NCBI GenBank assembly: GCA_017454355.1 | Contig: JAFTDD010000074.1 | Span: forward strand, 1-35,954 | Direction: 5' to 3' | Source: Muribaculaceae bacterium | Lineage (GTDB): Bacteria; Bacteroidota; Bacteroidia; Bacteroidales; Muribaculaceae | DNA: 35,954 nt | Part shown: positions 1-35,954 of the stretch, in pieces | How positions within the stretch are numbered: position 1 is the stretch's first letter | How the letters are laid out: each line of letters opens with the position of its first letter | Program-made: the position numbers and the translations under genes | The notes under the pieces: model-generated | Told to the model about the DNA's origin: nothing | What the model saw: the letters and a program-made list of their open reading frames with translations, nothing else | Databases searched by the model: none

Positions 1-319
1 CAGGTATCGTCCTCTCCGTGGCCATCGACCCGGGGTTCAGTCCAGGTCGCCATCTCCGATGGCGCGTCGGTCTCCGACCGAGAAGAGAATCAACAAAGCT
101 CCGTCAGGTGCGACGGCTCATAGGCGGGGGCGACAGCCCCCGTAAACCGGAGCCTCCGCCCTTCCCCCAAAAAGCCCCGTCAGGGGCGACAGCGCATAGG
201 CGGGGGCGACAGCCCCCGTAAATAGGATGGGCAGAATGAATTGCTCCCGTTCGGTCGCGAGCTAAAGGTTCTGCCCCTACAAGTAACCGCAGCCCCGTAG
301 GGGCGACAGTCTCCGCACG
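1..319. repeat. GC-rich palindromic repeat cluster (REP-like)
   Basis: No gene here. The stretch holds copies of a bipartite unit of about 52 bp made of two adjacent palindromes, GCCCCGTCAGGGGC followed by GGCGGGGGCGACAGCCCCCG. Copies lie at about 94-146 and 170-222, with a half copy near 290-316. Between them is a degenerate GGGCAGAAT...TTCTGCCCCTAC palindrome (229-281). The short ORF at 18-221 lies inside the repeats and is not credible. Unit lengths and spacing are irregular, so this is not CRISPR. Such units look like dispersed intergenic REP-type elements; no transposase is nearby. Confidence 0.75.
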
Positions 320-500
320 TTTCTGTCGCCCTTACAGGGCTTTGTTTGAGAAAAACCTCACACCATAGTCACGGGGGCTCGCGCTCCCGCCTAGGAGCTG
401 TCGCCCCTGACGGGGCTCACATTTGTCGCTGCTTGCGGCCACGCCAAGGCGAGGCCCTACAGTCTTTGACAATCCTAATGGATTTTACCGGACAGCAATA
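320..500 (+). repeat. Left copy of 181-bp inverted repeat flanking the window
   Basis: This 181-bp segment matches the reverse complement of 35774-35954 with no gap and 7 mismatches by eye (about 96% identity). It contains an inverted copy of the GCCCCGTCAGGGGC / GGCGGGGGC unit, then a unique-looking tail with CACGCCAAGGCGAGGC and TTACCGGACAGCAATA. Its inner edge is only 14 bp from the stop codon of the lipid kinase gene. The right copy is cut by the window edge, so the full repeat may be longer. Confidence 0.9.
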
Positions 501-514
501 GTTTTAAAATGGGG

Positions 515-1399
515 TTAGAGGCGTTTCTCGCCGCGGCCGATGACGACGGGTAGGGCGGCGGGGCGGCAGTCGATGGTGAGGGTGGCGGGCATGATGAGTG
601 GGTCGCCGTCGATGTGCATGGGGCCGGATGCGTCGCGCGCAATCTCGATGTGACGGCCGCGGTAGATTGAGATGTGGCTGTCGTGGTCAAGGGTGCCGGT
701 GAAGAGGCGTGCGCCCACGATGGGCGCCGCCACGAGTGAGAAGCGATGGATCACGGTGATGTCGAGTTGGCCGTCTTGCATGGTGGCGCGCGGGGCGATG
801 AGGGCGTTGTTGCCGTACTGGGCGGCGTTGCCGATGGCGATGACAAAGGCTTCGTCGTCGATGGTGTCGCCGTCGATGGTGATGCGGTAGTGCTGTGGCT
901 TGTAGCGGAAGTATTCGCTTATGGTGGTCCGCACGTAGGTTGACAGGCCACGTGTGCCGGCGGTGGCGAAGGCGTGGCTGACCTGGGCGTCGAAGCCTAC
1001 GCCGCAGGTGCAGAAGAATGGCAGGTCGCCGTTGACGATGCCGCAGTCGAAGCGCTCGATGTGCCCCTGACGGATGAGGCGAAGCGCCTTGCGTGCGTCG
1101 AGCGGCACCCGCAGGTGTCGGCCGAGGCCGTTGCCGCTGCCCACCGGGACGACGGCGAGGGCTGTGTCGGTGCCGACGAGGGCGCCGGCAACCTCGTTGA
1201 CGGTGCCGTCGCCGCCAACGGCGGCAACGATGTCGACGCCGCGGCGCACGGCGTCGTCGGCGAGTTCGCGGGCGTGTCCGGCTCGCTCGGTGTAGACGAT
1301 GTGGCTGTCGTCCACGCCGAGTTCTTCGCGAGCTATGGCGGCGATGTCGTCTTTGCTGCCGGTGCCGGCGATGGGGTTGACGATGATGAGGAGTTCCAT
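515..1399 (-). CDS. YegS/DagK-type lipid kinase
   Basis: Predicted diacylglycerol or sphingolipid kinase family protein of 294 aa, a usual length for the family. It is expected to phosphorylate a lipid hydroxyl with ATP at the inner face of the membrane. The N-terminal NAD-kinase-like fold starts with a beta strand ending in NPIAGTGS (residues 8-15). It carries the nucleotide-binding signature VGGDGTVNEV (61-70) and the second loop VGSGNGLGRH (86-95). The C-terminal half has the beta-sandwich features of the family, including DGQLDITV and MHIDGDP. The true lipid substrate cannot be read from sequence. It is a single gene, separated from its neighbours by repeats on both sides. Confidence 0.9.
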   Translation of the reverse strand: MELLIIVNPIAGTGSKDDIAAIAREELGVDDSHIVYTERAGHARELADDAVRRGVDIVAAVGGDGTVNEVAGALVGTDTALAVVPVGSGNGLGRHLRVPLDARKALRLIRQGHIERFDCGIVNGDLPFFCTCGVGFDAQVSHAFATAGTRGLSTYVRTTISEYFRYKPQHYRITIDGDTIDDEAFVIAIGNAAQYGNNALIAPRATMQDGQLDITVIHRFSLVAAPIVGARLFTGTLDHDSHISIYRGRHIEIARDASGPMHIDGDPLIMPATLTIDCRPAALPVVIGRGEKRL

Positions 1400-1693
1400 G
1401 AAAGGTTTAGAGGTTTAGCGTTGAGGGGTTGAGCCTCGAAGTGGGCAGAATAAATTCTGCCCTACAAGCTCTCGGAGATAATGGATTTGTTGCAGGGCGG
1501 ATCCGCCGCGCGGGGACGGTTCAATGAATGATTCATAATTTATAATTGGGTGGGGGGCTATGGAGTGGGCAGAATAAATTCTGCCCCTACAAGCTCTCGG
1601 AGATAATGGATTTGCTCTGGAGCGGCCAGGCCAAGGCCTACATTTATGGATTTGCTCTGGAACGGCCAGGCCAAGGCCAGGCCCTACATTTAT
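1400..1693. repeat. Intergenic repeat stack with direct duplications
   Basis: No gene. From the lipid kinase start outward: a GGTTTAG/GGTTGAG word array (about 1402-1432); two direct copies of a roughly 50-bp unit starting GGGCAGAATAAATTCTGCCC and ending GATAATGGATTTG (about 1440-1488 and 1568-1617); a fragment of the GGGGACGGTTC repeat (about 1515-1523); and two direct copies of a roughly 40-bp unit reading GGATTTGCTCTGGA followed by CGGCCAGGCCAAGGCC (1608-1645 and 1647-1690). The last copy has a further 6-bp AGGCCC duplication and stops just before the transporter stop codon. Confidence 0.8.
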
Positions 1694-3382
1694 CTAGGCG
1701 AGGGCGAGGATGAGGATTTGGGCGGAGATGACTCGCAGGAACATCGTGAGGGGATAGACGGTGGAGTAGGCGACTGCCGGGGCGTCGTTGGCGGCGGTCT
1801 TATTGGCGTAGGCCAGCGCGGGAGGGTCTGTTGTGGAGCCGGCCACGAGTCCCATGATGGTGCAGTAGTTCATCTTGAAGCGTCCGCGGGCGAGCAAGAC
1901 GACGACCATTAGCGGCAGGAAGGTGATGAGGAAGCCGTATAGGACCCACATGGCACCCTGGGCGTTGAAGACTGTGCTGACGAAGTTGCCGCCGGCGGCG
2001 ATGCCCACCGAGGCGAGGAAGAGGCAGATGCCGAGTTCGCGCAGCAAGAGGTTGGCGCTGGAACTGGTGTAGGTGACCAGTTTGACTTTGTAGCCAAAGC
2101 GACCGAGGAGAATGGCGACGATGAGCGGTCCGCCTGCCAGACCGAGTTTCATGGGCACCGACATGCCCGGCAGCATGATTGGAATAGAACCCACAACAAT
2201 GCCGAGGAAGATGCCGATGAACATGGTGAACATATTTGGCTCGTCGAGGCGCTTCATCGAGTTTCCCATTTTTGCTGCAAGGCGGTCGATGTCCTCGAGT
2301 TTGCCGACGACGGTGATGCGGTCGCCCACCTGCAGGGCAAGGTTGGGGCTGGCCATGAGGTCGACGCCGGCGCGATTGACGCGGGTGGCGTTGAGTTTGT
2401 ATCCGAGGCGGAGGCGCAGCGAGCCGAGTTTGCGGCCGCTGAACTCGGTGTTGGTCACCAGGATGCGGCGCGAGACGAGGGTCTCGTTGCCGGCCGCCTG
2501 CCCCTCCTCCCAGTTGAACTCAACGCGCGGTCCGATGAGGGCGTCAAAGATTTCCTCGTCTTGCTCGCTCATGACGATGAGCAGGATGTCGCCTTCTTCG
2601 AGGACAGTCTCGCTCTTGGGGATGTGTACGCTGCCGTGGGCCTTCTTGATGCGTGAGACGACAAAGTTGCGGTCGAGCATGCCGTGCAGGCGCTCGAGGG
2701 TGCGGTCGAAGATGAGTTTGTTGGTGACCTGATAGGTGACGATGTGCGGGGCAAGTTGGCTTTGGGCGGCGTCCTCCTCGATGCGGCGGCTCTCCTGCTC
2801 GGTGTTGATGCCAAAGATTACCTTGACGAGAATCATAGACAGGATGATGCCCACCACGCCGAGGGGATAGGCGGCGGCATATCCCATCGACATCGACTCG
2901 TTGAGGGCTTGTGCTCCGGCACCATGAGTCTCGAGCATGGTCTGCTGTGCGGCACCAAGGCCCGGGGTGTTGGTGACGGCGCCGGAAAGGATACCCACCA
3001 TATCGGTGATTTTGACATCGCCGGCGGCGTAGTAGATTGCCAGCGCGACGGTGATGTTCAAGGCGATGAGCAGTATCGCCAGCCCGTTGAGGCGCATGCC
3101 TCCCTCCTTGAACGAGGAGAAGAAACTGGGGCCAACCTGCAGTCCGATGGAGAAGATAAACAGAATCAGACCAAATTCCTGGACAAACTTGAGTATGCCC
3201 GGATTGATGCCGAAGCCGAGGTGGCCGACGAGGATGCCGATAAAGAGGACAAAAGTGACGCCAAGCGAGACGCCCTTGACTTTTGTCTTGCCAAGGATGA
3301 CGCCGATGGCGATGACGATGGCGTAGATGAAGATGGCGTGGGCCACGCCTTCGCCGTTAAATAATTCGATGAGCCAGTTCAT
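1694..3382 (-). CDS. AspT/YidE-family putative transporter with two TrkA-C domains
   Basis: A 562-aa inner-membrane protein of the aspartate-alanine exchanger (AspT) superfamily. Order: an N-terminal block of about five membrane helices (residues 5-200), two soluble RCK_C/TrkA-C domains (about 205-285 and 300-375), then a C-terminal block of five or six helices. Each membrane block carries the family duplication signature: GAVTNTPGLGAAQ at 134-146 and GSTTDPPALAYAN near 515-527. The substrate is unknown; related proteins exchange amino acids or dicarboxylates. The start lies 16 bp downstream of the cyclic-nucleotide-binding gene, so the two are probably co-transcribed. A GTTAGTC word array fills the gap between them. 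Confidence 0.88.
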   Translation of the reverse strand: MNWLIELFNGEGVAHAIFIYAIVIAIGVILGKTKVKGVSLGVTFVLFIGILVGHLGFGINPGILKFVQEFGLILFIFSIGLQVGPSFFSSFKEGGMRLNGLAILLIALNITVALAIYYAAGDVKITDMVGILSGAVTNTPGLGAAQQTMLETHGAGAQALNESMSMGYAAAYPLGVVGIILSMILVKVIFGINTEQESRRIEEDAAQSQLAPHIVTYQVTNKLIFDRTLERLHGMLDRNFVVSRIKKAHGSVHIPKSETVLEEGDILLIVMSEQDEEIFDALIGPRVEFNWEEGQAAGNETLVSRRILVTNTEFSGRKLGSLRLRLGYKLNATRVNRAGVDLMASPNLALQVGDRITVVGKLEDIDRLAAKMGNSMKRLDEPNMFTMFIGIFLGIVVGSIPIMLPGMSVPMKLGLAGGPLIVAILLGRFGYKVKLVTYTSSSANLLLRELGICLFLASVGIAAGGNFVSTVFNAQGAMWVLYGFLITFLPLMVVVLLARGRFKMNYCTIMGLVAGSTTDPPALAYANKTAANDAPAVAYSTVYPLTMFLRVISAQILILALA

Positions 3383-3385
3383 ATT

Positions 3386-3455
3386 TAGTCGTTAGTCGTT
3401 AGTCGTTAGAGGGGCCGGCGTCTGGGGGCGCGGCATGGGCAACCGGGGGGTAGTT
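3386..3455. repeat. GTTAGTC word array plus GC-rich module overlapping a gene end
   Basis: 3386-3410 is TAGTCG repeated as TAGTCGT units. It is followed by a GC-rich segment (about 3411-3444: GGCCGGCG...GCGCGGCATGG.CAACCG) that recurs after the same word array at 33840-33896. The module crosses the stop codon of the CNBD gene (3399-3401), so it encodes the end of that protein. Confidence 0.8.
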
Positions 3456-3881
3456 GATAGATGTGGGGGTCGGGGCGCGTTGGGCGAGAGTGGAGAGCAT
3501 ATTGAGGATGTTGAACATAAAGATGCGGTTGCTCTCGAGCATAGTGAGGAAGTGTCGCTTGGTCAGCAGCAGCAGTCCGCAGCCGTCACTGCCGGCGATG
3601 GCGTCAAAGGGGTAAACGTTGCTTGCGCCAAAGAGAAACTCCGGGCCGAGCACTGCCGGAGCCGCGATGTTGTAACGCTGGTCGCCGCCAGGCGTGGGGC
3701 GCGTGACGTCAAGGCTGCCGGAAACGATGAAGCGGACGTGGCTGCATCTGTCGCCATGGCTCACAGCCGTTTCGCCGGCTTTGAGTTTGACGAAGTGGAG
3801 CGGCAGTTTCTCGATTAGTTCGACAATCTGCTCCTTGGTGGCGCCTTGGAATAGCGGCAGTCGCGTTAACTGTTCGTACAT
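3399..3881 (-). CDS. CRP-like cyclic-nucleotide-binding domain protein lacking the HTH
   Basis: A 160-aa protein with a CNBD/cupin fold over residues 1-135, typical of the Bacteroidales Crp/Fnr family in its first part (PLFQGATKEQIVELIEKL, the long helix near FMFNILNMLSTLAQR). Family members are usually about 210-225 aa with a C-terminal winged HTH. Here similarity stops after STLAQR and is followed by about 30 Pro/Ala-rich residues. The last dozen or so are encoded by a repeat module also found at 33840-33896. The DNA-binding domain is therefore missing. It may still bind a ligand and act on the adjacent transporter through protein contacts, or it may be a decaying gene. It precedes the transporter by 16 bp. 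Confidence 0.8.
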   Translation of the reverse strand: MYEQLTRLPLFQGATKEQIVELIEKLPLHFVKLKAGETAVSHGDRCSHVRFIVSGSLDVTRPTPGGDQRYNIAAPAVLGPEFLFGASNVYPFDAIAGSDGCGLLLLTKRHFLTMLESNRIFMFNILNMLSTLAQRAPTPTSINYPPVAHAAPPDAGPSND

Positions 3882-3885
3882 TTTG

Positions 3886-4099
3886 TTAATTATCTCCCGT
3901 GAATTTACGTGAATTATCGTGAATAAATTTATTTCTCTCTCGAAAATTCACGAAAATTTTCGAAAAATATATTATCTCGTAAATTTTCGTAAATCCACGT
4001 AAATTCAACCTCTTGTTCTCTAAAATGCTCTTGTTCTCTTGTTTAAATAAAATATTTACGGGAATTCACGAAAATTCACGGGAGATTAATTTTCGAGAA
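3886..4099. repeat. CGTGAATT word arrays as a large inverted repeat
   Basis: The gap between hisS and the CNBD gene is built from the word CGTGAATT and its variants. The left arm (3886-3930, TCTCCCGTGAATTTACGTGA...) is complementary to the right arm (about 4045-4090, ending TTCACGGGAGATTAAT). Between them is a second, inner set of AAAATTTTCG / CGTAAATT words. The array continues past the hisS stop codon (4100-4102). Confidence 0.8.
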
Positions 4100-5473
4100 T
4101 TATCGGGAACTTTCGTGAGTATATTCGAGGAGGGCATTGGGGGAGAGGGTTGACTGCTCGCCGGTGTCCATGCGCTTGACGGTGACGGTGCCGTCGGCGA
4201 GTTCTTGTTCGCCGATGATTGCCACCATGGGGATGGCGCGGTCGTTGGCGTAGGACATCTGCTTCTTGAGTTTGACGGCGTCGGGGTAGAGTTCGGTGCT
4301 GATGCCGGCGGCTCGCAGCAGGCGCATGCACTCGAGGCTGCGGGCGGCCTCTTGCGGTCCAAAGTTGACGAACATCACCTTGACTGCGGCCGAGAGAGCG
4401 GTGGGGTAGAGGTCGAGTTGGTTGAGCACGTCATAGATGCGGTCGGCTCCGAAACTGATGCCCACGCCGGAGAGTCCCGGCATGCCGAAGACGCCTGTGA
4501 GGTTGTCATATCGTCCTCCGCCGGTGATGCTGCCCATCTCGACGTCGCGCGCTTTGACCTCGAGGATGGTGCCGGTGTAGTAGTTAAGGCCGCGCGCGAG
4601 CGAGACGTCGAGTTCGACGGTGGCCCGCAGAGGCATCGCGGCGGCGTGGCCGAGTACGAAACGCAGTTCCTCGAGTCCCTTGGCACCGTCGGGGTTGTCG
4701 CCCACGAGACCCTCGAGGCTGGCGAGTTTCTCGTCATTGGTGCCGGCCAGGGTGAGCAGCGGCTGCAGAGCGTTGACGGCGTCGGGTGCAAGTCCCTTGT
4801 CGAGAAGTTCGGCGTTGACTTTGTCGAGACCCATTTTGTCGATTTTGTCGATAGCCACTGTGATGTCGACCACGCGGTCGGGTTCGCCGATGACGGCGGC
4901 GATGGCGGTGAGGATTTTGCGGTTGTTCACCTTGATGGTGACGTTGATGCCCAGTCGCGCCATGACGTCGTCGATGAGGCTGACGAGTTCCACCTCGTTG
5001 AGCAGCGAGTCGCTGCCCACCACGTCGGCGTCACACTGGTAGAACTCGCGGTAACGTCCGCGCTGTGGCCTGTCGGCGCGCCAGACGGGCTGCAGTTGAT
5101 AGCGCTTGAAGGGCAGAGTGATGGCCTCGCGGTGCTGGACGACGAAGCGCGCGAAGGGCACCGTGAGGTCGTATCTGAGGCCCTTCTCGCTCAAGTGGCG
5201 CGTCAGGTGGAGGGCGTCGCGCGCGGCGAGCAGGTCGTCGGGCGCGTCCTTGAGGTAGTCACCGCTATTGAGGATTTTGAACAGCAGTTTGTCGCCCTCG
5301 TCGCCATACTTGCCCATGAGTGTGGAGAGGTTCTCCATCGCCGGGGTCTCGATTTGGCTGTAGCCGTATAGTTCAAACACCTCGCGGATTGTGTTGAAGA
5401 TATAGTTGCGTCGCGCCATCTCTTGGGGAGTGAAGTCGCGCGTGCCTTTAGGAATGCCGGGTTTCTGTGCCAT
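4100..5473 (-). CDS. hisS: Histidine--tRNA ligase
   Basis: Class II aminoacyl-tRNA synthetase of 457 aa that charges tRNA-His. The start is the ATG at 5473 ([14 protein letters not shown]), where family similarity begins; an in-frame ATG 37 codons upstream falls in repeat DNA and is rejected. Motif 2 is visible at [19 protein letters not shown] (132-150), the histidine-binding stretch as [11 protein letters not shown], and motif 3 as [13 protein letters not shown]. The C-terminal anticodon-binding domain contains [10 protein letters not shown]. The last residues, after LLEYTHE, are encoded by the word-array DNA that fills the downstream gap, so the C-terminal tail appears to be of repeat origin. 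Confidence 0.96.
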
Positions 5474-5921
5474 AATATGAAAGGTTGACCGTTGACCGAT
5501 AAGGGCGGCCACGAGGTGGCCGCACACCGAACGTTGTCCTCCCCCCCGCCCCCTCCTACAGGAGGGGAAGTATAGGAAAGGCATTGTTACGGCCGTTGTC
5601 GTTAGTGATAATATTAATAATAATGTGCAAAGTTACAAAAAATGGTTGGAATGGTTGGTAAAAAATGTCGATTGATTGTAAAAAAAACAAAATTGGGCAA
5701 ATAAATTTTTCTATTTCAAAAATAAGTGATAATTTCGCCGCCGAAACTGAAGGTTGAGCGTTGAGAGGTTGAGCCATTTGCTGACGCAAATGGGAATAAA
5801 TGTAAAACAAAACTATTATCCCCGAGCGCGATAGCGCGAGGCTCAACACCTCAACCCTCAACCCCTAAACGACTAACGACTACTATTGTTTAACTTTTAA
5901 AAGATTGTTTTAAGTATTATT
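5474..5921. repeat. hisS leader and stacked intergenic repeats
   Basis: About 450 bp without a gene. Next to hisS are GGTTGACC words (5482-5498) and a GC-rich module (5503-5533) that recurs inside the kinase gene at 7564-7594. Then comes a CCTCC...GGAGGGG hairpin sequence (about 5535-5566), similar to one at 11934-11967. After the promoter box at 5628 is AT-rich DNA, then an inverted pair of GGTTGAG word arrays (5750-5775 and 5840-5865) enclosing smaller palindromes, and finally CGACTAACGACTA words up to 5884. The 101-codon ORF across this stretch has no recognisable features. Confidence 0.75.
5628..5635 (-). promoter_or_regulatory. Candidate -7 promoter box (TAACTTTG) for hisS
   Basis: Read on the minus strand the box is TAACTTTG, matching the Bacteroidetes consensus TAnnTTTG. 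No clear TTTG was found 19-20 bp upstream. If used, the hisS leader would be about 150 nt and would contain the CCTCC/GGAGG hairpin. Confidence 0.5.
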
Positions 5922-6509
5922 ATGAAGAAGTTTTTATTGCTCATTGCCGCTGTGGCATCGATGACGTTTGTGTCGTGTGACAACAAGCCCAAGGCCGAGG
6001 AAGAGGCTCAGGCCGAGTATCAGTTCAACGCTGACGAGTTCAGCGCCAACCTGCTTGCCGCTCAGGACAGCGCGAGCACCGTGGGCGTAATTGACCAGGC
6101 CAAGGCCGTTGCCGACAGCCTGTTCGCCGCCGGTAAGACCGAGGCCGCCAAGAGCGTTCTCGAGAAGGTGAAGGAAGTGATTGAGAAGAACAAGGAGGCT
6201 CTTGACGCCAAGGTTCCGGGCATCAGCGCCGGTCTTAGCAGCGCCGTTGACGCTGTGGCCGAGAAGTTCGGTGCCGCCAAGGAGGCTGTTGCCGAGGGTG
6301 CTGACAGCCTGAAGGCAGCCGGTGCAGAGGCCGTGGAGGCTGCCGCCGACAAGGCTGCTGAGGTGAAGGACGCCGCCGCCGCGGCTGCCTCCGATGCTGC
6401 CGACAAGGCCAAGGAGGCTGCTCAAGGTGCTGTTGACGCCGCCAAGGACAAGGCCGCTGAGGGTGTCGACAAGGCTGCCGACGCCGCCAAGGGCTTGCTG
6501 AAGAAGTAA
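5922..6509 (+). CDS. Ala/Lys-rich amphipathic-helix lipoprotein (LEA-like)
   Basis: A 195-aa predicted lipoprotein. The signal peptide MKKFLLLIAAVASMTFVSC ends in a Bacteroidetes-type lipobox with the acylated Cys at residue 19. The mature part is almost wholly helical and very rich in Ala, Lys, Glu and Asp. From about residue 120 on it consists of degenerate repeats of the type AADKAAEVKDAA / VDAAKDKAAEG, as in LEA-like and apolipoprotein-like proteins. It probably lies along the inner leaflet of the outer membrane or in the periplasm. Its role is unknown; LEA-like proteins are often linked to stress or desiccation. It is transcribed in the same direction as the kinase downstream, but hairpin repeats separate them. 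Confidence 0.8.
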   Translation: MKKFLLLIAAVASMTFVSCDNKPKAEEEAQAEYQFNADEFSANLLAAQDSASTVGVIDQAKAVADSLFAAGKTEAAKSVLEKVKEVIEKNKEALDAKVPGISAGLSSAVDAVAEKFGAAKEAVAEGADSLKAAGAEAVEAAADKAAEVKDAAAAAASDAADKAKEAAQGAVDAAKDKAAEGVDKAADAAKGLLKK

Positions 6510-6514
6510 GACAA

Positions 6515-6569
6515 GGGGACGGTTCTTCTGTTTCACCGCGAAGCGGCTGACAACAGAAGAACCGTCCCC
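6515..6569. repeat. GGGGACGGTTCTTCTGTTT hairpin, copy 1
   Basis: Inverted repeat with arms GGGGACGGTTCTTCTGTT and its complement around a short GC-rich loop. It begins 5 bp after the lipoprotein stop codon and could act as its transcription terminator, although no T-run follows. The same palindrome occurs at 6606-6658 and 12389-12442. Confidence 0.85.
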
Positions 6570-6605
6570 ATTCAGAGGCTTAACTTCTATCCGCGCATCG
6601 CGCGC

Positions 6606-6700
6606 GGGGACGGTTCTTCTGTTTCAGCGACAAGTCGTGAAACAGAAGAACCGTCCCCTTGTTTCAGCGACAAGTCGTGAAACAGAAGAACCGTCCCCTT
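6606..6700. repeat. GGGGACGGTTCTTCTGTTT hairpin, copy 2, with a 40-bp tandem duplication
   Basis: 6606-6658 is a near-perfect hairpin of the same family. Its right half plus 2 bp (6621-6660) is then repeated exactly at 6661-6700, a perfect 40-bp tandem duplication. The outer edge of the duplicate supplies the CTTG that serves as candidate -33 element for the kinase promoter. Confidence 0.9.
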
Positions 6701-6728
6701 GTCGTTTCAAATATTTTCATTACTTTTG
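6698..6728 (+). promoter_or_regulatory. Candidate promoter of the kinase gene, leaderless
   Basis: CTTG at 6698-6701 and TACTTTTG at 6721-6728 match the Bacteroidetes -33/-7 pattern with a 19-bp spacer. Only 5 bp separate the -7 box from the ATG at 6734, so transcription would begin at or very near the start codon. The -33 part comes from the repeat duplicated at 6661-6700. Confidence 0.6.
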
Positions 6729-6733
6729 TGGTG

Positions 6734-8083
6734 ATGAATGAAACAGAGCAAAATAGAGCGACTCCGCCGTCGGGGTATCTTGGCGCGGAGGCAGTGACGG
6801 TGGAGACAACGTTTGACGAGGTCACCGAGGTGCACACGTCGGCCTATTTTACCGTGTGGCGCGCGCGTCGTTATGGCCGCTGGTGGGCCCTCAAGGGATT
6901 AAATGATGAGTATGCCGACAGTGCATTGCACCGTCGGATGCTGCGCAAGGAGTTTGAGGTGCTGATGCAGATGCAGCACGCGGGTGTGGTGCAGGCCTAC
7001 GGCATGGAAACGGTGGGGGAGTGTGGCGCCTGCATTGTGATGGAATGGGTGGACGGCGTGACGCTCGACCGCTGGATAGAGGGCGAGCCGGAGAGCGCTG
7101 CACGAGTGGACGTGCTCGATAAGTTGCTGGACGCGGTGGCATACGTGCACCGCACCGGTGTGGTTCACCGCGACCTCAAGCCCACCAACGTGATGGTGAC
7201 CGGCGGCGGCAGCGGCGTGAAACTCATTGACTTCAGCCTGGCCGACGGCGGAGCCTACGCGATGCTCAAGCAAGCCGGCGGCACTGCCGGCTATATCGCT
7301 CCGGAGCAACTTGAGGGCGGCGCGCCAGATGTTCGCAACGACGTCTATTCGCTGGGCCGCATCATTGAGGAGATGAGGCTGGGCGGAGCGTATAGCGGCA
7401 TTGTCAAGCGGTGCCTGACGCCTCAGGCTGGGCGGTATGCCACGGTGGACGAACTGCGGCGGACTGTGGCTGCTGCCGGAAAACGCCAGTGGCTGAGGAC
7501 GGCGTTTCTTGCGGTGGCTGTGGCGCTGCTTGCCGGCGGAGCGTGGTTACTGTCGCCCGGCGAGGGCGGACACGAGGTGGCCGCACACCGGACGGAGACT
7601 GTCGACACCTTGATTGAGCCGGCGGTTGAGCCTGTTGTTGGGCAGACGGTTGTGCCTGTTGTTGGGCAGACGGTTGAGCGACAGATAGATCCCACGGCCG
7701 ACCAACCTGATAAATCCCGTACTCCCACCGCTGAAAGGGCAGATGGAGGCCAAGCGGCACGCGGCAAGGCTATCGCCGATTGCATCGCCTTGATGGATTC
7801 TATCGCAAAACAGTTTTGCTTTGAAACCAAGTTGCGGGAAATCACAGATACTCCGACAGGGGACCGCTTGAACGACAATGGTCGCGCGATAGACTTATTT
7901 GACGAGGCAACGAAGCAACTCCGAGTGTCCAACGCACAATATCTGGAAGGCTTGAAAGGCAAATTGAGCGATGATGATTACGCGCAAGTGTCGGCTGCGT
8001 TGCAGGCACACTATTCCGAGATTGTCGGCGGTTGGGCAACTGCGGCCACTGCTGCCATTAACCACTTTAGCGCCATCGAGTGA
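6734..8083 (+). CDS. Membrane Ser/Thr protein kinase with periplasmic C-terminal region
   Basis: A 449-aa Hanks-type kinase. The glycine loop is degenerate, but K54 (WALKGL), the catalytic loop HRDLKPTN (145-152), the metal-binding D167 (in DFS rather than DFG) and APE (189-191) are present, so activity is likely. The kinase domain (about 25-245) is followed by one membrane helix (254-273) and a C-terminal region of about 175 aa expected outside the cytoplasm. The linker contains two copies of an 8-residue unit (PVVGQTVV/E) from a 24-bp DNA tandem repeat. Next to it is a stretch encoded by a 31-bp module shared with the hisS leader. An in-frame ATG at 6659 lies in a repeat and is rejected. 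The partner gene follows 56 bp downstream. Confidence 0.88.
   Translation: MNETEQNRATPPSGYLGAEAVTVETTFDEVTEVHTSAYFTVWRARRYGRWWALKGLNDEYADSALHRRMLRKEFEVLMQMQHAGVVQAYGMETVGECGACIVMEWVDGVTLDRWIEGEPESAARVDVLDKLLDAVAYVHRTGVVHRDLKPTNVMVTGGGSGVKLIDFSLADGGAYAMLKQAGGTAGYIAPEQLEGGAPDVRNDVYSLGRIIEEMRLGGAYSGIVKRCLTPQAGRYATVDELRRTVAAAGKRQWLRTAFLAVAVALLAGGAWLLSPGEGGHEVAAHRTETVDTLIEPAVEPVVGQTVVPVVGQTVERQIDPTADQPDKSRTPTAERADGGQAARGKAIADCIALMDSIAKQFCFETKLREITDTPTGDRLNDNGRAIDLFDEATKQLRVSNAQYLEGLKGKLSDDDYAQVSAALQAHYSEIVGGWATAATAAINHFSAIE
7564..7594 (+). repeat. 31-bp intergenic module captured inside the kinase gene
   Basis: Matches 5503-5533 in the hisS leader with two mismatches (core GAGGTGGCCGCACACCG). In the kinase it is translated in frame as part of the juxtamembrane linker, around [10 protein letters not shown] 24-bp tandem duplication follows at 7631-7678. 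Confidence 0.8.
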
Positions 8084-8139
8084 CGGGATTTAATGGAGTT
8101 GTGATAATTCCCGAATAATGTTTTACATTCTAAATTCAC

Positions 8140-8712
8140 GTGAGAAATGCTATTTGTGAGATGGAAGAGAGTGCTATAGCGACGTTGCGGCTCGATATCG
8201 AGCGGATGGTGGGGCGGCCGATGCGTTCGCCCAAGGATTTTGACTTGTTGGCCGAGTTGATTTACCGTCGGCTGCACGAGGTGATGTCATCGATGACGTT
8301 GAAGCGGCTGTGGGGCTACCTGACTCCCGTCAAGCCGCGCGAGAGCACGCTGACGGTGTTGGCTCGCTTCTTGGGTTACGCCGACTGGCAGGCGTACCTG
8401 CACCGCACGGGTGAGCCTGAGAGCGGCCACATCCTGGGGCGGTGGCTTGATGTGACGACGCTCGAGGCCGGCGCGACGGTGCGGCTGACGTGGCTGCCGG
8501 ACCGCGTGTGTGACGTGCGCTACGACGGCGACTGCCGCTTCACTGTTGTGGACAGCCGTGCCATACGCCTCAAGCCGGGCGACACCTTCGGTTGTATGGC
8601 CATGATTGAGGGCGAGCCGCTCTACCTGCACGACCTGCGGCAGGCCGGCAGCCACGAGCCGACGGCCTACGTGTGCGGCAACCGCGGCGGCATCCGCTTC
8701 GAGCGCCTTTAG
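8140..8712 (+). CDS. Bacteroidetes-specific protein paired with the kinase
   Basis: A 190-aa cytoplasmic protein (183 aa if the Met at 8161 is used). I recognise the N-terminal pattern SPKDFDLLAELIYRR...TLKRLWGY...STLTVLARFLGY..W (about residues 30-85) from a family found widely in Bacteroidetes. It looks like a small helical, possibly DNA- or protein-binding domain. The C-terminal half (about 95-190) is predicted beta-rich and contains DGDCRFTVVDSRAIRLKPGD, reminiscent of a small barrel. No enzymatic motif is visible. Its position 56 bp after the kinase, on the same strand, suggests it is a substrate or output of the kinase; that is inference from context. It overlaps the 3' end of the WG pseudogene by 4 bp. 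Confidence 0.7.
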   Translation: MRNAICEMEESAIATLRLDIERMVGRPMRSPKDFDLLAELIYRRLHEVMSSMTLKRLWGYLTPVKPRESTLTVLARFLGYADWQAYLHRTGEPESGHILGRWLDVTTLEAGATVRLTWLPDRVCDVRYDGDCRFTVVDSRAIRLKPGDTFGCMAMIEGEPLYLHDLRQAGSHEPTAYVCGNRGGIRFERL

Positions 8713-9118
8713 GTAATTTGAACTACCATATAGCCATCAGCAGAAGCAGGAAAGATTCTGTCAAATTTTGGCTTAACGATAATCTGTCCTTTAATGTCTA
8801 CAACTCCGGCATTGTTGTTGTCGTCAATAATTGTTGCGAACCCATTTCTAAATGGTTGGGCAGCTTTAATCTTATCCAACTCCTTGACGACAACACCGTC
8901 GCTGTTGATTATTGTTACAGGCTCACCCTTTTTTTGTGACAAGTGACACACCGTTTTGAAAATATGTCACATCAACATAGGATTTGGAGTTTAGTGGTTT
9001 TGAGATGTCCTTGACATCGAAGTATTCATACCCATCTCCGTTGTCTCGTTGGGCACTGAAGCGACAACCAGTTCGTAGTTGTTGAACGCATCATCGTCAT
9101 CTGCACACTTCGGAAGAC
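8709..9118 (-). pseudogene. WG-repeat protein remnant (two frameshifts, 5' truncated)
   Basis: Translating the minus strand across frames reconstructs a WG-repeat-like C-terminus. One frame gives ELVVASVPN (about 9050-9090); a second gives YEYFDVKDISKPLNSKSY...GVSLVTKK (about 8930-9040); a third gives GEPVTIINSDGVVV...GVVDIKGQIIVKPKFDRIF (8709-8928). One shift lies near 9040-9055. The other is at a run of seven A residues (8929-8935), where one extra A leads to TGA. The 5' part is absent, and the remnant begins right after the stop codon of the BspA-like gene. The 80-codon ORF at its end has only a GTG start and should not be taken as an intact gene. Confidence 0.75.
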
Positions 9119-9119
9119 C

Positions 9120-10409
9120 CTACTCCGGAAGGTCTTCACGAGCAACGGTGGCGGCACGGGACAGGATGACTATAAGCACGGCGTTCACATCGCCCACATC
9201 GACGTTGCCGTCGCCGTTCACGTCGTACACGTTGCCGCCACCCGCCAGAATATCGGCGAGCACAGCGTTCACGTCGCCCACATCAAGCGCGTTGTCACCG
9301 TTCACGTCGGGAAACTCTGGGTCAACCCCGTCACGGATATCGTCAAGGATAAAAGCGAAATCTCTCCACTGTGCTGCGGTGCGATACATCTCCGCCGTCC
9401 CCACAGGCACATGCAGCCGACACGTCCATTCCGACACACCACTAAATACACCTCCTCCCATCGCCAACTTCGTGACATCTTTTATCTTCGAATAGATATC
9501 GGTCAAACCAGTGCAGCCACCGAACGCATAGTATTCGATTCCAGTGACCGAGTTGGGTATGGTCACGCTCGTCAAGCCACTGCAATTCCAGAACGCTTCG
9601 CCGCCGATTGAGGTGACCGAGTTGGGGATGGTCACGTTCGTCAAGTTCGACATGCCTTTGCACAAACAACGGGCCACATACTCCAACTCATTGCCTATGA
9701 TGAGGGTATTTATTGAAGTTCCGCTAAATGGTGGAAATCGACTATTGAGATTGACGCAACGCGCATTCCACGTCAAGGTTGTCAAGTTGCTGCAGCCATC
9801 GAACACATGGTTGCCGAATGAGGTGACCGAGTTGGGGATGGTCATGCTCGTCAAGCCGCTGCAATTATAGAATGCCTGGTCGCCGATTGAGGTAACCGAG
9901 TCGGGGATATTCATGCTCGTCAAGCCACTGCAACCATAGAACGTAAACCCGCTGATTGAGGTGACCGAGTTGGGGATGCTTATGCTCGTCAGACCATAGC
10001 AGTAACTGAACGCTTCGTAACCGATTGAGGAGACCGAATTGCCGATGGTCACGCTCGTCAAGCCAGTGCAACCCTCGAACGCTCGGTATTCGATTGATGT
10101 GACAGAGTCGGGGATGGTCACACTCGTCAAACTGGTGCAACCCCAGAACGCTTCTTCGCCAATTGAGGTGACAGTGTATGTCGTGCCGTCATAGTAGACA
10201 GAAGGGGGTATGGTCAGTGCAATGGTAATATCACCGCCGAGAGCGGTGTAGCTAGGGTCTCTGTTTTGCTCATACGTCACCGTGACCGAAGTGTCGTTGT
10301 TTCGATTGTAGCACAGGCCGCCGACCTTGAAGTCGTAGGCCGCGGCGGTCACCGGCAGCATCGCCGCCAGCAACAATACAAATTTTTTAATAAGCTGTCT
10401 CATGATCAA
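9120..10409 (-). CDS. BspA-like LRR surface protein with dockerin-like C-terminus
   Basis: A 429-aa secreted protein. A signal peptide (residues 1-24, ending PVTAAA) is followed by about nine LRR_5/BspA-type repeats between about 80 and 340. The unit is 23 residues (consensus SGLTSVTIPNSVTSIGxxAF), seen in the DNA as a 69-bp imperfect repeat. The C-terminus has two dockerin-like calcium loops, DVNGDNALDVGD (368-379) and DVNGDGNVDVGD (396-407). BspA-type proteins mediate adhesion or coaggregation. In gut Bacteroidales the dockerin-like pair occurs on many secreted proteins without known cohesins. There is no type IX sorting domain. Start may be Met1 or Met3. Confidence 0.85.
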   Translation of the reverse strand: MIMRQLIKKFVLLLAAMLPVTAAAYDFKVGGLCYNRNNDTSVTVTYEQNRDPSYTALGGDITIALTIPPSVYYDGTTYTVTSIGEEAFWGCTSLTSVTIPDSVTSIEYRAFEGCTGLTSVTIGNSVSSIGYEAFSYCYGLTSISIPNSVTSISGFTFYGCSGLTSMNIPDSVTSIGDQAFYNCSGLTSMTIPNSVTSFGNHVFDGCSNLTTLTWNARCVNLNSRFPPFSGTSINTLIIGNELEYVARCLCKGMSNLTNVTIPNSVTSIGGEAFWNCSGLTSVTIPNSVTGIEYYAFGGCTGLTDIYSKIKDVTKLAMGGGVFSGVSEWTCRLHVPVGTAEMYRTAAQWRDFAFILDDIRDGVDPEFPDVNGDNALDVGDVNAVLADILAGGGNVYDVNGDGNVDVGDVNAVLIVILSRAATVAREDLPE

Positions 10410-10707
10410 TTATAATTTTTTACAAGATAAAATCCGTTTAAGAAGCAAAATATCAATACCGTGAAAAAGTAGTTACCAAGCCCGGGCCGTGAATGCGGCA
10501 TTTATTTTGGCACTCAAATTTCTTAAGTATAAATAATTGAATCTTAACAAAGTATATTGTTATAGGTGTAGGGGCAGAATTTATTCTGCCCGTTTGCCGC
10601 AGCTGCGGGCAGAATAAATTCTGCCCCTACAAGCCGGTTTAATAGCAAATTAGATGCTTTAGAAACTTTGATTTTGCATTAAACCGAGTTCCTATGTCAG
10701 ACAAGAG
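10410..10707. repeat. MITE-like element with an internal perfect hairpin
   Basis: No gene. An element bounded by imperfect terminal inverted repeats related to TTCAAGTTTCTAAAGTA lies at about 10513-10671. Inside it, 10568-10592 and 10606-10630 are perfect 25-bp inverted arms of the GTAGGGGCAGAATTTATTC family around a 13-nt loop. The rest is AT-rich DNA without recognisable signals. Confidence 0.75.
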
Positions 10708-11760
10708 TTATGGTATTTGAACCATTTTTTTCACGATAGGCCCAAACTTGTGTTTGCCCTTGCCGCAGATGATATTAATGTTGTAATTGCCTTTTATTAC
10801 TTGATTGGCATCAACACATGGAGGATTGGCAATCTGCAATTTTCCATAATTGATGCCGCTCATGTTATAGAGTTTGAAACAAATTGCTCTGATAGTGTTC
10901 TGCAACTGCGACGCGAGCGAACTGTTAAAAGGAGCAGGCACATCCATCAGACGATTTGCCCAAGCGGGGATGAGTGATAAATTCCATAAGTTGGTGAAGA
11001 AACCAGGATCGGTGGCCTGCCCCCAGACGTGTGAGATATTATAGCCAACAAGTTGAGCGGCCTTGCCAGACACTTCATATCCGGTATAGTTTTTTATAAC
11101 TTGGCGTGTAGCGTTGTTTCCGGCATAATCAGGCTTGACTAACGGATTGGTTGGCTTGGTTCCTCTCCAGCATCTTGCAGGAATGCTGGAATTAATACCG
11201 GCACTAAACAGCGCTTCCATCTCACTCTGACGAGCAGCAACAATTGCCTCGTCAAAGAATAAAGAAGATTCCACCGCTCGTTCAATGAAATCAGGCATGC
11301 TATAAGCCAGGATCATATTTGCATCGTATGGAGCGACCAGACTTTTGCTCAGCGTAGAAGTCAGTCTATCCGCCACTTTGCTGATGGCCGTGCCGTTTCC
11401 AACAAACAAAGAGACACAAGACTTCAAGAACTCAACAAATCTTCTCAAGGCAGTCATGATATCGTTGTTGGAGTCTGCCTCTCCACGAATCTCGCCTAGA
11501 GCATCAAGGTACAATTCGCACACATAGATGGCATAGTTGATATAGCCGCGTTCAATCAAATCAACCACAACGCCCCAAAAGTTCCCCTTTAATGGTTGTA
11601 GTTTTTTTGCCAAGTCAGAAGATAGACTGCCTGAGTCCAGCGCGGATAGTAAGCGCTTAGCCAACAAACTGGAGAGGCGTGACCAATAAACATTGTGGCT
11701 GCTCACTCCATGCTTTATCAACCAGTCAAAAAACTCTTTTTGTAAAATGGTTTTTTCCAT
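10708..11760 (-). CDS. Orphan 350-aa protein of unknown function, possible HNH-like core
   Basis: I cannot assign a family. No signal peptide or membrane helix is visible; the N-terminal 200 residues look helical. The C-terminal third contains YNISHVWGQATDPGFFTNLW (240-259) followed by NLSLIPAWANRLMD (260-273). The spacing of H244, N260 and N269/R270 recalls an HNH/beta-beta-alpha nuclease core in which the last His is replaced by Asn. This is inference from pattern only. The gene stands alone between repeat-rich gaps, and its codon use looks more AT-rich than its neighbours, which suggests transfer. No promoter box is visible between its start and the terminator-like structure at 11836; transcription may come from the promoter at 12098-12129. 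Confidence 0.6.
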   Translation of the reverse strand: MEKTILQKEFFDWLIKHGVSSHNVYWSRLSSLLAKRLLSALDSGSLSSDLAKKLQPLKGNFWGVVVDLIERGYINYAIYVCELYLDALGEIRGEADSNNDIMTALRRFVEFLKSCVSLFVGNGTAISKVADRLTSTLSKSLVAPYDANMILAYSMPDFIERAVESSLFFDEAIVAARQSEMEALFSAGINSSIPARCWRGTKPTNPLVKPDYAGNNATRQVIKNYTGYEVSGKAAQLVGYNISHVWGQATDPGFFTNLWNLSLIPAWANRLMDVPAPFNSSLASQLQNTIRAICFKLYNMSGINYGKLQIANPPCVDANQVIKGNYNINIICGKGKHKFGPIVKKMVQIP

Positions 11761-11835
11761 GTAGCTGCATCTCTTTTTTGCCGCGGGTTCCCGGGTGGCG
11801 GCGGGTGGTACTGATGTTGGTTGTCACTGGCATGC

Positions 11836-12093
11836 AAAAAAAGCGTGGGAACCGTGCTTGTCGCTCGTCCCGCCGCTTAGAGGCCCTGGCTTGCCCATCG
11901 AAGTTGAACGAGCAACGCTGGAACCCACGTATGTTGTCCTCCCCCGGCACCCTCCATCAGGAGGGGTGGGGGGACATCACTACACTATGTGGGCATCCGC
12001 CGTTGCGTTGTCCCATAAACTTCGATTGTGAAACTGCCAGGTTTCTAAGTCGGCTGTGGAACAAAGCGCGTAGCAAACGCCTTTTTCTATGTC
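11836..12093 (-). ncRNA. Candidate structured RNA or long 5' leader ending in a terminator-like stem
   Basis: A consensus promoter (12098-12129) points into this segment. Read on the minus strand, 11843-11930 can fold into a stem with CGTGGG pairing CCCACG, and inside it GTTGCTCGT pairing ACGAGCGAC (one G-U). The 3' side is followed at once by seven U (11836-11842), as in an intrinsic terminator. Upstream parts (about 12005-12055) are complementary to the same 3' region through CTTAGA/TCTAAG, CCTGGC/GCCAGG, a 9-bp AATCGAAGT-type helix and GCAACG/CGTTGC, giving an alternative long-range pairing. It does not match any RNA family I know. It may be a small RNA, an attenuating leader of the 350-aa gene, or a palindromic mobile element. 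Confidence 0.45.
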
Positions 12094-12097
12094 GGCG

Positions 12098-12129
12098 CAA
12101 AGTTAAGAAGTATTTTTCATTTGTGCAAA
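12098..12129 (-). promoter_or_regulatory. Consensus Bacteroidetes promoter TTTG-N20-TAACTTTG
   Basis: On the minus strand TTTG (12126-12129) and TAACTTTG (12098-12105) are separated by exactly 20 bp, the expected -33/-7 geometry. No coding start lies within 330 bp downstream, which is why the segment below it is proposed as RNA or a long leader. Confidence 0.6.
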
Positions 12130-12388
12130 TTTTTTTTGATCTCCCGTGAATTTCCGTGAACAAGAAATTATTATACGGAGGTTCACGATAATTCATGGGA
12201 GATAGAATATTAACGATAGGAAAGCCAGGGTGTCTGAGCGGCGGGACGAACCCGCGGCGGTTGACGGTGCAAAGGTAGGCAAAGTTCGTGGCACTGGAGT
12301 GGTACATTATGGTACATTTGCCGATGGTTACATGTGGATTGGCAAGTTTTACGGTTTTTACGTGAGATTGTTATTGACGAGAAAACAC

Positions 12389-12442
12389 GGGGACGGTTCT
12401 TCTGTTTCAGCCGCTTCGCGGTGAAACAGAAGAACCGTCCCC
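12389..12442. repeat. GGGGACGGTTCTTCTGTTT hairpin, copy 3
   Basis: A near-perfect inverted repeat of the family seen at 6515-6569 and 6606-6658, with arms of about 21 bp and a GC-rich loop (CCGCTTCGCGG). It is isolated from genes on both sides. Confidence 0.88.
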
Positions 12443-12640
12443 ACCCGCTGAGACCAAGCGGCGAGCCTCCGCGAGGCTCTTGCATGGTCTTTAACATGAA
12501 ATCGGGTCTACGACCCGCCGGACGTCTCCGATGTCAACATTGCTCGGCATTGTGGAGAGGATTGTAATATGGCACACTGAACACAAGTTTTTGCAGGTGA
12601 CCATGAATTATCCATAAATTATAGACGGGATCACAGAATT

Positions 12641-13951
12641 CTATTGCTTGCTTAACAGAGCCGGAAGTGCGGAGATGGCATACAGCGGCAGGTCATGAAG
12701 AACACCATTGGTTTTCGGGTCATTTAGGCTTAGTCGCAGAGCCAGAGGCGGCTCATATCGCTTGATGTAGGTTGCCATGCTTTTGGCGCGCAGGTTAGTG
12801 CCCGACTTGACCTCAATCGGGATAGCGCGTTGTCCGTCGGTGAGCACAAAGTCCACTTCGGAAGTCGTTCCGGTCCAATAGTAGCAGGCCTCAAGGCCAT
12901 CGATGGCACTGAGTTGTTGTAAGACAAACTGTTCGGCGATAGCCCCTTTGAATTCCTCAAAGATGTTGATGTCATCAATCAGAGCGGCCGGTGCCAGACC
13001 GGAAAGAGTGGCGAGCAAGCCCACATCAACGATATAGCACTTGAAAATATCGAGATTACAGTAGGTGCGCAGTGGCACATCGGGCTTGGTGATGTTGTAA
13101 ACCATGCGTATCATGCCGGCATCGTGGAGCCATAGCAGCGCGTTCTCATACTCTCTTGCTCGGCTTCCCTCGCGCACTTTGCCGTAAATGAATTTTTTGT
13201 TCTCGCGTGCCAGTTGTGCCGGTAGGCTTCGCCAAATGAGACGGCACTTGTTGCCAAGTGAAGGGTCGTTGTCGCTGTGTTTAGAGAAGTCGTTCTCGTA
13301 ACTGGTGATGATGCGTTCGTGCTCTTGCCTGACGGAAGCGTGCCTGCTGGTGTTAATCCATTGTTGAACAGCTGCCGGCATCCCTCCAACGAGCAGATAA
13401 GTCTTTAGCAACTCAATCAATCGTTCTTGCAGGCCGTTGACGTCGGTGTTGCCTTGACTCAGGTATTGCGCTTCGCGTTCGTGTCCGGTGGCGGTGAGAA
13501 ATTCATTGAACGTCATCGGTTCCAAGCGCAAAAAGTCCACTTTGCCCACTGGATACGAGGTGCCGCGATGCAGGGCAACGCCCAGCAAGGAGCCGGCGCA
13601 GCAGATGGCGAACCCCGGTGCCTGTTCGGCAAAATATTTGAGCGAAGTTAATGCCCGCGGCACTTCTTGCACCTCGTCAAATATTATCAGAGTGGAATGT
13701 TCGTGGATTTCGGCGCCGGTGAGCAGTGACAGCCGGTCGATGATGCGTTGCGGCGTCAGGTCGCCATCAAAGATTGTGCGCAGTGATGGCATCTGTTCGA
13801 AATTCACGTAGCAGACGTTGTCAAATTCTTGGCGTCCGAACTCTTGTAGCAGCCATGTCTTGCCCACTTGTCGCGTTCCTTGCAGAATTAGCGGCAGTCG
13901 TCTCCCGGCAGTCTTCCACTGCCGCAACTTTCCCATCAGAAGTCGTTCCAT
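12641..13951 (-). CDS. AAA ATPase with C-terminal DUF4143
   Basis: A 436-aa protein of the AAA_14/DUF4143 family, very common in Bacteroidetes, of unknown role. Walker A is GTRQVGKT (25-32) and Walker B is LIIFDE (88-93). The C-terminal domain has a nuclease-like pattern, SEVDFVL followed by IPIEVKSG, with the acidic and Lys residues of a PD-(D/E)XK fold. The start is the ATG at 13951 (MERLLMGKLRQW); the 49-codon upstream extension is excluded because it translates the promoter and two palindromes. A promoter (13979-14010) and twin palindromes lie just upstream. It sits behind the toxin-antitoxin pair but probably has its own promoter. Confidence 0.88.
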   Translation of the reverse strand: MERLLMGKLRQWKTAGRRLPLILQGTRQVGKTWLLQEFGRQEFDNVCYVNFEQMPSLRTIFDGDLTPQRIIDRLSLLTGAEIHEHSTLIIFDEVQEVPRALTSLKYFAEQAPGFAICCAGSLLGVALHRGTSYPVGKVDFLRLEPMTFNEFLTATGHEREAQYLSQGNTDVNGLQERLIELLKTYLLVGGMPAAVQQWINTSRHASVRQEHERIITSYENDFSKHSDNDPSLGNKCRLIWRSLPAQLARENKKFIYGKVREGSRAREYENALLWLHDAGMIRMVYNITKPDVPLRTYCNLDIFKCYIVDVGLLATLSGLAPAALIDDINIFEEFKGAIAEQFVLQQLSAIDGLEACYYWTGTTSEVDFVLTDGQRAIPIEVKSGTNLRAKSMATYIKRYEPPLALRLSLNDPKTNGVLHDLPLYAISALPALLSKQ

Positions 13952-13978
13952 TAGAATTGAATGCTTGTAAGTGAAGTG

Positions 13979-14010
13979 CAAAGGTAGTGTTTCCTTGTGG
14001 ATTGTACAAG
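13979..14010 (-). promoter_or_regulatory. Promoter of the AAA ATPase gene
   Basis: CTTG (14007-14010) and TACCTTTG (13979-13986), read on the minus strand, have a 20-bp spacer and give a leader of about 22 nt before the ATG at 13951. The first palindrome starts 7 bp upstream of the -33 element. Confidence 0.65.
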
Positions 14011-14016
14011 AGAAAT

Positions 14017-14074
14017 CACATTTTTCCTTAGGAAAGATGTGATTTCTCGCACATTTTTCATAGGGAAAAATGTG
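14017..14074. promoter_or_regulatory. Twin 25-bp palindromes upstream of the ATPase promoter
   Basis: Two near-perfect palindromes of equal size and similar sequence lie at 14017-14041 (CACATTTTTCC...GATGTG) and 14050-14074 (CACATTTTTCA...AAATGTG), 33 bp apart centre to centre, about three helical turns. This spacing suits cooperative binding of a dimeric regulator, though they may also be a mobile repeat. They could serve as operators of the ATPase gene. Confidence 0.6.
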
Positions 14075-14105
14075 AATGTCCGGCGGGCTTTGTGGCATCT
14101 GGATG

Positions 14106-14378
14106 TCAAAATATGTCAGAATGGGTTCCGGTGCCGGTAAATAATAAGGTTAAATCTGTGTCGTTTTGCTGCCATAAGAGGAGCCAATCTCCCTTGAGAT
14201 GGCATTCCCAATAGTTGTCAAACTGTCCCGATAACTTGTGGGCGCGATATGATGGCGGCAGGGTTCCATTCTGCTCCAGAATTTGAATGGCGTTCTTGAG
14301 TAATTCCATATCGTAACCGCGTTTGCGGCATCGTTCCGTATCTTTGCGGAACGTCTTTGTGACCTTAATGGTGTACAT
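14106..14378 (-). CDS. YafQ-family mRNA interferase toxin (RelE/ParE superfamily)
   Basis: A 90-aa toxin expected to cleave mRNA on the ribosome. The family core YRAHKLSGQFDNYWECHLKG is present, as are the positions matching E. coli YafQ catalytic residues: H47, H60, D64, W65, H86 and F90. The conserved Arg (R83 in E. coli YafQ) aligns with Gly82 (TGTGTHSDIF instead of RTGSHSD), which could weaken activity or be a lineage variant. The gene begins 3 nt after the antitoxin stop codon, so they form one operon. Confidence 0.9.
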   Translation of the reverse strand: MYTIKVTKTFRKDTERCRKRGYDMELLKNAIQILEQNGTLPPSYRAHKLSGQFDNYWECHLKGDWLLLWQQNDTDLTLLFTGTGTHSDIF

Positions 14379-14381
14379 GCG

Positions 14382-14585
14382 TCAGATGCCTAAAGACTTG
14401 AACAATTCGGCTGAAGAGGAGAATGTTTCAACCCGTCCGGCCTTGATGTCTTCTTGTGAGCTTTGGAAACTGCTCTTGGCTCTAGAAGGGACGACACTCA
14501 GAACCACATCAAGCGACTGTAGATAGGCAATCAATGCCTTGCCGCTAGCGGTACGCTCATCGAGACTGATAGTATAAGTAGCCAT
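14382..14585 (-). CDS. Antitoxin of the YafQ-type module
   Basis: A 67-aa protein directly upstream of the toxin gene. The N-terminus MATYTISLDERTASGKALIAY is a short beta strand plus helix, and the C-terminal part EDIKAGRVETFSSSAELFKS is the usual toxin-neutralising tail. It is shorter than E. coli DinJ and does not show a clear ribbon-helix-helix domain, so DNA binding is uncertain. A promoter and a small palindrome upstream suggest self-regulation. Confidence 0.82.
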   Translation of the reverse strand: MATYTISLDERTASGKALIAYLQSLDVVLSVVPSRAKSSFQSSQEDIKAGRVETFSSSAELFKSLGI

Positions 14586-15049
14586 AGTTTTTATTCATTT
14601 AATTGTTATTACAATTGCAAAATTACAAACTTTTTTCCTTTTGACCAACAATGAACATACTTTACTTCCTCTTGAAATTTTTGTGTTTTTATTTCCCGTG
14701 AATTTTCGTGAATATTTCCTCTCGTCTATTTGTGTCTATTCTCGTCATTATAATCTCCCGTGAATTATCGTGAATTATCGTAAGTATTTTATTCAAGCTT
14801 CTAAAGTAGGTTAATCGATGATTTACAACGCTATAAGGTTGAGGCAAGCCTCGTCCTCCGTTGGTAAATTAAATAAAAACCTCAGTCGTCCAAACCCACT
14901 GAAGCGGGTTGTGGCAGTTCAAAATCTGATTTCAATAATTTTTACTTTAGAAACTTGAATTTTAATTTTTTAGAGGAAACAACGAGTTGCGGATTTTAGG
15001 TAAATCTCAAGATCGGGATTATTTACTGATTGCCATAATAATAAATAAT
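14586..15049. repeat. Intergenic region with word arrays and a MITE-like element
   Basis: About 460 bp with no gene. After the toxin-antitoxin promoter come three arrays: CGTGAATT words (14692-14715), GTCTATT words (14721-14747) and CGTGAATT words again (14752-14782). Then follows a 168-bp element at 14792-14959 with 17-bp terminal inverted repeats (TTCAAGCTTCTAAAGTA and TACTTTAGAAACTTGAA, one mismatch). It contains a CCCACTGAAGCGGGTTGTGG hairpin and no ORF. Confidence 0.75.
14601..14648 (-). promoter_or_regulatory. Promoter and possible operator of the toxin-antitoxin operon
   Basis: On the minus strand TTG (14646-14648) and TAATTTTG (14618-14625) are 20 bp apart. Just after the -7 box is an imperfect palindrome of 14/16 positions, AATTGTTATTACAATT (14601-14616), in the place expected for repression by the antitoxin-toxin complex. 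Confidence 0.6.
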
Positions 15050-16186
15050 TCACCGGTGCTCGAGGAGTGGCGTGTGCTTGAGGCGGGCGATGCGCGCGTT
15101 GGCCTCGATGATGCGCTCAAAGGGGATGCGGCCGTCGCGAACGGCGTTGACGATGAGGTCGACCAGACGGAAGGGGCGGTCGGCCTCAAAGCCGGTGGAG
15201 ATGTTGTTGCCCACACACAACATGTCCACGCCGGCGTTGATCGCCATGACGATGGCATTGTCGATGTCGAAGTTGTCGATGATGCCCTGCATGTACATGT
15301 CGTCGCTGAGCACCACGCCGTCGTAGTGGAGGCGTTTGCGCAGCAGGCCGTCGATGATGTCGCGTGACAGCGTGGCGGGGTAGTCAGGGTCGATGTCGCG
15401 CAGGAAGACGTGGGCGGTCATGATGATGTCGGCCCGGTGGTTGTCAATCAAGGTTTGGAATGGCTGCAGGTCGTCATCTGTCCATGTGGAGGTGATGTCG
15501 ACCAGTCCCCAGTGGGAGTCGCCGTGGGCGTGACCGTGGCCGGGGAAGTGCTTGAGCGTGGTGAGCACTCCGTGGCGGTGATGCTCGTCGATGAAGATGC
15601 CGGCGTGCCACGCGACGGAGTCGGCGTTGGCCGAGAAACACCGGTCGATGCCTCCCAGCGGCGGGCATAGCGGGTCGTGGAGGTCGACCACCGGGGCGAG
15701 GTTGACGTTTACGCCGCTGCGGGCGAGGTCGTCGGCGATGAGTGCGGCATAGTGGCGGGTGGTGTCGGCGTTGGCGGCTCGCCCCAGGCTCGCGGCCGAG
15801 ACGGTGAGCGTGAAACCATACTGTGGCTTGAGCCTGGCCACACGCCCGCCCTCCTGGTCGAGGGCGATGAGCAGGGGAGTGCGCGACCAGCCGCGCAGGC
15901 GCGCGGTGGTCTGCTCGAGTTTGTCGCGCGACGTGATGTTTCGTGAGCCGAGGGTGGCGTCGCCGGTGAGGTCGATGTCAAAGAGGATGATGGCGCCGAC
16001 ACCCAAGTCGCGCACGTAGCGGGCGGCGTCGCTGTTCTCGTCCACGGTGTCGCCGCGAAAGCCCACCATTAGCATTTGCGCGGCCATGCGCCGCAGGGTG
16101 CTGTCGGGCGGCAGCGGGTTGCCAGCCGCCGATGCCAGGGCGACGAGTGCCGCCGCCAACAGCGTGAGAGTGACCGACTTCTTCAT
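15050..16186 (-). CDS. Glycoside hydrolase family 3 beta-N-acetylhexosaminidase
   Basis: A 378-aa exported hydrolase of the NagZ-like GH3 group, expected to remove beta-N-acetylglucosamine from muropeptides or glycans. The start at 16186 (MKKSVTLTLLAA) gives a signal peptide (1-21); an in-frame ATG 14 codons upstream adds a less typical N-terminus. Motifs: substrate-loop DQEGGRVARL (110-119), KHFPGHG (212-218) with DSH (223-225) forming the His/Asp acid-base loop, and the nucleophile in SDDMYM (294-299). Unlike the cytoplasmic NagZ of Proteobacteria it is exported, so it probably acts in the periplasm. Bacteroidetes GH3 enzymes often carry extra beta-lactamase domains; this one does not. Confidence 0.9.
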   Translation of the reverse strand: MKKSVTLTLLAAALVALASAAGNPLPPDSTLRRMAAQMLMVGFRGDTVDENSDAARYVRDLGVGAIILFDIDLTGDATLGSRNITSRDKLEQTTARLRGWSRTPLLIALDQEGGRVARLKPQYGFTLTVSAASLGRAANADTTRHYAALIADDLARSGVNVNLAPVVDLHDPLCPPLGGIDRCFSANADSVAWHAGIFIDEHHRHGVLTTLKHFPGHGHAHGDSHWGLVDITSTWTDDDLQPFQTLIDNHRADIIMTAHVFLRDIDPDYPATLSRDIIDGLLRKRLHYDGVVLSDDMYMQGIIDNFDIDNAIVMAINAGVDMLCVGNNISTGFEADRPFRLVDLIVNAVRDGRIPFERIIEANARIARLKHTPLLEHR

Positions 16187-16564
16187 TGCTCCATAAATGA
16201 GTCCACTGCAAAAAGAAAATAGTTTCATACCGCAAGTTCTTTTTTAACAATAGTTCGGTAAATTTTAGAGGTTAGCGTCTATTCACGTCTATGACAACGT
16301 CAATTCACGTCTAAAATAAGAAAATTGACGAAAATAGACGTTGTTATTGACGAAAATAGACGCGAAACAATTATTTATAGCACTTTTTCATTTTTTTACC
16401 GAAGTATTGTTTTAACATAAATATCCATTAATATTCATTAATCGTAGTCGCAGATTTGATATTTTGAATAAATATTAATGGATAATTAATGGATATTCAT
16501 GTTAAAAAAACATCAGGTGCCCGCCCACCTTGAACGGTAATTCAGGGGAGAAAACGGGTGCCGG
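16187..16564. repeat. Nested inverted-repeat elements
   Basis: About 380 bp with no gene. The element 16246-16411 (166 bp) has 17-bp terminal inverted repeats AACAATAGTTCGGTAAA and TTTACCGAAGTATTGTT (one mismatch). Inside are two 39-nt complementary arms made of GTCTATT/GTCAATT words (16275-16313 and 16325-16363). Directly outside, overlapping its right end, a second palindrome has arms of ATCCATTAAT/ATTCATTAAT words (16410-16442 and 16474-16507). The remaining bases before the proS stop codon hold nothing recognisable. Confidence 0.8.
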
Positions 16565-18046
16565 TTAGTAGTTGCGGGCGAAGATGACGCGGCGCGTGCT
16601 GGGGGCTCCGGTGAGGATGCAGTGGCCGGCCTCGGGCTCGCTGTCCATGGGGATGCAGCGGATGGTGGCCTTGGTGAGTTCCTTGATTTTCTCCTCGGTC
16701 TCGGTGGTGCCGTCCCAGTGGGCGAGCACGAAGCCGCCTTGCTCGATGCGGGCCACGAAGTCGTCCCATGTGTCGACCTTGAACGTCAGCTCCTCGCGGT
16801 GGCGCAGCGCCTTGTCGTAGAGGCTCTGCTGGATGTCGTCGAGCAGCCTCTTGACGTGATCCTCGATGCCCTCGAGTGGAACGATTTCCTTCTCGAGGGT
16901 GTCGCGGCGCATGAGTTCGACGGTGCCGTTCTCGATGTCGCGCGGTCCGAGCACGAGGCGCACGGGGACACCCTTGAGTTCGTAGTCGGCAAACTTGAAG
17001 CCGGCTCGCTTGTTGTCGGCCTTGTCATACTTGACGCTGATGCCCTTGGATAGCAGTCGCAACACGATGGGATGGACGACGGCGTCGATGGTCTCGAGTT
17101 GGTCCGCCTTCTTGTAGATGGGGATGATGACCACCTGGATGGGGGCCAGGCGCGGCGGCAGTACGAGGCCGTTGTCGTCGCTGTGGGTCATGATCAGGGC
17201 GCCCATCAGGCGTGTAGAGACGCCCCATGAGGTTGCCCAGACGTATTCGAGTTGGTTCTCCTTGTTGATGAACTTGACGTCGAATGCTTTGGCGAAGTTT
17301 TGGCCGAGGAAGTGGCTGGTGCCGCTCTGCAGGGCCTTGCCGTCTTGCATCATGGCCTCGATGGTGTAGGTCTCGACGGCTCCGGCAAATCGCTCGTTGG
17401 CGGTCTTGACGCCCTTGATGACGGGCATCGCCATGAACTGCTCGGCAAAGTCGGCGTAGACGTTGAGCATCTCGATGGCTTTGGCCTGCGCCTCGTCGCT
17501 GGTGGCGTGGGCTGTGTGTCCCTCTTGCCAGAGGAACTCGGCCGTGCGCAGGAACATGCGTGTGCGCATCTCCCATCGCATCACGTTTGCCCACTGGTTG
17601 ACGAGCAGTGGCAGGTCGCGGTAACTGGAGATCCAGTTGCGATAGGTGTTCCAGATGATGGTCTCGCTGGTGGGACGGATGATGAGTTCCTCCTCGAGGC
17701 GTGCCTCGGGGTCGACGACGACGCCGTTGCCGTCGGGGTCGTTCTTGAGGCGGTAGTGGGTGACCACGGCGCACTCCTTTGCGAAGCCCTCGACGTGCTC
17801 GGCCTCGCGGCAGAGGAACGATTTGGGGATGAGCAGGGGGAAGTAGGCGTTCTGGACGCCGGTGAGTTTGAAGCTGTCGTCAAGTTCGCGCTGCATTTTT
17901 TCCCAGATGGCGTAGCCGTAGGGCTTGATTACCATGCAGCCGCGCACGGCTGATTGCTCGGCCAGGTCGGCCTTGACGACGAGTTCGTTGTACCACTGCG
18001 AGTAGTTGGTGGCTCGCTTGGTGAGGTCTTTTAATTCGATTGCCAT
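16565..18046 (-). CDS. proS: Proline--tRNA ligase, archaeal/eukaryal-type
   Basis: A 493-aa class II synthetase that charges tRNA-Pro. The short form without the bacterial editing insertion and with a C-terminal extension ending in an aromatic residue (RRVIFARNY) is the ProS type 3 used by Bacteroidetes. Visible features include [14 protein letters not shown] near the start, RPTSETIIW and RTREFLWQE-like [16 protein letters not shown], and [15 protein letters not shown]. The start at 18046 ([19 protein letters not shown]) is that of the family. An array of GGAGCAAT/AAGAG words occupies the upstream gap. Confidence 0.96.
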
Positions 18047-18062
18047 ATTGTTTATTGTGAAA

Positions 18063-18170
18063 TATAAGACATAAGAGAAATAGGAGCAATGGGAGCGATA
18101 AGAGCAATGGGAGCAATAGGGGAAATTGGGGAAGACCCTCTCAACTTCTCAACTCTCAACCTCTCAACGT
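18063..18170. repeat. GGAGCAAT and CTCAAC word arrays
   Basis: Two adjacent arrays in the gap between proS and the OmpA-like gene: 18063-18132 repeats GGAGCAATGG / ATAAGAG variants, and 18135-18166 repeats CTCTCAAC / TTCTCAAC. The second array ends 4 bp before the OmpA-like stop codon. Confidence 0.8.
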
Positions 18171-18776
18171 TCATTTCTTGATTTTGCCCTTTTTTGCTTT
18201 GTTGAGCATACCCTCCTCTGGGATGATGTAGACTTCGAGGCGCCGGTTGTGCCGGCGTCCTTCCATCGAGCCGTTGTCGTCGATGGGGTCTTCGTTGCCC
18301 ATGGCGTAGGGGACGACGAAGTCGACGCTGCCCTTCTCGTCCATCCAGTCGTAGACGGCGTTGACGCGTGCGCTGGTCAGGCGCTTGGCGTAGCGTGGCG
18401 AGCCGGTGTTGTCGGCGTGCATAACGAGCATGAGTTTGTAGAAACCGGCCGGTTTGAGCAGGTCGAGCAGCGGTTTGAGTGCGTTCTTGCCCACAGTGGA
18501 TAGCACGGTGTCGTTGGGCGCAAAGAGAGTGGCGGCCTGGATGGTGACGACAATGACCTCGCCGTCGCGCATCAGTTCGGTCTCGAAGCCCTGCTTGGCG
18601 AGTTTGACGGCCATTTGGTACTGGAAGTCGGTGACGCGCTCGGCGTGCTTGTCGGGCACGGCCGGCACGTCAAGGTTTTGGTCGAGCGAGAGGTCGTAGA
18701 TGTCGACCTTGCTGCCGGCCATTGCCGTGAGCGCCATTGTGAGGGCGAGCGCTATATTGAGGAGGAACTGTTTCAT
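18171..18776 (-). CDS. OmpA-family periplasmic protein
   Basis: A 201-aa protein starting at 18776 (MKQFLLNIALALTMALTAMAG), which gives a clear signal peptide cleaved near residue 20; the longer in-frame start adds 15 non-signal residues. The C-terminal half is an OmpA-like domain with the pattern NALKPLLDLLKP...MLVMHADNTGSPRYAKRLTSAR...and NRRLEVYI, consistent with non-covalent peptidoglycan binding. The N-terminal part is short (no beta barrel). It probably helps link the envelope to the cell wall. The C-terminal tail is Lys-rich. Confidence 0.85.
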   Translation of the reverse strand: MKQFLLNIALALTMALTAMAGSKVDIYDLSLDQNLDVPAVPDKHAERVTDFQYQMAVKLAKQGFETELMRDGEVIVVTIQAATLFAPNDTVLSTVGKNALKPLLDLLKPAGFYKLMLVMHADNTGSPRYAKRLTSARVNAVYDWMDEKGSVDFVVPYAMGNEDPIDDNGSMEGRRHNRRLEVYIIPEEGMLNKAKKGKIKK

Positions 18777-18840
18777 TATTTTAGAGGAATGGGAGTTATA
18801 GGAGAAATGTGAAGTTCTCAATTAGTTACCAATTACTAAC

Positions 18841-19036
18841 TCAAGTTTCTAAAGTCGGTTCGCGTCAATTTCCGTCAATAACAACGTCAATTCCCGTCTA
18901 TCTTTATAATTTTTGGACAAAAGAAACAAAAGAACATAATTTCTAAAAAATTGACGCAAATAGACGTTGTCATTGACGAAATAGACGCGAACCAATTAGC
19001 GACACAGAAAGGGAATGGCCTACTTTAGAAACTTAG
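18841..19036. repeat. MITE-like element with GTCAATT/GTCTATT hairpin
   Basis: Outer inverted ends TCAAGTTTCTAAAGTC and TACTTTAGAAACTTAGA match the ends of the elements at 10513, 14792 and 28771. Inside, 18857-18901 and 18949-18993 are complementary 45-nt arms made of the words CGTCAATT and CGTCTATT. No ORF. The element lies between rimM and the OmpA-like gene. Confidence 0.85.
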
Positions 19037-19052
19037 ATTACTAATTACTTTT

Positions 19053-19583
19053 CTATAGGTCGAGCAGGCCGTTGGGGAGGGCCATGGTGATGGAGCGGTG
19101 CTCGTGGTCGATGTCGGTGACGAGTTCGGCGGCTGCCGGCACGTAAGCCGTTGTGCCGTCCGGGCGGTCGACAAGGAAGAGCACATTAATTGTGGAGTCG
19201 TCCACATCGCTGACTGTGCCAATCGTTTGACCGGTGGCTTTGTCGATGATTGAGAAGCCGGTGAAGTAGTCGGCCGGCACATCGTCCACGTCGTCTACTA
19301 CGTGGACCACGTCGTCGCGCAGGGCGTACACGGTGCTGCCTGCAAACTGAGATGCCTCGCGGTCGCTGCCGATGCCGTCGAGCGTGAGCAGCACCGCCTG
19401 AGTGCCGCGCTGCCGCGCGTTGCCAACGAAGAACGGCACGTAGATGCCGTCCACGTTGAGCACCACACAACGTAGCGTGGCGAGGTCGTCGGCGTCAATG
19501 TCCATTGTCGCCGCCATCTCGCCATGCAGCCCGTGGGCCTTGGTGATGGTGCCAATCTCGGTTAACTGCTCTCGTGTTATCAT
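19053..19583 (-). CDS. rimM: Ribosome maturation factor RimM
   Basis: A 176-aa protein that assists maturation of the 30S head. Start at 19583 (MITREQLTEIGTITKAHGLHGEM); the 12-codon upstream extension does not fit the family. The N-terminal RimM barrel (about 8-90) has the IGTITKAHGLHGEM motif and the C-terminal PRC-like barrel (about 95-176) has ADYFTGFSIIDK and IDHEHRSITMALPNGLLDL. In Bacteroidetes rimM often stands away from trmD/rplS, as here. Confidence 0.93.
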   Translation of the reverse strand: MITREQLTEIGTITKAHGLHGEMAATMDIDADDLATLRCVVLNVDGIYVPFFVGNARQRGTQAVLLTLDGIGSDREASQFAGSTVYALRDDVVHVVDDVDDVPADYFTGFSIIDKATGQTIGTVSDVDDSTINVLFLVDRPDGTTAYVPAAAELVTDIDHEHRSITMALPNGLLDL

Positions 19584-19724
19584 CGTTTCGGGCAAATGAT
19601 TTTGCAATATTTTAAACACAAATTACCATAAATTATCTATGAATTTTTAGACAAGAGAACATGAGATTGTTTTCTAAATAAATTATGAATAATTTGTGGA
19701 AATTTATGTTTAAAATTTGCTTTA

Positions 19725-20321
19725 TTACTTTTTCTTTTTCTTTTTGCCCTGCTGGCCCGCAGGCGTGGGGGCGGCCTGGAACTCGTGGAGGGCGTGGGTA
19801 TCAGTGTCGAGCCGAATCACGCCGTGGGAGTAGTGGGCGAGGTCCTTGAAAATCTTGCGGTCGTCAACCACCTCGTTGCTGATTTGGAAGATGAGTTTCT
19901 TCATGTGGTTGGCGATGAGCATAACCAGCGCGTCGCGCTCCTCTCCCTCGGGATACTCGGCCGCGCGCGCGATCATGTGCTCAATGAGTTTGCCGTAATG
20001 GCGATAGGCGATAGGCTCCTTCTTGTAGGCCACCGGCAGCGGCTTGGTGTTGAGGTTGTCGGGCTGGACGATTTCGTAGGGGAAGTCGATGTCGAGTTGG
20101 AAGTTGCTCATGATTGCCAGATGGTCCCACAGTTTGTGGCGCCAGTTGGCTTCCTGCTTGATTTGCGGCAAGAGCAACGCCATGGTATCGACGATGGAGC
20201 AAGCGCAGTGGGTGCGCTCGTCGCGGTCCTCGAGTTGGACGCAGTAGTCAACCATCTGCTGCACATTGCGGCCATACTCTGGCAACACCAGTTTCTTGAG
20301 TTGAGAGTTATAGATTAGCAT
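19725..20321 (-). CDS. DUF4290 family protein
   Basis: A 198-aa cytoplasmic, helical protein of the Bacteroidetes-specific DUF4290 family. It is recognised from the start MLIYNSQLKKLVLPEYGRN and from the central KPLPVAYKKEPIAYRHYGK. Function unknown. The C-terminus ends in a run of Lys (GKKKKKK) after a Pro/Ala linker. It lies between rimM and tsaB in the same direction, so it may belong to a translation-related transcription unit. Confidence 0.88.
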   Translation of the reverse strand: MLIYNSQLKKLVLPEYGRNVQQMVDYCVQLEDRDERTHCACSIVDTMALLLPQIKQEANWRHKLWDHLAIMSNFQLDIDFPYEIVQPDNLNTKPLPVAYKKEPIAYRHYGKLIEHMIARAAEYPEGEERDALVMLIANHMKKLIFQISNEVVDDRKIFKDLAHYSHGVIRLDTDTHALHEFQAAPTPAGQQGKKKKKK

Positions 20322-20440
20322 TATTTCAATTCATAATTCATAATTCATCATTCATAATTGTTGGTGTCTCTGCAAGTTGCCTCCTTCGAGCATTCATAAT
20401 TCATAATTGTTGCTGTCTCTGCAAGTTGCCTCCTTCGAGC
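20322..20440. repeat. AATTCAT word array and tandem duplication of the tsaB 3' end
   Basis: 20327-20348 repeats AATTCATAATTCAT. Then a 42-bp segment occurs twice, at 20350-20391 and 20399-20440, with one mismatch and a 49-bp period. The second copy contains the last 13 codons of tsaB and its stop; the first is a non-coding duplicate just downstream. Confidence 0.88.
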
Positions 20441-21162
20441 CGGTTGTTGAGGGCTTGCTCGAGAACGCGGTTGCGCGGCTTGATGGCGTGGTAGTCCTTG
20501 AGGTAGCGCGGGGTGCAGTAGGCCGTGTCGGCGAATTGTTTCTCTCGCCAGGCCTTTTCGCTGAGTGCCATCATATCCACTGCCGCGGGCTTGATGTCGG
20601 GCAAATAGAGAGCGTTGATGTCGGCAGTCAGCACGTCTTGTGCCACAGATGCTCCGCTGCCGGCAATCACAAGTAGCCGTCCGTCGTTGGAGAGGCTGTC
20701 GAGGCTGTCGGCCGCGAGGCGCACGGCATGCGGCTCGCTTACGGTGTTGAGAGCCATATCGTAGGCTGCCATATACACCTCGCCGTGTCGCGCGTCCATC
20801 ATGGGCACCAGCAGCGGCGTGTCATCAGGGTCCATACCCGGGGCGAACATTGCCTGGACGGCAATGAGCATCAGCGTGTCCACTGTGATTAGCGGCACGT
20901 TGAGGCCGAAGGCAAGACCCTTGGCCTCGCTCAGGCCGATGCGCAGGCCGGTGTAGGAACCCGGTCCGATGCTCACGGCCACGGTGTCGATGGCGATGTC
21001 GCGGCTGCGGGCGTAGTCGAGTGCCGAGCGCACATAGGCGCTCAGCAGCGTGGCGTGGGTCTGGCCGTCGTAGTTCTCGTGATGGTCGAGCACTTCCATG
21101 TTGGAAGTGAGCGCCACCGAGCACACCTCGGTCGATGTTTCTATATTGATGATTGTCGCCAT
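20401..21162 (-). CDS. tsaB: tRNA threonylcarbamoyladenosine biosynthesis protein TsaB
   Basis: A 253-aa ASKHA-fold protein that works with TsaD and TsaE in making t6A37 of tRNA. The start at 21162 (MATIINIETSTEVCSVAL) matches the family; the longer ORF start translates a hairpin. The signature VSIGPGSYTGLRIGLSEAKG spans 63-82. At 253 aa it is slightly longer than the usual 225-235. The Gln-rich end (GGNLQRQQQL) is encoded by a segment duplicated just downstream. Confidence 0.95.
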   Translation of the reverse strand: MATIINIETSTEVCSVALTSNMEVLDHHENYDGQTHATLLSAYVRSALDYARSRDIAIDTVAVSIGPGSYTGLRIGLSEAKGLAFGLNVPLITVDTLMLIAVQAMFAPGMDPDDTPLLVPMMDARHGEVYMAAYDMALNTVSEPHAVRLAADSLDSLSNDGRLLVIAGSGASVAQDVLTADINALYLPDIKPAAVDMMALSEKAWREKQFADTAYCTPRYLKDYHAIKPRNRVLEQALNNRLEGGNLQRQQQL

Positions 21163-21177
21163 TAGCAGGTTGTGAAA

Positions 21178-21212
21178 CGGCAAAGGGATGGTTGTGGAGC
21201 CTCCCTTTGCCG
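21178..21212 (-). terminator. Perfect 11-bp hairpin just upstream of tsaB
   Basis: CGGCAAAGGGA (21178-21188) and TCCCTTTGCCG (21202-21212) form a perfect 11-bp stem with a 13-nt loop, between the zinc-ribbon stop codon (21250) and the tsaB ATG (21162). Only a short T-run (TTTCAC) follows on the minus strand, so it may be a weak terminator or an attenuator affecting tsaB. Confidence 0.55.
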
Positions 21213-21249
21213 TTAGGTCATTATAGCGCGGCCGCAAGTTGTGTTATGG

Positions 21250-22023
21250 TCACTTGTTTTTTGCGGCTGTCTCGCTGATTCCGGCCAGGGCAGGGTCGAT
21301 GAGAATGCGTCCGCAATATTCGCAGACGATGATTTTCTTTCTCATCTTGATTTCCATCTGTCGTTGAGCCGGGATGCGGTTGTAGCATCCGCCGCAGGCG
21401 TTACGTTGCACGTAGACGATGCCGAGGCCGTTGCGCGCATTCTGGCGTATGCGCTTAAAGGCGTTGAGCAGTCTCTGGTCCACGATTTTGTTCTCGAGGC
21501 GCTTTGCCTTGTCGCGCAGTTTCTCCTCGTTTTGCTTGGTTTCGCTGACGATTTCGGTGAGTTCGCTCTTCTTCTGCTCGAGCACGTGCTCCTGGTCCTC
21601 GATGGTGGTGCGGGTGCGCTCAATCTCGGCCTGGATAGCCTGGATGCGTCGTTCGCCCTCGTCGATGCGTTTCTCGGCGAGTTCGATGTTGAGGTGCTGA
21701 TACTCAATCTCCTTGCTCAGGTAATCATACTCGCGGCTGTTGCGCACGTTGTCTTGGTCGTGGCTGAACTTGTCGATGAGTTGGATGGCCTGCTCGCGTG
21801 CCTGTTGCTGCTGCTGGATGTCCATGCCGGCAGCCTCGATTTCGGCCTCGAATTTGCCTACTCGCGTCTGCAGTCCGGCGATTTCGTTCTCCAGGTCTTC
21901 CACCTCGCGCGGTAACTCGCCGCGCAACTGCTTGATGCGGTCAATCTCGCTGAGGATGGTCTGCAGGTTGTAGAGAAGTTTGAGGCGCTCCTCGACAGTC
22001 AGTTCTTTTTCTTGTTTAGCCAT
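21250..22023 (-). CDS. Coiled-coil C4-type zinc-ribbon protein
   Basis: A 257-aa protein with a long coiled coil (about residues 10-190, heptad-rich Glu/Lys/Arg) and a C-terminal zinc ribbon with C210, C213, C234 and C237 (CGGC...CEYC). It belongs to the zf-RING_7/DUF164 family, conserved in bacteria and next to nif3-like genes in Bacteroidetes. Nucleic-acid binding is plausible. It follows nif3 by 9 bp and may also be served by a promoter inside nif3 (22080-22113). Confidence 0.9.
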   Translation of the reverse strand: MAKQEKELTVEERLKLLYNLQTILSEIDRIKQLRGELPREVEDLENEIAGLQTRVGKFEAEIEAAGMDIQQQQQAREQAIQLIDKFSHDQDNVRNSREYDYLSKEIEYQHLNIELAEKRIDEGERRIQAIQAEIERTRTTIEDQEHVLEQKKSELTEIVSETKQNEEKLRDKAKRLENKIVDQRLLNAFKRIRQNARNGLGIVYVQRNACGGCYNRIPAQRQMEIKMRKKIIVCEYCGRILIDPALAGISETAAKNK

Positions 22024-22032
22024 AGCCTTGTC

Positions 22033-22824
22033 TTATAGATATTTAATCTGATTTATGTCGGATTTTGCAAAATCAACTGCAAAGGTACGAAATTTTTGGC
22101 GAATAACCTCAAAAAATATTTCTTTTGTGTATTGTTCGCTCTCAAAATGCCCTATATCGGCCACAATGATGTCGCGGTTGTTGTCGATGAAGTCATTGTG
22201 CCGGGCGTCGGCAGTGATCATGAGTTGCGCTCCGGCCCGGATGGCGGCCGGGATAAGGAAGGCGCCGGCTCCGCCGCAAAGGGCCACGCGCGTGATAGTC
22301 TTGCCGCCATCGCCGCTATACTTCACCGAGCCGACTTGGAACGCGTCTTTAGCGCGTCGCAGCACGTCGACAGCCGGCATCGCCTCCACGTTGCCAATGA
22401 CGCCGCAGCCGGCGCGTCCGCCGGGCGCGTCGTCGCGCTCTGTGGGCTGCAGGAAGTCAACGTTGGTCATATCCAACTTTTTGGCCATGCGGAACGACAC
22501 TCCGCCCATGGCGTTGTCCATGTTGGTGTGGGCGCAGTAGAGGGTCACGCCGGCGCGCAGCGATTGCATCACCACGCGCTGCGGCACGGTGGCGCCGATG
22601 AGTTTCTTGAGGGGGTGGAAGATGATGGGGTGGTGGGAGATGACGAGGTTGTAGCCTCGCTCCACGGCCTCGTCGACCACAGCCGGCGTGATGTCGGTAC
22701 ACAGCAGCGCTCCCGTGGCCGTGGCCTCGGGGTCGCCGGCCTGGAAACCGGTGTTGTCGAAGCCCTCTTGCAGGCTCACAGGCGCCACCTGTTCGATGGC
22801 CGCCGTTATCTCGCTAATCTTCAT
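22033..22824 (-). CDS. Nif3-like dinuclear metal centre protein
   Basis: A 263-aa NIF3/YbgI family protein, in the short form without the PII-like insertion. Metal ligands are visible at SHHP (63-66) and in AHTNMD, with a third set near the C-terminus (DIGHFESEQ). Family members form toroidal hexamers with two metals per subunit; the substrate is unsettled. The gene is upstream of the zinc-ribbon gene with a 9-bp gap. Its 3' end contains a promoter-like box. Confidence 0.92.
   Translation of the reverse strand: MKISEITAAIEQVAPVSLQEGFDNTGFQAGDPEATATGALLCTDITPAVVDEAVERGYNLVISHHPIIFHPLKKLIGATVPQRVVMQSLRAGVTLYCAHTNMDNAMGGVSFRMAKKLDMTNVDFLQPTERDDAPGGRAGCGVIGNVEAMPAVDVLRRAKDAFQVGSVKYSGDGGKTITRVALCGGAGAFLIPAAIRAGAQLMITADARHNDFIDNNRDIIVADIGHFESEQYTKEIFFEVIRQKFRTFAVDFAKSDINQIKYL
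22080..22113 (-). promoter_or_regulatory. Candidate internal promoter within nif3 for the zinc-ribbon gene
   Basis: TACCTTTG (22080-22087) with TTTG (22110-22113) at 22-bp spacing, slightly wide. A leader of about 55 nt would precede the ATG at 22023. Confidence 0.4.
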
Positions 22825-22833
22825 TAAATGGAA

Positions 22834-22910
22834 ATCGATAAATCGAATGTTCGATTGTTCGAATGCTCGATTGCTCGAATAATTGAGAAACCGAGCATTC
22901 GATTAATCGT

Positions 22911-22911
<1 letters not shown>
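22834..22911. repeat. TTCGAATGCTCGA word array
   Basis: The whole nif3-aspS gap is made of near repeats of ATCGAATG / TTCGATTG / TCGAATGCTCGA, which are self-complementary and can fold back (CGATAAATCGAATG against CATTCGATTAATCG). It touches the first base of the aspS stop codon. Confidence 0.85.
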
Positions 22912-24665
<1,754 letters not shown>

Positions 24666-24700
24666 TGTTATGCTATGGTTGTTAATCGTTTTCCAAACCG

Positions 24701-24708
24701 CAAAGATA
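24701..24708 (-). promoter_or_regulatory. -7 box TATCTTTG for aspS
   Basis: Matches TAnnTTTG on the minus strand and gives a leader of about 30 nt. Upstream is an array of AGTACGAGGT / ACGAAGTACAAAGTGCG words (24717-24744), so the -33 region is repeat DNA; the only TTTG is 25 bp away, wider than usual. Confidence 0.5.
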
Positions 24709-24755
24709 GTAAAAAAGTACGAGGTACGAAGTACAAAGTGCGAAGTTTTTTCACC

Positions 24756-26912
24756 CTACCGGCGCAGGGTGGTGTCGAGGAAGCGGAGGACGCGGCGGTA
24801 GAGAGTGGCTCTGATGTCACAGTAGTTGATGCTGTGGTTCATGTTGGGGTAGACCATGAGGTCGATGTCGCGGCCCATATCGTTGAGCACGGCCATATAT
24901 TGCATTTCGTTGATGATTTGCACGTTGTCGTCGGCGCTGCCGAAGATGAGCAGCAAGTCGCCGCGCAGGTCGGCTGCCAAGGCGAGCGGACTGCGGTCAT
25001 AGCCGGCCGCATTGTCGTCGGGCAGGCCCATATAGCGCTCGGTGTAGATCGTGTCGTAGAAACGCCACGACGTGACAGGCGCGATGGCCACACCGGCCCG
25101 ATAGGGACTCTCATCACCTTGCGACATTGCCATGAGCGCCTCAAAACCGCCGTAACTCCACCCGTAGATTGCGATGCGGTCGCTGTCCACCCAGGGCAAT
25201 GATGCCATGTGACGGGCTGCGGCAATCTGGTCCTCGGTCTCGAGCAGCCCCAGATTGCGGTAGACCTGGGCTCGCCATGCCTTGCCGCGCATACCGGTGC
25301 CGCGCGGGTCGACGCAAGCCACGACGTAGCCTTGCATGGCGGCATAGTTCTCCCAGTCAATTGTCCATCGGTCGAGTACCTCTTGTGAACCCGGGCCGCA
25401 GTACTGCGACATGATGACGGGGTAGCGGCGCGACGGGTCAAAGTCGGCCGGCTTGATGAGGTAACCGTTGAGGGTGTCGCCGCAGCCGTTGGGCACGGTG
25501 ATGAGTTCGCGCAGCGGCACTCCGGTGTAGCGTGCCGTGTACTCGTGGTTATCCTCGAGCACACACTGCGGGCGGTCGTTGCGGTAGAGGGTGTACACGT
25601 CGGGCGTGGTGGCGTTGCTGTAGCGCTCCACCATCACGGTGAAGTCCTTGTTGAAGCGTGCCGAGGAGGTGCCGCCGGTCTGGCCGATGATTGTCTCGTG
25701 CTGCCCTTTGGCGTCGGCGCGGCACACGACGCGACGCAGCGGGCCGTCAGTGCGCTGGTAGTAGTGGACGTGTCGACGGGCATCGTAGCCGTAATAAGCG
25801 GTCACTTCCTCGTCGCGCCCGGCACCCAAGACGACGGGGCGGAGGCTGTGCTTGTTGAGGATATAAAGGCGGGTGTAGCCATCGCGGTCGCTGGGGATGA
25901 CAAACGAGCCGTCGTCAAGGAAGCGCACACCGCCGGCGCGCGACACGTCAATCCACGTGGTCGACGTCTCGTCATAGACGCCATCGTAAACGGTGCCGAT
26001 AGCGTTTATGGCGTAGATGTGCCAATGGTTCTGCAGGCGGTTGAGTGTGCCCACCATCAAGATGCCGTTGGGTGTGTAGTCGATGTGAGGCACATATCCG
26101 TCGGCATCAAGCGGCAAGGCGATGGTGGCGACACTCTTTGTGGCGGCGTTCCACGTGTGGACAGTGACTGTGGCGTTTGGCTGGCCGGCGACGGGGTATT
26201 TAAACTCATATCGGCCGGGATAGAGCCGGTATTGTTCGTGCGGCGTGCAGGCTCCCTCATAGAGGGTGACCCACGTGACGGGCACTTTGGTCTCGTCCCA
26301 GCGGATGAACGCTAACGTCTTTCCGTCGGGACTCCAGCGCAGCGACGAGAGCATACCGAACTCTTCCTGGTAGACCCAGTCGGGCACACCGTTGGTGACG
26401 CTGCCGTGCCGACCGTCGTCGGTGACGCGGGTAACGCTGCCTGTGGCCAACTCACGCACGTAGATGTCGCAGTTGCTGACGTAGGCCACGCGGTCGCCCA
26501 GAGGAGAGAGGGTCGCAATCTCGATGAGCGAGTCGTTGTCAACGGGAGTGAGAGTGCCGGTCTTGGTATCGTAGACGCTATAACGGGCGCGGAACGAGTT
26601 GCGGTAGATTGGCTCGCTGTCGTTCCACAACAGGATGTGGCGGCCGTCGTCGCTAATCTCATAGCCTTCCCAGAGCGTTGTGCCGTCGAGGATTGTGCCA
26701 ACGATGCTGTCGCGGTGTTGCAACAGCCTCCGCTCGATGCGTCGGCCGTCGTCGCTCATCACCAGAAAGGTGTCTCCGTCTCCCGTCAACTCATAGTCAC
26801 CCAATCCCTCGGGAAACCTTTGCCCAAGAGTGAAGTCCTCGATTGTGAACGCTCCCGCCGAGCAAGCAAAAACGGCGGATATGGCAAAGAAAAAATACTT
26901 CATATAAGTCAT
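24756..26912 (-). CDS. Dipeptidyl peptidase IV (S9B serine peptidase)
   Basis: A 718-aa exported prolyl peptidase expected to remove X-Pro dipeptides in the periplasm or at the surface. Signal peptide at the N-terminus; Met1 or Met4 may be the start (MKYFFFAISAVFACSAGA). The N-terminal eight-bladed beta propeller (about 25-460) includes VPDWVYQEEF, whose Glu pair anchors the peptide N-terminus in DPP-IV. The C-terminal alpha/beta hydrolase has the nucleophile in GWSYGG (S586), Asp661 (GSADDN) and His693 (NMNHS). Gut Bacteroidales DPP-IV homologues are known to act on host and drug-relevant peptides. Confidence 0.93.
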   Translation of the reverse strand: MTYMKYFFFAISAVFACSAGAFTIEDFTLGQRFPEGLGDYELTGDGDTFLVMSDDGRRIERRLLQHRDSIVGTILDGTTLWEGYEISDDGRHILLWNDSEPIYRNSFRARYSVYDTKTGTLTPVDNDSLIEIATLSPLGDRVAYVSNCDIYVRELATGSVTRVTDDGRHGSVTNGVPDWVYQEEFGMLSSLRWSPDGKTLAFIRWDETKVPVTWVTLYEGACTPHEQYRLYPGRYEFKYPVAGQPNATVTVHTWNAATKSVATIALPLDADGYVPHIDYTPNGILMVGTLNRLQNHWHIYAINAIGTVYDGVYDETSTTWIDVSRAGGVRFLDDGSFVIPSDRDGYTRLYILNKHSLRPVVLGAGRDEEVTAYYGYDARRHVHYYQRTDGPLRRVVCRADAKGQHETIIGQTGGTSSARFNKDFTVMVERYSNATTPDVYTLYRNDRPQCVLEDNHEYTARYTGVPLRELITVPNGCGDTLNGYLIKPADFDPSRRYPVIMSQYCGPGSQEVLDRWTIDWENYAAMQGYVVACVDPRGTGMRGKAWRAQVYRNLGLLETEDQIAAARHMASLPWVDSDRIAIYGWSYGGFEALMAMSQGDESPYRAGVAIAPVTSWRFYDTIYTERYMGLPDDNAAGYDRSPLALAADLRGDLLLIFGSADDNVQIINEMQYMAVLNDMGRDIDLMVYPNMNHSINYCDIRATLYRRVLRFLDTTLRR

Positions 26913-27111
26913 AAAAATATCTTTCGTCTATTTCAGTCTGTCCTTTTCACGTAAAATCAGTAAAATGATTATTTACAACATTTTGTACAAGACTTCGTCT
27001 TGCAATACAAAACAATTATTTGCGAAAAACGATTTACGAGGATTCACGATAAATATAAAGAACGATAAAAATAGACGTATATAGACGTAAATGGACGAGA
27101 GGTTGCACTTT
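26904..27111. repeat. Intergenic word array between bcp and the DPP-IV gene
   Basis: 27030-27101 is made of ACGATTTACG / ATAGACGTA / TCACGATAAA words (the GTCTATT and CGTGAATT families mixed). The part nearer the peptidase start carries single GTCTATTTC and CACGTAAAATC words. No gene or promoter box recognised. Confidence 0.65.
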
Positions 27112-27567
27112 TTAGTCGTCGGCGAGTTGGAGGATTTGAGAGGCGTGGTCTTTGGTGTTGACCTTGTCGATGATGTGGGTGACGATGCCTTGCTCGTTGA
27201 TGATGAAGGTGGTGCGCACTGTGCCCATATAGGTGCGGCCGGCCATCTTCTTTTCTCTCCAAACGCCAAAGGCTTGGTTGAGCGAGGTGTCCTCGTCGGC
27301 GATGAGCGGGAATGGCAGTGAGTGCTTGGCGGCGAACTTGACATGCGAGGCTGCACTGTCGCGGCTGACGCCCAGTAGGGCGAAGCCGGCGGCTTGCAGG
27401 CGGCCGTAGCCCTCGGCAAGGCTGCAGGCCTGGGCGGTACACCCGGGCGTGTTGTCCTTGGGATAGAAATAGATGATTAACTTGTGGCCGGCAAAGTCGG
27501 CGGCATGGATTTCGTTACCCTCGGCGTCGCGGCCGAGCAATTCGGGAATGTGGTCTCCAATGTTCAT
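27112..27567 (-). CDS. bcp: Thioredoxin-dependent thiol peroxidase (Bcp/PrxQ)
   Basis: A 151-aa peroxiredoxin that reduces hydroperoxides using thioredoxin. The peroxidatic Cys43 is in NTPGCTAQAC and the resolving Cys48 lies five residues on, as in PrxQ enzymes. The conserved Arg is in VWREKKMAGRTYMGTVRTTF. Length and start (MNIGDHIPELLGRDAEGN) are normal. It precedes the symporter in reverse order with an AATTACT array in the gap. Confidence 0.94.
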   Translation of the reverse strand: MNIGDHIPELLGRDAEGNEIHAADFAGHKLIIYFYPKDNTPGCTAQACSLAEGYGRLQAAGFALLGVSRDSAASHVKFAAKHSLPFPLIADEDTSLNQAFGVWREKKMAGRTYMGTVRTTFIINEQGIVTHIIDKVNTKDHASQILQLADD

Positions 27568-27570
27568 AAT

Positions 27571-27594
27571 ACCAATTACTAATTACTAATTACT
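27571..27594. repeat. AATTACT word array crossing the symporter stop codon
   Basis: Three copies of AATTACT fill the gap between bcp and the symporter and include the symporter stop (27586-27588) plus its last two codons (Ser-Asn). Confidence 0.85.
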
Positions 27595-28749
27595 CACCCG
27601 GTTGATGACCAGGGCGATGGCACCATCGCCGGTGACGTTGCAGGCGGTGCCGAAACTGTCCATCGTGATGTAGAGGGCAATCATGAGCGCCTGCTGGTCG
27701 GGCGTGAAACCGAGGATTGTGTCGAGCACACCCAGTGCTGCCATGATTGCTCCGCCGGGCACACCCGGCGCGGCGACCATCATCACGCCCAGCATCATGA
27801 TGAAGCCCACCATAGTGAGCGGCTCGATGGCAGTGCCCTGCATGATGATGAGGGCGGTGGCGCAGGCTGTAATCTTCATCGCGCTGCCGCTCAGGTGGAT
27901 GGTGGCGCACAGCGGCACGACAAAGTCGGCCACCTCGTCGCGCACTCCGTTGCTCTTGACGCATCGCAGCGTGACGGGGATGGTGGCGGCGCTGCTGCTG
28001 GTGCCCAGGGCGGTAACGTAGGCCGGCAGCATCGTCCACAAGGCCCGCAGCGGGTTGCGGCGCGCTATGGCTCCGGCCACGAGATATTGGGCGAGCAGCA
28101 GGGCGATGTGTAGGATAAAGATGACACTGATGATGGTGAAAAACACGCTCAGCACGTGCCATGCCTGTCCGGAGGAAGCCATCTCCATGAAGATGCCCAT
28201 GATGTAGAGCGGCAGCAGCGGCACCATCGCCACGGCGATGGCGCTGGCGATGATGTCGCGGAACTCGTTCATCGCCCTGCTCAGGCTTTTGCTGTCGAAT
28301 GCCGCCATACCCAAGCCAACGGTGAAAGAGAGCACGAGCGTGGACATGACGTTGGCAAGCGGCGGGATGTCGATGGTGAAATAGGGTTTGACGGCCTCAT
28401 AGTCGTCAACGAGTTGCCTGACCGCGTTAATGTCGATGAGCCGTGGGAAGACGGCCACGCCGGTGCCCCACGCAAGCAGGCCGCTGCACACGCTGCTGCC
28501 GTAGGCGATGACTGCCGCCAGCAGCAGCATCCGTCCGGCGTTGCGGCCCAAGCCGGCGATTGCCGGCGTGACCAGGCCGAAGATGATGAGCGGGATGAGG
28601 AAGCCGATGAAGTTGCCGAAGACACCGTTGAACGTCACGAACGCCCTGACTACACCCGCAGGCGCCACCAAACCGATGCCGATGCCCAGCGCGATGGCAA
28701 TGATTACTCGCGGCAGCAGACCGAACTTTTTCAAATTGCTGAACGACAT
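27586..28749 (-). CDS. Dicarboxylate/amino acid:cation symporter (DAACS family)
   Basis: A 387-aa integral membrane protein with eight or nine hydrophobic segments and two hairpin loops, in the GltP/SstT-like family that takes up dicarboxylates or Ser/Thr/Glu with Na+ or H+. The signature ALGTSSSAATIPVTL (first hairpin, Ser-rich) and the helix with HLSGSAMKI and MMVAAPGVPGGAIMAAL are clear. It starts at MSFSNLKKFGLLPRVIIAIALGIGIG. Substrate cannot be set from sequence. The last two residues come from word-array DNA. Confidence 0.9.
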   Translation of the reverse strand: MSFSNLKKFGLLPRVIIAIALGIGIGLVAPAGVVRAFVTFNGVFGNFIGFLIPLIIFGLVTPAIAGLGRNAGRMLLLAAVIAYGSSVCSGLLAWGTGVAVFPRLIDINAVRQLVDDYEAVKPYFTIDIPPLANVMSTLVLSFTVGLGMAAFDSKSLSRAMNEFRDIIASAIAVAMVPLLPLYIMGIFMEMASSGQAWHVLSVFFTIISVIFILHIALLLAQYLVAGAIARRNPLRALWTMLPAYVTALGTSSSAATIPVTLRCVKSNGVRDEVADFVVPLCATIHLSGSAMKITACATALIIMQGTAIEPLTMVGFIMMLGVMMVAAPGVPGGAIMAALGVLDTILGFTPDQQALMIALYITMDSFGTACNVTGDGAIALVINRVSN

Positions 28750-28889
28750 GGCGTTATGGATTTCAGGAAGTTAAGTTTCTATAGCAGATAAATTGATAGT
28801 TATGAGAAATGTAGGGGCAGAATTTATTTTTATCATGAATATCAATCACTTTTACATCAGAAACTTGAGTTAGGAACTCACGGTGTTGA
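28750..28889. repeat. Short MITE-like element upstream of the symporter
   Basis: TTAAGTTTCTATAGCAG (28771-28787) and TTACATCAGAAACTTGAG (28852-28869) are imperfect inverted ends of the TTCAAGTTTCTAAAGTA family. Inside is one arm of the GTAGGGGCAGAATTTATT palindrome (28811-28828). It is the most degenerate of the four copies. Confidence 0.6.
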
Positions 28890-31874
28890 TTAAAATTTTT
28901 GCGGATTGTCACTCACGCCGCAAAACGACTTGTAGCGGCAATAGGCGCAGATGGCCTCTTTCCTGTTTTGGGTGAATGGCGCGTCGCCCAACAAATTGTC
29001 GAGTCTCTCGCCCAGGGTCCGGAGAAACTCGTCCTTGTGCCGGCTGTATTCGCAATCCACCTTATTGATTTTGAAACCGCTTTCTTTGGGCTTTCTCAAC
29101 TTATAGATAACCGGCAGGATTTTGTCGTCATGCGGTTGAGTGTTGTCGCTTTTGGAACTGTAGGCGTAGCAGTAGAGCAGCAACTGGATCATGGCGTGGC
29201 ACGTCTCGCCGAAACTGTCGGGCTTGTACATTTCTTCGACACTTCCAACAGTCGTGCGGTCTTTGCCGGTCTTGTAGTCAACGATGCGCAGGGTGCCGTT
29301 CAGGCGGTCAATGCGGTCGATGGTGAAACTGAGTTTCATGCCGTACTTGCCGATGTGAAGCACTTCGTTCATGGGGTGCTCGAGATCCACAATCTCCAAG
29401 GTATTGTCGGGTGTAGACAGCAGTTCCTTGTCGATATTTATTGCTCGCCAAACCATATCGGCAATCGCCTTTTTCAGAATCAGCGCGTTGCCGCTGAGGT
29501 CGCCCTCCTCGCGGTTGAGGTAGACTAAGTTGATTTGCCGTGTGACGGTTTTATCAAGCCTGTTGAGGATGTCGCTGTTAATGTTTTGCAAAGTCACTTG
29601 CCGGCCAATGAACGGCTTGTAGAGGTCGCGCAGGCTATCGTGGACGATGGTGCCAAACTGGCTGGCGTCCATAAAGTCGGACGGCTCGTTGGCGTCGCTC
29701 AGGCCGGCGATGTAGTGCAGGTAGAACCTCAGCGGGCATTTGATGTACTGGTTGATAGAACTAGGCGAGAGTGGCCTCTTGCCGTCAGTGCCAAAGATTG
29801 CCGCCATAGCCTCCGGTCCCGGGTTTGGTACGGCGATGTCGCGCTCCTCGTTGGCATGCTGTCCGGCAACGGCTTTAATCACCGGCAGAGTGTGGCATAG
29901 GTGCAGTTTCTCGAGTTGGAGGATAAAGCGCGACGGCTCGTTGGAGGCATTGCCCAGGCGGCCGGTGTTGTAGACAAGGCGTACGCCGGAGGCGCGGCCG
30001 ATGAGGCGGAAGAAATAGTAGGACGACATGGTCTCGGTGTCCTCGATGGTGGGCAGCCCGTAGAGGCGCCGAAGCCAGTTGGCGATGAACGAGTTGGCGC
30101 GGGCGCGCGGCGGCAGGGAGCGCTCGTTGGCAGAGAGGATGATGAGTTTGTCGAAGTCCAGGCAGCGCGTCTCGAGGGTGCCCATCACCTGGATGCCCCG
30201 GAGCGGCTCGCCGCTGAACGGGATAATGAAGGAGGAGGCGAGCGAGTTGACCAGATATAGCGCCGTTGAGCCCGAGAGCGTGTCTTGGAAGCGTGTCACG
30301 AGTGCCCTGAGTTGCAGCAGTTGGTCGCAGTAGCCGCGCAGGAACTCATCCTTGAGCAACACTACCCGGCGCTCCTCGCCGGTCTCATCGGTGGTCGTGA
30401 AGCGCGGCGAGGTCGCCCTCAGGCTGTTGATGAAGTCAAACACGCCATCGATATACTCCACTGCCTGATTGGCGCTGCCGTCAGCCGCAGTCACCACTTC
30501 GCCCTTGAGAAGCGGGGCAAATGGCGTGTCGCTGAACAGCGCCTGCGGCACCTCATAGGTGGGCAGGCTGTTGACCGTGGTGAGCAGCGTCATGGCCAAG
30601 GTGGGGTGTGACGACTTGATGACGGGATGAGACAGGAAGTCACGGATATCCTCGCGGTAGAATGTCACCCCATCGTTGCCGCGGCGGGCTCGCGCGATAC
30701 ACTTCGAGACGAGGAACATGAGCGAGACGATGTTGCTGCCCTTCATGTTATAGCCCAGCGTGACGTTGACGTTTTTATAAGGAGTGGTGTTGTCGCCGCT
30801 TCCCAATGCGCTGAGCAGCGGCATGAGCAGCGCCTCGTCGGGCAGGACAACAGCCGTGCGCGTCTCGTCGTCGCTGACGCCAATCTCGGTGAGCAGTTTT
30901 TGCGCCACCTTGGCCTGTCCCACGATGGACGGCACCTTGACCACCTTGATGTGGTAGTTGTTGATATTATTTGTGTCAATGGTTTTTTTTGCGATGGGCT
31001 CGAGTTGGGCATCTTTGGGCAACGGGTAGTCTTTCACGTTGTCGCTCATTAGCATGGCGGCGGCATTGCCCGCTGAGGAGGCATCGTTGAAGGCCCAGCA
31101 CGCGTCGTCCCACCAGAAGTCGGCCACGTCGTCATCGCGCAGGCGGTCAAAGATTGCCCGTTCGCTTTTTGAGAGCCACACAAAGCCAACCATCACAATG
31201 CGGTAGCCCAGCAGGACGCGCGGCAGGTCGCCGCCGCCGGCCAGGTGCTCGGCGGCACGGCGGTAGGCCATGCCGGTGGTCGTCTTGCCCGGCCAGTAGA
31301 AGTCCATCAGTTCGTGGAACCGCTTGTAGATTGCCGGCAAGGCATTCCACAGCGAGTAGAAGTTGTTCCGCACGAAGAGTTTGTCGTCGTCGGCCTGTGA
31401 TTGCGGCACGTTGAGGTAACGTCCCACCTCGCGGCGCAGATCCTCGTCAAGCGGGTCGACTGTGATATCGTTGAGGTCGTTGATGTGCTTGTAAATCTCG
31501 TTGTTGTCCACCAGGCAGGTGTCGATGTCGTTAAAGTCCTTGACAATGATTGTCGCCCAACGGACGAACTGGTCGAAAGGTGTCAAGTCGGCGCGCTGCG
31601 AGGCCATCACATCGCAATAGGCGCGGTAGAGGACAAAGACGGCCTCCAATGGCGTGGCGATGTTCACCCCGGCCACAGTGTTGACAAAGTCGCTGATGGT
31701 GGTCACTTGCGGCATCACGCATGCCTGCCCCGGTGGCAGCAGTTGCTCGAGTTCTCGCTCAAAGAACTGGCCGCTGCGCTTGTTGGGAAACACAAAGCAG
31801 TAGCGGGACAGGTTGTCCCAGCCCGCAGCCTTGTTATAATAATAGGTGGCGACTTGCGATAGGAACGACTTCAT
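28890..31874 (-). CDS. AddB-like PD-(D/E)XK nuclease family protein
   Basis: A 994-aa protein similar to the AddB subunit of AddAB-type recombination nucleases of Bacteroidetes. The N-terminal helicase-like part is inactive-looking (FPNKRSGQFF in place of a Walker A). The C-terminal nuclease has GTIVHDSLRDLY, the catalytic DYKTG (D866, K868), and an iron-sulfur cluster motif with an early Cys in IKCPLRFYL and C976, C979 and C985 at the end. Its start codon overlaps the holB stop by 1 nt (TAATG), implying translational coupling. No AddA helicase gene is in the window, although it is commonly adjacent; it must be elsewhere. Confidence 0.88.
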   Translation of the reverse strand: MKSFLSQVATYYYNKAAGWDNLSRYCFVFPNKRSGQFFERELEQLLPPGQACVMPQVTTISDFVNTVAGVNIATPLEAVFVLYRAYCDVMASQRADLTPFDQFVRWATIIVKDFNDIDTCLVDNNEIYKHINDLNDITVDPLDEDLRREVGRYLNVPQSQADDDKLFVRNNFYSLWNALPAIYKRFHELMDFYWPGKTTTGMAYRRAAEHLAGGGDLPRVLLGYRIVMVGFVWLSKSERAIFDRLRDDDVADFWWDDACWAFNDASSAGNAAAMLMSDNVKDYPLPKDAQLEPIAKKTIDTNNINNYHIKVVKVPSIVGQAKVAQKLLTEIGVSDDETRTAVVLPDEALLMPLLSALGSGDNTTPYKNVNVTLGYNMKGSNIVSLMFLVSKCIARARRGNDGVTFYREDIRDFLSHPVIKSSHPTLAMTLLTTVNSLPTYEVPQALFSDTPFAPLLKGEVVTAADGSANQAVEYIDGVFDFINSLRATSPRFTTTDETGEERRVVLLKDEFLRGYCDQLLQLRALVTRFQDTLSGSTALYLVNSLASSFIIPFSGEPLRGIQVMGTLETRCLDFDKLIILSANERSLPPRARANSFIANWLRRLYGLPTIEDTETMSSYYFFRLIGRASGVRLVYNTGRLGNASNEPSRFILQLEKLHLCHTLPVIKAVAGQHANEERDIAVPNPGPEAMAAIFGTDGKRPLSPSSINQYIKCPLRFYLHYIAGLSDANEPSDFMDASQFGTIVHDSLRDLYKPFIGRQVTLQNINSDILNRLDKTVTRQINLVYLNREEGDLSGNALILKKAIADMVWRAINIDKELLSTPDNTLEIVDLEHPMNEVLHIGKYGMKLSFTIDRIDRLNGTLRIVDYKTGKDRTTVGSVEEMYKPDSFGETCHAMIQLLLYCYAYSSKSDNTQPHDDKILPVIYKLRKPKESGFKINKVDCEYSRHKDEFLRTLGERLDNLLGDAPFTQNRKEAICAYCRYKSFCGVSDNPQKF

Positions 31875-32995
31875 TATTTCTTGATGAGGATTGTGGTGTG
31901 TACGGCCATGTCGAATAGCACGATGCGCGCCGAGGCGTTGCCGCGGATGTCGCGTGTGGCCTCGTTGAACAGTGTCAGCAGTTGCTCCACATTGCCGGCG
32001 TTGATAAACGGCGCAAAGCGCGTGGAAAACTGCTCCTCTTGGGCGGTGAGGTAGTTCAGGTCGGGCATGTGCAGGTTGTAGACAAAGTTTTCGCGCACTT
32101 GCCTGGCGGCATAGGCCAGGAAGCGGCAGGCCTTCTCACGCTTGAAGTCGGCCACGCTCTCGCTCCACGCCTTGAGTCCCGGCAGGTCGCGCAAGTAGGC
32201 TTGACGCATGAGGGTGACAAAGCGGTCGTGAAACTCAACGTTCTCGCCCTTGGCATCGAGCAGGTGGAGTGCCGCGGTGACGTTGCCGTCGGCCGTTGCG
32301 GCCAGGGCGAGAGCATCGCGCCGGTCGATGCCCGCGGTGGTCTCGAGCACGGCAGCCACTTCGTCGAGCGTGGGGCGGGTGAGTTCGAGGCGCTGGGTGC
32401 GCGAGAAGATAGTGGGCAGGATTGCCTGAGCGTCGTCGCTGACGAGGATAAACTTGCAGTCGTCGTAGGGCTCCTCGATGAGTTTGAGCAACTTGTTGGC
32501 GGCATCATCGCGCAACTTCTCGGGCAGCCACATGATGAGCACCTTATATTTGCTGACGTAGGCGCTCAACGTCATTCGGTTGAGGATTGCCTCGCTCTCT
32601 TTGACAAAGATGCGCGGCTGGGAGTTGTCGTTTTTCAGGATTGAGAGCCAGGCTTCGTAGTCTTCGACGGGGTGCTCGGTGAGAAATTCGCGCCACTGCG
32701 GCAGGTAGTCGGCACAGGTCGAGGCATCGTCCTTCTTGAGGTAGGGGAAAGAGAATGTGGTGTCGGTGTGGTTGAACGATTGGTGTTGCCGGCACGAGGG
32801 GCATTGTCCGCACGGCTCGCCCTGAGGAGTGCGGTTAGTGCAGTGGAGATATTGGGTGGCGGCGCGTGCCAGAGCGAGTTTGGGCACACCCGGCGCGCCG
32901 TGTAGCAGCAGTGCGTGTGGCAGTCGGTCGGCATCAATCATGTCGCGCAGTCGAGCCACGGCCTGCCTGTTGCCGATGACGTCACTGAATTTCAT
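31874..32995 (-). CDS. holB: DNA polymerase III delta' subunit
   Basis: A 373-aa clamp-loader subunit. AAA+ fold with a degenerate Walker A (HGAPGVPKLALA, 32-43), as usual for the non-hydrolysing delta'. A four-Cys zinc module (C52, C62, C65, C68) is complete. The sensor-1-like region near SRTQRLEL is present. It starts at MKFSDVIGNRQAVARL, 5 bp after the lptB stop, and its stop codon overlaps the AddB-like start, so lptB-holB-addB form one operon. Confidence 0.93.
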   Translation of the reverse strand: MKFSDVIGNRQAVARLRDMIDADRLPHALLLHGAPGVPKLALARAATQYLHCTNRTPQGEPCGQCPSCRQHQSFNHTDTTFSFPYLKKDDASTCADYLPQWREFLTEHPVEDYEAWLSILKNDNSQPRIFVKESEAILNRMTLSAYVSKYKVLIMWLPEKLRDDAANKLLKLIEEPYDDCKFILVSDDAQAILPTIFSRTQRLELTRPTLDEVAAVLETTAGIDRRDALALAATADGNVTAALHLLDAKGENVEFHDRFVTLMRQAYLRDLPGLKAWSESVADFKREKACRFLAYAARQVRENFVYNLHMPDLNYLTAQEEQFSTRFAPFINAGNVEQLLTLFNEATRDIRGNASARIVLFDMAVHTTILIKK

Positions 32996-33000
32996 TAGAA

Positions 33001-33831
33001 TTAAAAGTCGAAGTTTTTGCGTCGGAACACGAAGTTATGTCCCAGATATTTGTCGCGCACCACTGGGTTGTCGGCCAGCACTTCGCTATTGTCGTGGAAG
33101 AGGATTTTGCCCTCAAACAGGAGGTAACTGCGGTCGGTGATGCTCAGTGTCTCGGGCGCGTTGTGGTCAGTGATAAGGATGCCGATGTTCTGCTGTTTGA
33201 GGCGGTAGACGATGCTCTGAATGTCTTCCACGGCGATGGGGTCAACGCCGGCAAAAGGCTCGTCGAGCATTATAAAGCGTGGGTTGATTGCCAGACAGCG
33301 CGCGATTTCGGTGCGTCGCCGCTCGCCGCCGCTGAGGCGGTTGCCCAGATTGTGGCGCACCTTCTGGAGGTGCAGTTCGCTGATGAGTTGCTCGAGGCGG
33401 TCGCGCTGATACTCGGGCGTGGTGTCGGTCATCTCAAGGATGGTGCGCAGGTTGTCCTCGACGCTTAGGGTGCGGAAGACCGACGCCTCCTGCGGCAGAT
33501 AGCCGATGCCGAGTTTTGCGCGCTTATAGACGGGCAGTCCGGTGATGTCGATGTCGTTGAGAAACACGCGTCCGGCATTGGGCCTGACCAATCCGGTGGT
33601 CATATAGAACGTGGTTGTCTTGCCGGCGCCGTTGGGTCCCAGCAGTCCAACGATTTCTCCCTGGCGCATGTTGATTGACACGTGGTTGACGACGGTGCGC
33701 TGCCGATAACGCTTCACCAGGTCTTGAGTGCTGAGCACGAGTGTGCCTTCCTCGCCACTCTGGTGCAGCCGGCGCGCCACGTCGTCAAAGTCGGGGCCGT
33801 CTTGCCGTTTCCAAGGCCACTTGAAGTTCAT
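33001..33831 (-). CDS. lptB: LPS export ABC transporter ATP-binding protein
   Basis: A 276-aa ATPase of the Lpt bridge that powers lipopolysaccharide transport to the outer membrane. Walker A GPNGAGKTT (65-73), Q-loop YLPQEASVF (111-119), signature LSGGE (166-170), Walker B with D190-E191, and FAGVDP typical of LptB. Most LptB proteins are about 240-250 aa and start near VLSTQDLVKRY. Here about 31 extra residues (MNFKWPWKRQDG...) precede this point, and no internal ATG replaces them; only a GTG at codon 32 could. It heads an operon with holB. Confidence 0.94.
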   Translation of the reverse strand: MNFKWPWKRQDGPDFDDVARRLHQSGEEGTLVLSTQDLVKRYRQRTVVNHVSINMRQGEIVGLLGPNGAGKTTTFYMTTGLVRPNAGRVFLNDIDITGLPVYKRAKLGIGYLPQEASVFRTLSVEDNLRTILEMTDTTPEYQRDRLEQLISELHLQKVRHNLGNRLSGGERRRTEIARCLAINPRFIMLDEPFAGVDPIAVEDIQSIVYRLKQQNIGILITDHNAPETLSITDRSYLLFEGKILFHDNSEVLADNPVVRDKYLGHNFVFRRKNFDF

Positions 33832-33839
33832 CTGTTTTG

Positions 33840-33927
33840 TCGTTAGTCGTTAGTCGATAGATGGCCGGCGCGTGGGCGCGCGGCATGGACAACCGCTACG
33901 TGCTACATGCTACGTGCTACATGCTGA
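33840..33927. repeat. TAGTCGT array, GC-rich module and GCTACGT array
   Basis: 33840-33860 repeats TCGTTAG. 33862-33896 is the GC-rich module also found at 3411-3444. 33895-33927 repeats GCTACGT/GCTACAT four times. The last array runs across the udk stop codon (33917-33919) and supplies the codons for the final Ser-Met. Confidence 0.85.
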
Positions 33928-34534
33928 TGTTGAGTTTGCCCTTGATATAATCGGTGATGAGGTTGATGGCCACCTCGTTGTGGCCGCCCTCAGGCACGAT
34001 GATGTTGGCGTGACGCTTGGCCGGCTCGATGTGCAGCATGTGCATGGGTTTGAGCACACGCTGATAGCGCTCGATGACCTCTTCGGCTGTGCGTCCGCGC
34101 TCAACGACGTCGCGCGCGATGACACGGATGAGGCGGTCGTCGGCGTCGGCGTCGACAAACACTTTAATGTCCATCATTTTGCGGAGTCTGGGGTCGCTCA
34201 ACACGAGGATGCCCTCGATAACGACGACGTCGTGCGGGTCCATGTGGACGGTTTCGGGCAGTCGCGAGCAGGTGAGGTAACTATAGGTCGGCATCTCGAT
34301 GGGCTGGCCTTTCTTGAGCATCTTCAGGTGCTCGAGCAGCAGGTCCCAGTCAAAGGCCTCGGGCTCGTCGAAGTTGATGTTCTGGCGCTGCTCCACGGGC
34401 ACGTGGCTGGAGTCCTTGTAGTAACTGTCTTGCGAGATGATGCCAACCTCGCCCTGGGGCAGTCGCTCCATAATTTTGCGCACCACGGTTGTCTTGCCCG
34501 AGCCGGTGCCGCCCGCAATACCGATGATTAGCAT
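33917..34534 (-). CDS. udk: Uridine kinase
   Basis: A 205-aa P-loop kinase that phosphorylates uridine and cytidine in pyrimidine salvage. Walker A is GIAGGTGSGKTT (5-16). The family features SQDSYYKD and NFDEPEAFDWDLL are present, followed by the lid region with RDVVERGRTAEEVIERY. Start at MLIIGIAGGTGSG. The gene follows the small HTH gene by 33 bp of GTTAGTC words. The C-terminal residues derive from an array. Confidence 0.95.
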   Translation of the reverse strand: MLIIGIAGGTGSGKTTVVRKIMERLPQGEVGIISQDSYYKDSSHVPVEQRQNINFDEPEAFDWDLLLEHLKMLKKGQPIEMPTYSYLTCSRLPETVHMDPHDVVVIEGILVLSDPRLRKMMDIKVFVDADADDRLIRVIARDVVERGRTAEEVIERYQRVLKPMHMLHIEPAKRHANIIVPEGGHNEVAINLITDYIKGKLNISM

Positions 34535-34538
34535 GATT

Positions 34539-34578
34539 GTTAGTCGTTAGTCGTTAGACATTGGACGTTAGTCGTTGG
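34539..34578. repeat. GTTAGTC word array crossing the stop codon of the small HTH gene
   Basis: GTTAGTCGTTAGTC units interrupted by ACATTGGAC fill the gap between udk and the HTH gene. The HTH stop codon (34568-34570) and its final Asn-Asp codons lie inside the array. Confidence 0.85.
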
Positions 34579-34822
34579 ATTTGGCGAGCACCTCGCGCGC
34601 CATCTCGAGGATAGTGGGGTCGTCGAGGACTACGTAGCCGCCGTCAGGGCCGGGCTCGATGTGGATGCCCATATTGGTTCCGAACTCATAGTTGGAACCG
34701 CCAAAGTAGTTTCTGACCGACTCGTCGGGAATGTTGAGGCGCTCGGCGATGCTGTGAATCGTGCCATCAGGCAACTGATTCTTGATACGGCGCAATTCGT
34801 TGAAAGTGATTGTTGTTGGCAT
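34568..34822 (-). CDS. Small HTH DNA-binding protein conserved in Bacteroidetes
   Basis: An 84-aa protein with an N-terminal helix-turn-helix (about residues 8-40, LPDGTIHSIAERLNIPDESV then RNYFGG) and a conserved C-terminal block IHIEPGPDGGYVVLDDPTIL. I recognise it as a small Bacteroidetes family annotated as DNA-binding; the target is unknown. It has a consensus promoter with a leader of about 33 nt and lies upstream of udk on the same strand. Confidence 0.82.
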   Translation of the reverse strand: MPTTITFNELRRIKNQLPDGTIHSIAERLNIPDESVRNYFGGSNYEFGTNMGIHIEPGPDGGYVVLDDPTILEMAREVLAKSND

Positions 34823-34859
34823 ATAATCGATTATATAGTTATATTAGTTATTGACAGCA

Positions 34860-34891
34860 CAAAGTTACGGCTTTTTTGTTACCTATGCAAA
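34860..34891 (-). promoter_or_regulatory. Consensus promoter TTTG-N20-TAACTTTG for the HTH-udk unit
   Basis: TTTG (34888-34891) and TAACTTTG (34860-34867) on the minus strand have the exact 20-bp spacing expected. The AT-rich leader runs to the ATG at 34822. Confidence 0.75.
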
Positions 34892-34919
34892 TTAAATAAA
34901 GCAAAACTTGCCGTTACTT

Positions 34920-34953
34920 GACCCCGCTCCCATCCTTTGGGAGGGTGGGGAAG
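34920..34953 (-). terminator. CCCTCC/GGGAGG hairpin after the PAP2 gene
   Basis: Directly after the PAP2 stop codon the minus strand has CCCACCCTCCCA...TGGGAGCGGGG, a GC-rich stem with a small loop and a weak downstream T stretch. Similar CCTCC...GGAGGGG sequences occur at about 5535-5566 and 11939-11972, so this may be a mobile palindrome that also terminates transcription. Confidence 0.5.
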
Positions 34954-34955
34954 GG

Positions 34956-35627
34956 CTATAAGAATGTTTGCGCGACGGCGATGAGGAAGATTGCCACCGC
35001 GTTGAGCGTCACGGCGAGCGTCATGACGCGCGCGTCGGCAGTGGTAAACTGTGGCAACGCCCACTCCGAGTGGGTGCGCCGCCCGGCAATAGCCGCAAGC
35101 CATAGCACGAGTGCGGCAGCGGCTGCGCCTACGATGGCTCCACCCAAGATGTCGCCCGGATAATGCACACCCAGATACATGCGGCTGTAGCACACGAGCG
35201 CCGTCCACAACGAGAGCGACAGCGTGAGTGGCACGTAGCGCATAGCGGCGCAGAGCAGCACGGTGACGCCCACGGTGTTGGCGGCATGGCTCGACACGAA
35301 GCCGTATAGACCGCCGCGGTAGTCGTTCACCACGCGCACCATCGCCTCGAGCGATGGCTCATGGGTTGGACGCAGGCGCTCCACGGCGTGCTTGATTATC
35401 GAACTCGACACCTGGTCGGCCACCAGAATCACCAGCGCCACGGCCAGCACCATTGTCACGGCCTGCCGCCACGGTTTGCGTCGCAGGGTGAGCAGCAGCG
35501 CGAGCACCGGCAGTGCCCACGACAATCGGCTCGACACCATCCATAGGGCATGGTCAGCCAGCGCGCCGTGCCAGCCGTTAATGGCCACCAGCATCGACGC
35601 GTCCACTTGTTGCAAATACTCAATCAT
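34956..35627 (-). CDS. PAP2-family membrane phosphatase
   Basis: A 223-aa membrane protein with about five or six helices. Phosphatase motifs: KHAVERLRP (79-87, C1), SSHA (112-115, C2, with His115) and SRMYLGVHYPGD (148-159, C3). Such enzymes dephosphorylate undecaprenyl pyrophosphate, phosphatidylglycerophosphate or lipid A; the exact substrate is not evident. Start at MIEYLQQVDASML. The promoter lies directly against the start codon. Confidence 0.9.
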   Translation of the reverse strand: MIEYLQQVDASMLVAINGWHGALADHALWMVSSRLSWALPVLALLLTLRRKPWRQAVTMVLAVALVILVADQVSSSIIKHAVERLRPTHEPSLEAMVRVVNDYRGGLYGFVSSHAANTVGVTVLLCAAMRYVPLTLSLSLWTALVCYSRMYLGVHYPGDILGGAIVGAAAAALVLWLAAIAGRRTHSEWALPQFTTADARVMTLAVTLNAVAIFLIAVAQTFL

Positions 35628-35631
35628 GCCG

Positions 35632-35662
35632 CAAAGTTACTCAAAAAATCCCTTAATCCAAA
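35632..35662 (-). promoter_or_regulatory. Promoter of the PAP2 gene, leaderless
   Basis: TTTG (35659-35662) and TAACTTTG (35632-35639) with a 19-bp spacer on the minus strand; only 4 bp separate the -7 box from the ATG at 35627, so the mRNA would have no leader or almost none. Confidence 0.7.
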
Positions 35663-35773
35663 AACAATTAATCCTAAATTCCGCAACTCTCTATTTCATC
35701 TCAATAATAATCTCATGTAAAACCCCGTAAAATATTTACTAACGTTACCCGTTGGCAGAATTATATTATCAAT

Positions 35774-35954
35774 TATTGCTGTCCGGTAAAATCCATTAGG
35801 ATTGTCAAAGACTGTAGAGCCTCGCCTTGGCGTGGCCGCAAGCGGCGACAAATGTGAGCCCCATCAGGGGCGACAGTTCCTAGGCGGGGGCGCTAGCCCC
35901 CGTGACTATGGTGTGAGTTTTTTCTCAAACAAAGCCCTGTAAGGGCGACAGAAA
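35774..35954 (-). repeat. Right copy of the 181-bp inverted repeat
   Basis: Reverse complement of 320-500 with 7 mismatches by eye and no gap; it is cut by the window edge. The stretch between the PAP2 promoter and this copy (35663-35773) is AT-rich and shows nothing recognisable. Confidence 0.9.

What the first reader, a model, noticed from the sequence alone, without database searches (positions are those of the whole stretch)
3386..34578. Gap-specific short-word arrays fill nearly every intergenic region
Each gap carries a quasi-tandem array of a 6-12 bp word, and the word changes from gap to gap: GTTAGTC (3386, 33840, 34539), GGTTGAG (1402, 5750, 5840), CGTGAATT (3886, 12139, 14692), GTCTATT/GTCAATT (16275, 18857, 27060), AATTACT (27571), AATTCAT (20327), ATTCGAATGCTCG (22834), GGAGCAATGG (18063), GCTACGT (33895), GTACGAAGTAC (24717), ATCCATTAAT (16410). 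Many form complementary arms. Copies drift by point changes that keep the period, as if templated locally. No standard feature class explains this, and it suggests an unrecognised mechanism generating or spreading short words in gaps.
Basis: seen in the sequence. Interest (0 to 1): 0.75.

Follow-up and report, generated by a model that had tools for sequence, protein, structure and literature searches.

The report
Short repeat arrays between bacterial genes
Many gaps between genes in this bacterium are built from short 7- to 11-letter words repeated in a row, often as the two matching arms of a hairpin; such repeats are known elsewhere, but here related species keep a hairpin in several gaps while swapping the word, which shows unusually fast rewriting of gene spacers.

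Summary
Real, but overstated. In 630 kb of this genome 105 of 305 gaps carry tandem arrays (0.5 expected by shuffling; 3 of 305 coding stretches), at periods 7-11; in the window 9 of 19 size-selected gaps, not "nearly every". The words are not gap-specific: a limited repertoire is reused across the genome and shared with its sister species, while other congeners mostly use other words.

Two known kinds of repeat explain most of it: (1) 7-9-bp STRR/long-SSR-type arrays against start and stop codons; (2) 10-11-bp words, at least partly internal repeats of MITE-like palindromic elements.

New: many arrays are inverted arms of intercistronic hairpins. Arms pair within a gap more than between gaps, in co-directional and convergent but not divergent gaps. 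In three of five gaps compared across congeners the word was replaced in both arms together; in the other two covariation was absent or weak. Slippage and replacement of whole arrays are visible. Any function is probably REP-like, at the RNA level; how words disperse is unknown.

The parts
1403..1433 (-). GGTTTAG/GGTTGAG array, reads CTCAACC/CTAAACC before the start codon at 1399
3385..3409 (-). heptamer array, sense CTAACGA x3.6, directly before the start codon at 3382
   Evidence: 100% matches
3893..4120 (.). CGTGAATT / CGTAAATT 10-bp arrays in inverted arms; gap 3882-4099 folds at -62 kcal/mol, z -4.9
5751..5870 (.). inverted pair GGTTGAG (5751-5773) / CTCAACC (5842-5870) around two short hairpins; dispersed family
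   Evidence: other copies of the family
12139..12205 (.). CTCCCGTGAATT / AATTCATGGGAG inverted 10-bp words
   Evidence: by eye
14697..14781 (.). CGTGAATT and GTCTATT 10-bp arrays
16248..16409 (.). MITE-like element, terminal inverted repeats CAATAGTTCGGTAA / TTACCGAAGTATTG, arms made of GTCTATT/GTCAATT words
16416..16500 (.). ATCCATTAAT 10/11-bp inverted arrays
18059..18168 (-). 9-bp array of GAGCAATGG type (18059-18133) next to a CTCTCAAC array (18138-18168), before the start codon at 18046
18843..19036 (.). MITE-like element, inverted ends AAGTTTCTAAAGT / ACTTTAGAAACTT, carrying a GTCAATT/GTCTATT hairpin
19620..19710 (.). CATAAATTAT inverted 10/11-bp words; gap 19584-19724 folds with z -4.9
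20328..20408 (-). AATTATG heptamer arrays before the start codon at 20321, inside a 49-bp duplication
22832..22880 (-). TCGAATGC/TCGAACA 8-bp array between aspS and the nif3-like gene; identical in sister G016
24715..24746 (-). GTACTTC heptamer array upstream of aspS
27031..27097 (.). GATTCACGAG and CGTCTATT 10-bp arrays
27570..27594 (-). AATTAGT heptamer array directly before the start codon at 27567
33836..33925 (-). stop-side GTAGCAT/GTAGCAC array (33895-33925, overlaps the stop codon) and start-side CTAACGA array (33836-33860) with a GC palindrome between
34535..34576 (-). CTAACGA heptamer array filling the gap before the start codon at 34534

Best explanation
The gaps hold two layers of known kinds of repeat. 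Layer 1: STRR/long-SSR-type arrays of 7, 8 or 9 bp that sit against start and stop codons. They grow and shrink by whole units (shown; slippage inferred as the cause). Each lineage has a small word repertoire that recurs in many gaps (shown); that words are copied or re-inserted from gap to gap is inferred. Layer 2: MITE-like palindromic elements whose arms contain 10-bp words (shown for one family with two kinds of flanking ends; inferred for the rest). Many layer-1 arrays occur as inverted pairs that make a hairpin between a stop codon and the next gene. In several gaps the sequence turns over while pairing is kept, so what persists there is the palindrome, not the word. I infer that (a) arms are kept alike by selection on the RNA hairpin and/or by template switching within the imperfect palindrome, and (b) the hairpin acts like REP elements at 3' ends and in operons (transcript 3'-end protection, tuning of a neighbouring gene) or is merely tolerated there. 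The word itself is probably not a recognition site.
For: Excess and period spectrum; replicate in G016. Reused repertoire: 31 canonical words shared with G016, none with the samples of 16 other congeners. Genome-wide in 31 genomes of the genus: CTAWCGA x3 only in G000 and G016; AACTTAA x3 in 8 and CTAAWGC x3 in 5, none of them G000 or G016; AATTRTG x3 36 overlapping sites in G000, 29 in G016, 1-7 in six others. Whole-unit changes of 14 and 28 bp between sisters at L022 14710 and L009 6680. Arms pair below -30 kcal/mol in 83 of 505 co-directional gaps (0.051 with partners from other gaps), 24 of 62 convergent (0.052), 1 of 83 divergent (0.010). Orthologous gaps, own left arm with own right arm versus right arms of other species: -34.9 versus -19.8 (aspS-nif3, 9 species, permutation p 5e-5) and -24.8 versus -14.9 (nif3-zinc-ribbon gene, 6 species, p 0.005); -23.5 versus -11.8 (nrdD-nrdG, 18 species, 0 of 20,000 permutations). 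U-tracts in 2 of 103 hairpins. MITE-like family with inverted ends.
Against: At two other orthologous gaps (either side of a GH130 gene, 7 species each) arm covariation is absent (-11.2 versus -12.4) or weak (-13.0 versus -9.9), and upstream four species keep an unstructured, array-free spacer, so the hairpin is dispensable there. The window's own genome shows the weakest within-gap pairing: 25 of 174 below -25 versus 0.077, against 47 of 241 versus 0.058 in G016 and 17 of 66 versus 0.061 in congeners. Stems flush with the stop codon also appear in between-gap controls, so placement adds nothing. 72 of 126 period-7 arrays have no partner arm. Arrays themselves also occur in 9 of 39 divergent gaps. 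Permutation tests ignore relatedness. Mirrored unit order in 26 of 59 hairpin gaps is biased because those gaps were chosen for strong pairing. No expression data.
Confidence: 0.6

Rival explanations
1. All arrays are arms or remnants of mobile palindromic elements (BIME/MITE-like) that insert between genes; the repeats are just their arms and the elements have no host function.
For: Several arrays are attached to dispersed GC palindromes (by eye; families); presence/absence between sisters, e.g. 493 versus 45 bp at L028 2166 and a 190-bp CTCAACAT array missing in G016; a 10-bp word family lies in MITE-like elements; a spacer that is array-free in four species carries arrays of two different kinds in three others; PF01797 (Y1_Tnp) has 10 matches in G000, the most of 25 genomes (one is below the cut-off and two look like pieces of one gene).
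Against: 59 of 112 array gaps share no dispersed 14-mer family outside the array; arms co-vary in three orthologous gaps, which simple insertion does not need; array growth in place is visible (L300 versus L299); target duplications were not examined.
Confidence: 0.25
2. Neutral slippage: 7-nt slippage is intrinsically favoured and arrays simply survive in spacers, with no dispersal and no function.
For: Heptamers dominate, as in other genomes (PMC4679880, citing Mrazek 2007); whole-unit length changes between sisters; arrays nearly absent from coding stretches (3 of 305).
Against: Independent local slippage does not give the same few words in dozens of gaps, lineage-specific repertoires or gap-specific complementary arms.
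Confidence: 0.1
3. The words are binding sites for a translation or RNA-binding regulator (S1, Csp or Csr type), as proposed for TAACTGA in Beggiatoaceae.
For: Arrays abut start codons; CTAACGA is in the sense orientation in all 16 gene-end-proximal arrays of that word (from the counts); Bacteroidetes lack detectable Shine-Dalgarno sites (PMC3155529, abstract).
Against: Several unrelated words serve the same gap in congeners; array-free orthologues exist; several words occur both before starts and, reverse-complemented, after stops.
Confidence: 0.08
4. A dedicated templated writer (for example a reverse transcriptase with a short template) adds words at gaps.
For: Only the defined step sizes 7-11 and lineage-wide words.
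Against: Periods from 7 to 11 coexist in one genome; no candidate enzyme or template was sought; simpler processes are visible.
Confidence: 0.03

Closest known systems
STRR / long simple sequence repeats; heptamers of Xanthomonas and Nostoc (PMC4692102; abstract, passages and section 13 seen)
   Same: 7-bp units, intergenic, mostly within 0-50 bp of genes, on one strand before starts and the other after stops, can overlap stop codons, some inverted pairs, length varies between sister species.
   Different: That paper treats one G-rich word type per genome; here dozens of mostly non-G-rich words of 7, 8 and 9 bp in one genome, and word replacement with arm covariation at orthologous gaps.
TAACTGA direct repeats of Beggiatoaceae (PMC4679880; abstract and sections 3, 8, 10, 23 read)
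   Same: Heptamer arrays directly before start codons; patchy distribution including five Bacteroidetes, among them Paludibacter.
   Different: Single word, 169 direct sets and one indirect repeat; TAACTGA is not among this sample's array words.
REP / BIME elements (PMC3733652, PMC12306157; passages seen)
   Same: Hairpins predominantly between co-directional and convergent genes; some right after stop codons.
   Different: REPs are 20-40-bp palindromes, many tagged GTAG or CGTC; here the stems are tandem words that change between species.
MITE with internal tandem repeats, BrickBuilt of Porphyromonas gingivalis (PMC4596501; abstract and passages seen)
   Same: Intergenic element with inverted ends and tandem subrepeats in a Bacteroidetes genome.
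   Different: BrickBuilt repeats a 23-nt unit head to tail; here 10-bp words sit in opposed arms.
Borg tandem repeats (PMC9879509; abstract and outline seen)
   Same: Pervasive, fast-evolving tandem repeats, also intergenic.
   Different: The abstract says those arise independently; here words are shared across the genome and nearly confined to spacers.

Membership tests
STRR / long SSR arrays | tandem units of 5-11 bp longer than chance, heptamers commonest | tested here: met
   periods 7-11, 54 gaps at period 7; G016
STRR / long SSR arrays | intergenic, near gene ends with consistent polarity | tested here: met
   3 of 305 coding controls; in families with at least 3 members 121 of 143 arrays agree with the majority outward orientation, 92.5 expected (230 gene-end-proximal arrays in all); AACGACT, AAGTACG and AATTCAC instead keep one sense orientation
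TAACTGA repeats | the word TAACTGA | tested here: not met
   0 of 152 arrays of the sample
REP/BIME | fixed 20-40-bp palindrome with GTAG or CGTC tag | tested here: not met
   stems are tandem words that differ between species
REP/BIME | between co-directional or convergent genes, rarely divergent | tested here: met
   hairpins: 0.164 and 0.387 versus 0.012
REP/BIME | partner RAYT (Y1_Tnp) transposase | tested here: inconclusive
   10 PF01797 matches in G000; no link to the arrays shown
MITE (GTCTATT/GTCAATT elements only) | terminal inverted repeats, dispersed, short | tested here: met
   33 core hits in the own sample (palindromes count on both strands), many with CAATA[GC]TTCGGTAA / TTACCGAA[CG]TATTG ends; window 16248-16409
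MITE (GTCTATT/GTCAATT elements only) | target site duplication and related transposase | not tested
   not examined
Intrinsic terminator | stem followed by a U-tract | tested here: not met
   >=5 U in 8 nt after the stem in 2 of 103 co-directional and 2 of 27 convergent hairpins
Phase-variation SSR | copy number switches expression of one gene | not testable with these tools
   no expression data

The most novel reading that the evidence does not exclude
Intercistronic hairpins in this lineage are rewritten in place: both arms are re-synthesised together from short words by repeated fold-back copying and 7-9-nt slippage, with a lineage-wide word pool. The result is a class of structural RNA elements whose fold persists at a gap while no base of the sequence does.
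Probability: 0.3. Interest if true: 0.75.

Novelty: new variant of a known kind. Interest (0 to 1): 0.58.

Why it matters
Short heptamer repeats have been reported from scattered bacteria without, to my knowledge, an agreed origin. This genus, with many sequenced species, shows word repertoires replaced between relatives and hairpin arms changing together, so the birth, spread and replacement of such arrays can be followed gap by gap. It also warns that what is conserved in a gap may be structure only, which sequence searches miss.

Tried and rejected
Rfam at gathering thresholds and ARAGORN found nothing in the window. Shuffled and coding controls rejected chance and local composition. Intrinsic terminators were rejected for lack of U-tracts. 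A precise stop-to-stem spacing, which I first took for a translation-coupling signature, was dropped because between-gap controls give the same stop-side median of 2 nt (start side 9 nt within gaps, 3 nt in the control). An all-frame-stop hypothesis was kept only as a minor effect: stop codons are in 0.85 of 26 stop-proximal words versus 0.54 shuffled, but 0.57 versus 0.43 over all 56 words. In 159 genomes of the order ACTAACR x3 matched in 7, but the reversed control pattern also matched in 4; the reversed control of AATTRTG matched in G000 (5) and G188 (9), so heptamer arrays of many words exist and single words are not special.

The automatic seed test between G000 and G016 miscounts arrays whose consensus is blurred (the identical window 22832 array scores zero copies), so I rely on the printed alignments.

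Five searches for intergenic short arrays (I saw the top 10-20 listed of up to 1,625 hits each) showed no paper on multi-word arrays with co-varying arms; PMC4679880 does describe TAACTGA sets in five Bacteroidetes and PMC4596501 a MITE with repeats in Porphyromonas. Only open PMC papers were searched. Mrazek 2007 is cited through PMC4679880; the name STRR and early cyanobacterial work are recalled.
Full report
What was tested. The window is contig 48 of a 2.7-Mb draft genome. I called genes with a small script in the window plus 40 further stretches of the same genome (630 kb, 423 genes) and examined the 305 gaps of 25-600 bp. Start calls are approximate and some window genes were missed, so seven of the window's 26 gaps fell outside the size range.

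The arrays are real. A lag-match score of 12 or more at a period of 5-13 occurs in 105 of 305 gaps, against 0.5 in 30 dinucleotide shuffles and 3 of 305 coding stretches. The periods are 7 (54 gaps), 8 (14), 9 (22), 10 (20) and 11 (4), with none at 5, 6, 12 or 13. In the window 9 of 19 gaps qualify. The sister genome G016 gives 96 of 416 gaps (1.4 expected), stretches of 16 other congeners 18 of 154 (1.6 expected). In other families of the order the trait is patchy: 28 of 49 gaps in G093, 6 of 9 in G070 and 6 of 11 in G151 (all three chosen because they carry one of the words, and read around those places), but 3 of 112 in stretches of thirteen other families (one 552-base stretch left out).

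The words are not gap-specific. The 152 arrays reduce to 81 canonical words; 25 of them recur and account for 96 arrays. G016 shares 31 words exactly; the congener samples share none. Genome-wide pattern searches in 31 genomes of the genus refine this: CTAWCGA x3 occurs only in G000 and G016, AACTTAA x3 in 8 genomes and CTAAWGC x3 in 5, none of them G000 or G016, while AATTRTG x3 has 36 overlapping sites in G000, 29 in G016 and 1-7 in six others. So repertoires are largely lineage-specific.

Two layers. Of period-10 arrays 60 of 67 have a complementary partner in the same gap. At least one family is a MITE-like element of about 160 bp with inverted ends (CAATA[GC]TTCGGTAA ... TTACCGAA[CG]TATTG) whose arms are made of GTCTATT/GTCAATT words; the window has one at 16248-16409, and the same arms between other inverted ends at 18843-19036. 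That the CGTGAATT and ATCCATTAAT words are also parts of such elements is inferred from their inverted layout. The 7-9-bp arrays are different: many abut start and stop codons, 121 of 143 follow the majority outward orientation of their family (92.5 expected), and they match the placement and polarity published for heptamers of Xanthomonas and Nostoc (PMC4692102, section 13 read).

Hairpins. Between the first and last part of a gap, pairing below -30 kcal/mol is found in 83 of 505 co-directional gaps (0.051 when partners are taken from other gaps of the same sample), 24 of 62 convergent gaps (0.052) and 1 of 83 divergent gaps (0.010). This is the distribution described for REP elements (PMC3733652, passages seen) and points to transcribed spacers. 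Arrays as such also occur in divergent gaps (9 of 39; co-directional 96 of 243, convergent 7 of 23). U-tracts are rare (2 of 103 co-directional, 2 of 27 convergent), so most are not intrinsic terminators. By sample the pairing excess is weakest in the window's own genome (25 of 174 below -25 versus 0.077; G016 47 of 241 versus 0.058; congeners 17 of 66 versus 0.061).

Turnover at orthologous gaps. Between G000 and G016, 56 of 305 gaps could be matched in the stretches held (flank identity median 92.5%), 10 of equal length, 23 with arrays. Differences include whole-unit changes (14 bp at L022 14710, 28 bp at L009 6680), a 190-bp array present in one species only (L009 13085), and different arrays or palindromes at the same site (L004 4862, L033 13038). 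Among 13 other congeners read at the aspS-nif3 gap (gene families checked), nine have a hairpin, eight of them with heptad arms (words such as GGCATTA, AAGTTTT, TTAGTTG, AGTCCCT), and four have a short gap without one. A left arm pairs far better with its own right arm than with those of other species (-34.9 versus -19.8 kcal/mol, permutation p 5e-5). The same holds for nif3 to the zinc-ribbon gene in the six of those nine species with a gap of 50 nt or more (p 0.005), and for nrdD-nrdG, where 24 gaps were recovered from 26 loci, 18 are at least 50 nt long, 10 of these pair below -20, and the diagonal is -23.5 versus -11.8. There the congeners show, by eye, at least six unrelated word families, and five have almost no gap. 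Two further gaps, either side of a GH130 gene, speak against a fixed structure. Upstream, four of seven species keep a similar unstructured spacer, three carry arrays of two different kinds instead (which state is older is inferred), and covariation is absent (-11.2 versus -12.4); downstream it is weak (-13.0 versus -9.9), with heptad growth in place visible in one species (L300 versus L299).

Reading. Unit-wise change is shown; replacement of arrays by other words is shown; the step that carries a word from gap to gap is not. Selection for an intercistronic RNA hairpin and fold-back copying within an imperfect palindrome would both keep arms alike, and the data do not separate them. The words themselves are unlikely to be recognised, because they differ freely at one gap. 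The kind of repeat is known; the breadth of the repertoire, the paired arms and the coordinated word replacement are the new part.

Scope. G093 is a Bacteroidia genome (3,686 bases of its stretch L109 are identical to the named record L159), and the genome search places it in the window's order; the genus was not named. RNA folding energies are a proxy for complementarity. Permutation tests treat related species as independent, which overstates significance.

Noticed in passing
window 6510-6702 and 12388-12442: Palindromic GGGGACGGTTCTTCTGTTTCA repeats, REP-like; the genome has 10 PF01797 (Y1_Tnp) matches, the most of 25 genomes searched.
   Followed up: partly
window 1443-1590, 10570-10635, 28810-28830: Dispersed GGGCAGAATAAATTCTGCCCCTAC palindrome; its k-mer family is in 11 of 305 gaps of the sample.
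   Followed up: no
window 120-430 and 35800-35954: Both contig ends carry the same GC-rich repeat (GGCGGGGGCGACAGCCCCCGT type) in opposite orientation; the assembly probably broke at a long dispersed repeat.
   Followed up: no
window 7614-7679: A 24-bp tandem repeat containing GTTGAGC lies inside a predicted protein-kinase gene (Pkinase).
   Followed up: no
L017 1117-1190 and L100 12606-12679: A GTACTTC-type heptad run seems to lie inside coding sequence near a protein start (signal-peptide-like by eye), in register between sister species with drifting words.
   Followed up: partly
L126-L205: A 24-base CTAACGA array occurs in many phyla (cyanobacteria, Acidobacteria, Gallionella, Bacteroidota and others); none of the 80 listed loci has it inside an ORF.
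   Followed up: partly
window 9790-10172: 69-bp repeats inside a BspA-type leucine-rich repeat gene (LRR_5).
   Followed up: no
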